Below, piece after piece: positions 1 through 64,000 of a stretch of 64,000 nt of DNA. The translations under genes and the position numbers were made by a program. The DNA lies in the NCBI GenBank assembly GCA_037042915.1, contig CM073197.1, positions 4,092,001-4,156,000 of the forward strand, given 5' to 3'. The notes beneath the pieces were generated by a model. The model was not told the origin of the DNA. It saw only the letters and a list, made by a program, of their open reading frames with translations, and did not search any database. This DNA is from Auricularia sp. M13 (taxonomy: Eukaryota; Basidiomycota; Agaricomycetes; Auriculariales; Auriculariaceae). Each line of letters begins with the position of its first letter. The stretch's first letter is position 1.

Positions 1-1693
1 GCCGATGCCCACGGAATACGCGCAAAGGGCTGCGAAGCAAGCTCAAGAGAATGAGATGGTGCGAGGGACCACATACTCAGCGATAATGCAACGACTTCTG
101 GACTGTGCCAGTCGACCATGGGAACCTTGTCGAACCGGGTTTCGTCAGGACCCTGCGGCGTCTGACTTTATACCGCGACTATTACTGACGTTCGGGAGGC
201 GTCAACTGCCGCAACATCTCCCGAGAACCCGTAGCCTGTCGGCGCGCACGGCCTGCTGTGTTTGGGCATTTCCCACGGATATAATGCGCACTGTCGCTCG
301 AATAGTAACAGGTAGCCTTGCTCTCTTAAGAGTCGGATGTGTGTGCACATCGCATCGGGTCGCGGAACAAGATCTGCAGTTGCGCCGCATGTGAGATCTG
401 AGATCCAGGGTGCAGGAGAACGAACAGAATGCACGAAATATTGACGTACCATCATGCTATGATTCTGCGTCAGATGTGTTTCAGACCTTGCTTCACATGC
501 GATAATCATATTGGGTGGACCACATCGAATCGGTGTGCGCGAGGTTGGATCAATCCAGTGTTAGCGTGATGAGCCCCAAAGGCCGCAGGATGCGGACTCA
601 GAGCTGTGAGCCATCGTATTTCCTTTCGAGTCCGCATGTCTGGAGCCGAAATTGACGAGACTCAGACCCGGCGACACTGCAAGACGGTTTCTGTGCATGT
701 GGAGACGGACTGGACCAGGTCGGCCATAGACCGGAGAAGACTGCTTTCTGGGCAGCTAAATCCGCGGATTGTATTATTGCTTAGTTCATCATGGCAGTCG
801 AGGTGCTGCACAGTTTTATCCCGATTCCCGAATGGATCTTGATTGACGTTGTTTGCGATGTGGACTCCCGAATGGCGAGGCGAGTTTCCAGGAGAGGAGA
901 GAAGTGCGGAGGCGGTTAGAAGCCCTAGACGGAGGTAGAGGGCGAAGGTGAAGATTTAGCTCCCGGCCCGGCCGGGTCGGGTGTAGACACCGAAAGCCGT
1001 GTCGGAGTACTTTTTTGCCCCTTGGCCTCTTGCCGCCGCAAAGGCCCCACCCGCATTCTAGCGCCAGAAAAGACCTGTCTCCGGCGTTCAAAGTCACATA
1101 TTTTCTCCGCTTTTGCTTTCGGCGGCCGTGCCGGCTTGTTGGTGAACCACCGCCATTCGAGATGACTTCTGCGCCTCCCGAGGCCTCACGCCGGCAATAA
1201 AAGGACACTCAGAGCTACTAGTACTGGAAGTTATTCCTCGCTATTCTCTTCCGATCATCGTGGACGACGCGCAGTACTAGATACAGTATCGAGGCTCCTT
1301 ATGTTGGTCTCGTCGCTACTGATTTCTGGAACAATCTCCATCCTAAGTAGAACGCTCTGCTGAAAAGGCACTGTTATACTGTATCTCAGACGACCGTAGC
1401 ACTTGCAGGACTGTGGACTATCCTCTCGCCGACGGTTACGCACAAACTCGGATACGCTATTGTGCGTGGGCATTCTACTAGCGACCTTTCCCTGCCTGCT
1501 GCCATCTACGCCCTCAATAAGTCTTTTTGTATAACCTACTTTCACCGAACAGCATTCTCCTCCGTCTAAACCGTTGCACAATGACAACGATTGCATTTCC
1601 CTGGCACCTCAGCCTACCCCATCGCTCTATGAGCCCACGATCTTCCTTTTCAACTGTTTCGCTCGGAGCTAATAGCCCTCTCGCGTTACGTAA
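1..1693. other. No supportable gene
   Basis: I see only short overlapping open frames on both strands, with no recognisable domain, no convincing splice sites and no promoter. This stretch lies beyond the 3' end of the LINE described next and may be old intergenic or decayed repeat sequence. Confidence 0.5.
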
Positions 1694-1720
1694 TTTTTTT
1701 TTTTTTTTTTTTTTTTTTTT
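1694..1720 (-). other. Poly(A) tail of the LINE
   Basis: There are 27 consecutive T on the plus strand, which is a poly(A) tract on the strand of the LINE. It marks the 3' end of the inserted element. Confidence 0.8.
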
Positions 1721-1861
1721 GGGTGGTGCTTAGTGTTACGAATTCATATATAATATGATCTTCACACATACATCAAGGTAGAGGCTCAGGACTCTTTGCC
1801 ACCGCTGGGGAAATGCTTTATGCACTTCAAACTGTGTGTGGGACTCCGGCAGTGGCTGTAG

Positions 1862-2682
1862 TCAAGGACTACAGTCTGGTGGGCGATCAATATTGCCGAT
1901 ACCCACTAAAACCCCAGATTCTCTGTCTGAGCATAGGTGTTTTAGATGCATGTGCAAGGGCGTGTCCTGCCAAGTTTGTAAGACTAGCTTCCGTGGCAAG
2001 GACTTTTTGTTATGTGCAACCTCAGACATGTAAAAGTCTAGACGCATGTGTTGTTCAATCATGTACATCCATTTGTGGAGAATTTCCTGATGTGTGGGCA
2101 ATATTGTTGGATCCTGATTATTAAATAGGCGTCTGCATCGTATTTTCCAGATAAGGTGTGCAGACTCTGAGATCAGGATACGGTAGAGTCTATTTGTCGC
2201 ATGAAGTTTTTTATTGTCTATATCCTTAAACTCCATTTGTGCACATGAAAGAATTGTGGCGAGGCAGGGAGTTGGCCAGTAAGGGTGGGTTTTCTCCCAG
2301 AACTGTTTTGCTAGAGACCAGATTTGCGCTTGGCCATTACCAGGGCATTCTGTTAGTATGTGTTCCATTGACTCTTCGCATTCGCACACAGGGCATATTG
2401 CACGATGCTCTTTCTCAGGAACATGTAACCAGTCACGCCCCAATTTGTATGCACCATGGAATAATTTCCACATATAGTCACGCACAGGGCGTCTGAGATC
2501 CTTGGTTCTGATGGATTTCCACAGTTTATCATCTGGAACAACATCACCAGATACTTCAGCATTAGCACATCTTGCCATTTCAATGTTCAATAGTGTGCGC
2601 TGTCTTTCAGGAACATTTTTTAGTGCCAGGATTTGCTTGTATGCAGTAGCCTGAGAGAGAGTTTGCAACTTAATTCCCCGTG
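1862..2682 (-). pseudogene. LINE segment 3: C-terminal zinc-knuckle region
   Basis: The frame starts at the LTR element boundary and reads to a stop at 1862. It has CPVCECEESMEHILTECPG, a CX2CX7HX4C knuckle of the zf-RVT type, followed by WSLAKQFWEKTHPYWPTP. This is the usual C terminus of LINE polyproteins of this group. The untranslated 3' tail (1721-1861) and the poly(A) tract follow. A longer open frame that seems to extend it upstream is only read-through into LTR sequence. Confidence 0.8.
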
Positions 2683-3162
2683 TGTTGCGGTCGTCGTCGG
2701 GTCCCTCCTCCCCCGCTGTTTCATTTCGCCGTCCCGTGGCCCTCGCACCTCGTCCGGGCGCCCAAACTCCTTGCGCCCGGCCCCGCGGCCCTTTCGTCGG
2801 CGCGTCCAAGCGGTCTCTCTGCTCGGCGAGTACCTCGGTCTCTTCCCAGGAGAAGGGTAATACGACGGGAGGTTTCTGGTTTGGTTGGGCTCTATTTATC
2901 CCGGGTTTCCTGTCTCGCCGACGACGCCCCGGCGGTCTCTTTCGGCCTGATCTGTGGCGCCCGCGTGGCAACCGGTCGGTGGCGCAATTGGTCCGCGGGT
3001 CCCCTCGGCCTTGCTTCCGTAGTATATATATCTGGGCCGTCGCCCCTCTTGTACCTTAGGTTTGGTCTGGTCTATCATACCGCTTATCCGCGCCTCCCTC
3101 TCCCCACTCATCCCTTCCCCTCGGGCGTCGTCTCGGAGAGTGATATAGCAGTCACCGTGACA
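2683..3162 (+). repeat. 5' LTR of the compact element
   Basis: 480 bases with TG...CA ends, near-identical to the copy at 6417-6896. It contains a TATATATA-like core near 3021 that could serve as a promoter element. Confidence 0.92.
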
Positions 3163-3839
3163 TAAGACCAAACCTACCCTCCCTCCCGACGCTCGAGATC
3201 CCCATACCCCTTACTCACCACCCTTCCAATCCGGGCGAACCGTTCGGTCGGCGTTGCTCGGTCCAGGAAGGAATCCGACCCCTCGGACCGGCTAGGAGAC
3301 CCCTCGCGTCGACGAGGACCCGTCGCGACCGCCGCGCCCACTCATCGGCCCACCAGGACCCTGCAGGACCCACCCTCCGGACGCCGAGCCTTGCCCACTG
3401 GCCTTCTGGTCAGGCACTCAGCCAACGAGGACCCCTCCAGACCCATACGGTCGTCAAATCCGAAAGCTCATTCCATCACCGGCTCCTGATCTCTCCCCTT
3501 CATTTCATCAGAGCCCGGTCATCCGCGGCGAGACCACCTCCCCACAAGCCCTACTCGCCGAACGCGCCCGCTGCGCGTCCCCACCCCTCGGTCAACCTCT
3601 ACACCTCCCACGGCCGACCCCTCTCTCCAGAACCTCACCCTCCGCGCATCCCGAGAGCAAGTTCCCCCCGTGGTGCGCGCGGCGCATCCACATCATCTTC
3701 CTCGGATCGTGACCCCCATCATCCCCACGCATCGACGCTTACGACACATACACCATATAATCCGGATCGGCCGCCAGACCGACGCCTCTTTCCCCCTTTT
3801 CCCCGACACGCCCCTTTGTTCGGACCGAACGCTCACAAA

Positions 3840-4631
3840 ATGTCCCAGTACGACGAGACCATAGTTAACCCTCAATACATACCGGCGGCAGTCCTGGATC
3901 ACCGCGTACACCGAGGAGTTCCCCAGTATCTCGTCCAATGGATGGGCTTTCCCCCTGAGGACGCTAGCTGGCAACTGGCCGCCGACCTGGACGGAACCGG
4001 ACTCGTGGAGGAGTACCACGCCGAACCACCGGAGCCAAATGAGGACCAAGGCGCCGCACAGGACCTGGACCAGGATGCGGACATGGACCTCGGCGAGGAC
4101 TTGGGCGACGGACCCCAAGAGCTGTTCGGCGAATCACCCATCAGCACCGGCGAGTCACCCCTCGCCGTCGACGAGTCGCCCGAACTTGAGGACGCGCGCC
4201 CGGCCACACTCCCGCTGGAGCTCATGCCCCTTCGCGCTCGTATCCGGTCGCCGAACCCGGGAGACACCCAGCTCAACATCTCCATGCTCGTGGCCCCTCC
4301 CCAACCGTTCTTCTGGATGCTGGACCGCTTCACTCACTACGGCCGCTTCGCTGCCCCGAGACATCTCCCGCTCGATATCTCGCGTTACTGGGTACTCCCG
4401 ACCGTTGTGCGCAATGACCGAGGTCGACGGGCTCGCACCGAGCTAGTGGTCTTCTCGTTCCCACCTCGCCTCGGCCCTCATCTCCTCACGTCGCCTACGA
4501 CGGAGCGAGCCCTCCAGGTTGTTCGGCTTACGGCGTGCCTTGTCTGGGACGTCCGCGAATATCGTTCCACGTACGCCGACGACGCCCTGGTCCTGTGGAT
4601 CGCGTCCCCCGGCCCGGCCCACCGTCTTTGA
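3840..4631 (+). CDS. Chromodomain-like open frame within the LTR element
   Basis: The first 60 residues read like the chromodomain found at the C terminus of Ty3-type integrases: an AAVLDHRVHRGVPQYLVQW strand region, a GFPPEDASW turn and an acidic continuation. The rest (about 200 residues) is rich in Pro, Glu and Asp and matches no domain I know. An upstream ATG at 3816 is in frame. In chromodomain elements this module steers insertion to marked chromatin. Here it stands alone without an integrase core, so I regard it as a remnant or as a re-used chromodomain protein of a non-autonomous element. Confidence 0.6.
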   Translation: MSQYDETIVNPQYIPAAVLDHRVHRGVPQYLVQWMGFPPEDASWQLAADLDGTGLVEEYHAEPPEPNEDQGAAQDLDQDADMDLGEDLGDGPQELFGESPISTGESPLAVDESPELEDARPATLPLELMPLRARIRSPNPGDTQLNISMLVAPPQPFFWMLDRFTHYGRFAAPRHLPLDISRYWVLPTVVRNDRGRRARTELVVFSFPPRLGPHLLTSPTTERALQVVRLTACLVWDVREYRSTYADDALVLWIASPGPAHRL

Positions 4632-4927
4632 ACGCTCCGGACGGTCGCCCCTGCCTTGTACAGCAGCACGCTTTGCGAAGCTGAAACCGCCCTTCTTTGT
4701 CGATATCTATTGGCGTACAGGTGACGCCACCCGTCGTTCCCTCCCCCTCGGCGACCGTGCCCAAAATCGGACCCTACCTCGGTCGGACGCTGCTTCGGTC
4801 GGATGCTCTCCACGGTCATGGTCCCGGTCGTTTCTCATACCCCGTATTTATGCTCGTCTTTCCGCCTCTCTATTTACATATTTTACGAGCCTCCACACCA
4901 CTACCCAAATCGTACCCGGACACGGTC

Positions 4928-6190
4928 TTACTCCTCCATGGGTTGGCCCGCATCGACCGACTTCTCCCCTATCACGGACGCATCCCGACCCTCGGACCGT
5001 TGGACGCGTGGCAGGAATCCGGACCCGGACCCAGACGCCTCCATCGACGCAAAGCTGGGTGTCGGACGCACATCCCCCGGCACTACCACGCCAAGAAGGG
5101 CCAGGTCGGCGCCGAAGTCAGCAAGCACGCCGACAGGACCAGCCGGCGCCTCCGCCTCCATGCCCGCGGCGCCAGGGGAAGTCGGCGCGTCGGTGGGCGA
5201 CCTCCCCGCCTCGTCCTCCACCGCTCGGCCGTCATTGGAGTCGGTATCGCGCTCGCTCCCGCCCGGCGACACGAGGCGCACCGTCTTATGGGCACGCCGG
5301 TCATCGACGAGCTCTTGCGTCCACTTGCGAAGGTCGCGCCTCAACGCCGAGACGGACAACTGGAACCCCTGGACGATGCGGTCGCCCAGGACCTCGAGGT
5401 CGGCCATGGTGGCTGTCCCCGGCGACCGAAGCCTTCGGCGTGTGCGCGACCGCGCCACGGACACGCCGACGGTGTCCACCACGTCGTCCTGGTCCGGATC
5501 GTCCCCGTCGTCGCCGTCCACGTCAGCGTCTTGTCGCGCCCTCTTGCGCGATGTGCCCGACCGGCCGACACTGTGAGAACACCCCACGCGGGTCCGGTGG
5601 CAGCGAGCACAGGCAGTCGCCGACCCGGACACTTGTCGAAAACACGGCTGGCCGGAGCGCTCGCACTGCTCACAAGGCTGGATCCGGACGAAGGATGTCA
5701 GCGCAGGATACACCCCGGAGCAAGAGGACCTTTGGCCGGGACGTACCGTGTTAAAAGGAGGCCCGACCGCGTCCTTCTCCTCGTCGCCGGTCCCTCGCGC
5801 GCCGACGTCCGAAGGCCGCTTCGACCCAGACGCGACCGCTCCCGATGGGCCCTTGCCCTTCGCGGTCGAGGAGGTCGTTCCCGTGCGGCGAACCCCTTCC
5901 ACCTTCGGCACGACGGGGAGCGAGGCTGCTGTCATGCCGAGAAGAGACGCCGCCGTCTCCAGATTGCGGGTCGCGGCGTTGCGTCGGCGCACCTCGGCGT
6001 CAATGGCCTCCAACCGCTGGCCCGCAGACGCAAGCACCGTCCGCGCCTTCTCCTCCTCCGCGTCCGCGGCGTAGTGCCCGAAGTTCAGTTGGCGCTGGAT
6101 GGAGGCATGCAGCGTGAACACCCACTCCCTGAGGTCCCGAAGTTCGCCGAGAGGCTTCGCAGTCAGTCCGTCGGCGGCGGTGGGCGTCAT
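4928..6190 (-). CDS. Antisense zinc-cluster open frame within the LTR element
   Basis: This 420-residue frame runs opposite to the chromodomain frame. Residues near the middle form CX2CX6CX10CX2CX6C, a doubled CX2CX6C pattern like fungal Zn(2)-Cys(6) clusters but with unusual symmetry. It is followed by a short basic RKRAR segment and an Asp-rich run. The N-terminal part is predicted helical and may form a coiled coil; the C-terminal part is low in complexity. Comparable Cys patterns occur in many orphan, repeat-associated agaricomycete proteins (from memory). Because it sits between the LTRs, it moves with the element. It could be a captured host regulator or an element protein; the open length in GC-rich DNA also leaves some chance of coincidence. 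Confidence 0.55.
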   Translation of the reverse strand: MTPTAADGLTAKPLGELRDLREWVFTLHASIQRQLNFGHYAADAEEEKARTVLASAGQRLEAIDAEVRRRNAATRNLETAASLLGMTAASLPVVPKVEGVRRTGTTSSTAKGKGPSGAVASGSKRPSDVGARGTGDEEKDAVGPPFNTVRPGQRSSCSGVYPALTSFVRIQPCEQCERSGQPCFRQVSGSATACARCHRTRVGCSHSVGRSGTSRKRARQDADVDGDDGDDPDQDDVVDTVGVSVARSRTRRRLRSPGTATMADLEVLGDRIVQGFQLSVSALRRDLRKWTQELVDDRRAHKTVRLVSPGGSERDTDSNDGRAVEDEAGRSPTDAPTSPGAAGMEAEAPAGPVGVLADFGADLALLGVVVPGDVRPTPSFASMEASGSGSGFLPRVQRSEGRDASVIGEKSVDAGQPMEE

Positions 6191-6416
6191 GGGATATCGG
6201 ACGGTGACGGGAAGCGGGGAGACGAAGAGCGAGAAGTACCGCGGTTCGTGTACGGCGACGGCCGAGCCTTTCGCAGCATCTGACGCTTAGAGTTTGATCC
6301 CGCGGCGGATGGAGCTCGGCCCGGTCACGCTATGGTCCGTCTCCCCACGTCCGATCTAACCCGCACCTTCCCTGGCTATTCCCACCTCGGCCACTGGACG
6401 GCTAGAAGGGGGGTTA

Positions 6417-6896
6417 TGTTGCGGTCGTCGTCGGGTCCCTCCTCCCCCGCTGTTTCATTTCGCCGTCCCGTGGCCCTCGCACCTCGTCCGGGCGCCCAAA
6501 CTCCTTGCGCCCGGCCCCGCGGCCCTTTCGTCGGCGCGTCCAAGCGGTCTCTCTGCTCGGCGAGTACCTCGGTCTCTTCCCAGGAGAAGGGTAATACGAC
6601 GGGAGGTTTCTGGTTTGGTTGGGCTCTATTTATCCCGGGTTTCCTGTCTTGCCGACGACGCCCCGGCGGTCTCTTTCGGCCTGATCTGTGGCGCCCGCGT
6701 GGCAACCGGTCGGTGGCGCAATTGGTCCGCGGGTCCCCTCGGCCTTGCTTCCGTAGTATATATATCTGGGCCGTCGCCCCTCTTGTACCTTAGGTTTGGT
6801 CTGGTCTATCATACCGCTTATCCGCGCCTCCCTCTCCCCACTCATCCCTTCCCCTCGGGCGTCGTCTCGGAGAGTGATATAGCAGTCACCGTGACA
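6417..6896 (+). repeat. 3' LTR of the compact element
   Basis: Matches the 5' LTR along its whole length and is preceded by an AGAAGGGGGG purine tract that could be the polypurine tract. Confidence 0.92.
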
Positions 6897-6901
6897 CCGT
6901 G

Positions 6902-7494
6902 TATCAAAATCTGCAGGGTAGTTGATATCAACTACATCAGGATTCTCACGATTTGAGGCCTGTTTGGCGCGCTCGTGAGTTTGGTGCATTTCTGTATCTG
7001 ATTTAGTTGGAACATATTGAATAGTAGTTCTAGCTTCACGAGCACGTAGAAGACATATTAATGCCCTGTATAGGTGTGCACATTTATTTCCAAACCATCC
7101 ATTATCATAGTTAGATGTGCAGCTTACAGTAATATTTTTAATGACACGCTTAGAGCAGGACTTTAGGTGAAGGATGCAGTCTATAGGGGCTGATTTCGCA
7201 GCCAGAATCAAGGCTAATATATCTCCTTCCTCTTGTAAGTTAAAATTATTTGGAAGGCGATTGCTAAAGCGCTCAATTGAGTCATGGATTTTCATGGTCC
7301 AGGCCGAGGCAACTTTAGAGTCAACACATTTCCTGTTCCGAGCAAATCCTGCGCACCAGACAGTGTATTCGTCAGGATTTTCAATTTGAGCCCCTCTGAA
7401 TGCAGGTTGACCTTGTGCGAGGATATGTACAGCATGATCATCTTCAGGCATTTGAGTGAATATTCTAAAGGCATCTGCTAAGGAGCTGGGCGAA
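6902..7494 (-). pseudogene. LINE segment 2: RNase H-like domain
   Basis: The minus-strand frame runs from the solo LTR to the LTR element without a stop. It contains a YTVWCAGFARNRK segment and a later block with LHLKSCSKRV and YVPTKSDTEMHQTHERAKQ. The spacing matches the degenerate RNase H domain that follows RT in this LINE group. Several catalytic acidic residues expected of RNase H are not obvious, so activity is uncertain. Its frame connects to segment 1 on one side and to segment 3 on the other. Confidence 0.7.
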
Positions 7495-8217
7495 TGTTAA
7501 GCCTGCTGTGCCTTGGGGGTTTGGTTGCAAGGATAGTCGAACGTCCGGGCGCAGAGAACACTCGAACGAACAACTAGAGCCTTCGGTGCGTTATTGAGCA
7601 CACTGGCTACGTCGAGTAGCACGACCGAAGGGACCACGAGCAACAGAGGACTCAGGCGAGTAAATCGGGCGAGGGAAGAACCCAGAGGCGAAGTCGAGAG
7701 AGAGGGATAGAGTGTGCGAGGGGCACGACTATGTCGATTTCGTAACTGGGGAGCTAGATACAAAGTCGAGGGTCTTTTATACCTGGGGAGGTGATCCGAT
7801 GTAATCGGAGTGTATCCTAGAGACGAAGGAGAGGGGCCTCAGATCAATAGAGATCTTCGTCATCGGCCGATAGGGTGAGTAAGAGCGAGTGGGTAAGGTA
7901 TCGGGGGATCGGACGAATGACGAGAGGCGAATGACTAAGACGAGTGGAGCGAACCGGATATGAACACTATCGATACAGTAGGGACAAGGCGAGTTAGGTG
8001 GATGTATGCGAGTAAGGAGAGAAGCTAGAGATGAGAGGGAGAGGTCTAGAGGTAGAGGACGATGAGGAGAACGTATCCCGAGCATATGAACACGAGGGGA
8101 GATAAGCCGGGTATTCGGGAGCTTGACCGAGTTGACCGAGTTGGCCGAGTGACGTAGAATGATGCCGAGTGATGCCGAGCGCACGTGGGGTCCGCGGACC
8201 GGGGCACGGGCGTAACA
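7495..8217. mobile_element. Solo LTR of a second LTR retroelement
   Basis: The 723-base block begins TGTTA and ends TAACA, a short perfect inverted terminus. It interrupts the LINE frame. The flanks GCGAA (7490-7494) and GCAAA (8218-8222) look like a 5-base target duplication with one change, so it is older than the neighbouring LTR element. No internal region or second LTR is present, consistent with LTR-LTR recombination. Near the right end there is a short tandem of TTGACCGAG-like units. Confidence 0.8.
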
Positions 8218-8222
8218 GCAAA

Positions 8223-9300
8223 GCAGCAGGGTTAAATATTATGACCTTTCCCTGTTCAACGTCTGAGAGAGAGGGTTAAATGGCTGGCAGTCGATCAAGA
8301 TCATAGTGTGGAGGTCGTTTAAGGGGATTCCATTTTGGTAGAAGGCTATCCAGAATCTTTTTGGCTGCTTTCGCACATCTATGAGGATTATTAAAAGTTG
8401 TGCTCTGCCTAATTTGGTTGCATTTGCGACATATACAGTTCTTATTGTTCCTGTGCCAATTTGAGTCGAGGATAGATGCTAGGGCGCAAGCGTCAGAGAC
8501 TGTTTTGCACTTATGATTATCAAGTAAGCACGCAGTGCTGGCAGATTCCCTTGGTGATTTCTCAAGTGCAAAATGGCCCCATATTGGCAGTTCTCCTTGT
8601 ACTGATGCTTCAAGATAGGGATGTGCGTCTAGTGTTACACCAAATTCTTTTGCTAGTGCGAGCATTTCTGCTAGATCGCGAGGCAGTTTAGAAGTTTTAG
8701 TTTTTCTAGTCTCAACTCCCCAATTTTGTACAAAGGGGTTTTCACGTAAGTTAGCGCACAACTTTTTTTCTTGGGTCTTGAGAACATTTAACCTTAATAG
8801 TGCATCGGCAAGTTTTGTCCACGTGGGTCGAGGTGTCTGTGTCAGGTAGTCACGAAGCCAAGTCAGGGTGATTGCTTTGTTTCTGGCGTGTATATCCAAT
8901 AGTTGTTTACCACCTTGTCCTATTGGGAGTTGGAGCACATCAAGCGCCACCGGTGGAGGGCCAGATTTATAGTTCCACATGAAGTCACGCACTATTTTGA
9001 CCACGCGCTCTTCTATATGCTTAGGCATTCCTTGTGCTTTGGTAAGGAACTGTGTCCCGCCTCCCACTACCATTTGTACAATAAGTCTACGCCCTTCTAA
9101 AGTGGGTTGGCTCAGGTTCCAGAGTTTAAGTTTTCCTTCTATCTTTTGTAAAACTGGGAGCCAAGGCGCAGCACCGTCTGCTTTGTTTCCTGGCCACGAA
9201 CCAAGTATACGAACTGGTTCACCATCGCCAGCAATATGAATGTCTATGGGGATGGTAATACATCTTTCCTTCGGGTTACCCGTTCCTTTCCGGCCGTTAT
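8223..9300 (-). pseudogene. LINE segment 1: end of reverse transcriptase and linker
   Basis: The translated minus strand contains the block GDGEPVRILGSWPGN followed by WNLSQPTLEGRRLIVQMVV and a TQFLTKAQGMP-like stretch. This run is typical of the region just after the RT thumb in basidiomycete LINE polyproteins. It is followed by a Cys-rich region (CICRKC and nearby His/Cys). An in-frame TAA near 8276 interrupts it, after which the same frame reopens. The catalytic YxDD part of the reverse transcriptase lies upstream of the truncation point and is absent. Confidence 0.8.
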
Positions 9301-9310
9301 CCTTGACGGG

Positions 9311-9342
9311 TTAAAATTTCCTGCTCGTGGCAGGGAATTTTA
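9311..9342. repeat. Imperfect hairpin near the LINE truncation point
   Basis: TAAAATTTCCTGC and GCAGGGAATTTTA face each other over a short loop with one mismatch. It lies just outside the last recognisable LINE coding sequence and could be a target feature or an unrelated palindrome. Confidence 0.5.
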
Positions 9343-9771
9343 CACTAGTCGCACGTTTTCCAGCATGTGTCCCATTCCAGTCAGTTGATGCTCTTCGACC
9401 GCCGCAACTGCTTCGGAATGGTCTGGGGCCATCGTAAGCACATCGTCAGAGCTAACAATGCCGGAAGTGAGCTACCTGCATAGTAAGCAGTTTCCGGGAA
9501 GACCGAACACGTTTTTTGCTCGATTAACTTTGGGATATGCAGAATGCGGAAGGTGGTTGTCACCGCGGAGCGCTTCAGACTCCGATCCGACCGATATTCC
9601 CGCCCTCCTGGTCGTTGTTCCCGTCAATTGGCGCTTTACTTACACTTGGCTAGGAGCCAAAGTGCATCGACGGACATAAATTTCAAATCCGGCATGCTCG
9701 ATGACCGGACGGCGCACAGCCGGTGCTGCTTACCCTCTGACCCGTGACTCTCTCCAAGCGCGACGGACAGC
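9343..9771. other. Intergenic, upstream of the dehydrogenase gene
   Basis: No gene seen. The last 40 bases before the ATG are shared with the decayed copy near 17.1 kb, so the duplication included some 5' leader. Confidence 0.5.
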
Positions 9772-11228
9772 ATGAGCGGCCTGTATGACCTTCTCAAGCG
9801 GAATTGGACGGTGCGCATGCGGCATTCACGTCACGTTTGCGCGTGCCTATCACTGACGACGCGCCAGGCGTTCCGGCCCCCCGTGCTGCCCAAAGACGCC
9901 GACGCGCTGCGGATTGGCATCTTAGGAGCAGCGCGCATCGCGCCCAATGCGCTCATCATACCCGCGCTCTCGCATCCTGGCGTCGTCGTCGCCGCGGTGG
10001 CCGCGCGCAACCCGGAGCGGGCGCACGCGTTTGCGAAGAAGCACGGCATTGCGAAGGTCTTTAACAGTTATCAAGGTACGCGCGCGCGAGTAGCTGGACG
10101 TTGAGCTCACGTCCTGCTGCAGAGATGCTGGATGACCCGTCCATCGACGCGGTATATAATCCAGTGCGTTCATCGTGCTCACGTCCCACTCCGGCTGCCG
10201 ACTCACGGCTGTTCAGCTCCCGAATGGCCTGCACTACGAGTGGACGATGAAGGCCATTGCCGCCGGCAAACACGTCCTGCTCGAGAAGCCGTCGTGCAAC
10301 ACGGCCGACGAGACGCGGCGCGTGTTCGCCGCCGCGCGCGCGCAGGGCGTCGTCGTCCTCGAGGCGTTCCACTACCGCTTCCACCCCGCCGCGCAGCGCG
10401 TCCGCGAGCTCGTGCAGGGCGGCGCGCTCGGGAAGATCACGAGCATGCACGGCGCGCTCGCCATCCCCGGCCTGCTGTTCGGCGAGGACGACATCCGGTA
10501 CGACTGGAGCCTCGGCGGCGGGTGTCTGATGGACATGGGCGGTACGTTATGTACTCGCGCGTGCGCTTTGTATTGACGCGCGGCAGTGTACCCGCTCTCC
10601 TTCGTGCGCTTCGTCGCGGGCGCCGAGCCGACGTCCGTCATCTCCGCCAGCGCCATCCCCGCGGCGGACGCGCGCGTCGACCGGGCGACGACGGCGCTGC
10701 TCGCGCTCCCGGGCGACGCCACGGCGTCCATCACCTGCGACTTCGCGCTGCCGCGCAAGTGGGGCGTTCTGCCCGCCCTGCCGCGCATCGAGCTGCGCGT
10801 CGAGTGCGAGCGCGGCAGCGTCTACATATTCAACTTCGTCGCGCCGTTCGCGTACCACTACATCACCGTGACCGATGCGCAGGGCCAGACGCGGACGGAG
10901 AAGGCGTACAAGCCGCCCGCTGGGTCCGGGAGGAAGGGCGCAGAGTGGTGGTCGACGTGCGTCCTGCTTTCCGAACTTTACTTTATGATGATGAACTGTT
11001 TGTTGCTCTTGCTCTGCCAGGTATCGCTACCAGCTCGAAGCGTTCGTCGACCGCATTCGCGGCCGTGCGCCGGACTACTGGATGGAGCCCGAGGACTCGA
11101 TCGCGCAGATGGAGGCCGTCGAGAAGATATATCAAGCGGTGCGCACGGGAACGTCTATCTGCGCTTACAATTCTTACTTCGCGCAGTCCGGTCTGGGCGT
11201 ACGACCGGCGTCTACGTACGGTTCATGA
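9772..11228 (+). CDS. Gfo/Idh/MocA-family NAD(P)-dependent dehydrogenase
   Basis: Spliced by eye into seven exons: 9772-9810, 9868-10075, 10123-10163, 10217-10541, 10587-10956, 11021-11138 and 11187-11228, giving 380 residues with matching phases throughout. The N-terminal Rossmann fold shows IGILGAARIAP, and the family EKP motif appears in HVLLEKPSCN, where the lysine is the usual catalytic residue. The C-terminal alpha/beta domain includes LPRIELRVECERGSVYIFN. Members oxidise sugars, dihydrodiols or related alcohols with NAD(P); closest in feel are dimeric dihydrodiol/D-xylose dehydrogenases, but the substrate cannot be told. The enzyme should be cytosolic. A broken inverted paralog lies 5 kb downstream. 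The first exon encodes only 13 residues, supported by conservation of this region and its intron in the paralog. Confidence 0.88.
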
Positions 11229-12783
11229 GGACTGTGCCGCCGCCAGCAAGAATAAATTCTCTGTATGTATGTATGTACTGTCTGCTGCCCTGGTAACGTA
11301 GTACAGTATTTGTGTTCGGACAACCCGCATGGTCTGCATGATACCTGCTTCCACAGCACCGATTCGAAGACCCTACGCAACTGGACCGTGTTTGCTCAGA
11401 TCGTGACATGCCAGTGCTTCGCAACTGACCAGACCACTGCGCTTGTTCATTTCACTGCATCGCCTCGGACGCATACGATTACGGGATGCTGTCGTGGGGT
11501 TGCGACTCGGAGGCCTGCTCGCTCGCGCCGTCTCTCAGGCTGCGATCCCAACATGAACATTTCCGAGTCGGACATAATATTGCTTTCTCTCACCCTCACC
11601 CTCACTGTATCGATCTCCTGCTGCTCGACGGCCACGGGCGGGTCCTCCCTGCCAGTCAGGTATGCGCTCGCGACCAAGCTGCTGTACATGTATACGTCGC
11701 TTTGCCGTCTGCTGCGACTCCGACTGCGGTGTGTACGCGAGTCGGACTCCGCTTCAGCGTCGCGCGTCGAGGATGTACTGTATTGTGTCGCGGTGCGCTC
11801 GCGGGACTGGACGCGGCTCTACACGTGCACCGTGGCGCCGCAGATGGACCTCCGAGCTCGAGAACAGCAACGTGCGTCCGTTCGAGGGACAACTTGGTGT
11901 ACGCGCCCTCTCATCTGCTTGTTATTCTCTTTCCGATCTTGAGTTCAGTGCTCGTGAGGACAACGATGGCGCGCCCGAGGAGCCGGCCCGGCCCGCCTGC
12001 ACTGATACGCAGAAACCCACTTCCGTCATGCCCTCGTCATGCCTCAGCGACTTCCAAGATGCGGCTTCTGCTACATTATTCTCAGAAACAGTAGTCCTCA
12101 CTGGCAGCCTGAGCTCTTCATCTCCGACCTGCCAGTGGCCTGGCGGTCTACTCGTGCCCGAGTGTCTGTTGATTCTCCTACTAGGTCTGAATCTCTCTCT
12201 CTCGGCCCTGCTTACCGCAAGAGTGCTTTAGTCTTAGCTTGAGGATTTTCGACCCAGTCTCGGCGGCATGGGCAATTCTCGTCCTGCTCTAGTAGCTCGA
12301 TTACAAGCTGCCGTCTCCAATCCGTTGGCCATAATAGAATTTACTTACTAGTGTCTGACGGCACTGTGCTTTTGATGCCACTCCAACCTCCCCCGCTTGG
12401 GATACTCCTGGGCCCGGCAACAGCTTGAATATGCAGGTCCGCTAGTTTGTCTAAGGTCTTCGAACTGCCATCGACATGTTGCGATCCTTTTTTTTTCGCC
12501 AGAATACCCAGCTGTACAAAATCATTTGGCTCTGCTAGCCTGGTGAGCTGAAATTTCTTTGCCAACATTTTTGCCCGTCGCGTCCTAGGGAAATGAGCCC
12601 GTTAACAATTCGGCGGTACTGCTCGAGCCGTCCCGAACGTTCCCGAAATGCCCCGAGCTCCCACACCACCTTCATGACGAGCCAAGGTGGGGGAACTGTG
12701 GGGCGCGCGTCGGGAGCACATATGACGTCGGCGCCACCGTGGGCGCTGACGACTCCCAATGACGTATGCGCGCCGCCGCCAGC
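11229..12783. other. No supportable gene
   Basis: Several open frames of 60-225 codons overlap on both strands without domains or coherent splicing. A short TATG repeat occurs near 11261. I see nothing else worth naming. Confidence 0.4.
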
Positions 12784-12793
12784 ATATATAAAA
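12784..12793 (+). promoter_or_regulatory. TATA box of the CsbD-like gene
   Basis: ATATATAAAA lies about 65-75 bases before the ATG, followed by a CT/CA-rich stretch with many ACACTG/ACTCTC units typical of fungal transcription starts. Confidence 0.7.
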
Positions 12794-12856
12794 CGCGGCG
12801 CGACCGTCTCAACACTCTCAGAACTAACACTTGCACAACTCTCACACACTGACAAC

Positions 12857-13294
12857 ATGTCCAACTCTTCGTACAACAACAACGAGCCCAACAAGACCAC
12901 CGGCCAGTTCCATTCGGTCAAGTACGTTTCCTCAGGCTGTCATTGCTCGCTCCGCTGCTAATGTCGATGCGTAGGGGCACCGCCGTCGAGACTGTCGGCA
13001 ACGTGACGGGCAGCTCGGCGTGGGTCGATAGCGGCCGCAAGGAGCACGCTGCGGGCGAGGGCGAGATCAAGGCCGCCGAGGCCAAGAACTACGTCGAGGG
13101 CGCCGCGGACCGCATCAGCGGCAAGAAGGACGCCGTCGTCGGCGCTGTTACTGGCGACAAGCAGCAGCAGGCGCAAGGTTAGTCTGCCGACATTGTTCTG
13201 CTTTCAGGTGAGACGGATGTTGATTTTCGGTGTAGGGAACATCCGCCATGATAAAGGCCAGGCGCAGCAGCAGTTCAACGACCCGTCCAAGTAA
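12857..13294 (+). CDS. CsbD-like small stress protein
   Basis: Three exons (12857-12921, 12975-13177, 13236-13294) give 108 residues in matching phase. The centre reads [13 protein letters not shown] and then [39 protein letters not shown] and [12 protein letters not shown], the helical, Lys/Glu/Ala-rich pattern of fungal CsbD-like proteins. Bacterial CsbD members are general-stress proteins and the fungal homologs have been annotated as mismatch/cruciform DNA-binding (Hmp1-like) from older work, but the molecular role is unsettled. The protein is hydrophilic, lacks a signal peptide and should be cytosolic or nuclear. A strong TATA box fits a stress-inducible or highly expressed gene. Confidence 0.88.
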
Positions 13295-13909
13295 ACGGCG
13301 GGTGACCAGTTATCCGGTTGGATTGAAGGACATTTGCCTGTACTGGTGTACCCTAGCCTGCCTTGAAGCAAATAATAATGCCGCACATGATGCAAACTTC
13401 AGAATTTCCTTTGCGAATTGTCACTGTGAACGAGAAACATCAGTTAGTTGCTCGCATTCAGTTAGTTGTTGGTTGGTTGTTGGCTTAATTGCTTGCATTC
13501 AGGTATTCACGCGTTCACGAAGTTTGAAAGTTGAGTTGAGTCCTTGAAGCTTGAGATGATTGGGCCATTCGTCGCAGGGTGCAGGCAAGATGCATTGGTG
13601 GACGGCTTTGATTTGATTATTTGGTGCTGTACGCTATAGTAACTAGCAAGATCGTCGCTGAGTGCTCTGGCGACTAGCAAACCATCATTCGTAGTCGCAT
13701 TCTGCGTCGCTAGCTTTCCCAATAGACTCGAATGTTAGAAATGCAAGGCCAACCAAATTATCAATTCGAATTACGTGGTGTTTTACGACCCGTGCGACTC
13801 TGCGTCAGAGGCGCACGACTCGTAATAGTAATGTTGTAGCTACATCAAAAACAATTAGCAGTGTCATAGACGTGCAAATTCATCTTGTTGAGAGCTGGGG
13901 AAACTTGCA
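13295..13909. other. Intergenic between convergent genes
   Basis: AT-richer than its neighbours, with short GTTGGTTGG-type repeats near 13465. No gene recognised. Confidence 0.5.
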
Positions 13910-15243
13910 CTACGCTTTCCACCTCATCTCACCCTGCTCTGGCTGCTGGCCGTACACGGGGTGTTGACCATTGAGTGCCATAGTCTGTTGCCCGTATAAC
14001 GGCTGGCCGTAAACATGCTGCTGCTGATGAGGGACGTAGTACTGCTGAGTCTGTGAGGGATAGAAGACGGGACCACCGCTGACGGGCTGGTCGCCGAACG
14101 TGTTCCAGATTCTGTGCCTGATACCGAGAGCTATGAGAACACTGTGAGCAGTTAGCACTGTGTCCAGAGAGAAGTGAAGACCAGAGCTTACATGGCGATG
14201 CACGCTGGGAGGATCATGCACTCGACGACGGAGACGTCCCCAATGATGGGATTTGTCGGACCGGAGGGATCGTTGATGAAGTGCGAGGAGTACCAGATGT
14301 GTTGGAAAAGGAAGTAAGCCCAGTGGATGAGCAAGAGCGGCCCGAGTGCGAATAGAATTGTGTTGGTGGGCTGTGAATGCGACCAGTCAGCCCGTGTGGA
14401 AGCCCTGGGAGTGGGTGGATTCGAACGCACGCTGTCACCGCGCTTTGAATCCACGCGTGAGATGTTCGATCGCAGCAGGACGGCCGTTACGATCACGTTG
14501 ACGATGGCAAGAAAGACGAAGGCGGTGTATGCGTGCTGCAGGTTGAAGGCTGTGATATATCTGGAACTGTGTCCAACAATCACAGTGGATGTCAGCACAA
14601 CCAGACAACGAAGCGAAGAGAGAGACCTTACCGCAAAGTGGAATAGGATATATTTTCGTTGTAGTACGCAATCTGTGCATCGCCTATCAGAGCCTCCGGG
14701 GCTACGGCAAAGATGACAAGCAGGACAATGAGGCCGATGTCCAATACCCGCTTCAGTTTGACTGGACGCTCTGTGGGGTGAGCGAAGACGAACGACGCCT
14801 GGCGGTTCCACAGCACAAGTATCGCTGCTAAGATCGCAACGACGTCGGTGAGGTTGGTGAAGACGGCATCCGCGACATTGAGACCGACTATAGTACGTAT
14901 CCCGCTTGAACCTGAGCTTACTGCATCGTCGTCGTATTGGAGGAGGCGATATGCGAGCTCCAGAGCGTGGCTGAGCAGGTAGAACACAGTCCCGAACAGG
15001 ACCACTACGAACGACACGCGGTGTCCAGCGGACCGCGAGAGCGCGATTATGGCCAGAAAAACCAACACGATGCCAACGATCACAGATATGACCTGAACAC
15101 GCGTCGTCAACGAGGCTGCCAGTGCGGGTATAAGTCTCACGCACGTCGAAGGCAACCGCGACCTTCTCATATATGCTCGATTCCTGGATGAAATGATTAG
15201 CACGCCGAACGAGCAGCGTCCTTGGAGATGATTCGTATGACAT
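13910..15243 (-). CDS. Multi-pass membrane protein with Gln/Tyr-rich tail
   Basis: Five exons on the minus strand (15145-15243, 14632-15092, 14431-14566, 14192-14370, 13910-14141) give 368 residues with consistent phases. The intron at 14371-14430 is a multiple of three and open, so it might be retained. Roughly seven to eight hydrophobic helices alternate with short loops; examples are VIVGIVLVFLAIIAL, VVVLFGTVFYLLSHA and FVFLAIVNVIVTAVLL. The C-terminal 70 residues are cytosolic-looking and rich in Gln, Tyr, Pro and Gly (YYVPHQQQHVYGQPLYGQQ). I do not recognise a named family; the overall plan resembles orphan fungal seven-helix proteins. The start was chosen because the first exon then carries an amphipathic N terminus without upstream stops being crossed. 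Confidence 0.75.
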
Positions 15244-15547
15244 GATGGTCGTAGTCGAGAGAGAATGAAAACACGGAGTTGGAACTTCGTCCCAGTCTGT
15301 CTGACCGCGCCGGCGCCCATCTCCGTTTTTGGCAAGAATTTTTGATGGTTCACTCATGGCTGTGCTCATAGTCGATTCCTTGCACGCCCGGCAGGTGCCT
15401 CCAGCGCTGGAATGCCGGCAGACTATTCGCCGCCGTCGGCATTCCGAAGCCGGCGGAATCAAGCATCAGCTGACCGGAATATTCTGTCACTGGACAAGCT
15501 CGAAAATTACAAAATGCGCGACCTCCTAATGTGCAGTAAGTACTGGG

Positions 15548-15555
15548 TATATAAG
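15548..15555 (+). promoter_or_regulatory. TATA box in front of the LURP-one pseudogene
   Basis: TATATAAG lies about 155 bases before the ATG of the broken gene. It suggests the gene was once expressed from here. Confidence 0.4.
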
Positions 15556-15709
15556 AGTCCCGTGCAAGAAGAGTAGCCACCATCAGCGCCCAACTCTTCC
15601 CGCGCCCGCCGCTTCCGAGGCCAACAGCTTCCTGCGGCCCCTCATTACATGCCTCCTCCTCACTCACCGCAGCCGCAGCCTCACGCACTCTGCATCAGTC
15701 CCCACTGCA

Positions 15710-15969
15710 ATGGCTTGCCAGCTACCTGCATTCCGGCGCCCGCTCGGCTGCTTCCCGTCCATCTTCGCGCGGCAGAGCGAGCGCATCTTCCTCAAGGAGC
15801 GCTTCCCCTCCTTCTCCGGCGACGACTTTGGCATCAAGATGCTCGACGGCCGCCTGCCCGTCCCAGGGCGACTCCAAGGTCTTCTCGCTCCGCGGCCGCA
15901 AGCATCGCCGCGGGCGATGACTTGTTCCACATCCGCAGGCATTTGTTTAGCTTCCCGAAGAGCTATTAG
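15710..15969 (+). pseudogene. Truncated, frameshifted LURP-one-related gene
   Basis: The start encodes IFLKERFPSFSGDDFGIKML, the N-terminal beta strands of the LURP-one (tubby-like, DUF567) fold. After that the frame is broken twice, each explained by one extra C (near 15863 and near 15901). The shifted frames continue the family pattern with KVFSLRGRK and DDLFHIRRHLFSFPKSY. The usual domain is about 200 residues, but here it stops after about 85 because homologous sequence ends at the junction with the decayed dehydrogenase copy. LURP-one proteins may bind membranes or nucleic acids, and their role in fungi is unknown. Confidence 0.75.
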
Positions 15970-15989
15970 GGCGAGCTGCCGTGTAAGAA

Positions 15990-17110
15990 GGCATTTTTCG
16001 AAGATGTAGACACTGCCGCGCTTGCACTCGACGCGCAGCTCGATGCGCGGCATGGCGGACAGCAAGACCCATTTGCGCAGCAGCACAAAGTGGCATATGA
16101 TCGAGCCTGTGGCTTCGTCTGGGAGCGCGAGCAGAGCCGTCGTGGAGCGGTCAGAGCGTGGGTCTGCTGCGGGAATGGCGCGCTTGCGGAGAGGACGGCC
16201 ATGGGCTCGGCGCGCGCGACGCAGCACACGAAGGAGAGCGGATACACTGCCGTGCGCAGAGCCCGTCAATACACGCCCCGTGCAGGAATCGAGCATGGTA
16301 TGAGCACGTACCAGCCATGTCCATCAGGCGCCCGCTAATGAGGCTGCAGTCCTACCGGATGTCGTCCTCCCCAAACAGCAGGCCTGGCAGGAATGTCGAG
16401 CGCCCCATGCTGGCTTTTGATCTTCCCGAGCTCGCCGCCCTGCACGATCTCGCGCACACGCTGCGCGGAGGGGTATAAGTAAGCCATAGTGGAACGCCTC
16501 GAGAACGACGACGCCCTTGTCGCGCGCGGCGGTGTATACGCGCCGCGCCTCGTCGGCCGTATCACGACGGCTTCTCGAGCAGGACATGTTTTCCGGCGGC
16601 GACAGCGTCCATGATCCACTCGTAATGCAGGGCATTTGGGTGCTGCAAAGGTGCAGCAGCTGAGAGTCGGCAGCGGGAAATGCAATTGAAATGAACGTAC
16701 TGGATTGTAAATTGCGGGGTCATCCAGCATCTCTGCAGGAGGTACATGAGCATTAAGGCCAGCTGCACGGCGTAGCGCACGTACCCTCATAGCTGCGTAA
16801 TGCCATGTTTCTTTGCGAACGCGTGCGAACGCGTGCGAACGCTTGAAGTTTCGCGCAAACCCGCAGCGACGATGATACCAGGGTGCGAGAGGGATAATAA
16901 GCGCATTAGGCGCGACGCGCGCCGTTCCTAGGACGCCAATACGCAGGACTTCGGCGTCTTTGGGCAGCACAGGAGGCCTGAACGCCTGGCGCGTCGTCAG
17001 GAATAGGCACGGTGGAACATGAGGACATACGCACCGTCCAATTCCGCTTGAAAAGGTTAAACACGCCGCTCAGCGACTGTCGGTCGCGCTGGGAGAGAGT
17101 CAAAGCAAGC
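15990..17110 (-). pseudogene. Decayed inverted copy of the Gfo/Idh/MocA dehydrogenase
   Basis: On the minus strand this region follows the intact gene at 9772-11228 exon by exon. It includes the KRNWTVRM first exon with its intron, RIGVLGTARVAPNALIIP, EMLDDP, HYEWIMDAVAAGKHVLLEKP, and a later MPRIELRVECKRGSVYIF. The match is spread over all three frames, so there are several frameshifts. The start codon of the intact gene corresponds to CGCTGAGC rather than CATGAGC here. The last two exons are missing where it meets the LURP-one fragment. Introns are retained, so it arose by DNA duplication and not by retroposition. Confidence 0.85.
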
Positions 17111-17371
17111 ATAGAGGCCCGGGGGCGACGCTGTGTCCGGCCATCGAGAAAGCCGAGTTTGCGCCAGCAACATCGATCGGCGCGCTCTTCATCTTCCTGC
17201 TCCAGGCAGTTGCTGAACAGTGAATGTGGCCGCTGCGCAACGCGACGAGCACGGGGCCGTCATGGTGCGTGGTGCGAGTCAACAAACATGGCGGCTGTGC
17301 ATCAGTAAATCCCATAATAAAGCCGTGGCGATTGGCGTGCCTGCGCGCCCAAACCTTTGACAGTTACGACC
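17111..17371. other. Short intergenic stretch
   Basis: No independent gene seen. It may hold the leader or a small first exon of the membrane protein that follows. Confidence 0.35.
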
Positions 17372-18129
17372 ATGCTGCTCCTCCAAATCGTCTGCGACGG
17401 CCTGTTCATCTTTTTCATCGTTGCGCTGCTTGCGACGCGTCGCCTGCTTGCCGAGTTGGTGGCCACGCACGCATTCACATCCTCGAGTAGTTCGGAAACG
17501 GAGGGCGATAGCTGGACGCGTCGCCCGGCGTTCTTTGCAGCGTGCGGGGCGTTTGCCATCAATGCGTTATGTGCGTGCGACCTGCGCGTTGCACTGGCTA
17601 CCTGACCGGCCGTAGATGTCACGAGCTGGCTGGTATACGCGCCGACACGTGGGAGCCAGGGCAGCCTGTCCTTCCTGGCAGATCTAACGCTGTGGGTCGC
17701 AATGCTGTCGCTGCTTGCATCAAATGTACGCCACTCCTGCTCAACCGCACGCGCGCACATGATGACGATGGAAACGCACTAGGTCTGGTTCTTCTGGACA
17801 CTCGTGCAGACAACAGACCGCGTCGCCGTAGCACGAGCTGCGCGCGAGTTCGGCCTGACAGCAGTCATTGTCATTCTCGCGCTCTTCGTCTGGGGCTGGT
17901 TCCGCTACGTCTGGTTCGGATTCACAACAATTCCGCTGCTAGCAGAAGTCGGCATCGGGAGCTGGTGCTTAATCTGGGCGAGCAGACTAGGAGGCGCACT
18001 GAGCATATGAGCACGCTGCGGGACATCGAGCATCTGAGCGGCGGCGGGCGCGAGGAGCGGGATAAGGTCGCCAGATCTCACGACATAGACGCATATCGAA
18101 TAGTAAGCGAGTCTCCGAGCAGCTTGTAA
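17372..18129 (+). CDS. Small membrane protein with about four helices
   Basis: Exons 17372-17570 and 17616-17725 join in phase, followed by a third exon from 17783. Hydrophobic segments include LLLQIVCDGLFIFFIVALLA, FFAACGAFAINAL, LTLWVAMLSLLASNVWFFW and VIVILALFVWGWF. If the third exon is read straight through, the protein ends at 18010 (178 residues). An intron from the GT after WGWFRY to the CAG near 17983 would instead join a charged tail, MSTLRDIEHLSGGGREERD, ending at 18129. I favour the spliced tail because it restores a hydrophilic cytosolic end, but both are possible. No family recognised. Confidence 0.55.
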
Positions 18130-18848
18130 CGTTAAACATGTTCTGTGCTACTGGGCGCGGTATGACGTCCAATAAAGCAGTTGTAGCAGAATAGAGCGGG
18201 AACGGCAAGCAAGACTCATTGAAGGGATGCAGTATGCATGCTACCAAAGTCGACACTCGGCCGTTAAACCTGGGTAACGACCCGGCATGGGACAATGACA
18301 GAAGCAGTGCGGGAACAACAGTCGGATTGTCGGAGTCTGACATGATCCGCGGTCACGTTGATCCTTGACCATCATCTACCTCCTCATTCTGCACATCCCA
18401 AAGTTGATCTAGCAGCGAACATATCCCTGTCGACCTGCGTAAGTCAGACTAATCTCTCAGGAGCATATCTCGAGCTCTCCTGCCCCCAGACCAAACTTGA
18501 AGAGGATCTCTATCGTATCTGCAACCGCGTGAGTACGTGCCGTCGGCTGTGATTCATTCACATCATCGTATAACACGCTGAATTTGCAGCTTGCATTGAA
18601 AGTTGTCGGGCTTTCCATTGCCAAATTCTAGCGCTCCTGCTGCCCGTTGGCAAACGACGACGACTTTATACGCAGGAACCAAGGCTGTTCATCTTCAGGT
18701 CAAATGGCTCAGCACGTCTCGTTGATCGCGGAAAGAATGTATTTCGCAAAGGGACACTGATTCCGATCTTGGCCTGTCACATCACACAGCAAGGATGGCA
18801 TACATATAAACAGCCCCATGCACAGTCGCATGTCCGGATCCCTTCCTC
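18130..18848. other. Intergenic
   Basis: No gene recognised. The stretch before 18849 has an ACATATAAACA TATA-like site near 18803 that could serve the next gene. Confidence 0.4.
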
Positions 18849-20035
18849 ATGGTGATTACCATCCTCTCCCGCAGACCTCCAGACATTCTCGCCTCCGAAT
18901 GGTCGCCACCGTCATTAGTCGACTCAACAACACCATGCATCTCTGCGGGCGACTCCGAGAATCTTCAATATGTCACGACTCCCTTCAGGGGAAGCACAAC
19001 GCTCAGCTTCAAGGGTACGCGACATGACACAAACTTCCAATAGGAACTCGACTCGTTGCCGCAGGAAGCGGCGCCCTGTTGAATGGATTTACATGGACTA
19101 GCCATGGGGATGATCCCAACCTTGACGTCCGTGTCTCCCCTGACGATGCGGCTGTGTCCGTATCGCAGACCGGAGGAGGGGCAGGAACCTGCAATCCGTT
19201 TACCGCCTCAGTGTCGGGGCTGGATCCATCACAGCGGCATACGCTTACGATAGTTCTCACACCTGAAGGCTCTGCTGCGCAGACATTCTTTATTCTGAGC
19301 GGGAGTCTGCTCGGGGCTCCTGATTCGGTCGATGACTCCCCGCCGGCAGCTTCTTCCTCGATCGCTCAGACCCCAACTTCGACGCATCCACCCCCTGTGC
19401 TGTCGTCGGAGCAGCCAACTCTCTCGGCCACGTCCACACGTTCAAATTCTGAAACTTCGCCGGTTTCTTCAACGCTTGGAAGCTCCACGCATGCCGGTAC
19501 AGTTTGGTCCACACATGTTGCTGTGGCAATACGCTGATTCTGCCGCGCAGGAACACCCAATGTTCCCCATTCCGGCCCCGAGACGGGCTCGCCAACTAGA
19601 TCGGAGCCTTCAGCGATAGGGCCCAGTAGCACAGCACATAACTCTTCCACTAGCAAGCGCTCAAAAGTTGCTCTCGAAATAGGAGTTCCCATGGGAATCA
19701 TCGGGTTATTGCTCCTCATGGCGCTGGCATGGCTTATCCTCCGACGTCGGCAAGGGAAACCCAGTCTGGTGCCGTACTGGAGACGAGCCTCAGCGCCCGA
19801 CGCGGGGCCGCAATCAGAAAACGGGAAGCGCGACCCCGAGTCGCCACAGGTCCCGCAGAGTGTGGGGACAGAGGAGGGGGACCTCGTTGCGCTGAACGCC
19901 GTTCTCGATCAGGCTGGGCTCTCGGTGCACGAGCTTCTCGAGCTCTGCGCACGGAGACCAATAGCGGACGACCAAGGCAGCAGCTATGATGACTCGTCGC
20001 TCCCGCCAGGGTACGCGTCTGAAGCGTCGTGGTAG
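18849..20035 (+). CDS. Single-pass membrane protein with beta-sandwich-like ectodomain (family member 1)
   Basis: Three exons are inferred, with introns of about 50 bases at about 19015-19064 and 19498-19551. The ectodomain reads STTLSFKGSGALLNGFTW, then strands with DDPNLDVRVSPDDAAVSV and RHTLTIVLTPEG. This follows the pattern F-x-G-(T/S)-G-hydrophobic ... LDG ... HTL seen in many basidiomycete surface proteins. A Ser/Thr/Pro linker of about 90 residues leads to one helix (MGIIGLLLLMALAWLIL) and RRRQGK. The tail ends with LDQAGLSVHELLELC and PPGYASEASW, matching the tails of the proteins at 30.3 and 59.7 kb. No signal peptide is visible at this start, so a leader exon may be missing or the start may differ. 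Confidence 0.75.
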
Positions 20036-20441
20036 CAATCACCGCCCGTTGGTACACCCTCGGGAGCAAATTCCTATCTCGCCGGAAGCATGGCAGCAGT
20101 CATGACGGCGTCTCGCTCCCGTTTGAACCGTCGTAATAGCACACCGGGAGCGAGCATAGAAGCTGATCCTCAGGTCGCTGGAAACGTAGTGTTAACTCAC
20201 ACTGCAACTGAAATAGAGCGCGACACTTAGCAAGCAACCCTCCGTCACGCGTGCTGAGAATTGGGAGTCAAAGCCAAACCAAACGGGTGTGGATATGCAG
20301 GACAGAACAAAGTGCCCAGGTATAACAAAGCATCTACAAAAACCGTATCTAAGATAAGAGTGTCCGCCCCAAAAGGAAGCAACGAAAGAGAAAGAAAGAA
20401 AGATGAAGCGGACAAAGTGGTTCTGCCCATCACCGCAACGC
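20036..20441. other. Intergenic between convergent genes
   Basis: No gene seen; the end near 20385-20410 is rich in GAAAGAAAGAAAG. Confidence 0.5.
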
Positions 20442-22454
20442 TCACAGCGACAGAGCGTCGAGGAGGCGGCCGAGGCTGAGGTCGGGGCACACCAAGTCGC
20501 GCTTGCCCACGGGGAGCGCGCGCGCTGCGTGCGGGACGTCTCGCACCAGCATCCGGGACTTGGTCGACGCGCCGAAGCACTTGTCGAACACGTTGATGCC
20601 CGTCTTGAAAATGTCGAACTTGGCGTCCTTGTCGAAGATGCCCTTGATCGAGCCCTCCGCGCCGGCGGAGATGTCGATCGCGCCGTCGAGCTTTGCGCAC
20701 CCGTTCGCCTGCGCCTCCGCGCTGGTGTCGCGCTTCGTCGCGTCGTGCACGGGGATCGTGACGTGGATCATGCCGAGTGCGTCCTTGAGCGCCTCGAGCG
20801 CGTCCTCGATCTTCGTGTCCGACTCGTTGGGCGGAGGCGTGCTCGTGCTCACGTCGTCCGCGGGGACCTTGGTGTCCGACTCGCCGCCGGTGCCCACCTC
20901 GACGTTCGCGGACGCGTCGACGTGCATGTCGAGCGTGGCGGATGCATCCAGGTCGAGGTAGATAGAGGCCTTCGCGAGACCGGCGAGGAGCTTGATACCG
21001 ACCTCAACACGGGGGATGACGTGCGCCTCGACAACACCGTCAGCGGTAACGCTCGGGTCGAGCGACAGCTTGAAGGCTACACGGAGTCAGACAGCGCTGA
21101 CAGTCAGACACGTAACGCCAGCTTACGAGTGTCGATGTGCGAGGTCTGAGCCGACGAGCCGGATTCATCGTCAGGAGGGAATGCGAGCTGGACGTCAGGC
21201 CACGACCACGAAACACCGGTCTTGATCTATATCGCGCGGTCACTCAGAAAGCTGCTTCACACAAGCCCGAAGTCATACGCACGTTGGCCTCGACCTCAAG
21301 GTCGGCCTGCAGCTTGCCGTTGACCACGAACTGCGGACCAAGTTCAATGATGCTGCAACGTGGCGGATAATCAGCAACAGTTCGATGGAATGGGAAAGAC
21401 GGCGCGAATCTTGCTCTGATGGCATGATAGCACGCGCGACATACCCAGGCAGGTTCAGGCCGGGCAGGCCAGCGCTGTACAGCTTCTGCAGACCCGTGTC
21501 CAGCTTGCCAGTTGCATAGGCGTTGATATCGAAGAGCGCGGACGCAGAGCCGTTGAGCTCTGAAGAATGTGAAGAGCAATCCAGATCAGGGGCCTGGCCA
21601 ACGGCAAAGCAGAGATATCACGCACTTCCGATGAGCTGCATCTTGCTGATCTTGGGCGGGAAGATGTGGCCCTCGACCGCGAAGCCGAAGCCAACCTGCG
21701 CATCGAGGTCGACGTTCAGGTCGACGTCGAGGCCGGCGGTGAAGCCCGCGCCGCCCTCGGCGGCGACCGGGCAGTCGATGTCGGTCTTGAAGAGCTCGAA
21801 CTCCTTGTGCAGGTCGATGGGCGGCAGGTTGACCGTCTTGGTCTTCGAGAACTTCGAGACCGCCGCGAAGGACTTGAACGACTGCGAGTCACCATCCTCT
21901 TCGGGCACGACGCCCTTGACGTTGGACGTGGTGATGGAGAACTCGACCTCGTCGCCCTCCGCGCGCTGGATCTTGCTGAAGTCGTAGTCGAGCACGACCG
22001 CGTGCTCCTCGACGTCGCGCCGCCAGAGTGCCAACGCGCTGCTGCGCTTCGTGACGTCCTGCGTGCGCGCGACGCGCGCGAACGGGCCCGTGCCGCAGTC
22101 GTCCGGCAGGCGCACGATGGTGTCGACCGCGCTGTCGCCCTCGAACAGGCTCGCGCACGCCGCGTCGCCGTCAGGGCAGCGGATGGTCACGTGGGCCTCG
22201 CCGTCCGCCCACAGCGGGTCGCAGCCGAGGATCTCCCAGCCCGCGGCGGGCGTGAGGTCGGAGAGCGCGGCGGTCGAGCCGCGCAGGCGCACGGACGCGA
22301 ACGCCTTGTTGACGCCGTCGCCCGAGGTGAACGCGCAGCTGCCGCCGGTGCACGCCGCCGCGGACGGCGCGCCCCACTTGTCGCCGGGCTTGATGAACGC
22401 GCCGAGCGCGGACGCCGGGAGGAGGAGCGCGGAGGAGAGGGCGAGCGCGTGCAT
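20442..22454 (-). CDS. Large secreted protein, possibly DUF7029/DUF7223-like
   Basis: Exon 1 (21626-22454) starts with a signal peptide, MHALALSSALLLPASALG. Further exons are 21445-21559, one around 21290-21355 and later ones down to the stop. Exon 1 to exon 2 and exon 2 to exon 3 join in phase. The product is about 600 residues, low in Lys, rich in Asp, Val and Ala, with alternating strands such as GLDVDLNVDLDAQVGFGFAVEG and YLDLDASATLDMHVDASANVEV (split here by a few residues). The N-terminal third holds CTGGSCAFTSGDGVN and three Cys pairs. The pattern recalls fungal secreted proteins with DUF7029 then DUF7223 domains, whose function is unknown; this assignment is from memory. It is expected in the cell wall or medium. 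A GATAAAA element near 22541 may serve as TATA box. Confidence 0.7.
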
Positions 22455-23892
22455 GAAGGACGGGCGCGTAGGGGGAGAAAGGGGAACGAAAGGGAAGGGG
22501 AAAGAAGTTCCTTGCTGGACACGGCTGCGCGTGGGCTGCTTTTATCGGCCTCGCACACTTGGCCGCCACGCGATGCAAGATGAATCAGAGTTGATACATC
22601 GCAGATTGTCGGCCATTGAACACGAGGGCGGATGGCCGTTCATAGCTGCGACAGACAAAGACCCAGGGCACCAGGAGCAGCCACCGGCGTCGGCACGACC
22701 CAGAAGGGCTGCAGTGCACATTGGTGGAGCGGGGCGGGGTCGGCGCTGGTGGGGCAGAGACTAGCGCCGACGAGGGTTTGATGGCCGACGACGGCGTCGC
22801 CAAGATGATAGATATATCCTAGATCATGGACTTGCATAAGATGCTGTGAAGATGGCGGGAGATGATTAGGCATTCAATTTGGACCATACAGGGATAGTGC
22901 ATACCTGCAGCTCGACGCGCAGGACTTCGAGCATTAACGTCTACGACCAGAGTGCGCCAAAGCAGATGAAGCGGCCGGGATTCTTGTTATCGCGTCGAGC
23001 TGGCGTCAGCCGCGAAATCACAGACTCGAAGGAACGGCAGGTGGCGTCGTCCTTGGTGTGAAGGCAAGAGAAGCTTCGCGACGTCGAGGCCGGGTATGTT
23101 GAGCGCTCGACAGCAATGGTGCGCGCGCCACTCGTCCCGCCGGCCAGAGTTCATCGAGATATTCATCGAAAGCAGTCATATCCAAGCGTCCTGAGCATCC
23201 TTCCGACGTATTTTGCGTATTGTACCAGGAGATGCGGACGCGCGCGCATGGCCCAGTTCATCGAGGAATATTTCCTGGACGTACTGCTCTCGTGGGCGGA
23301 TAGGCAGAGTACAAGAGCGAGAATGGCTTGACGCAGCGTTGGCATGCTGTCGACCCGGAGGTGTAAGCGTCGAGCAAGCAGGGTTCGTATGGCTGTTGGC
23401 GATTGGTGGTACGTTCTACACGCCTTGCAAGCTGCGCCGTCTGCTTCATATTTATGCATGAGCCAGTAATTAAACAGATAGTATGCTGCGTACCGTTACT
23501 GACGCGCTCGAACCAAAAGGCCATGGCCAGCCAGCAGAGCCGGTTACATGGGTCCAGGTCAACCGGGAAAGCTCATAGTCCAGGAATTACTGGAAATTAT
23601 GGCGAGCATGGCGTAGATTCTGAGCGCTGATATAGAGTATAACGGCACATACGTGGCTCCAGCTTGAGTTCCCAAACTACAGAGCAGAGGTCAGAGGCCG
23701 AGCATGCACGGGTTGAAGAGGTGAACGCGTTTTCAAACCCAGCTGTTGTCTTTTTTCCCGAACCATCGTGCCATTCATGGACGCGCTCGCACACTTTATC
23801 TTTCGTGAACTGCGAAATGCTTGCCTTGAGTGAATTGCGCAATGCTTGCATACGCGCCAGGCCTCGAATAATCTATATGACCTGTCTCAGCT
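22455..23892. other. No supportable gene
   Basis: Contains the promoter side of the secreted-protein gene and then mixed sequence. Short frames on both strands have no domains. I see no repeat besides the element that starts at 23895. Confidence 0.4.
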
Positions 23893-23894
23893 TA

Positions 23895-24044
23895 CTGTAC
23901 CATTACGACCATTTGTTCATCTTATCGAAAAAATCTTATCTGATGGAGCTCTGATAAGTAATCGGAGGCGATTTATGGTATCTAACCTTTTTCTCAGCGG
24001 CCAGCGTTACATGTTACAATGAACATATGGTCGTAATGGTACAG
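23895..24044. mobile_element. 150-base MITE with 26-base inverted ends and TA flanks
   Basis: CTGTACCATTACGACCAT at the left end and its complement at the right end pair over about 26 bases with one mismatch, and both sides are flanked by TA. The centre holds a smaller palindrome around a GAGCTC. No coding capacity. Size, ends and TA target suggest a Tc1/mariner-derived MITE. Confidence 0.75.
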
Positions 24045-24385
24045 TATGTCTTGCGCTGTGCGGCTTGTGCACGCTTCAGGCTTTACGATGGATACCTCTA
24101 GCCGTCTGACGCATGACTCTCACGGCTCGAAATGACTGTAGCCATGATTGAAGGCTCCAGAGACTATTCTTGGCATAGTAATTTCGACTGGTCTGCGCAG
24201 CGCATTCTTCGCGATAAAGGAAACTCTTGCACTCACGACAATTCTACCATTCTCTACCAGAATCAGATTGGACGTTCTCTATGAAAAGCGCTTAACTCTA
24301 GTCTCGCCGCGATACAAGTGACACCGGTAGACGTCGACGAAATACCAGCATTCTTCCCGTCGTCTTTTGCACACGCTAAGTCGGT

Positions 24386-26033
24386 CTACACCTCCAGCGG
24401 CACGTATTCTGGCGCGCCCTCCACACCCAACTCCTGCACCACGCGCCCGAACTCCTGAAGAAACGGCGCCCGGAGATGGTGCTCGAGGTAGAACGTGACC
24501 TCTGCCGCCCCCTTGTGACTTGTCCAAGTCCCGTCTGGGCGGAGCGTTGGATTCGGCGTGAATATCTTGATGTAGCTTATGAAAAGGTCAGCATTTAACG
24601 CCCCAAATGATCAAACAGTCTACCGTGGTGCTCTCGTGCAAGTATGATAAAATCGCGCCCTCCCCTCGTACCCAAAATGCGCCAGGGTCCAATCGAAAGG
24701 CCGCGTACTATTGACGTTGACCGCGCCGGAGCTCGAGGAGAAGTCCAACGCGCGCGGCGGCGTGGCGTTGGCGGCTGCAGCGAACTTCTTGCCGCACACT
24801 GCGATGTTGGCGCGGACGTGGGCGGGGTCGCGAGAGAGCTGGAGCGACGCGCGGATGGAGCTTGCGAGGTCGTACGCGTAGGACGGCGAGGACGGTGAAG
24901 ATGTAGTGGGGAGGTCGGCTACGGCTTGGATGAGCGCGTTGCAGGCAGCTGTACGTGGAATTGGCGCGACGCCGCGATACTGCAGTGCCCCAGAAGTTGA
25001 GTTGCATTGCACAGATGAGGGGCCGTGAGAGACGTACGTTCACGATGTTGGTAACTCGAGTGATCTCGACCTCTCCGTGTTCGCGATGTACGCGGGTTAT
25101 GGCCACCGTCAGCGCGCTGACGAGACAGTCCTGTGTGGACAGACTCGGAGGAACAACATCTTCCTGACTGGAGATCAAAGCAAGGATACCTTTGCGAATC
25201 TGATTAATCTGCAGAGCGCTGAGGCGTATATCGATCCGCGTTGTCGCCGGAACCCGCACGCCATTGCTCGAAGGAAGTGAGACTTGTCTATCCAGCCAAG
25301 GCGTCTCGATCCTCGCTCCCTCCAAGTCTTGAACATTCTCCGGGTTCGGCGGGTAACTGTAAACGATGTCCTCTTCCGGTTCGAGATTCTGATAGAGCGA
25401 GGAGACGGCCCGCATGAACGTCGCCATGCCAAACCCGTCCCCGACGACATGTGACGCGCAGAAGCCGACGACGCTCCAGCTCGCAGCGGGCCCGAGGGTC
25501 AGCGTCATCCTGAGCAGCGGCTCGTCCGATCGTTCTGAGTCAGAGTACAGAGCCCACGGGTTGATTGGGCGCGTGAGGGGATGGAAGGGCGACTGCACGA
25601 TCGGCGCGTCTGCGCCTACGGGAGGCGTAGCTGCTTGGGAGGTGCGGGTGTGCAGGAGCGCGCCGGCGTTGGAGAGTCGAATCTGCAGCATGGCATGATG
25701 AGAATGGGCGGGCGAGAGTCGAGTCATCGAGACGTAACTCACCCGCCAATGGTCGGCAACCTTCTCGAGACGGCCCGCGTGCAGCGGATAGCGCGATAGC
25801 GCGCGTGAAAGCGCGTGCTTGAGGCGCTCGACGTCTATCGGACCTGGTACGACGATCGCCGTATCGACCTGAAAAGCTTTCAAGTGAACATCTGACGACC
25901 GAGAGGAGGCAGGCATCGTACGCACAGGAAACTGCATGTATAAATCCGTTTTCCTCAGCTCGTAAAACTCCTGGGAACCCAGTACTGTTGGCTCTTCAGC
26001 TCGCACAACGCAGGTGTCTTCATGCACGCCCAT
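24386..26033 (-). CDS. BAHD/trichothecene-type O-acyltransferase
   Basis: Exon 1 (25926-26033) encodes 36 residues and joins at 25868 in phase. Further introns lie near 25685-25743 and in the 3' half. The active-site motif HXXXD appears as ASHVVGDGFG, and the fold-typical AIVVPGPIDVERLKHALSRAL precedes it. The second family motif (DFGWG) is replaced by a divergent WTLAHFGYEG near residue 400, so catalysis or cofactor geometry may differ. The C terminus reads GAAEVTFYLEHHL and ends EYVPLEV. Such enzymes move acetyl or longer acyl groups from CoA to alcohols or amines of secondary metabolites. No other biosynthetic genes are adjacent. An upstream in-frame ATG near 26080 is an alternative start. 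Confidence 0.82.
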
Positions 26034-26500
26034 AATGGCAACCGCGGAGGAGGCAGAGAAGTCTCTATATGAGTGAGTCATCTTATCCAGGAACGTGAAC
26101 GGTGGATGTCGGCCGAGGAGAAGATTCTGTATTTGGTAGGGGTTATGTAAGATGGAGACCATTGGGAGGAGGTATCTTATCTGATCAGTTACCATAAGGG
26201 CGCAAGTATGTTGTGGACAATGCACCAGACATCTCGCTCACTGGAAAAATGCTACCTGAGCTAGATCGACATCTTCCGGGTAATAATGACGATGTATCGT
26301 CTGCTAAATCTGCGCGATGAGCATGCCAATATTCGACGGATAGCGCCTTGTGTGACGCCCGTACAGTCGTGGCTAGGGCTAGGCTATGCAAGGGGCTAGG
26401 CTATGCAAGTAGGCGAGTCAAGTTGCGCTGCAGGGCCGCCGGCTGTCTCCGCACGTTCGACTCTGAGCTGCATCTACCTACCTGCCTCTAGCCCGGTAAA

Positions 26501-28141
26501 ATGGACCGCAGTACCCAAAAAACGCAGGCGGGCACACCTGGCCTACTGCGCCTACCAGTTGAACTGCACATCTTGTGGTTTCGATACTTATCTCAACCCA
26601 CGCTCTTGCGGGTCAGCGCGCTCTCGAAGTTCTGGCGAGCTCTGGTTCTGGATGGTCCGGGTTTCTACCTTTTCGTGCGTCTTTGCGCCGCTCGCGGGCA
26701 CCACAAACGGTTTATACAGCATTTAAACTACGCTCGCGTCCACCAACGGCCTATCGCCATATGTTTTGACTTTCCATTTCCACCGACCATCGCGAGCCGC
26801 GATCTCTTGTCCAAAAAATTATCTCCGGCTATCGAACTCTCCATGCACCTTGTTCGTAGAATATCTATCCAATCCGGCGCGCCCCTGTCTGCCTCTGAGG
26901 TCGCATTTCTTGCCACGCCCGCCCCACTCTTACGCGAGTTTGTGTATATGATCGACCCGGCTTGGGAAATGCCTGAGAAAGTATACGACAGCTACAGCGG
27001 CTCCGATTCCGAATATGATTACGACGGATATCACGTTGGGGATATTAATCCTTATGTGCGACTACCTCTTGTCTGCCCGCTCTTTGGACATTGCGCCCCG
27101 ATGCTAACAGTTGTGCGCATTTACGGCGTCACACTGCCGGAAGAACCAGTGACCGCGTTCAGGAACGCAACACACGTCGCACTCGGAGACCTGGGATCTC
27201 TTCCTAGTGTCGGCATGGCCGCCCACTTCCCAGCTACGAAGCATCTCAAGTTGACCACACCGTATAGCGACTATCCGGCAATAATGGGATGCAACCCTTC
27301 TTCATGGATCCACTGGATGTCTCTGACTTCGCTCGATCTGCTCGATTCTGCACGCGTCCTCCCAAAGCTGCTTCTGTTGCTCGATCCAGCCACTGTGCAG
27401 CACCTCAAAATCAACTTTAACGCACACTACCTCTACGAGGGACTGCCCGGGTCCTCTACAATGAGGTCCAGGGCAGAAGAGCGGCGCGACTTCGAGGCTC
27501 GCGATGCCGACTGGGCTGCCTGTCTTGCCCACCTCGCTTGTCCTAGTACTCTACATATTTTCAGCACCTTGCTGAATTCGTACGGGACTCTTGTACTAGA
27601 CGTTCACGCGACGGTGCGATCGGCCTCTGATTCTCGCACGGTCACCTTCTACGCAGACGACTATGCTTTCTGCGACCAGCGTGATCTCGGGCGGCAGTAC
27701 AGCCCGCTCTCGGGTCTTGCTTCGCTGAGCCCGGTGCTAACGGAGGTGACGCTGGAGCAGGCGCATCTGCTTGCGATTTTTCACATCACGATATCATTGC
27801 CCGCGCTGCGTCTGCTCCACGTTCGCATCAAAGGCACGAATGGGAGGTCCAGATCGTTCTGGCAGGTTACCGACTGCGTAACATCGGCCCAGTTGACATG
27901 CCCACTCGGCAGCGAAGGTTTTCCGCAGGTGCCTACTAGCAAGTACGCACTGGACGTACCTGCGCTCGAATCGCTCATACTGTCTAATGAGCTGGGCGAA
28001 GCGAGCATCGCCTCGCACGAGTTGGCGCATTTTGGACATGCGCTAGGAATCCACTCTCGTGGGCCTGACAAGAGGCCCAACTTGGTTTTGCGTGGTGTGC
28101 AAGTAGTGGATGGAACGTACCATGCGGCGTTCTTTGTCTGA
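26501..28141 (+). CDS. F-box-like protein, orphan family (convergent pair, copy 1)
   Basis: An uninterrupted 546-codon frame. Residues 15-50 form an F-box-like helix set, LRLPVELHILWFRYLSQPTL and LRVSALSKFWRAL. The rest is a long alpha/beta region without clear leucine-rich repeat periodicity, with an acidic Tyr/Ser loop near residue 165. F-box proteins join targets to SCF ubiquitin ligases through Skp1, and the C-terminal part would bind the target. The C terminus shares a block, HELAHFGHALG...PDKRPNLVLRGV, with the neighbour on the other strand. The two are paralogs and face each other tail to tail with about 150 bases between stops. Confidence 0.8.
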   Translation: MDRSTQKTQAGTPGLLRLPVELHILWFRYLSQPTLLRVSALSKFWRALVLDGPGFYLFVRLCAARGHHKRFIQHLNYARVHQRPIAICFDFPFPPTIASRDLLSKKLSPAIELSMHLVRRISIQSGAPLSASEVAFLATPAPLLREFVYMIDPAWEMPEKVYDSYSGSDSEYDYDGYHVGDINPYVRLPLVCPLFGHCAPMLTVVRIYGVTLPEEPVTAFRNATHVALGDLGSLPSVGMAAHFPATKHLKLTTPYSDYPAIMGCNPSSWIHWMSLTSLDLLDSARVLPKLLLLLDPATVQHLKINFNAHYLYEGLPGSSTMRSRAEERRDFEARDADWAACLAHLACPSTLHIFSTLLNSYGTLVLDVHATVRSASDSRTVTFYADDYAFCDQRDLGRQYSPLSGLASLSPVLTEVTLEQAHLLAIFHITISLPALRLLHVRIKGTNGRSRSFWQVTDCVTSAQLTCPLGSEGFPQVPTSKYALDVPALESLILSNELGEASIASHELAHFGHALGIHSRGPDKRPNLVLRGVQVVDGTYHAAFFV

Positions 28142-28292
28142 TGAGTGGTACATGCACCGTGCCTTTTGCTCATTGCGAGAATATGTTTCTGTCACAAATC
28201 GGAATCATGTACCGAACTAGGTATTGGTAAAAATTCGCTAGCAGTCCCGGTAGGCCAGTGAATATAGACTCTCTGTATCTGACTCCTCGTGA

Positions 28293-29942
28293 TCACACAA
28301 TACTGCTGGTGCAGGTTCCGTTGAAACCTTGAGGCAAAGTAAGTAAATAGCGTTCTAGCCGTAGATCAGCCCTCACCGCAGAAAAAGCCTTGAGGTGGTG
28401 CTCTCCGTCTGTTAGATGCACGCCGGCCAGAATAAGACGTGGTTTGGACTGCGAGTCGCGCGCCAGCAGTCCGAGAGCGTGTCCGAAGTGCGCCAGCTCG
28501 TGTGTACAAACGATCACACATTCCTCGATAGCGTGCAGCGAGACTTCCTCTAGCACCGGGCACACTATGGCCTGCTCTGGCGGATGGGCGCGCTTGGCAT
28601 CGTCGAGTGTGCACGAATAGGGTCTATCCTTGGCGTTCTGCGCATTCTGGTCCCGCCAGAATCGTTTTCGCTCCATATCCACTATTATGGCGAGGCGGTG
28701 AAGGGACGGGAAGTGCGTTGAGATGTCGAAAAGTAATGAGATGTAGATGAGCTCGATCTTCACGTCCGTCAACTGGTTATGTATCACTGAAAGTTGCGCG
28801 GGTTGTTCGTAAATACCCCGACAGGGTAATACGCCGTAAAACGTGAGCGAACGACCAGGTTTATCGGCCGTAGACACCGTGGCACGCCATACGAATGGAC
28901 CTCCTCGTTTGTCCTCCTCTGAGGAAATCTGCAAACTACTGGCAGACAGGTTTGCGAGAAAAGGCGCCCATTGAATGAGGCCCCGGCCATCGAATTGTAG
29001 CACAAGGTGGGATATTGCGTATAGATGATTTTGGTCCAGCAATGGCAGAAGCGAGTTATGGGGATCCCCCACCTCGAGCGAGTGGAGAGAGCGAGGAAGC
29101 ACAATCCGTTGGTAGGCTGCCAGTGCCAGTTCTTCGGGGGGCAAAGCACCCAATATGGAAATGGACATGGATTCCGCAGCCGGGAACTGCGCCACAAAAG
29201 GGGTGGCGGGCAGAGCGAGAGCAGTGTCAAACTGCAGCTTGACATGTCTGGCGCCAGTGAGAGCGGGTATCATCTTTGGCGGAAAATAGAGGCTCGGAAG
29301 CTCGATATAGCGCAGTAGCGGAGCAGTTCGACCAAATAATCCAGGGACCAAGAGCGGTTTCTGGAGTTTTTTCGTGCGTCGAGAGGTTGGGGCCGGGCCA
29401 TCGCTGGACGTGTCGGTCGCGGATGCATCGGGACAGTACCCCCCGACGTGCATTTCGACATCTTTGCAGACATAATAGACGAAGGCGCGAAGGACGGGGG
29501 CCGGTTCCAGAATGAAGCCCAGGCAGGAGGTCGGAAGCATCGCGACGGTAATAATGTGTATCTCCCGCACGAGGGACATCGTTTTGCGCAAGACAGGTGA
29601 TATGACCTTTTCGAGGGTCCTGACGCCGCCCTCTCTGAGGCAATACGGAAAGTGGAAACGCACAGACATTCGCAGTCCATGGCGACTGCAGTATGTGAGC
29701 TTCTGGACGAACGACTCCTGCTCCATTCGAATACTCTGGAGTCGGACAGACATGTAGAACTCGGGATGGCGAGTCGCAATCGCCCGCCACCGCTTCGAAA
29801 CAGCCGCCACACACAGAAGCTCGCGCTGGCTCAGATAGTCCATCCATGCTGTGTGCAGTTCGGCCGGCAGATGTAGCGTGTGGTCAGGACCAACAGGCGG
29901 GGGCACGAACCGATCGTGAAGGTCTGAGCGTATTCTCTTCAT
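28293..29942 (-). CDS. F-box-like protein, orphan family (convergent pair, copy 2)
   Basis: A single open frame of 549 codons from the ATG at 29942. The F-box-like segment is LHLPAELHTAWMDYLSQREL then LCVAAVSKRWRAIATRHPEF. The body follows the order of copy 1: PAPVLRAFVYYV, VPGLFGRTAPLLRYIELP, ARHVKLQFD, and the C-terminal HELAHFGHALGLLARDSQSK. The residues HELAH resemble a zinc-protease HExxH, but they lie in a conserved structural block and no further ligands fit, so I do not call a protease. Such F-box families are greatly expanded in agaricomycetes, and their targets are mostly unknown. Confidence 0.8.
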   Translation of the reverse strand: MKRIRSDLHDRFVPPPVGPDHTLHLPAELHTAWMDYLSQRELLCVAAVSKRWRAIATRHPEFYMSVRLQSIRMEQESFVQKLTYCSRHGLRMSVRFHFPYCLREGGVRTLEKVISPVLRKTMSLVREIHIITVAMLPTSCLGFILEPAPVLRAFVYYVCKDVEMHVGGYCPDASATDTSSDGPAPTSRRTKKLQKPLLVPGLFGRTAPLLRYIELPSLYFPPKMIPALTGARHVKLQFDTALALPATPFVAQFPAAESMSISILGALPPEELALAAYQRIVLPRSLHSLEVGDPHNSLLPLLDQNHLYAISHLVLQFDGRGLIQWAPFLANLSASSLQISSEEDKRGGPFVWRATVSTADKPGRSLTFYGVLPCRGIYEQPAQLSVIHNQLTDVKIELIYISLLFDISTHFPSLHRLAIIVDMERKRFWRDQNAQNAKDRPYSCTLDDAKRAHPPEQAIVCPVLEEVSLHAIEECVIVCTHELAHFGHALGLLARDSQSKPRLILAGVHLTDGEHHLKAFSAVRADLRLERYLLTLPQGFNGTCTSSIV

Positions 29943-30316
29943 GGATGAGTCGCGTGTCCAGCGCCGGGACTCTGCGCACTTCCTGCGCACCGTCGAAGGA
30001 AAAACAGAGCGGCAGACACGGGAATTGCCGAATTATCTCGCCAGTGCTCAGTCTTCTGTTTTTTATGACCAGAAAAAAAATCATGGCCACATAGACGCAG
30101 AAGAGGATTGTTAGTCTCCGTCTGGCCGATGCATCGTGGGAACTATCATGAATGCTACTCTGATAGATAGCCTATTCTGGAAGAAGCTCAACTGTTTTGT
30201 CTCACGTTGGAGACGTATTTATCTTCCTAGTAAGCGATAAATCCAGCTCAAGTAGTACTGCTAGTGTGGAAACTTATCATTCAACTCCCGAGCGCATTGA
30301 GTCCGCAAATACGCAC
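29943..30316. other. Intergenic, upstream of the F-box gene
   Basis: No gene seen; AT-rich runs near 30070 and 30220. Confidence 0.5.
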
Positions 30317-31039
30317 CTAAGCTTCATAACCCGGCGGAGAGACCTCAATCGTACCCGCTCTCGGTGATCGCAGGGAGCGGAAGAGGTCGTGAACCGACAT
30401 TCCCGCGCGCTGCATCGCCGAGTGCAGTTCCTCCAGCTCTGGTGCCGTGTGTACCGACTCTCGAGGCTCGGTTGACGTACTGGGCGTCACTACACGCTTC
30501 GGCTCCTTTGGGGCCGCAGATGCGCCCGTGGTGCTGCTTCTGACGGAATATGGCACAGGCCCCTCCGTCAGGGCATGCTCTCGGAGCCGACGACGCCTTC
30601 TGCGCCAGAAGAGGGCAAGTAGAGCGCCCATCCCGAGAATTAGGCCAGCCACTGGCAGCACGACAGCGAGGACGACTTTTGGCTTAACACCGCCATGTTG
30701 TGTAGACAGAGCGACGGTGGTTGAGGATGACGGAGTCGTAGTCGGCAAAGCCGTTGTCGCCGAAGAAGAACCTGGCAATCTCGACGCTGGAACGCCTGCA
30801 GGATTGCTGGGCTGCGTCGCCAATGGAAAGGATACCGATGGAATGGTTATCGAAGGAAAGCTCACAGACGGAACGATTACCGATGGGAAGGGGAAGCTAG
30901 GAAACGGCCAACTCGATGCCCATGGAGGTGCACCTGGACGTATGGAAAACCCGCTCGCGCCGGGAGTTGGAAACCGTTGTGGCTGGCGCCGGTCGCGGGG
31001 AACCCGCGTCTCGAGCTGCGTGATCGTGGCTGCAGGCAT
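30317..31039 (-). CDS. Single-pass membrane protein with family tail, ectodomain reduced (family member 2)
   Basis: The last exon encodes a Pro/Ser/Thr-rich stretch with three to four VPSVSFPSITI-like repeats. One helix follows (VVLAVVLPVAGLILGMGALL), then FWRRRRRRLR, and a tail ending MQRAGMSVHDLFRSL and EVSPPGYEA. The tail matches members 1 and 6. No beta-sandwich ectodomain or signal peptide was found upstream, so either 5' exons are undetected or the ectodomain was lost. The ATG at 31039 is only the first in frame; the open frame extends to about 31060 without ATG. Confidence 0.65.
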   Translation of the reverse strand: MPAATITQLETRVPRDRRQPQRFPTPGASGFSIRPGAPPWASSWPFPSFPFPSVIVPSVSFPSITIPSVSFPLATQPSNPAGVPASRLPGSSSATTALPTTTPSSSTTVALSTQHGGVKPKVVLAVVLPVAGLILGMGALLALFWRRRRRRLREHALTEGPVPYSVRSSTTGASAAPKEPKRVVTPSTSTEPRESVHTAPELEELHSAMQRAGMSVHDLFRSLRSPRAGTIEVSPPGYEA

Positions 31040-31054
31040 GGGCACTGGGGCCAA

Positions 31055-31904
31055 GATGTCTTTGGGCGCGAGATAAAAGTAAAGGAGAACCAGTTCCGCT
31101 CGGGAGAGATAGTCTGAATGATGCAGTCGCGGCGAGAACCCCCCGAAACATGTTTGACTCTCGGGAGGTATGTCGTACTTGGCGGATCATGTATGTATGC
31201 ATGACAAGAAGCTGTGTAGTTCTCGACGTCTGCATCATCATGCACCACTCCGAAACTTCGTCGTGAAGCGGGTCTCAGATGACCCGGAAGCAGATTTCAA
31301 AAGCCACCGGTGTTATGGGAGACTCGCAATGGAAATTCACTCCATGAGTCCGTCAGGTGCATATCCGTGGATCGGGCGTCTATCAATCGATCCGCGGATT
31401 CGTGGATTTGCACCCGGAAGATTTTAACTGGCAAATCCCGGCAATGAATACCTGCTGTCTTTCTTACCCCACCTTCGGCGCCTTGGGCACTTGCTCCTTT
31501 GTTGCAGGTTTCCTCAGGCTCTATTTGTCAGACTATAGCAGAAATCCTGGATCGATGCGTGACGCGATAGGGGGGCTCAGACGATACAAACAACAAATCT
31601 AGCGCTTTCTCGTCTGCTTCATTCCTGCTTCATCTTTGGTTTGGCAATCATCCAGCACACGGAGAGCACGAATATTTGAATCTTATTGACCAGCCTTGTC
31701 CAGGGAATTGATAGCACTGGATTCCGGCTCTTGAGCTTTCGATGTTGGGAGCCTGCTGTCCCAGTGGTATCGTCATTGCCATGAATGCCAGTATTCGCGC
31801 GATACGAGTCTACTCCTACTATCCGTATTAGCGCGTTTCCCTGAATCACTCTCACAATCGGTTACTCGCAGCGCCTCGTTCCATCCTCGCTCCGAGTCCC
31901 AGCT
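31055..31904. other. No supportable gene
   Basis: No domain-bearing frame on either strand. The part near 31060-31250 could contain leader exons of member 2. Confidence 0.35.
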
Positions 31905-33105
31905 TTATCTCTCGTATCGCGGCAAAGTCGGCTCTCCCTGCAGCAAGTCCGGCCGCGTTCTCTGCCGCTCCGCGTTTGCTGGTTGCGAATCGAGTATGGC
32001 GTGATGGTTACCATCTGCGGGATGCGAGATGTCCGACTCGATGGACTGTGCAGCGGGAGTCGACCATTGCTGGATGGTGGCGATGGCGCGCTGCTTCCCC
32101 GTCATCGCCGTGGCGTCCGGGTTTGACACCGCGAGATGTTCGCGATACGGCATCGTGCCGTTTGCGGAAGGCCCACTGCCACTTGCGGACCCGGACAGGT
32201 CAGACGTCGCCAGGCTCATAGCCTGAATTCGCCGCGCGGTCTCCCCCATCGGCTGCAATGCTACCGCGCGCGATTGGACAGGGTCCATGAATGGATTGAT
32301 GTTCTTTTCCTGGCCGATGGCGCGCGCGCGTTTGCACCAGAATAACGCGCCGACCAAGAGAATGAGGAGCACCAGTGCAGTAGGGACTACTATTGCAACA
32401 ATGAGCAGTGTGTGCAGTGGCTGAGGGGAGGCTGCGGCGATGACCCCAGGAGCCGTTGTTGACACCAATGCTGGGTCTGAAGGCACTGATACGCCGCCGG
32501 ATAAAGTCGAAGCGCTCGAGGCTGGCGAAGGGTCGATCTAGTGTCCTTGCAAACAGAGATATAGTACATACCCGCTTGTCCTGTGACCAACTCTGAAGCA
32601 TCTTCAGCAGCTAGAATCTGCGTCAGTATCGACTCCTGGATGACGCCGTCGTCAACTTTCTCCCACACCACAGACACGCGATGCTGCCCGGAGCTCAGTG
32701 CAGGTGCTGCAATGCTGAATGGCATGCATGTCGCGTTCTGAGGCTGGCTTGTAGACCATGAAATCGGCGCTGGGAGACCGTCGATCGAGAAGACCATTGC
32801 TGGAAACACAGGTGGCTGCTTTGCAGCGACCCAAGCAAATCCGAATATGAGCAGCCCGCTCCCTGGTTAATCGGTTGGCCGTGTGCTACGAGCTCGCGAT
32901 GCTGTATTGGTGCGTACCGGTGAAATTGAAGTGTAGAGTTGGTCCAGGAATCAGCGTGTATGTATGCGTACTATCTGGGTCATCGACGCCCGGGCACGCG
33001 GATGCGGCGGGATCGAGAGCAGCCCAGACCTTTGTGGGCGTATCCCATGCACTGTGTTCAACATCTGACCACGTTCCTCGGTGGGCAATTCTTTGAGATT
33101 GCATG
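31905..33105 (-). CDS. Single-pass membrane protein with beta-sandwich-like ectodomain (family member 3)
   Basis: At least three exons. The ectodomain begins with AHRGTWSDVEHSAWDT and LIPGPTLHFNFTG at about 32920-33080. After an intron (about 32874-32927) it continues with SGLLIFGFAWVAAKQPP, PAMVFSIDGLPAPISW and SSGQHRVSVVW. This is again the F-x-F-x-G / DG / H-hydrophobic pattern. The last exon starts near 32537, and its helix (LLIVAIVVPTALVLLILLVG) is followed by FWCKRAR. A 115-residue tail ends in TLPRYER. The tail differs from members 1, 2 and 6. The true N terminus and any signal peptide are not located. The intron between 32538 and about 32590 has no ideal GT site, so its donor is uncertain. 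Confidence 0.65.
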
Positions 33106-33586
33106 AGATGGGGGAAAACGATGATGTTGAAGCTTGACCCTCTTGATAACGAATGCCTCTGTTCATAAGGAGTTTAATGCGTCCGATCAGAATGTCCAAA
33201 ACGTTGAGGTCTCATCGGACTCCGGTGGCCGACTAAGTACTGGCAGTTTGGTGATGGCATCGAGACTTACCACTCCGACTTGCACACATTTCTGGCAGCT
33301 CGTAATAGATCGAACACCGAGCTAGCTGGTCCTTCGAATTTCTAGGTACATGGCACTCTGAAGCATACCATGGAGCTGGCAATTGGACGCTGGCATTCAT
33401 GTTTGTATTAACATGAGCAGTGCCCGCCAATCAGTAGCCACAGCTTTCACACCCTGAAGATGCAGATGCAGGGGGAAAAGGATAGCCGCTGATAACAATA
33501 GCCGCTCAAAAGATTATACTCAAATTCAACCTTATTCTATGTTTATAAAGTGCAGCAGAACACTTTTTACCTTACAGATAAGGAGC
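33106..33586. other. Intergenic or unrecognised leader exons
   Basis: A minus-strand frame at 33233-33430 has Cys residues and may belong to member 3, but I cannot prove a splice. Otherwise nothing is seen. Confidence 0.3.
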
Positions 33587-35553
33587 TCAATGCTGTTCCT
33601 CATCGCGCTCGTCGATCTTCTCCGCAGGCGCAACACTGCCTCTCCTCGTGGCGTCCGACCAAACGGACCCTCTGCGGCTTCCCTCCGCGGACCCCGCGAG
33701 CAGCGGCACGGCCGAACCTCTGCGCGTCGAACTCTCGCTCCAGACCGTCATGGGCAACGACTCCTTCCGCGAGTCGCGCTCAACGTCCGACGGAAGCCCA
33801 GCACCAGGCGACCAGCCCCACTGCCGCGCGCCTTCTACAGGCGCCCACGGCGCAAACGCGCCTGCTGCTGAGCTCAGGGAGCCCCATTGCCGTGCGTCTC
33901 CGGGCAGCGCGGCCTCTGCGTCTGCGGCAAGATCGCGGTGAGGAAGACTCGCGATCTCGTCCGCGTCCGGGCTGAGAGATGCGAGTGTCCCTGCTTCTCC
34001 CGGTGCGCGCCCGAACGCGAAGCCGCTCGTCGCGCGTTCGTCTGATGTACCTGTCGAGGAAAGCCGCACGGTGCTCTCTGCGTTGTGGAGCAGCGACAGC
34101 ACGATGCGCGTGCCGCCGATAGCACCGGCCGCGTGAACGATGCTGCATTGGAACGACGTCAACTGAGACAGCATTTTCCGCGAAGAGGGACGCACGTTAT
34201 GACTGAAACGCCCGGGTTTAGGCCGGGTTTGAACGCGAAGATGGCAAGATTCAAGATCATGGCCAGAACGATCCTTTCGGAATGTATCAGCAGCAGCATG
34301 CGCGATGAGTGGCAGAAAATTTAGAGCTCACATGAGGAAATAGACGATGTTGTCGCGCACCATCAGCGCCATGAGGGACATCCCATCGAGCGCTTTCAAG
34401 CTCTCGTGGACTTGGAGCATCTTGCGCACCGCAAGGAAAGCGAGATAACTTTCAAATGCGAGCGCTACCAGGACCATCGGCATCAGTGCAAACATCTCAC
34501 ATGGGAACGGTCGCGGGACGCACGTGCCGCCCAGACAGCAGCGAACTCAGTTCGCCGCTCTGTGAAGCAGGAGCCCAAGACCCATGACGGTACGATTACC
34601 CCTGCCACGAGAAAACGTTAGCGAAGATGATCAAGTAAGCAGATTGACGACGTACGAACTGCGTCGCCAAAATAAAAGGCGGTTACAATACCCGCGACGA
34701 TGGCTTCGAGGATGAAGAGGCCGATATTGGAATACAAAATCTTGCGCGAGCGATCATACATGGCATAAATCCTATTAGCCGCCGTCAAAGTGTGCTACAC
34801 AATGATCGCGAAGTGTGCCGCACCGAGCTTGTAAGATACCTTGCAGGTACTCAATAGTTTTCGAAGCAGAGTTGCGAACCGACGTACATTGGACGAAGAA
34901 GAAGAGCACGAAAGTGCCTATGCTTTCAAACCAATCGAAAATATCGCACCTATTAGCATGGTCAGTATCCTTCGATTGATGATGTACGCGATATGCCCAC
35001 CCCTGTGGCGAGGTGAGATGCTGAGCCCGGATCAAACATGCGACTTACGACCTGGGAGAAACCTCGTACGGTGCAGGTGATGGCGCTCATTACGAGCAAT
35101 ACACCCGTGAAGTAGCGCGTCTATTCCCACGTATCATCGACGCGAAGTAGAGCACGGGTGCTTAACATACCGCCAGAAACAGGATGGCGTTCCATGTTAT
35201 TCGTCGGCACTGCGCGCGGCATGAGCAAAATGTCCCGACGACTACACCCGCCGTCGCATACCCAGATGTACCGGTACTGGACGGCGTTAGAGTCGGGAGC
35301 GTGCACAATCCGGATTGCGTACCTCGTCGTCGAAGGTCAATGCTGGTAACGACCAACGTCCACGATGAGCTTCGCTGAGGATGCATTGCGCAAGACTTGC
35401 CATAGTCGTATATGAACCATGTCAGCGCGAACACTACCCCGCATGTCGTCAGAAACGCCATATGCTCCCAGAGGTGGGTGATCGGCACGCACTCTGACAG
35501 TAGCCCGTTGGCAGCTCGCTGGGTTCAGTAACGATGGCCAACGGCTCCCCCAT
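33587..35553 (-). CDS. DUF6533-type seven-helix membrane protein (paralog A)
   Basis: Exon 1 (35493-35553) encodes 20 residues ending GYCQ. A 59-base intron with a TCTGAC branch site leads in phase to FALTWFIYDY. The DUF6533 hallmark LTFDDE then YRYIWCRRITWNAILFLA follows over two small introns. Later exons read TRYFTGVLLVMSAITCTVRG, FDWFESIGTFVLFFFVQ, RSRKILYSNIGLFILEAIV, ESYLAFLAVRKMLQVHE and LNLAIFAFKPGLNPGVSVIT. The final exon begins near 34161 (SIVHAAGAIGGTRIVLSLL) and carries a long Ser/Arg/Ala-rich cytosolic tail. Such proteins are abundant in agaricomycetes and resemble G-protein coupled receptors in helix number, but ligand and partner are unknown. Paralog B lies just downstream in the same direction. 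Confidence 0.8.
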
Positions 35554-36536
35554 TAGCAGGCCAGGGCGCGCAAGAGCAAAAAGAGGGTGCTGCGGGCAGG
35601 TGAGACCAAGGAAACGGGGGCGCGCGGAAGAGCAACCTTAATCTACGCGCCGTCCTTGATGCTCGACCCGATGGCTGCTGCTTCCGCATCGGTATCAACA
35701 GACGAGAAGAGTACGATTGGCGTTTGAGGGGAATTGCGGCAATGATCACGCTGTGAAACATTCCGATGCGGTGCTGGTAGGATGTGCGGAAAGCACCACT
35801 CCGGTTCGCACCGTCGCGTCCGCCGTCGGCGAGACAGCGAGCCCTATTACTCTCGAAATCGTTTATGCAATTGGTATCCGCATTTTCTATACCCGAAAAT
35901 ATTTTTGTGAGCGGGAGTGCAGGATGTAGTCAGGATGTAGTAGCAAACAAATTTTTACCTGCAAGCGTCGAGTGATCGATGTGGCGGACACGGCAGGAAC
36001 AGGCACAGTTAGTTGGTGCATCGCCCGCTCGGTAAACGGACAAGCGGCGTATGCTACGCAAAGGCCCTACAACGCTGGAGTGTGGACACGCTGACTGTCG
36101 GACGAGGAGGAAAGATTCGGGCCGTAACTCCGATCTGGCTCCGTTCGTCCCGTCATCTCTACGCGGAAAGTAGCAGGGATAAATTACCTGGCAACTGAAA
36201 CAGCATTCTGACTGTTGCATCGCAACTTTTGCAGAGCCGGGGATTGAGAGGCTTAGGCACCAGCTCAGTTATCCCTGCACGGATGTAGTTCTTGAGCAAT
36301 TCTAGCCGAGTTGCAGTCCTCGAACGTGTTGTGTTTACAGCAGCGCACCGGTAATATTACTCGTAAGGTCGAATGAGCTGCACATTGGTTGTTAATTCAG
36401 TTATGTAATGCGGCTCATATCACTGAAACTCAAGCCTGAACAACTTGAGATTTGAACCTAAGAACTTGAGCTGACGACATTAAGGAAGTAAAGTAATGAA
36501 CAAGAAGCTTCGCAGCACGCGGGGTTCATCCTGTAT
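35554..36536. other. Intergenic between paralogs A and B
   Basis: No gene recognised. Short frames on both strands lack domains. Confidence 0.45.
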
Positions 36537-39500
36537 CTAACGCGTCGCCGTCCCCAGCAGATTGCTAGCAGAAGGGTGTCGTGAAACGGCCCGTGCCTCG
36601 TTCAGTGTCGTCGCGGCCGTCACATCAAACATCGCCCCGCTCTCTAGCTCAACGGCATTGGTATTCGTGACAGCGGTTATTCGGCTTCGGCGGAACGCGA
36701 TCCTCGTCCCTGTCGTGCGGCCCAACGTCGCGTTGTGCGTTGAAAGATGCAGAGTCGTGTCCGCGTTCCGGAGGAGGGAGAGGACAATGCGCGTGCCCCC
36801 GATCGCGCCTGCAGCGTGAACGATGCTATGGCAGATAATAAGGGTGGTAAGTGCATGTTTCAAATGGGCGAATATAAGAAGGACGGAAATGTCTTGGACG
36901 TACGTGATCACGGAGACGCCTGGGTTGAGCCCAGTTTTGAACGCGAATAGGAAAAGGTTGACTATCATAGCTAGTACAATCCTATAAATCACCAGGCCGG
37001 GTCATGAGAGGTTTGTAATGAAAAAAAATGAAGCAAGAGACGTACATGAGAAAGTACATGATGTTGTCGCGGACCATGAGCGACATGAGTGATGAGCTGT
37101 TCAGCACAAGAGCATGCTCTTGGACGATCTTCCGAACGGCGAGCACGGCGAGGTATGACTCGAATGCCAATGCTGTGGCTCCTGCGTCAGTCCCGGAAGG
37201 GGTACTGAGGAGTATTGTACGTACGCGCTCCCCAGACTGCAGCGAACTCTTTGGGCCGCTCATTGAAGCATGATCCGAGAGTCCACGGCGGCACGATGAC
37301 GGCTGTAATTTATTAAGATGAGATCTTTGTCTCGTCGCGTATGGAGATAACTGACGAATGGCGATCCCGTAGTAAAGCGCTGTGATGATCCCGGCGACAA
37401 TCGCTTCGAGAACCATGAGGCAGGCGTTGGAGATTAGGATCTTACGCGAGCGGTTGTACATAATATATAGACTTGGGGTTGGAGGTCAGATCGCGAGGCC
37501 GTGACGCGCGAATACTGACCGTGATTGCAAAATAACTGCGATTATTCCCACATGAGAACTCGGCAGAGAGAGACTGAGAGGCTCGCAGAGAGAGACTGAA
37601 AGGCTCACCCTGGACGAAGAAGAACAGGACAAACGTCCCGATGCCTTCAAACCAATCGAACATGCTGCATCTGAGCGCGATAAGAATTCTCGACCTAGAA
37701 ACCAGGAAGCGAACTGACTCCTAGAGACAGATTAGCATGGTGATCATGAGAGTCTCAGACACATGACGTACAATGGTCGTAAACCCGCGCAATGTGCAGG
37801 AAAGGGCACTCAGGACAAGCATTAAGCCCGCGAAGTACCGTGTCTGCGGCCCGACCGTGAGACGAAAGCGGGTGCAAATGGCGCATTGGACGAACCGAAA
37901 GGAAGAGTACGGCGCTCCACCGGACCCTGCGGCACTGCATCGAGGAACTGTGAGCAATCTTTCGAGGTCATGCCAGTGCACCAACTCACCCAGATATACC
38001 GAACCTGCAGAGCAGGTGAGCCGCAGTTGCAGAGCAGGCTACCGCGCGCTCACCTCGTCGTCAAACGTGAGTACTGGAGTGCATATGAACACTAGTTTGC
38101 AACGTTGGCCACAGAGCACAGACCATAATCGTAAAGAAACCACGCCAGCGCAATCACTACATACGCATGACGCGATGTCATCATCATGAAAACCGCCGAT
38201 AGATTGTAGCATAATACATCGCAATGTACTGAGTTATAATCCGTCGTATTGCATGTCAACTCTCACTTCGTGTGTAAGCGTGGTGAAGCGTGACAAGCCA
38301 GTGTAACGAACTCAGCCGGCGATACACTTGCCGGCAGGATAACAGTCCGTTCGTAATCTGTCGTAATCTTGTGACCAGGTTGGCCAGACTTGGCCGCTCG
38401 TTGGTCAGTGCTATTCAAGTCGGCCATTGTCATTACGGAACATTGCCCAGGAGGCAGGCATTGTGGTAGCTTGCTGCTCAGTTTCTGGCTGTTTGAACGG
38501 CAGGACCGCTGGGTAATCTTTTGCTTAGGATTCTCGTATTCACGGCACAGGTAAGATAGGGCAAAGCAAGTGCATATTCTTGGAAACGTGTGTACAGCAC
38601 GGACATAAGGGGATGTAAATCTAATATACCGGAAACGAGGGTGGAAGACGCGACGGCTGGTTGCAGGCGGATGAGAGTACTGTATGGGAGACGGGGGATG
38701 TGCGAGAGGGCGTGTAAGGCGAGGGAGTGAGGGAAACGCGGCGCTGCGTGCGTTGAATGTCATGAATCTGAAAAAGATTAGTTAGTCCGCAATATGGAGG
38801 ACAGGCAGCGGAGCAGGCACGAGCACGAGCAGAGCCAGCCATCCCAGAGGTGCAAAGCATAGCCCAAGATCAGATTAAGCCCCAGGATTGAATTCCCGAC
38901 TGAGTCAGGCGGACACGAAGCGCGAGCAACATTGGAGTAACTCAGGGCAAGCTCCAGAGCTAGCGGTCGAAGGCCAGGCGGGCTTGACGAACGGAGCGGC
39001 CCGCTAAAGTGCTTGAAGCTGGGGACAGGGCGTGCGGATGTGCTTGAGGCTGGCGAAAGCGCGATGAGCGGAAGGGGGAGAGCAAAGAGTGCCAAGTCTT
39101 TTCGAACACCGCGCTGTTTGTTGACACGGCCCGAACAAGGTTCCGCAGTCCATGACGCTCATGATGACGTCGGCCCTCAACACGTCATCGAAGTACAGTA
39201 ACTTCGGTCCTTGGGAGCCAGCTGCCTTGGTCGGCGTCGTCTGTTCGACAAAACTGTCTGCTGTATTAGGATATCGAAATGGTATGAGATAAATACAGTA
39301 ATGGAAATGCACAAACAGCTCCGGGTGGATGCAACCTCGTTGAGCTACCCTGCATATACCCAGGAAGACCCAGGATATTTATCAGGCTTGCCGCAGAATC
39401 ACAGCTACATGGAGGCAGCCAGTAAGCCGTCGGTAATCGATGGTAATCTACTGCCATGTTTGACTCGGATTTCGATCCGTTACCAGGTTCCGTACGGAGG

Positions 39501-39733
39501 GTAATCCGAGTGTAATTATCGGACGTCATGACGAGTTCTGCCCTCGTCATGTAGAAACTTATAAATACTTTCAAGTTGCCACTTCCAGTACAACCTACTG
39601 TCACACGAAGGAAGTTCCTACGCCTTTTCATGATGATATGAGCTGAAGCATGAACTGCAGTCGGATACGCACTTTGGCAATATCCATTGGGAATCTCGTT
39701 CGGATCGGTGAGGACAATGATCTTTGAGCCCAT
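36537..39733 (-). CDS. DUF6533-type seven-helix membrane protein (paralog B), first exon displaced
   Basis: Exon 2 onward (36537-38156) follows paralog A step by step: IALAWFLYDY, LTFDDE, TRYFAGLMLVLSALSCTLRG, FDWFEGIGTFVLFFFVQ, NRSRKILISNACLMVLEAI, ESYLAVLAVRKIVQEH, TGLNPGVSVIT and SIVHAAGAIGGTRIVLSLL. The tail is shorter and Thr/Ala-rich. A first exon of exactly the expected length and phase lies at 39673-39733, with the pattern M-G-x6-T-x-P-x-E-x-P-x-G-Y-C-Q of paralog A and the same GTGCGT donor. It is 1.5 kb away instead of 59 bases. The space is filled by the block at 38180-39634. Either intron 1 is now very long and still spliced, or the gene is broken. Confidence 0.7.
38180..39634. 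mobile_element. Putative 1.45 kb insertion in intron 1 of paralog B
   Basis: The block begins TCATCATGAAAA and ends TTTTCATGATGA, a 12-base inverted repeat that extends imperfectly into a GC-rich CCGCC/GGCG. It separates two parts of what should be one short intron. The minus strand within it holds open frames at 38263-38763 and 38778-39095, the second with hydrophobic ends, but I recognise no transposase. It could be a non-autonomous DNA element or a captured gene fragment. The short inverted repeat could also be chance. Confidence 0.45.
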
Positions 39734-39751
39734 GATTATTAGTTGGCGTCT

Positions 39752-39784
39752 GTGGGAGGGGAGGGAGGGAGGGAGAGAGAGAGA
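39752..39784 (+). repeat. Purine tract (GGGA/GA)
   Basis: A run of GGGAGGG units followed by GAGAGA, without coding meaning. Confidence 0.8.
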
Positions 39785-40799
39785 TACGAGGATCCCGATC
39801 CAGAGCTTTGGACTTTCATACTTCCCGCCTCGTCTCGCATGGGATTACAGCGCACATCGGAAGAAAAGGGCGTGTAAACCGTAGCCACCAGTAACATCAG
39901 CGCTCTGAATCCTGCAAAAAGTAGCAGAGCTGGGCCCGGAGCGGACGGCCATCAGAGTCGAAAATCATCCGAATGGAAGCAAACCGTAAGTATTTCACGA
40001 TGAGTTGCAATGTTTGAACGACATTTGCGGATGGGTAGCTGAGCCGCCCATGCGTTCAGTAATAGCTAAAAGTGATGCACATGAGCCGGCCTGGGATGGA
40101 AAGGCTCATGGTGTCTCGAAACAATCCGGTATCCGTGCCATAGGCCTCCAGATATATAGGGACATCTTGCACTCTGGAAAAAAGGTTGGCGCAGCTGAAT
40201 AATCGACTAGTTGAGGCCTGTGAGGATAGACGCGATCGGACCAGAGTGTATGAAGCGATGTGTCGGAGTTGCTGTTGGTTCCGAAAGATTTTTGCTTCTG
40301 CTCGCGACTCGCTCGGAGTCGGCGGCCTTGCTTTCTGACCCGCTCTCGGCGTATCTTTGTATTGACTGGATGCGCGTACCGGCGGCTCAACTCTTGGCAG
40401 CGCAAACATTACTAGTCGTTTTTAGCTGCGAAGACGGGCGCTCTGCATAGCACACGGCTCTTGAAACGCTTCTGTACTCCGATAAGTCCAACAGGCCCTC
40501 GCGGGCATTACCTGCTACCTTGCTTGCCCGAGCAGACATTCGTATCGAAGATGGGACTTGACGCGCGCTTTTCACGTTTTGGAATACGGACAGCGTACCT
40601 GAGTTATGCACAAGCTCCTCAATCCTCGCCTAACAGAACGTCCCGCCCATCACGTACGGTAAATATCATTTACGCCGCTGAGATGCCCTGCTAGATGTGC
40701 ACACGTTTATTTTCGAAGAGAATTCGAGCCCTAGCGCAACTGATATCACACAACTCATGCACTCTGGCGAAGGCAGGCTGACAAGACCGTCGGCGTTGA
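39785..40799. other. No supportable gene
   Basis: Short frames only; no domain, promoter or repeat of note. Confidence 0.4.
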
Positions 40800-41023
40800 C
40801 AGCTGTTTGCAAAATTGAGAGAAATCTGCAGCTGTGTGTGTTCGGGCTCGTGGATTCGCACTCCAACAAGATGCTCCACTTCACCATACAGATTTCACCC
40901 GCGAATACGGTCTATGCTCTCTAAGTCCGCCCCGCAACTCGCAAAATTCTATGCCGGTGGAGCGCGAATCCACGAGCCCGAACACACACAGCTGTGGATT
41001 TCGCTCAATTTTGCAAACAGCTG
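40800..41023. repeat. 60-base inverted duplication of a coding fragment
   Basis: The arms at 40800-40859 and 40964-41023 are near-perfect complements. Both, read outward in the same frame, give RIHEPEHTQL-x-ISLNFANS, so a piece of a former gene has been duplicated head to head. The right copy continues open to a stop near 41084 with NEQIQVVAAVPISNA, and the left (minus) copy to about 40691. Neither is long enough for a domain call. Confidence 0.65.
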
Positions 41024-41084
41024 GAACGAGCAGATTCAGGTTGTCGCCGCGGTGCCCATAAGCAATGCTAATGATCCTCAGTAA

Positions 41085-43119
41085 AGAGCCGGACGGAACG
41101 GACTGAACGAGCGCAGAGTGGGCATGGATGCTATTCCTCGGGGTCCGACGCAGCAGGCTTGCGTCGCTGTTCGCGGCCGCCCGCGCGAGGGCGTTTGCCT
41201 CACGTTCACACTCGTTGCGTTGCTCTGCGCGACTGATGCGTAACTAACAGCTGTGGCGGGCGCAGCTCATGCGTGCATACGCGACCGTCTTCGAGAGGTC
41301 CAACCCCAGTCGCCCGGACATTGGCGCGAGCGCGCGCACAGCGGTTGTGCGATGGCAATGGACAGGAAGCGCAAACTCACAGGAATGCACCGCGCTCAGG
41401 TCTGTAGGCATGCAAAGCTGGCTGCTCGTGCAGCGGTGGCGGACATATATGCAGATGAGTGAGGAGTGAAGGGACGGCGTGGGCAGGACGAACGGTGCAC
41501 AGACTGCTGGTGCGCCGCGACTGGATGAGGAGGACACGGACACGAGGCTGTCCCGGGGCGCGCGACCCGCCCAGCCACACGCATCTGTGCACGCGCGCAA
41601 CGGCAGTGGTATGCAAATGCGCAGCGACAGCATCCAGGCCGCGGGCGCCGGGCACCGTTGCGTGTGGCGACGTACCCAACGCGGGAGGGCACCGCGAAAT
41701 GTACGCCATGGCATGGGTACGAATAGGGACGCGGGACTGAGGGGCATGAAGAACGCGAACGCGACGATGACTCCCAGCAGCGCGAGCAGCGCAGACGTCA
41801 TGCATGCGCGAGCAACGTCAAAACGCAGATGAGCGCGACCGCGAAAGTGAGGCACAATACCAAATGAGCAGCAGAGGCGAGTCAGGCGATAGTCGACGCA
41901 GTCCTCGGATTACACCTCTGTACTTTTCACGTCTGTTGTGATGCGGGAAAAAGTTGTCGGAGATAGTGCTAGTAATGCTGGAACACCTGCAGTATCACAG
42001 AGGTGACGAATGGCCGACTAGGCTTCGGTCGGTTTGGTCGAAGTCCAGCCTGTATCAGTGTATGTTCCGCAGCCGCGGGCGCTGTATCGGACCGAAGTAA
42101 CCGCAGCTCTCCGCGGATAGCCACCATAAAAGGCAGGCTTTCCGCGGAATATTCCCATAAAAGGAGATTGTGCAGCAGGAGGAACGTTTCGTATCAAATA
42201 GTTTTCTATTGCGGATTCCGGGAGCGAACTCTAAGACCTACTACCAAGGTAGCAGGAACAACCGTGACCTGAACCACAACAGCAATGTCTTGTCGTGTGC
42301 TGAACCTCAGCACAGGATCTTCCCCCCATGCGGCATTCACAAGACAGCTAGCTGGCCACTGATGATCTATTGGCAGTTCCTGCTCTTCAGGGCCGCTCAA
42401 CTCGAATACCAACTTCTACTTTGTTTCTGTAACGTCCAGCAATCATTTCTTGTCTTTTTTCTCTTAGGGCACCACAGAACCGTTGATAAAGAGGATCTCC
42501 TGGCATCAAACCGTCCCTGCTGTGCGTTGCCTTGCCGTCGTCATGTTTCCCGCCGTGGAAAACTTATTGGTTTCTACGTCGGGACTTGGTAAGCTTTGAC
42601 CTTCGCCGAGTTCTCCTGCGCGCTTCCCGTTTCAACTGCTTGTCTCCGCCACTCGTGCACTGCCGATCCGCCCATCCCTCCTGCATCACCTGGAGCTGTC
42701 CAAAGCAGTGCTGAATGCCTCTTTATCTACCCTACCCTACATCTGTGTGTAGTCGGTCTCTACGTCAGGAATTGCTGGTGGACGGGCTGTGACTCGCGCG
42801 GCCGGCTTTGAAGGCGGTGTGCCACCCCTCCATTCGGTCCCGAAACCTGAGGCATGCTGCGCTGTTGTCGTTTCACCCTTGCGCTCAGTATCCTCCACGT
42901 CGCCCACGCGTTCTAATGGCTGATATGAAGTGGTATTACAGGAAGGAACGCACTACAGCTACTACAACAACATCGACTATCTAAATAGGCGAACAAATGC
43001 GTCTTCCGGTCATACATAGCTAGGAATACAACGGGCTATGGGGTACTAATGGTACAGTAGACTATGCGGTGGACACAGAGAACGGTGGGTGGTGTCTATG
43101 CTCTTTGGCGAGGTCAAGC
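41085..43119. other. No supportable gene
   Basis: A GC-rich minus-strand frame of 203 codons (41244-41855) has one hydrophobic segment, but equally long frames oppose it. Two CCATAAAAGG-like boxes lie near 42125 and 42155 in a short direct repeat with CCGCGGA. Otherwise nothing is seen. Confidence 0.35.
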
Positions 43120-43302
43120 TCAGCCGTGGCATTTGCAGCAGAGCTTCTCGATCTCCAGCTCGAGATGGGGCTTCTCGATGTCAGGCGCCGCCAGCATTCG
43201 CGCACAAATCTGGCGACGTGTTAACGCGGGAGCGCCTAGTGTCGACGCGAACAGCGAGGAAGCAAGGAGAACGAAATGTGTAGTGAGTAGTGTGAGTCGC
43301 AT
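43120..43302 (-). CDS. Small secreted peptide of 60 residues
   Basis: The ATG at 43302 opens a signal peptide (MRLTLLTTHFVLLASSLFAS, then TLGAP). After a likely cut at Ala-Pro there is a Kex2-like Arg-Arg (ALTRRQICARM). The rest is an acidic helix, PDIEKPHLELEIEKL, ending CCKCHG. The mature part holds four Cys. A TATAAAA lies 75 bases upstream, and the leader between them is short, which supports a real gene. The C terminus is not a CaaX box, so it is not a standard basidiomycete mating pheromone. It could be a processed signalling peptide or an effector-like peptide; this is inference. Confidence 0.6.
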   Translation of the reverse strand: MRLTLLTTHFVLLASSLFASTLGAPALTRRQICARMLAAPDIEKPHLELEIEKLCCKCHG

Positions 43303-43376
43303 TATTGAGATGGTGGTGTGCGCTGCAGTGGTGGTGGGAAAGGATGGACTGAGCGATTCAGAACAACGGCCGCGGC

Positions 43377-43383
43377 TTTTATA
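43377..43383 (-). promoter_or_regulatory. TATA box of the small secreted peptide gene
   Basis: TATAAAA on the minus strand, 75 bases before the ATG at 43302, in a GGGTATAAAAGCC context. Confidence 0.65.
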
Positions 43384-43402
43384 CCCTGTGTACACGGGGT
43401 GA

Positions 43403-44401
43403 CTCGCCTCCTGAGGATGCGGATCTCCTTGTCATCAATCGGTCCTGTACAGGAATTTGGCCCTCGCGCGGGATTATCCAAGGCATCGCCATCTGCCAAC
43501 CACACCGGATCGGGGGACATACGCTGATTTGTTTGTCTAACGGCGAGGTTAAAGTATGTTGTGTTTAGCCCCGCCTCCCGAGCTGACAGGTACGTCTAGA
43601 TTTGTGCTGGCAGGTCCATGGTCCAGGATGTTCTTCACCAAAAGGCAGTTTATGGTTCCGCGCCAGGTATGAAAGGGATCGCTCAGGAGTGGTCGCCCTA
43701 ACACGGCTTTGCGACTGCGAGCCCATTTTTGGCAAACCGCGTTCCCGACACTGGCAGGATCCGCAACCCCTTTGCCGAGTCGTGCCCGTGTCAAGAAGGC
43801 GGATGTAACCATCGGTAGAGCCATCGCCTATGCAGCTTGATCGTCCATTGGCTGCAGAGACCGGAGATTATGCATTTATGGTGGGAATTCGTACGACCAA
43901 CCGCGAGAAAGTTTCTAATTCCCTCCAGGTCACGCTCTTCCGACTGCATGCGCCTTCTGGACGAATACGGCCCGTTATATGATCGTCAGCAGTATCCCAC
44001 AGCGATTTCCCAACTCCGGTACGGGCTCGCGCGGCTAAATGCGTCACGCGGAGATGCTATATATACGACGAAGCACACCCACGAGGAAAGCATTGTCCCA
44101 TTCAAGTCGCCATGTCGCGCACCCCGTAGCCGGTCTACAAAGCACGACATCGCGGTCTCTCAGCGACCATAGTCATAGGATCGGTATACGTGGACCAGCG
44201 ACGCGTGGCCGGTGGCGTAAGCTTCGGATTGCCTTTCGGAGCTCAGTCCCGCGACGCGTACTTGGCGCGTCCTTCGTGGGGAAGGGCCACGCGCAGGTGA
44301 GCACGCTTATCTGCGCCTGTTGAGCCCGGAAGAACCTGATCGCGATAGACAGTGGCGAACATATGACCGTTTTGCCAGCTCATGTGCGATGAGTGGTTGG
44401 T
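43403..44401. other. No supportable gene
   Basis: No convincing gene. The last part is the promoter of the GH16 gene. Confidence 0.4.
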
Positions 44402-44408
44402 TATAAAG
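44402..44408 (+). promoter_or_regulatory. TATA box of the GH16 gene
   Basis: TATAAAG lies about 50 bases before the ATG at 44456. Confidence 0.6.
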
Positions 44409-44455
44409 GCCTGAGCGGCGTACGAGCTTGGCAGCTCGCGCTCATTGCCCACACG

Positions 44456-45773
44456 ATGCTGAACGCTCTCGCCTCCGTCGCTTTGCTGGTTCCCAGCATT
44501 GTTTGGGCTGCGACGTATAGTCTCGCGGATTCTAGCGTCGGAACGTCGTTCTACAACAACTTCGACTTCCAGAACATATCCGATCCAACGCACGGCAGAG
44601 TGGTGAGGACGATGCTTCATGATTGATGCGAAGGGTAGCTTATTTCGCATAGGTTTATGTCACTCAGGCGACCGCTCAAGCCGCGAATCTCACCTATGCG
44701 TCCGGGAGCACATTTGTCCTGCGGACCGACTCTAAAACGACCTTGACATCATCTGGGCCCGGTCGTCAGTCTGTGCGGCTGCAATCCAAGAAGACGTACA
44801 CAACCCATGTTGTCGTTGCGGACCTGCGTCATATGCCACAAGGATGCGCGTAGGTGCATGGCGTTACGGTTGCGGCGCACGCTCACTTGGCCTAGAACGT
44901 GGCCAGCGATCTGGGAACTCGGCCCCAACTGGCCAAACGGGGTACGTGTTGTTACTTTGCCACGTGAGCCACGTGTCACCCCTAAAGCTGAGCGTGCTGA
45001 GCGTTGCTGCGTAGGGCGAGGTCGACATCCTGGAGGCGAGTATAGGGTGACGGCGTAGGCGATAGTTGGCTCACGGACTACGATCTCAGGGTGTCAACGA
45101 TGTCTCGCCGAACCTGTCCTCCCTCCACACGTCCGCCGGATGCACAATGTCGGGTTTGACCCAGACTGGGTGCGTCATGTTCATTATGCACGTGCGAACT
45201 GCTGACGAGGCTTCGGCAGTACGTTGGTGTCTTCAGACTGCAACGCCAACGTCAACAGCAACCAAGGCTGCGGCGTCCAGGTGAGGGCGCCCTTCGACGG
45301 CCATGCCGAGTGTTGACATTGAAACAGACCAACAAGGCCAACTCGTACGGTCCTGGGTTTAACAGTGCCGGCGGAGGGATTTTCGCGACGGAACGGACGT
45401 CGACGTCGATCAAGGTCTGGTTCTGGGGCCGCTCAGAGTCTGGCATCCCATCGGACGTGGCGAACGGCGCAAGCAGCATCAATACATCAAGCTGGGGTAC
45501 CCCTGTCGCATCGTTTAATAACGCGAACTGCAACATCGCAAGCAAGTTTGCGGCGGCCAACATCATCATCAACTTGACGCTGTGTGGTGATTGGGCGGGA
45601 AACTCGGCCGTGTGGGCAAGCAGCGCTTGCGCTTCTTCTGGGACATGTGATGGTGTGTGTTGGACCTGTGAAACCTATGCACTCTGCTCACTGTCCCAGC
45701 GTATGTCAACAACAACCCAAACGCGTTCCAGAACGCGTACTTCGATTTCAAGGCGCTCCGCGTCTATACTTGA
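44456..45773 (+). CDS. Secreted GH16 endo-beta-1,3(4)-glucanase
   Basis: Signal peptide MLNALASVALLVPSIVWA precedes TYSLADSSVGTSFYNNFDF. Introns split the gene at about 44602-44660, 44851-44893, 44941-45009, 45034-45091 and further on. The catalytic GH16 motif is intact as GEVDILE, with nucleophile and acid/base Glu in ExDxxE spacing, followed by GVND. Other family blocks are MPQGCATWPAIWELGPNWPNG (split by an intron), LHTSAGCTM, TSTSIKVWFWGRSESGIPSD and NIIINLTLCGDWAGN. The C terminus is NAYFDFKALRVYT. The intron after GEVDILE starts with GC (GAG|GCGAGT). The enzyme cleaves beta-glucans of fungal or plant walls, either in remodelling or in nutrition. Confidence 0.9.
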
Positions 45774-45940
45774 GCTTGAGCTTCGGAGCTGTATCGATGA
45801 AATGTAACCTCCATACATAACTGCATGAAATTGACGACTTCAACGATCCCTCGTCTTGAAAACCTTAAATTTCAAGGCGATGTTGCACTGCCGGGGTTGA
45901 TCGGCAAAGCCCGCAATTCTCCCTTGTCCGCCTGAGTGCG

Positions 45941-46846
45941 ATGCAATCTTGCGCGCTGGATCAACTGCCAATCGAGCTCTTTCGGCGTATCATAGAATGC
46001 GTCCCAGTTGACGCTCATTATGATACCTTGTGCGCGCTATCCCTGGCCAACAAAAGCATGCGAGACCTGGCGCAGCCTGCTCTGTTCGAAACCGTTGTTT
46101 TGGAGACGACAAACGCCATGAAAAGCTTTGCTGAGTTATTGCAAAGCAACTCAGGCTCCTATTTCGCTGGTCTTGTGCGTAATCTCTCGCCGTGGAAGGA
46201 CGACGGTGGGGATCGTCGCTATGCTGTCGCCATCATCAAGGCGTGTCCTAACCTCCTCAACCTGCAAACACGCGGCTCGGTCTTATCATTGTTACCGCCA
46301 TCTGACCGGGGATTTGAGGAGCTCTTCGTCTGGTTGGAGTATTATAGACCGGCGGTTGGGACGTTCTCTCGCACAGCGCGCTTGCATGTTGCCGATCTCC
46401 AACTCCTAGCCGCGCAACCGCCGAATGCTGTGGAATTTTTCTCAGCGGCGTTTACACCGGGAAATTTCCCGCTGCTGCAGTATTTCAGCTCGACCTGGGC
46501 GCCGTACCAGATGTTCGACGACGACCACGACGCGCTGCACGACCTCGCCCTCGTCATACTGGCTCTCCCGGCCGTCACGCGCTTCATTGTGCGCGTCGTT
46601 GGGATGGTCTACGACCTGCCCACGCTTGAGAAGATAAAGGACACGCGTCTGCGCATCGCGGCTTATGATGAACGCGACGAGGTCCAGTCGAGTAACCTCG
46701 ATGTCTGGCGACATAACGCGCTACGCGCGCAGAGCATGTGGGTTGGGCGCCGGGCCCCTCGCTCTCGACAGCCGGTCGTCATCGTGTCTCCGGCCAGCTC
46801 GCAGGTTTTGCATGTGAGTGAACAACGGTGGCGTGTGCTTTACTGA
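45941..46846 (+). CDS. F-box domain protein
   Basis: Starts MQSCALDQLPIELFRRIIEC, a clear F-box beginning, followed by TLCALSLANKSMRDLAQPAL, the second F-box helix pair. The rest is an alpha/beta region typical of agaricomycete F-box proteins with unknown targets. The frame stays open for 301 residues. A consensus donor (CAT|GTGAGT) near 46814 suggests the true C terminus may lie in a further exon, so the last ten residues are doubtful. Confidence 0.78.
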   Translation: MQSCALDQLPIELFRRIIECVPVDAHYDTLCALSLANKSMRDLAQPALFETVVLETTNAMKSFAELLQSNSGSYFAGLVRNLSPWKDDGGDRRYAVAIIKACPNLLNLQTRGSVLSLLPPSDRGFEELFVWLEYYRPAVGTFSRTARLHVADLQLLAAQPPNAVEFFSAAFTPGNFPLLQYFSSTWAPYQMFDDDHDALHDLALVILALPAVTRFIVRVVGMVYDLPTLEKIKDTRLRIAAYDERDEVQSSNLDVWRHNALRAQSMWVGRRAPRSRQPVVIVSPASSQVLHVSEQRWRVLY

Positions 46847-48185
46847 GTCGATGCAACGTGCAGGTCATACGAGAGGACGCGTAAAAACAGAGCTTCCTGT
46901 TTCCCATGTCTGTTTCCCAACCTCGATGCCACACCCAGTTGCTCGAAACTCACACTGCACTGACAGTGTCGGTTCCGTGCACCACAGGATCAGCGCTGGC
47001 GTGTCATGCATGTTTTCAGAGCGGTAGCGAAATGTCGAACGAATGCTCCAACTGTCAGGTTCAACTATGTATGTATGGCCTGGGTAGAATTGTGTGAGAC
47101 GCACCGACAGCGAAGTGCAGAAGCTAAGATGGAAATGGGCTCGACAAGCAACTTGCTCTGCGGGCCACGTGTGGCCCCATGTGACATTCCAGGCCAGGGG
47201 CGTGGTGTACCCTATCTAACGACTTTACGAAGTCGTTACCATGACAGGGTCGCAAGTCACGCGAGGTAGATCTTGGGAGATCCATTACGCCGGGGGATTT
47301 ACGCGTGCATGCGTTTGCCTCGGACTATCTGATAATCTCTTCGCAGCTCGCATTCTTGCACTGGGAGAACGCTCGAGTCAAATCCGAGGGCCCAGTAAGC
47401 AGGTGAGCGAGGCCATGCACAGATTCTGATGTATGTACTGGTCGTCACTTGGCAATGCGCCATGTGGATTCTTGCGCTAAACCGGATACGCGGTAACGGA
47501 GAATTGCGTGCCTTCGCCACCAAACACATGTTCTCCGACACCGGAGCATTCGACCCCTAGGCTCTTCTCAACGCATAAGTTCTTCTCAACGCAGCGCAAT
47601 GGAGAAGCGTGTCCGAGAGGAGCTATGGGCGGGCCCGGTACCAATTCATTCCACGCAGTCGCGGTCCCGTCTTGGTGTTCTCCATTCAGGCTGGAAGAAA
47701 CACAGTTCTCAGCACAATCGCTGCCGCTCCCCATTCCCACATTTGATCACTGCTTGAGCAACATCTATAGCAGCCAGCTCCACAAGCGTCAGTTACAACC
47801 CCGCCGAGTACCCTAACATCGGTAGTCTCTGTACAGCCCGCTGCGCCTGCCACCGCGATGCGTCTCAGCAGGGGTCGTGGCGACAGTTTGTATCCCTCGA
47901 GGAATTCCAATCAGCCGCTCTCCCACGCTCGACTCTGATACATTGGAGAATGATAGAGCCCCAAATGCTAGTCAGATCACGGCCAGCCAGGGCGGTCCAC
48001 GTTCTTCACGCAATTACGGGCGTTACGTCCGGAATTTCCGGGTGCTGAGAAGATTGCCGGTTCCGCTGGACATCCCGTCAACGTGGGGCCGGGCTCAACG
48101 AGCCTCGGCTCCGTCCGAGCTGCGGATATACTTAAGCACGAACCATCTCCGTTCACTAGCCCGACCCAATGCCCCTTTCTCCGCC
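46847..48185. other. No supportable gene
   Basis: A small direct repeat (TTCTTCTCAACGCA) occurs twice near 47560-47595. No domain-bearing frame. The last 60 bases before 48186 contain GATATACTTAAG, a possible TATA-like site for the next gene. Confidence 0.4.
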
Positions 48186-50391
48186 ATGAACGCCACTGCT
48201 CAGTCCATCGAGGCAGCGTCGACGATAGCTCCAGAGCGTGCACGTCTGGACACGTACTGTACGAAAAAGCGTTTACTCCTCGAAGAACGCAACGAATTGA
48301 CGGCTTTCTAGATCTCTTTGTTACGAATGTACGGCGTGGAATGGAAGCCAACTGGCGTGGCTCACAAATCAACAGGCAATTGGAGTCGTCGGGTTCAGCG
48401 TTCTCCTCTGGGACCATATCATCACGTTCGACGATGAGGCAAGTGCCGCAGCGCTGACGTACAGTCCTAGGAACTCAGCCCTTACTCGCAGGTGGAAGTC
48501 ATCTGGCGCAGGATTCGTCGGCGACGAAATGGCCCCCGTACGTGCTCGTCGCTCTCTTCGAATTAAACACTGAGAACACTGGGACAGTCGTTTACTTGTT
48601 CATATTCGTGCGCACATTTCGTTCAGCTCAGTGCTCGGCCTCATGCAAGTCCAGCTACGTTACTTTGCTCCTCTCGGGTACACCGTTCAGCTTTGCTGTG
48701 AGCGTCTCTTGGCGTCTCGCTGCGCGCCGCAACTGACGCGTTCCCCCGCAGCGTATTTCATTTCTCCGACTGTTTGGACTCCGGAAATGTGCGTCTGCGC
48801 GCCTCGCTCTTCCTCAACCTTTCCCGCTGCTGAGCGCGCCTCCCACAGCTGCGCGCGTTATGTCGTATTCGAGGGTTGCATGACCGTGTCGGCTCTCGGG
48901 ATAGTAGCCCTCATGATGATGATCCGGTGAGCGTCGATTAACAAATGCATCACCAGGGCGGGATTACATGCTAACCGCTTTCAGCGTATACGCGCTCTAC
49001 GGCCGAAGCTGGAAAATCCTCGCCTTCGTCGGCGGGCTGTTCATCATACAGTTCGTTGTGCAGGGCTGGCTACTCAGCAGCGCCGTCCGTGAGTAGGAAG
49101 ATCCGTCTGGCTACAGACGTGCTCACACAAATTTCAGCCGTCGTTCATCCATACGGAATGCGCCCAGCCGGTAAGCATTGCGGTCTAGCCCACGGTCGCT
49201 CTTAGCGCGCCTTTGCGGTGAATAATCTCACTCAACCCCACAATTTTTTCAGGCTGTTCCATGCTGTTCAATGACAGAGTGTAGGTTATTTCGCCTGCAT
49301 CATCATCAATGTGAAGCGCATATTCTCACACTAATCCAGGGGCGAGTGGGCGACGGCATCCGCATGGCTCCCTGTCGTGTACGACGCCGTCATCTTCGGC
49401 CTGACCGCTTTCAAAACGGCGCACGTCCTCCGCACAAAGAACCGCCGCGCAAGCAAGGCGGGAGGTGGCGAGTGGATCATGCGGGTTCTACTGCGCGACG
49501 GCAGTCTGTATTTCTTGTGAGTCCCCCGTGCGGCGATTGCGCGCCACTGGCAGTATTTCGGAGATCTCCCGGCTCAAGCAAATCGCAGCGTGATTCTCAT
49601 TTCCAATGTCCCACTAATGATCATGATCGCCGTGGCGGACGTAAGTGCTCTTTCTCGCCAGGTGCTGGTCTGGGGTGCGTGCTAACAGTTGAACAGCCGG
49701 GCATCCGAAACGTCGCCGCACAGTGCGTACCTTCGACAATATTGCATTTTCAGTGCTAATTTCGAATCTGTATAATAGATGGGAATTCCTGTGAGTCGGA
49801 ATCTCGCCGATCTCGCCTTGGGTGAACCGCTGACCACATATTGGCGGGCGCTTGCAGTATCACGGTCCGTGCGCCGATCCGCTCATCTCCGAGATAATAA
49901 ACCCTGACCCCTTTGTATTGCAGGTGACGATGATGTCGCGCATAACGCTCTCGCTGCGACGCGAGGACATCGCATGGCAAATTGGGACGACGATGCACGA
50001 CGGCGATGGCGGACAGTCGACGGTTTTCTTTGCGCGCGACGACGCGGGCACCAAGGTCGGCAAGCATTCCCACTTGCCGCGCGGTACGAGACGGTTCTCA
50101 ACGTCTGGCGCTGGCCATGGCAGCACGTCCGTCGCCTCGTCCAACACCGCCGTTTCGATGTCGCTCGCGCCGCCGCCGAAGACGTGGTTCCCGCCGACGC
50201 CGATCGTGGAGGACGACGATGACGACTACTTCGACGACCGCGAGCAGGGCAGCGACATCGAGCTCGAGGTGCCGCGCCGCCACGACGACGCCGAGAGCGA
50301 CTGTGCGAGCGCGCGGTTGGATAATATGTTCAGGACTTATACGCGGCAGTCGTTGCCCGTGAACGCCAATGCTGATTTGTATCAGACCTGA
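48186..50391 (+). CDS. DUF6533-type seven-helix membrane protein (paralog C)
   Basis: Exon 1 starts MNATAQSIEAASTIAPERAR and joins across an intron to WLTNQQAIGVVGFSVLLW, then DHIITFDDE. Here the intron begins with GC (GAG|GCAAGT). The next exon gives VEVIWRRIRRRNGP, and after another intron LVYLFIFVRTF. Further helices include VSALGIVALMMMI, VYALYGRSWKILAFVGGLF and YDAVIFGLTAFKTAHVLR. The last exon carries VTMMSRITLSLRR, a characteristic end of helix seven in this family, then an Asp/Ser/Pro-rich tail with DDDDDYFDD. Parts of the middle (48650-48900) are spliced uncertainly. Receptor-like by topology; no ligand known. Confidence 0.78.
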
Positions 50392-50883
50392 AAATAGGTG
50401 GTTTTGTACAGACTGGAGGAAACTTCAGATAGTGTTTGTTGTACAGTAATAGGTACATTTACTGTAGACAATCTATTCGGTATTCATAGCGGATTGATTT
50501 TGACCCACAGGTCGAGGTAAGGATTGTACACTCTTGTGTGACAGACGCGCACCCGCGGGGGCCGCAGGGCGTTGCGAACAGCGAGTCGTTAGCGAGAAGA
50601 GCAAGGTGTTTTGTGTTGAACAACGAAAGTTGGCACATGGTGAGCGTAGCAGCATGCGAAGTTCGTTCCAAGAAACCTGGATACAGAGCACAACGCATGT
50701 ACATGCAGTTCGAAAGCATTACACTATGCTAAGTGCCATGTAAGTGCCCATTCATAGTCCCATCATTGAGGTTCGAGTCGTGAGGCCTAACGAGCGTGGT
50801 GGGAGGGATACAAAGCCGGGAAGGACGAGGCGAAGGATAAGCCGCGAAGAAGTAAACCGGGGTAAGTATGAGGGAAGAATTGT
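50392..50883. other. Intergenic between convergent genes
   Basis: No gene recognised. Confidence 0.5.
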
Positions 50884-52461
50884 TCACAGATTGAGGAAGA
50901 GCAATACGGAGAGAAATGCTGCCAACAGGGACGTCGTCGCCCGACTTGCGGATCCACTGCCGTCGCTGCCGCTATTGTCGCTGTCGCCACCACTGCCGCT
51001 GTTGCCGCTGCCGTTTCCATCGCTGCCAGCGCCATTGCTATTGCCTCCAGGCGTAGGGGTAGATTGAGTCTCCGTAGACGTCCACGATCCCGTGAACGTG
51101 AGGGGGAGCGCGACCTCTTTCGTCGGCGTGACGGGCGAGGTATTATCCTTCGCGTTCTGGTAGACGGGCAGATTGAACAACTGCGCGATGCCCTTCGCCT
51201 GCCAGTTCTGCGACTTGATGTTTGGCCAAGTGGTGTTCGCGAAGCTAACGAATTTTCAGTCCATACCAATGACGGAAGGAGAGAGGGGGAGAGGGAGGGG
51301 GAGGGGGTCGTACATGCCAACGGTGTCGTCGGTCAGCTCATGTTCGAGGATGATGAGGCCCGGCGACTTTGGTCCAGAGAGCCACTTAGCGAGTAGATCT
51401 TGGATTTGTTGGCCAGTATAGATGGGCGTTGGGTCGCTCAAGCTCCAGTCCTCCGTGCTGGACTATTAGTTAGCGACTGGCAAGGCTGCAGCGGGGCAGA
51501 ACACAGCATTCACGCACTCCTGGTTCCAAAACACAGTGGTCATGCCAAAGACCTCCTTGGCGATGGCGCGCACGCGGTTATCGGCGTCTCCCTGAGGCGG
51601 GCGCCAGTACTTGGGCACGCGGCCGCCCGTGAGGTCGTAGATAATCTGCATCGTCCAGCCCAGCTCGACCAGAACGCCCAGGTCGGACTGGGCGGTCATC
51701 AGCGGGTGGCTCCACGTGTGGACGGCCATTTCTCCGCCCTGTTTGAATGCGCGCGTGAATTCTGATGAGGTTGTACAGTGAGACCAAAGAAAAAAGAAAA
51801 TCAGTGCACAAGGGAGACTCACGATCGGGGAACTGCGCGATATTGCGTCCGATGCAGAAGTGCGTTGCGGTCTGGTTTGTGGTCTGGAGGAAGTCGAGAA
51901 GCGAATTGGTACCGCGCCAGGGCCCGTCGTCAAACGAGATGCCTATCGTGCCGTCGGGCGCGTCCCAGATATCTTCTTTGGCGCGGCACTTGAACGTCCC
52001 GCTGCAGATCTCGGGGCCCGTCGAGTCGAGGTTGCCGTACGACGGGTTGCGCTCGCCCGGTTGTGGGTTCGTCAGGATCTGCGAGACGGGGATGTTGGGG
52101 ATTTTGCCAGCCGCCTTCACGGCCCTATACGCGGACAACCACGCGGCGGGGATGTCCTTCTCGGCCTGAGAGGGTATTCCACCTGCGGGAGGATACTGCG
52201 CGAGCCATTCTGCAAGGTGTGAGCCGCCTGAGCAAAAGAGATAGCTGCTCACTCCGTGCTGAGCGGCGTACCTGGCGAGCCTACAGCGGCCTGGTCGCCT
52301 GGTGCGCGGCGGAAGAGGTCATGGACCTCTGAACGTTCCTGGTACCAAGTGCCGAGTCCCAAACCGCGGGCGACATGGCTATGGTCAGAGTGATCGTGAG
52401 GTACTGCGACGGCGACGGCGACCATGAGCGCGGTGCAGAGGGAGGGTCGTGCGAGAACCAT
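50884..52461 (-). CDS. GPI-anchored chitin deacetylase (CE4)
   Basis: Signal peptide [20 protein letters not shown], then HDHSDHSH. The CE4 (NodB) motifs are in order: [11 protein letters not shown] (motif 1 with the catalytic and metal Asp), MAVHTWSHP (motif 2 with both metal His), [12 protein letters not shown] (motif 3) and LIILEHEL (motif 5). Cys pairs ([11 protein letters not shown]) precede the domain, as in basidiomycete enzymes. The C-terminal 90 residues are Gly/Ser/Asn/Asp-rich with a final hydrophobic [14 protein letters not shown], a GPI-anchor signal. The gene has several short introns. The enzyme removes acetyl groups from chitin at the plasma membrane or wall, giving chitosan. 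Confidence 0.92.
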
Positions 52462-53326
52462 AATTGCGGTTCGAGCCGTAGACCGAGGAGATTAGTCCGA
52501 GGAAATAACCTGAAGAGAAACGCGGAAAGCGAGGACAAGGCAAAGGCTGCCGGAGTTTGAGTCAAAAAGCTGACTGCGCACCTTGCGGCACGCGAAGCCG
52601 GTGCGCAGCTCGGAAGCGCCGGCGCTCATACGTTGCAGTGCCTGTCAATCATCTGGACTGATCCAGATCGCCGTGCTTATCCGTATTGTCACGGGCGCTG
52701 AAAGGAAGCTGTAGCAAGGGTAGCCTGCTTGGGTTTAGGGCAAGCTGCATACATTATTACTTTCCGCCCTGAGCGCGCAGGGCTTGCAAATGTTCGATAC
52801 CGTATGCCGATCCTGCTGCATCGCGATGAGAACGGATCCAATCTGATCGATGCGATCTGTCAAGCTGCTGTCAAGTCTATTTGGGTGCATCGACAGAGCT
52901 CATTCGCAATTCCTTGCTTCGTACTTATCAGACCTTATCTCCATGTTGCACTGGTGCATCGAAATTTGGGTTTTATGCTGCGTTCAAATGCAACTGCGCG
53001 CATTTGATCTCGCGGCCGATTGACGATAAGAGGTTTCAGCCACGTTTTCAGAATGAAAGAGCAATTCAAAATTGGCGGGACTCTACGCTGAATGCGTTCT
53101 TATGTTGAACCCATATATCAGCGGACCGGACAGGAACACTGATGTAGCCATGTTCCACTGTGAAGACTCCGGGTTCGGGCAGAAAATTGCTGCCAGTTCC
53201 CCATAGATTGAATGCATGTAAGCGATCAAGCTTCCGGCTCCGTATGTCAAGGCCCGTGGGACAGGGAAGTCGAAGGTTGCGATGTTACATCATACAAATA
53301 AATCCGAGAGCCGAGATTTCCGCATG
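52462..53326. other. Intergenic
   Basis: Promoter side of the chitin deacetylase gene, then sequence without a recognisable gene. Confidence 0.45.
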
Positions 53327-53687
53327 CTACGTTTGCACGCCTCCATCTCTAGCACGCGTCGACGCCTTGTCGCCTGCAAGACCGAAACAATCCTCCCCTT
53401 CCTCCTCGGTAATGGGTGTCAGCAACATCACCTTACGCGGGCAGCGCGCTGCTAGCTCGATGGACTTGCCACCGTTGGATATGACGACGACGCGTTCAAG
53501 TTCGAGTCGAATCCGAACTCGGAGTTCGTTCAAACCTACGCAGCGTCCTCCTCGTTGCAGTCGCTCCCGGGCTTGCGCGCGAAAACAAGAGATGTGCGCA
53601 GCTGTCCGATGTAGACGGAGCTGACTTGCAACGCCGCGTCCTGGCGTCGCAGAGAGGGTGATGCGAGACATCATCGTCACTGTGACG
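53327..53687 (-). pseudogene. Last-exon relic of a seven-helix (DUF6533-type) gene
   Basis: After a proper acceptor (ATTATAG) the exon opens with VTVTMMSRITLSATPGRG, matching the start of the last exon of paralog C (VTMMSRITL). The rest is an Arg-rich tail of about 100 residues. No earlier exon with helices one to six was found upstream, so only the 3' end of the gene remains. Confidence 0.6.
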
Positions 53688-54425
53688 CTATAATGGGAGC
53701 ATTTTAGTTCGGGAAGTGGGAGACGCACAATGCTTCCAGTTTAAGAAGTAGTCAGCCATTCCATCGCCCCGCTGAGAAGGGAGTGAGGTGCGTTGTCGGG
53801 AGAATCCAAGACCGCGGGCGCTGGGCTCTCATGGACCGTAGCAGCTCTCTGACGCATGCAATAGTACCAGAAGATGATGCATATTGACTATTGATTGATT
53901 TGCTGTGGACTTCATTACATCGGACTCTGTGACTCAACAAATCGTGCAAATTGGAGATACTGAATTAGTCTGTATCATAATACACCCCGCTGATTGCAAG
54001 TCCCACATTCGGCCATCTCCGTGATTCACGTGACCTCGACACGTCCTTCAAGAGAGCATAGGACGTGCATGTAGTCCTCAATTGTGCTGCATAATATGCC
54101 AAACTGTGTGTGAAAGCATGTTTGGCGGTTTTTATTGCAGGCTGACCGGGCCTTCAACCATCCTGTATTTTTGAACGGTTGCAGCCGTTAGACGCCCGAT
54201 AAGTCCCCAGGGTGCGAAACGGGCGATGAGGATGCGAAACAGCACGCATTTCCCGCTCATAAACTTTCAAAATGCTTTATAAGCTCTACCATAAGCATTC
54301 AGTGGGTTCAGGTCTTTATACGACGGCTGAAACGCATTTTCTGAATTATTTTGATGCAGCCGGTCATCACCGAAATCACGGTTTCAGCCGAATTGGGGAC
54401 TTGCAATCGGGACCCCGCGTTATGA
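53688..54425. other. No supportable gene
   Basis: AT-richer DNA with small palindromes, including one around CTTTATAAGCTCTACCATAAG near 54272-54300 (shown only in part). No coding frame of interest. Confidence 0.4.
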
Positions 54426-54469
54426 TGCAGACTTTAAAATGGAACGACTGTCTTCCATTAAAGTCTGCA
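54426..54469. repeat. Hairpin with 17-19 base arms
   Basis: TGCAGACTTTAA...TGGAA pairs with TTCCATTAAAGTCTGCA over an 8-base loop, with a two-base bulge. Confidence 0.7.
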
Positions 54470-55042
54470 AAGGAGACTAATACTGAATAGAGTACGGCAC
54501 CCGGCTGGTTTTCAGCACACCGTGAAACCATTTAAATGAACCATTCGATGGTGTGCACAGAAGAAGGAGAGGCAAGCTGAATGAGTCTAATGGTTGCCCG
54601 TGACGCGGACGACGGTGGCAAGGACGTTACCGCGCCCGAGCCGTTGAACAGGTCTCTCGGCGCTGATCGGCACCTTCAGCGTGAAGTTGCCCGGGCCCTG
54701 CGCAAACGCGTTAGCTGAGGCAAAGGGAATGGCGAGGGTGTCCCTGTCATGCCGATAACTTGCTAAACGCCGAGTCTGGTTGCGGAAGAGTACAAACCCT
54801 TATTCCCCCACCGCTATGGCGGTTTTGATCATATTTTATATCTAATCACCAGTGTTGCACAGCCTTTGGGAACCAGTTGAAGATCCAAGCTGTTCCATAA
54901 TGCCGCTCATCGAAGGAAGAAACCAAACTCATAGGGAATGTACGGCAGTCAACTTTTCCAGAGTCATCCGAGCGGCCTGGGCGCGATATCCCTGGGACAC
55001 GGCCGGGAAGCCTTACAGAGCGTTCAAATGTCAATGTCTCGG
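54470..55042. other. No supportable gene
   Basis: Nothing recognised. Confidence 0.4.
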
Positions 55043-55645
55043 TAAGATAGGCCCGGCCGAAAACCCGCCTCATCACGTGATCTGTTACATATCTATTATC
55101 CGTGACCGATCCGGTTCCGGCCGTGGATTCCCATGTGTATATTCAACCGTCCAGGAAGGTGAATAGGAGCTCCCTTGAAAAGAGTGTATTTAGTCTATCT
55201 ATCAACGGCAAAGCACAGGAAAATAGAATTTGAGGACCGCACAGTCTCAGGCGGAACAGATGCTGCTGCACCACTGCCGCCGAGGGCCGATTCTGCTGAG
55301 CTCATTCTCACACGGTTCTGCAAAAACTGGCCGCACCAAGTTGTTCAAAATGAGCTTAATGGTGATCCTGGGACTTAATTTGAAGAGAACATGCCCTCCT
55401 GCAAGTGCTGGACACCGGGGAGTCTACGCGGCACCGCCAGCTGATTTGCATGCAGGCCGACAGCCTTCAAGATGCGGAATTCTGGCCGCAACAAGTTGTT
55501 AAAATTTGAAAGACTTAGCATTGTGCATAACAGGTTCAACGGTATGGCTAGAGTACCGACCGCTGGGAGACTTGTCGTGCAGCCGTCACGCTGGAGGGCG
55601 CTTAAGATCACGTGATGAGGCGGGTTTTCGGCCGGGCCTATCTTA
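55043..55645. mobile_element. 603-base inverted-repeat element with 40-base ends
   Basis: The ends pair over about 40 bases (TAAGATAGGCCCGGCCGAAA and onward to CACGTGATC) with no mismatch that I can see. The outermost TA on each side fits a TA target duplication. The interior has two similar GGCCGCAxCAAGTTGTT boxes and no coding capacity. It looks like a young non-autonomous DNA element, probably of the Tc1/mariner type, but the internal sequence is not familiar. Confidence 0.7.
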
Positions 55646-56237
55646 GTATCGCGCCGCTCTGACGGGGACATGGGCTGTCAGGCCGGCTGCGAGGTCCGAT
55701 GTCATCTGTCCGGAGGGGATCTGACTCGTTTGGCGGTGTACCTGCTGTGCTTGTTTGCATACGACGATTCTTCCGCCAATCTGATACCGACGATGCCTTG
55801 GCGGTAACTTGACTGGTTTGACGTCCGCTATCGACTCACGATCATCTTGTTCCAAGCCGACCAGCGTTTTACTGATTCTGCGCACGCCGCAACGAGAGCA
55901 CCAGCTTGTTGAATTCCCTGCATCCTTCGTCGTAGCACAACAGCACAGCTTTCTCAGACCGTCTTCTAGTGTGTCCTGACCAGTGATTAGCAGCTCCCCT
56001 TGCTCACCGAATTTCCAACCTCAGTTACTGGTGCACCGCACTCCAGGGAAGCGCTACGGATGCTTAAAACACACGCTACAAACTAATGCCACCCAGCGGT
56101 GCCGGTATTACATGGCGGTGCGATCCATCGCGGGAGTGGCAACCTCCGGCATTAAAAGGCAAGTCGTGCCTCTGGTTCCCCAGTTTGTGCGGTTAACATT
56201 CCTGCGATCTTGCTTTCCTTTTGTATGTCTAACACAG
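55646..56237. other. Unresolved, may hold 5' exons of family member 4
   Basis: No signal peptide exon could be fixed. The acceptor just before 56238 shows that an upstream exon must exist. Confidence 0.3.
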
Positions 56238-56751
56238 GCGACTTCAACTTGACATGGCCATCCGGCCACCAATGCAAGAATGGCGCCTTGCCTAAGTCGC
56301 CGTGCCTGTTCGACGAGGATGTCCATCATCACATTCAAGTCTTTGCGAATTTCACCGTAGTTAATCCTGGTAAGTATATTCTACTTACAGTCAGTTACTT
56401 ACTGATAGTCTACTGGAGCTACAACGCTTAATCTGCAGGCCTGGCTTGTCGGGAGCAATGCACCCCTTCTCCCCCCGACGTTGAAATTAGATGGCATTCA
56501 ACAACGGCTGGACCTGAACTTCAGCAAGGCTGCCCAGCGTAATGGGCCAGACTCTATATGCGCACACCATGATTTTCAAATGACCACGAAACTTTGCAAG
56601 GACAAGAACTGGTACTTTCTCGGCGCTACGCTCGCCCTCGATTCTGGAAGCCAACATAATATAACTATCGATTTCAGCGGGGATGGCGATGCGTCTATCG
56701 TGGTTGAAACCATCGCGAACATTTCAGATTTACCGCAGACTACTACGGCTC

Positions 56752-56800
<49 letters not shown>
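56752..56800 (+). repeat. (CTA/ACT)n microsatellite coding for poly-Thr
   Basis: About 16 trinucleotide units in frame, giving a Thr run in the linker of family member 4. Length is likely polymorphic. Confidence 0.9.
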
Positions 56801-56951
56801 ATCATCCAGCACCCAGAGTAGTAAGCAGGGTCCTTCGCTTCTCCTAAGCAAAGAAAAGGATATTGATCGTGTTCGCAGCCAGAGCGCCTGCTTTGCTCTC
56901 TTCGTCAGACTCGCAGCAGAGCTTCACGTCGGCCTCACCTCTACCCACTTC

Positions 56952-57629
56952 TATGCTTCTTAAAGTGTACATTTATTATTGCCCACTAAAATAGGGGTGG
57001 CACACCATTTTGAGTGTCTCTCACCTGTACAAAGTGTGGGCACATCACTTTTGAAGAGTGGACACACTCAGTCAGTGTGTGGACACACTTAGTCAGTGGT
57101 GCCGACACTCCCATCAGAGTGCCGACACTCCATCAAGGTGCCGACACTCCAATCAAAGTGCCGACACTCTTGCAGGTGGATGGAACACCAAGTTCCCTCA
57201 CCTCCCAGAACTGCTCCAATCACTGAGATATGGCTGAGGAACATGCACAGAGTGCATTTAAACCTATATTTTGAGTTTATTCAAATATTTATTTTTCCAA
57301 AAAAGGCAATTTAGACCCTGAGAAGGCATTCAGAGCATACTCCTCAAACATATCTCAGTGTTTGGAGCAGTTCTGGGAGGTGAGGGAACTTGGTGTTCCA
57401 CCCACCTGCAAGAGTGTCGGCACTTTGATTGGAGTGTCGGCACCTTGATGGAGTGTCGGCACTCTGATGGGAGTGTCGGCACCACTGACTAAGTGTGTCC
57501 ACACACTGACTGAGTGTGTCCACTCTTCAAAAGTGATGTGCCCACACTTTGTACAGGTGAGAGACACTCAAAATGGTGTGCCACCCCTATTTTAGTGGGC
57601 AATAATAAATGTACACTTTAAGAAGCATA
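56952..57629. mobile_element. 678-base fold-back element with about 290-base arms
   Basis: TATGCTTCTTAAAGTGTACA at the left is matched by its complement at the right, and the pairing continues inward for about 290 bases with few mismatches around a spacer of roughly 100 bases. TA lies at both outer ends. Each arm contains four to five tandem GTGCCGACACTCC units. A matching 70-codon frame appears on both strands only because the arms are complementary. It is non-coding, most likely a fold-back MITE, and it lies at the 3' border of the ectodomain exon of member 4. Confidence 0.85.
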
Positions 57630-57659
57630 CACTTCAGTTCAAGGGGCAGGCAAGGGAAA

Positions 57660-58090
57660 AATAGTGGACATGCACCCAAAAAAAAGTTACAAGCGGTTTG
57701 CCGAACCCCCCCTCCCCCCCTCGGAAGCAAATTTGAGCCCGCGGATGCCGTATTTGGAACTGAAACTTGGTCAACTCTCTTTAAATGCTCAAATGCCGAC
57801 TTTCAAAGTGTCCAGCAGCTCAATAGACGCAGCACAAGTGTAGCTGCGCTCTTGGTGGAGGTAAATTCTGGAAAAGGAAACTGCTGACGTAAGCCTTCGG
57901 ACATCGCCGCTCTCGGCGTGCTCCTCCTCCTCAGCTGGCCAAATTGCTGCATAGAGCCTTGCTAAAACTCTTGGAGCAAGTAAAGAAAGAAATATGCTGT
58001 GGGAGACACAGACAATGCTCAAATGGGCCTCCCGGACCCCCCTCGGAAGCAAATAAAAAAAAAGTTATAAGCGTTTGCCAGGACCCACCC
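57660..58090 (+). repeat. Repeat remnant with an internal direct duplication
   Basis: AAAAAAAAGTTACAAGCGGTT near 57677 and AAAAAAAAAGTTATAAGCG near 58056 are copies of one unit, as are two CCCCCTCGGAAGCAAAT blocks near 57716 and 58037. The order of the two blocks is reversed between the copies. It looks like debris of another non-autonomous element next to the fold-back. Confidence 0.55.
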
Positions 58091-58589
58091 CCCACCTGGT
58101 CCGTGTACCGGAGTTTGCCGATGCCTGCCCCTTGCTTCAGTTGCCAACTCCACACCGCAGACAACGTCACAGGAATCAAGCTCCTCGTCACGAATCTCAC
58201 AGTCTGCTCCGACGGCGGCGGTTCATGGCGGGCATTCCGGCACCAGTGTCAAGGAGATTGTACCAGCAGTCATCGTCTCAGTCGCCCTTCTACTCGGTTC
58301 CATCGCTGCATACTTCATCTGGCGCCGGCGCGCCTCCTCGCGCTCTGCGCCCAGTGCAATCTTCAAGGGCGAGAGCCCCGACATGAAGCCATGGATGCCG
58401 CTCAGCGCCCAGCGCTCCGCAAGCCGGCTGGCGTGACCGCGACGCAGGACGTCTACTGTAGGTCGCATTGCCCATTTTCCCGGTGCTCGAATGCTCAAAT
58501 ATTATCTCGTGCTCCCGTGTATATTGTATCACTGTGTCATATCTCACCACGAGTCCCATCGTCGTGTAGGCCTATGTAATATGTACGAT

Positions 58590-59293
58590 TTAGTTATGCC
58601 CTGTAGCTGGGCGGATGCTCGTTCTCGGAGTCCTGCACGCCGAACATTCCAGTGTGTGCTGAATCTCAGGAGCTCCAGATCGCTCGCGTTTCTGAGCCCT
58701 GCGCCCGGCGTTGAGTCGTTGACAACGACATTCCCCATGCAGTGTGTATGTCTTGGTGTATGGCGCGATTATAGGAATCGACGATGCCGACGCGCGCAAT
58801 ACAGAATCCGAATGAGGCTTCGTCTCACGGAGTACTCCCTGATTTAAGTCTCCATTCCGGTTGTAAGGTGATATACTCGCATCATGACCGCCGATGGGCA
58901 CATCTGCGCGAGCTCGCACTTCATTTCCAGCTTCCAAGCTTGCGTGGTCTGGCATAGACAGGCCACAAGCCACCAGTAGAAGTGCAGTGAGAGTTGGAAC
59001 GAGGACTGCGACGAGGAGTGTCTAGTTTCCTGCCGAAGTGAGCACATTCCGTGGCGTATACATGGATAGAACATACTCTACGCAGGCCCGTTGGTTATTT
59101 CCGTAGGTAAGGCGGGAAATGCGGTAGGAAGCTGGTGGAAAGAAAGCCCGTCTGGATCCGCAGTACTCCAGTCTGTCACGCAACTGCCATCCGGGTCAAA
59201 TATGCATAGTATGCAGGTCAATCCCCCAGGCAGCAACGACGTTAATGGCATATGCGCAGCCAGCGGGGTGTTATGAGCGAGCTTGATGACCAC
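58590..59293 (-). CDS. Single-pass membrane protein, partial (family member 5)
   Basis: Two exons are visible on the minus strand. The first ends with LTCILCIFDPDGSCVTDWS and FPALPTEITNGP, like the last strands of an ectodomain. After an intron (about 59032-59090) the second gives one helix, TLLVAVLVPTLTALLLVACG, and a tail of about 120 residues rich in Arg, Ser and Thr. No RRR cluster follows the helix, unlike the other members. The 5' exons are not found. It lies in divergent or convergent pairs with members 4, 6 and 7. Confidence 0.45.
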
Positions 59294-59698
59294 GTAGCTA
59301 CATATAGTCTATGGACTCGGAGTGCAACTGGAACAGCGCCCAAGCCGGGGGTGATGGCCGTTCCACCTTTCCTGAGAAGTCGTTTCCTGCTCACAGCAAT
59401 GGGACGTACTAAGCCTCACCGACTGACGCCTGTCCTGCCAGTGCCATCTCTTCTACCGATGACTTTCTTCCACAAATAACGGTAGGTAGCTCCAGAATGG
59501 GGTCTGGGGATGCTGTCATTCGGGAATTATGAATTGTAGTAGGTGAGAAACGTATATATTCCTTATATGTGTCGGATCTCAAACCACGAGTCGGGAAATA
59601 CACAACTTTTCAGCAACCGCGGGATAGTAAGCGGTATAATCACGTGACTATGATATCGGAGTGACAAACCGCGGCACCGCATGATATGACGGACAATG

Positions 59699-61015
59699 TC
59701 AAGGCTCATACTGGGGAGGCATGACCTCTCCATATGTAGGAGTAGGAAGACGGTCATATTCCGCCGCGCGGTTGAGTGAGCGCATAAGGTCATTGGCTGA
59801 ACGACCGGTACGTTGCATCGCTGTCATGGGCTCGACCACCGTGACAGGCAACGCCACACCGAGGACCGGCAGAGGAGCCGGAGCTATGGGTAAGACAGGA
59901 GAGATGTCGTATGCACGCTTGTACTTGAGGAAAGAGCTTGCGGTACTGCGCAAAGTGGTTGTCCGCTCGCTGTAACTGTCGGACAGTCGTTCCGCTGAGA
60001 ACGGATTCGACGTGGCAGAAGGGACGGGAAACGGCGTCACGGCGTCCTCGGTTTTATGAATGGCAGTAGCCGGCGTGGGCTCCATCGCGCGACGGCGCCT
60101 GCGGAGGACGAGCAGACTGAACAGGACGATCGAAAGGATGATGACGGGCACAATTACGGCGGGTAATAGGACGCCGATGAGAATGCCATGTGAGGATTGA
60201 GTTGTGTGCCCACTATGACCCTGTGCACCGGTAAATGCTGACGTTGACGCGGGAGAGGGAGGAATCAATTTGCTCGAGACGCCACTGGTAGTGTCTCCCG
60301 TTGTACTGGTGGCGACAGGTACTCGTGAAGACGGCGTAGAAGAGTGTAATATCGTTGTTGATGAAATCGACGCGGTCGAAATGGCCAGCGTCAAAGTTTT
60401 CGACGGTTCTGCCGTATGCAAGGCGTCTCCGGCAGTCTGCGACACGTTTGGAGGCTTTGACGCGTCTGTCGTTGGTGGCGCGTCTGCCGTCTGTGGCGTG
60501 CGCGATGTCTGTGACGCGGCCGACGCCTGAGACGCGTCTGCTGTGGGTGATACCACCGGAGGCCCTTGTGACTTCTGCGACGCGAACGACTTCTGGGATA
60601 CTTCGGATTTCTGAGAAGCGAAAGACCGTCTTGACGCCGATTGGGTTGAAGCTGACATTCCAATAAACCCATCTAAGACGACTGACTCTGCGTGATGAAA
60701 AATGTGGACGTACTGATAGCTGGATGAGAGTCATCTGTCCCCTCGTGTCTGGCCGCGATGTACTCGACGACGAAAGACGACTCGTTGGATTCACGATGAC
60801 CGCTGGTATGTGTCTTCCAAGATGCTACCACCTGGGGTAGGGTCGCCTCCGTCATACATGCGCAAGGAGAGGCACAGAATGCGGGAAGTAGACCGCAGAA
60901 CAGGGGGATTCGACATCGGTCTACCAACGTCGACGGTTTTGACTTCCACGAACGATCTGCGCGTCGATTCCCGTTTCCTCCGATGAATAGCAGTAGCAGC
61001 GTTATTCCTGCGCAA
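59699..61015 (-). CDS. Single-pass membrane protein with family tail (family member 6)
   Basis: The large last exon (59699 to about 60655) encodes Ser/Gln repeats (SFASQKS, three times) and a long Thr/Ser/Pro linker. One helix follows (GVLLPAVIVPVIILSIVLFS), then VLRRRRRAMEP, and a tail of 130 residues ending AMQRTGRSANDLMRSL and MPPQYEP. This end matches members 1 and 2. Upstream on the same strand, 60673-60900 reads ASWKTHTSGHRESNESSFVV then EYIAARHEG, like the final strands of the ectodomain, but the splice to the last exon and the N terminus are unresolved. Confidence 0.65.
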
Positions 61016-62176
61016 ACATTACGTACCGGCGACCCCCCGCATTACTTCGAGACTTTTCCGGAGGCGCAGGGCTGAGCGTCGCCGAGAAAGCGATGACCAG
61101 GGATTGTCGCAGGTAGCAGACTGGCAGATGCATCGCCATACGCACAGAAAAGACATTAGTTAATCAGGGTAGGCGCCAGTCTCGTGTGGCCGACAGCGCC
61201 TGGATTGCGTCAAACCAAAGTTGCATATGATGTCTCCGGGAGATTCCATTCGCTGTAATTGCATTCGTAGGCAGCACAATAGGCGACCAGCACGGCATCA
61301 CGCGCGTGCTACGAGTTGGCGTGCCGACGAAAGTGGCGCACAGCACTAATCAAGAAAAGAATATGATAGACATCCAGCACAAGCGCAGAAAATTCCAAGT
61401 GTGGCCACGTTTAGATGCACGAGAATGGTTGTTCATGTGAAGCCGGTCGAGACAGAAAGAACCTGGAGACGGAAGAAAATAGAAAACAGTTTTTGCTAGC
61501 ACCGCCTTATCGTATAGACCAGCAGAGGAAGTCGTCGCAGGAATTCCCTTCTATCAAGAATTCTGGCCAGTACAGGAGGCAGGGCAATGGGCAAAGGAGC
61601 GGATGCACGACGCGCGCTGACTCGCGACCAGATCCGTGCGAGGCACGGCGGGGGCTGCGACAGCGGGCTTACAGTTGTGAGCCATGGTCACGGTGGGAGG
61701 AAAAGAGCGCAAGGCTCGACCGGGCCGATCTGGCCGAGCATCACCCGCGGGACCATTTATATTTATGTCTCTGCCGCCAGGTACAGTATACCTCCATGCT
61801 CACTTGCTGTGTATCTGCTACGTGCGTACTAGATGCTGATCTTGTAAACATTCTCATAAGATGTTTCCTCAAACTAATCTCCGAGAAGGGAGGATTTACT
61901 GTCTAGCCTGAATTCCAAGTTCAGCTGGGCGGCCAATGGCCATGTCACAAAGCTGTTTTCTTCACGCTCCTGCGATGCTCGACATTACCTCGGAATTTTT
62001 TTCTATCTGTACTGTGTCTCAAGCGTCTCCGAACGAGGCAGTCTATACTTGGGCGCTTCTGCGCGCAGCATGCCGGTGGATCGACACGGCTGTGCACTGC
62101 ACTGGCCAACTCGCCGGGTGTCGACAAATGCTGTTTGCCTTTCTCCACACTCCTTTGCGGCCACCGTTGCACGCCC
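61016..62176. other. No supportable gene, possible leader exons of flanking genes
   Basis: No domain-bearing frame. A signal peptide for member 7 was searched for just upstream of 62177 and not found. Confidence 0.35.
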
Positions 62177-62978
62177 ATGGCCACGCCCATTGATCACTCG
62201 CCACTGCCAACGAAAGTGACAACGTTGGACGTTACGGCCAGCTTTGCGCAGACCGACGGCGCCTCGGCGACGCCAGGCTGCGCGTTTGGGCACAGATTAG
62301 AAGGAACTTATGTTTGCCCCGGGACAACGGCTAGTTTGGCTTTCTATGGTATGCAAGCGGGTGCTGTAGAACGCGCAGCGACATAATACTGATTCCGTTG
62401 TCTTCACCTTAGGATCGTCGGTGGAAATCTTCCTGAACGGTACAACACGGTGTCAGGACGGCGTGTTCGACGTCCTCCTCGACGGCGTCGACGTCTTAGC
62501 GCCGCAATACGCGGGCGCGTCACTATGTCCCAACGCCACGCGTGTCCAGCAGACACTGTCCGCGTCGGCGTCACACTTCCTCGCGATCGTCAATGACGCC
62601 CGCAACACTGCGCCAGTGCTCATCACACGCGCGTTCGTCGAGAACTACTCCGCGGTAGCCGTCAGTACACCGATCATTGTGACTGCGACACCGACGCCGT
62701 CTACAAACTCAAGGCCGGTCGAAAGCGCCAGCGCGACGAGCAGAAGGAATCTCGTCGCGGTGCTCGTACCGTCGATCCTCATTCCCGTCTTGATCATCGT
62801 CCTCGCAATTGGCAGTATCGCTCCGTGGTGGAGAAGGCGGATGCGCAAGCAACGCGCGCTCATGGCGCCCAGCGCGGCGTTCAGGGCTGAGAATCCTGGA
62901 CTCGTGTCAGCGCCGCCTGTTCCGTGGACTCCTATTGACGTAAAGAGAGGGCCTGGGGAGAGGGCGGATGTGGTCTGA
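62177..62978 (+). CDS. Single-pass membrane protein with beta-sandwich-like ectodomain (family member 7)
   Basis: Two exons, 62177-62348 and 62413-62978, join in phase to give 245 residues. The ectodomain reads TTLDVTASFAQTDGASATPG, then CPGTTASLAFYGSSVEIFLN, DGVFDVLLDGVDVLAPQ and FLAIVNDARNTAPVLITRAF, the F-x-G-hydrophobic / LDG pattern of the family. After a short Thr/Pro linker comes one helix, LVPSILIPVLIIVLAIGSIA, then WWRRRMRKQRA. The 45-residue tail, PSAAFRAENPGLVSAPPVPW, resembles the tail of member 4 (PSAIFKGESPDMKPWMP). No signal peptide is visible at this ATG, so an upstream exon is likely. Confidence 0.72.
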
Positions 62979-63250
62979 AGCTGATGTAAAGTATTACTTG
63001 TGTTGCTAATACTACATGTACAGGGCTGCAAGCAGCTTTGGCTCATCAAGTTTCAGCAACCTGCTATGCTAGGGCGCAATGACGTGCCAGTGGGTCTATG
63101 CATTACGCTCACAGGCAGGGTCGCATTGGAGGCACCGCTAATGATCCAGGCTTCAAGGAGATTCCTAGCATTTATTATATTTACATTGTATAGAACACAT
63201 CGTTGTGAGCAGCCCTCATTGCTGCCAGTGACGCTTGGCGGCTTTCCCCC
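62979..63250. other. Intergenic between convergent genes
   Basis: No gene seen. Confidence 0.5.
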
Positions 63251-63770
63251 CTAAACCGTGAGGTCGGAAACACAGTTGAAGATGAGAGTTCCTCCCCTCT
63301 CCGCGACACCAGAGAAACAGTCGAACGTGTCAGGCGAGTCCGTGACTCGGGTGCAGCTGCCGTGGTTGCCACCGTTAACGTCCGTGACCTGGTACCCTCC
63401 GTCCTTGTACAAGGCTACTCCAAGATATGTATGAGAAAAGCTCAATGTTGAACAATAAAAGGTACTTGCTGACGTGCCCAATGCCGTTGATGCCTTCCAT
63501 ATTGATCTCGAACCGCGTGATGTCGTATTCAGGGACAGAGTTGCCAGAGCACCCCTCGCAGACGTAGCCGTCCTTGTCGCCGCTGACGTCGTCGCTGCCG
63601 AACGCGACGTCCGCGTTGTAGACGTCGTTGCAGTCCGGCTCGCCGGTGAAGAAGTACGCGGCGTCGTGGAATTCGCCGTCGGCGGTTTCAATCTCGATTC
63701 CCTGGTAGACGAGGAAGTCGGCCGATGCGACGGCGGCAAAGGCGGCGAGGAGGAGAGTAGAGGCGCGCAT
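63251..63770 (-). CDS. Small secreted cysteine-containing protein
   Basis: MRASTLLLAAFAAVASADF is a signal peptide. The mature part starts FLVYQGIEIETADGEFHDAA and is acidic, with Cys in EPDCND, VCEGCSG, HGSCTRV, TFDCFSG and FNCVSD. A short intron interrupts the gene near 63425-63470. Its exact borders are unclear, because the nearest ideal GT and AG pair would make it unusually short. The second exon reads ALYKDGGYQVTDVNGGNHG and ends SDLTV. About 150 residues; no family recognised. A TATTTAAG near 63850 may be the promoter core. A wall-associated or effector-like role is conceivable. Confidence 0.72.
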
Positions 63771-64000
63771 TTGCGTGGTTATGGGCTGGTGAGAGTTATG
63801 TGAGAGTCGATGAAGAGCTGGGACATTCTCCAACTTGCTCCTCTCTCCCGCTTAAATACTCATTGTGAATCTGTTGGAGATCGCGTCATTTGTGATTTGG
63901 ATGAGCCATGGCATAGGATGAGCCTGAGTATGAGGCTCACTGGAGGGCAAAAATTGCGCCGGTACGTTAACAATGCTGTCATTGAGGCCGCCGGCTCCAC
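63771..64000. other. Promoter region and window end
   Basis: Contains the TATTTAAG core near 63850; nothing else recognised. Confidence 0.5.

Follow-up and report, generated by a model that had tools for sequence, protein, structure and literature searches.

An expanded family of putative single-pass membrane proteins is encoded in the window, the whole stretch of 64,000 nucleotides analyzed here (C5:4092001-4156000, in a genome of 52 Mb on 14 contigs), and two neighboring genes of the same cluster pair closely similar ectodomains with different tails. The shared plan would be a beta-rich, CE2_N-like ectodomain (apparently missing in some members), followed by a Ser/Thr/Pro stalk, a single helix and a tail on the cytoplasmic side. 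In the reading that we favor, with a probability of about one half, they are surface receptors or adaptors that carry a ligase-recruiting tail and have been diversified by exchange at the linker. The outward beta-rich domain on its stalk would meet a wall or foreign glycan, and the PY end of the tail (PPxY or LPxY) would recruit a Nedd4-type ubiquitin ligase, as suggested by the motif, its enrichment and a yeast precedent. The receptor or its bound partner would then be ubiquitinated and internalized. Recombination in the stalk would join ectodomain cassettes either to tail A, which has the PY motif, or to tail B, which does not.

Gene structure and ectodomains of the window loci

Gene models of the window loci were built by hand from GT-AG introns. 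The seven loci lie at the positions given in the initial annotation and comprise the following features.

18849..20034, plus strand: M1, with ectodomain (0/1000 shuffles), linker, helix and tail A ending PPGY; exons 18849-19014, 19065-19496 and 19551-20034
30317..31054, minus strand: M2, with stalk, helix and tail A ending PPGY; ectodomain not found; start codon uncertain
31905..33400, minus strand: M3, with ectodomain (0/1000 shuffles), linker, helix and its own tail ending LPRY; exons 33400-33271, 33064-32918, 32862-32572 and 32521-31905
56225..56738, plus strand: M4 probable ectodomain (21/1000 shuffles) in two exons (56225-56356 and 56439 onward), with a weak donor as the sole join
56952..57629, no strand assigned: foldback repeat within M4, with arms of 307 nt that are 97% complementary
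57640..58134, no strand assigned: second repeat element within M4, with matches at other genome places
58140..58436, plus strand: M4 linker end, helix and tail B
58464..59183, minus strand: M5, whose frame is broken, related to a C3 locus (open frame ending HPPSYRA) with 77% DNA identity over 769 columns
59699..60658, minus strand: M6, with stalk, helix and tail A ending PPQY; ectodomain not found
62177..62979, plus strand: M7, with ectodomain (0/1000 shuffles), linker, helix and tail B, which lacks a PY motif; exons 62177-62348 and 62413-62979

The plan first read across these loci is complete in three of the seven. In M1, M3 and M7, an ectodomain, a Ser/Thr/Pro linker, one hydrophobic helix, a basic stretch and a tail are joined by GT-AG introns of 50-206 nt into complete single-pass proteins. 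M4 is a probable but split case, M5 is broken, and M2 and M6 comprise stalk, helix and tail only; a full plan at all seven loci was rejected, and no ectodomain was found at these last two. The spacing of four loci within 7 kb likewise stands, but M7 is the only one of them with an ectodomain gene that is complete and unbroken. In M1, M3 and M7, the Gly codon of the F-x-G strand motif is interrupted by a phase-1 intron, and the identical position and phase were found in all four of the dispersed genes checked (L041, L045, L047 and L048). The M4 intron, unlike those of M1, M3 and M7, is in phase 0.

Homology of the ectodomains was assessed with a profile made from 11 domains of dispersed genes, with no window members (profile 1), and each score was set against 1000 shuffles. 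M7, M1 and M3 scored 21.5, 15.9 and 11.2 bits, and none of the 1000 shuffles reached the score in any of the three cases. They thus match the profile of a dispersed family (L017, L019, L041, L045, L047 and L048) that has the F-x-G, DG, L and H ectodomain positions. Together with the shared intron position, this upholds the claim of one family, and by profile comparison the homology of these three window ectodomains is secure. M4 scored 2.5 bits, a value reached by 21/1000 shuffles, and is a probable member by its ectodomain. An ectodomain upstream of M6 was considered and rejected, as the score of the fragment there (-1.3 bits) was reached by 223/1000 shuffles. For the cluster ectodomains beyond the window, the score was reached by 41 (L024a), 77 (L023-) and 110 (L024b) of 1000 shuffles; that profile 1 does not recover them counts against our favored reading. 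L024b bears a modest resemblance to L024a (z 6.9) and to L023- (z 3.5), and the L023/L024 ectodomains may be either a divergent branch or of another kind. A genome search with M3 as query returned, besides M3, a single marginal place (E 0.077), later read as L013. The start of L013, judged by eye, is a signal peptide.

A second profile (profile 2, alignment A5) includes M1, M3 and M7, so that their recovery with it is by construction. It was run on 6475 frames of at least 25 residues from the window and 20 loci, and no ectodomain exon was found with it near M2, M5 or M6. Since the same profile misses L023/L024 and gives M4 only E 8.5, a diverged ectodomain at M2, M5 and M6 is possible. So far, M2, M6, L022 and L023+ look like stalk-helix-tail proteins. 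No signal peptide is evident at the start of the M1, M3, M4 and M7 models, which also weighs against the receptor reading; either a 5' exon is missing from these models or the helix sets the orientation of the protein. An outward topology of the ectodomains is assumed throughout.

The commonest Pfam match of the ectodomains was CE2_N (PF17996), which we take to be a carbohydrate-esterase jelly roll. It was found in 4/12 domains at E up to 1, with a best value of 0.00012. M7 matched it at E 0.0036 with 17.8 bits against a curated cut-off of 27.9, the best genome places reached 23.7 bits, and no score exceeded the cut-off wherever a score was printed. The family ectodomains align with CE2_N over the F-x-G and DG strands, but the match is limited to this N-terminal module, and none of the seven window proteins scanned gave an esterase domain. 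A PDB profile search gave insignificant matches only (pectin lyase at E 0.45, CE2 at E 3.4). The sub-cut-off scores and the insignificant PDB matches both count against the favored reading. AlphaFold2 models of unspliced single exons were mainly beta and of low confidence, with six strands and one short helix for M3 exon 2 (mean pLDDT 65.7, pTM 0.55) and a pLDDT of 50.6 for M7 exon 2. The ectodomain is likely to be a beta-sandwich. The jelly-roll fold expected at the outset is faintly suggested by the frequency of the CE2_N match and by the mainly-beta models, but the scores lie below the cut-off and the models are of low confidence.

Decay of some members had also been proposed, and it is evident in two of them. 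The ectodomain exons of M4 and its helix exon (58.14-58.44 kb) are parted by two repeats, a 678-bp foldback and an element of ~495 bp, and M4 exon 2 is in-frame solely with a GTAGTT donor. The repeat stretch has 57 genome matches listed, with the palindrome counted on both strands. The frame of M5 is broken in the window, whereas in its C3 relative the helix and tail form one open frame.

Two tail classes and a C-terminal PY motif

The tails were found to fall into two classes. Tail A (AMxRAGLSVNELMSSLxRV ... PPxYE) is carried by M1, M2, M6, L022, L023+, L024a and L024b. Tail B (APSAAFRA ... PWxPIDxKR), which has no PY motif, is carried by M4, M7 and L023-. The comparison of tails takes in the helix, which raises the scores, such that even the unrelated classes reach up to 5.8 (tail A against tail B, z -0.3 to 5.8). 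Within tail B, z was 9.7, 6.3 and 12.5, the first of these being M4 against M7 at 40% identity. Within tail A, z ranged from 2.7 to 24.3; the lowest values (2.7, 3.2 and 4.2) are those of M1 against L024a, M6 and L023+, and M1 is linked to its class via M2 (z 11.2), L022 (7.5) and L024b (7.0). The initial annotation had described a tail block with PPxY in M1, M2 and M6 and a different tail common to M4 and M7. Both descriptions are confirmed, and the two classes support its picture of differing ectodomains on shared tails. A tail-A pattern gave 26 matches against 9 in the control, with 6/26 inside C5:4111913-4178451 and L024a missed; the pattern was written after those six C5 loci were known, so that the binomial value is not blind. 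A canonical-tail pattern as a whole was not enriched (11 matches against 15 in the reversed control), and a candidate canonical tail at window position 37326 was set aside as a chance frame.

A PPxY-like end had been recorded initially, with no function assigned to it. The motif [PL]PxY is present in the last twelve residues of 17/21 family C-termini with a confirmed stop (15 PPxY and 2 LPxY), compared with 4/1049 in control frame ends, and is enriched. The control comprised the ends of 1049 other frames, each 100 codons or longer, read stop-to-stop and mostly not genes. The motif is borne by M1, M2, M3, M6 and 13 family members outside the window. The four without it are M4, M7 and L023-, all with tail B, and L040. 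An initial count of 17/22 became 17/21 when L044 was dropped for lack of a stop in frame. L045, whose frame end lacks the motif, stands outside the count, and its inclusion would give 17/22. The near-identical pairs L017/L018 and L041/L046 were both counted; with these collapsed and L044 still in, the count is 15/20. Because the tail-A genes and L046-L048 were recruited partly via their tails, the count is not selection-free. PPxY was found in 3/3 of the genes L017, L018 and L019, which were recruited via the ectodomain. The partial recruitment via tails counts against the favored reading, as does the absence of the motif from L040 and L045, though their ectodomains look typical.

Nedd4-family ligases, Rsp5 among them, bind the PPxY motif through their WW domains, and the C-terminal PPAY of yeast Sna3 is required for its correct endosomal sorting (PMC2171029). 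The genome contains two frames, at C4:1531170-1531730 and C1:8077092-8077610, that each encode three WW domains; judged by those domains, they are as would be expected of Rsp5-type ligases. By motif and by analogy with yeast, the most likely partner of the PY tail would be a Nedd4/Rsp5-type ubiquitin ligase, bound at its WW domains.

Such a tail may be the working end of the protein. The family would then consist of Rcr1/Sna3-like membrane adaptors that recruit a Nedd4-type ligase and direct it to other membrane proteins, with an ectodomain that is dispensable or positional. M2, M6, L022 and L023+, in which tail A is present and an ectodomain was not found, agree with this account. PY-motif transmembrane adaptors of Rsp5 exist in yeast and include Rcr1, which acts on the chitin synthase Chs3 (PMC9105457). 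However, M1, M3, M7, L023-, L024a and L024b retain an ectodomain in frame with helix and tail, and tail B has no PY motif. We consider adaptors without a working ectodomain to be possible, if somewhat unlikely, and prefer receptors in which both ends would be used.

Tail exchange within an extended cluster

The cluster extends beyond the window. Neighboring DNA adds L022 (minus strand), L023+, L023-, L024a and L024b, so that the local clustering noted at the start is now seen in 12 loci (seven in the window), from M1 to L024a, over ~71 kb. When the L022 protein was used as query, matches at E below 1e-4 were confined to this cluster. A second cluster, at C2:4.50-4.60 Mb, comprises six dispersed-type loci in ~96 kb. 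A helix scan of 40 kb upstream (L026-L029) returned nothing, a weak result since known genes in L019, L020 and L021, and the two in L024, escaped the scan. One unrelated stalk protein (L033) came up in the seven 10-kb control stretches.

Two genes of the cluster, L023- (249 codons) and L024a (438 codons), lie 10 kb apart, and each reads open in a single frame from the ectodomain through to the stop codon. Their DNA is 86% identical over 804 aligned bp; the similarity starts upstream of the ectodomain and breaks off abruptly within the Ser/Thr/Pro linker. The ectodomains have 69% protein identity (z 34.6), whereas helix and tail compare at z 2.4. L023- has tail B, like that of M7 (z 12.5), and L024a has tail A, like that of L024b (z 24.3). 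As both frames are unbroken, splicing does not explain the difference in tails. The comparison of the two genes demonstrates an exchange of tails at the linker. It is the converse of the pattern described for the window: one ectodomain with two different tails, in the one pair found.

The ectodomains of this pair differ with dN 0.170 and dS 0.174, a ratio of 0.97 (bootstrap 0.57-2.01), and the shared linker with dN 0.065 and dS 0.154, a ratio of 0.42. The ectodomain appears to have changed fast for its synonymous distance, which fits diversification and relaxed constraint alike. Positive selection was rejected as a demonstrated result on the ratio and bootstrap range of this one close pair. 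The initial proposal of a fast-evolving recognition family is supported in the variable pairing of ectodomain and tail, but with such a ratio recognition itself stays conjectural.

Could the exchange be a by-product of unequal recombination in a decaying tandem array, many copies of which are becoming pseudogenes? The broken state of M4 and M5 and the ectodomain ratio of 0.97 would agree with this. However, open frames run through ectodomain, helix and tail in L023-, L024a, M1, M3 and M7, the tail-A block and its PY end are kept at seven loci, and the shared linker has a ratio of only 0.42. Decay as the general explanation is quite improbable, and we prefer a family of receptors diversified by linker exchange.

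Paired receptors combine similar ectodomains with opposite roles. With no PY handle on tail B, a tail-B copy of the same ectodomain would be a non-internalizing or decoy version. The cluster would then be a fungal paired-receptor locus, in which one ectodomain occurs in a ligase-recruiting tail-A version and a non-recruiting tail-B version. This is an unlikely extension of the favored reading. If it were true, the balance of A and B would set the strength of the response to, or the uptake of, a wall or non-self signal, and recombination in the stalk would continually yield new ectodomain-tail pairs.

Comparison with known systems

No description of this family, or of PY-tailed basidiomycete membrane proteins, was found among the matches listed from open-licence PMC papers. 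In one such paper, three mentions of transmembrane refer to cell-death proteins and NLRs and not to surface receptors (PMC10197012). A survey of 101 species reported fungi to be without leucine-rich-repeat pattern-recognition receptors and suggested novel receptor classes (PMC2939053). A clustered surface family with exchangeable ectodomains and a candidate output, from PY motif to ubiquitin ligase, would provide a concrete and testable set of genes for the question of fungal receptors. Should the receptor idea fail, tail exchange at the stalk still clearly exemplifies how membrane proteins evolve by modules in fungi.

The plan of a Ser/Thr-rich stalk, a single helix and a basic tail is also that of the Wsc/Mid2 wall-stress sensors. 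If the family were of this kind, the stalk would sense the wall, the tail would signal to the wall-integrity pathway, and the PY end would serve turnover only. However, no WSC domain was found by Pfam in 7/7 window proteins scanned, and expansion, clustering, tail exchange and PY-ending tails are not known from that small sensor family. We hold such sensors to be decidedly improbable here and keep to the receptor reading.

The tails bear a likeness to the Rsp5 PY-motif adaptors and cargoes (Rcr1/Rcr2, Sna3, Bsd2 and Ear1/Ssh4), which are membrane proteins with a PPxY-type tail motif (PMC2171029; PMC9105457). Binding to Nedd4-type WW domains would be expected of the family tails as well. The family differs in its many members whose ectodomain sits on a long Ser/Thr/Pro stalk, in its clusters and in its tail exchange. 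For the exchange, the nearest likeness is to paired receptors, of unrelated fold and in unrelated organisms; the fungal case is one pair of genes. Siglec-11 and Siglec-16 lie ~9 kb apart, and gene conversion under relaxed constraint maintains their similarity (PMC5701461). There, as in L023- and L024a, neighboring genes have closely similar ectodomains and different tails, with recombination acting on the ectodomain part.

Repeats in and near the C5 cluster

The locus M4, the fourth in the window and a probable family member, has its ectodomain exons split from the exon for the helix and tail B by two adjoining repeats, and relatives of both have been found at many places in the genome.

Window 56952-57629: foldback element, within M4
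Window 57640-58134: second short repeat, within M4

Elsewhere in the window, the stretch at 38182-39635 has a second copy approximately 36 kb downstream, beyond the window, that is inverted and shares 87% identity over 1472 aligned bp. Between cluster genes in L022, a neighbouring stretch beyond the window that belongs to the same cluster, there is also a tandem repeat.

L022 4038-4748: tandem repeat, unit length roughly 187 bp, about four copies

A second family cluster on contig C2

Family members of the dispersed double-domain type also form a cluster, with internal stops in one of its six loci.

C2:4504360-4600243: second cluster, six loci in about 96 kb

Near-identical pairs and mirrored matches

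Two pairs of dispersed family loci, L017/L018 on C2 and L041/L046 on C1, are near-identical (98% over 128 residues for L017 and L018), with the members of each pair far apart on one contig. These pairs may represent recent duplications or unresolved haplotypes. On contig C11, five pairs of like matches lie on opposite strands at mirrored positions (e.g., 115769 with 2339469; 318187 with 2135964). This is the layout that would be expected if a large inverted duplication, or a head-to-head join of two haplotypes, made up most of C11.
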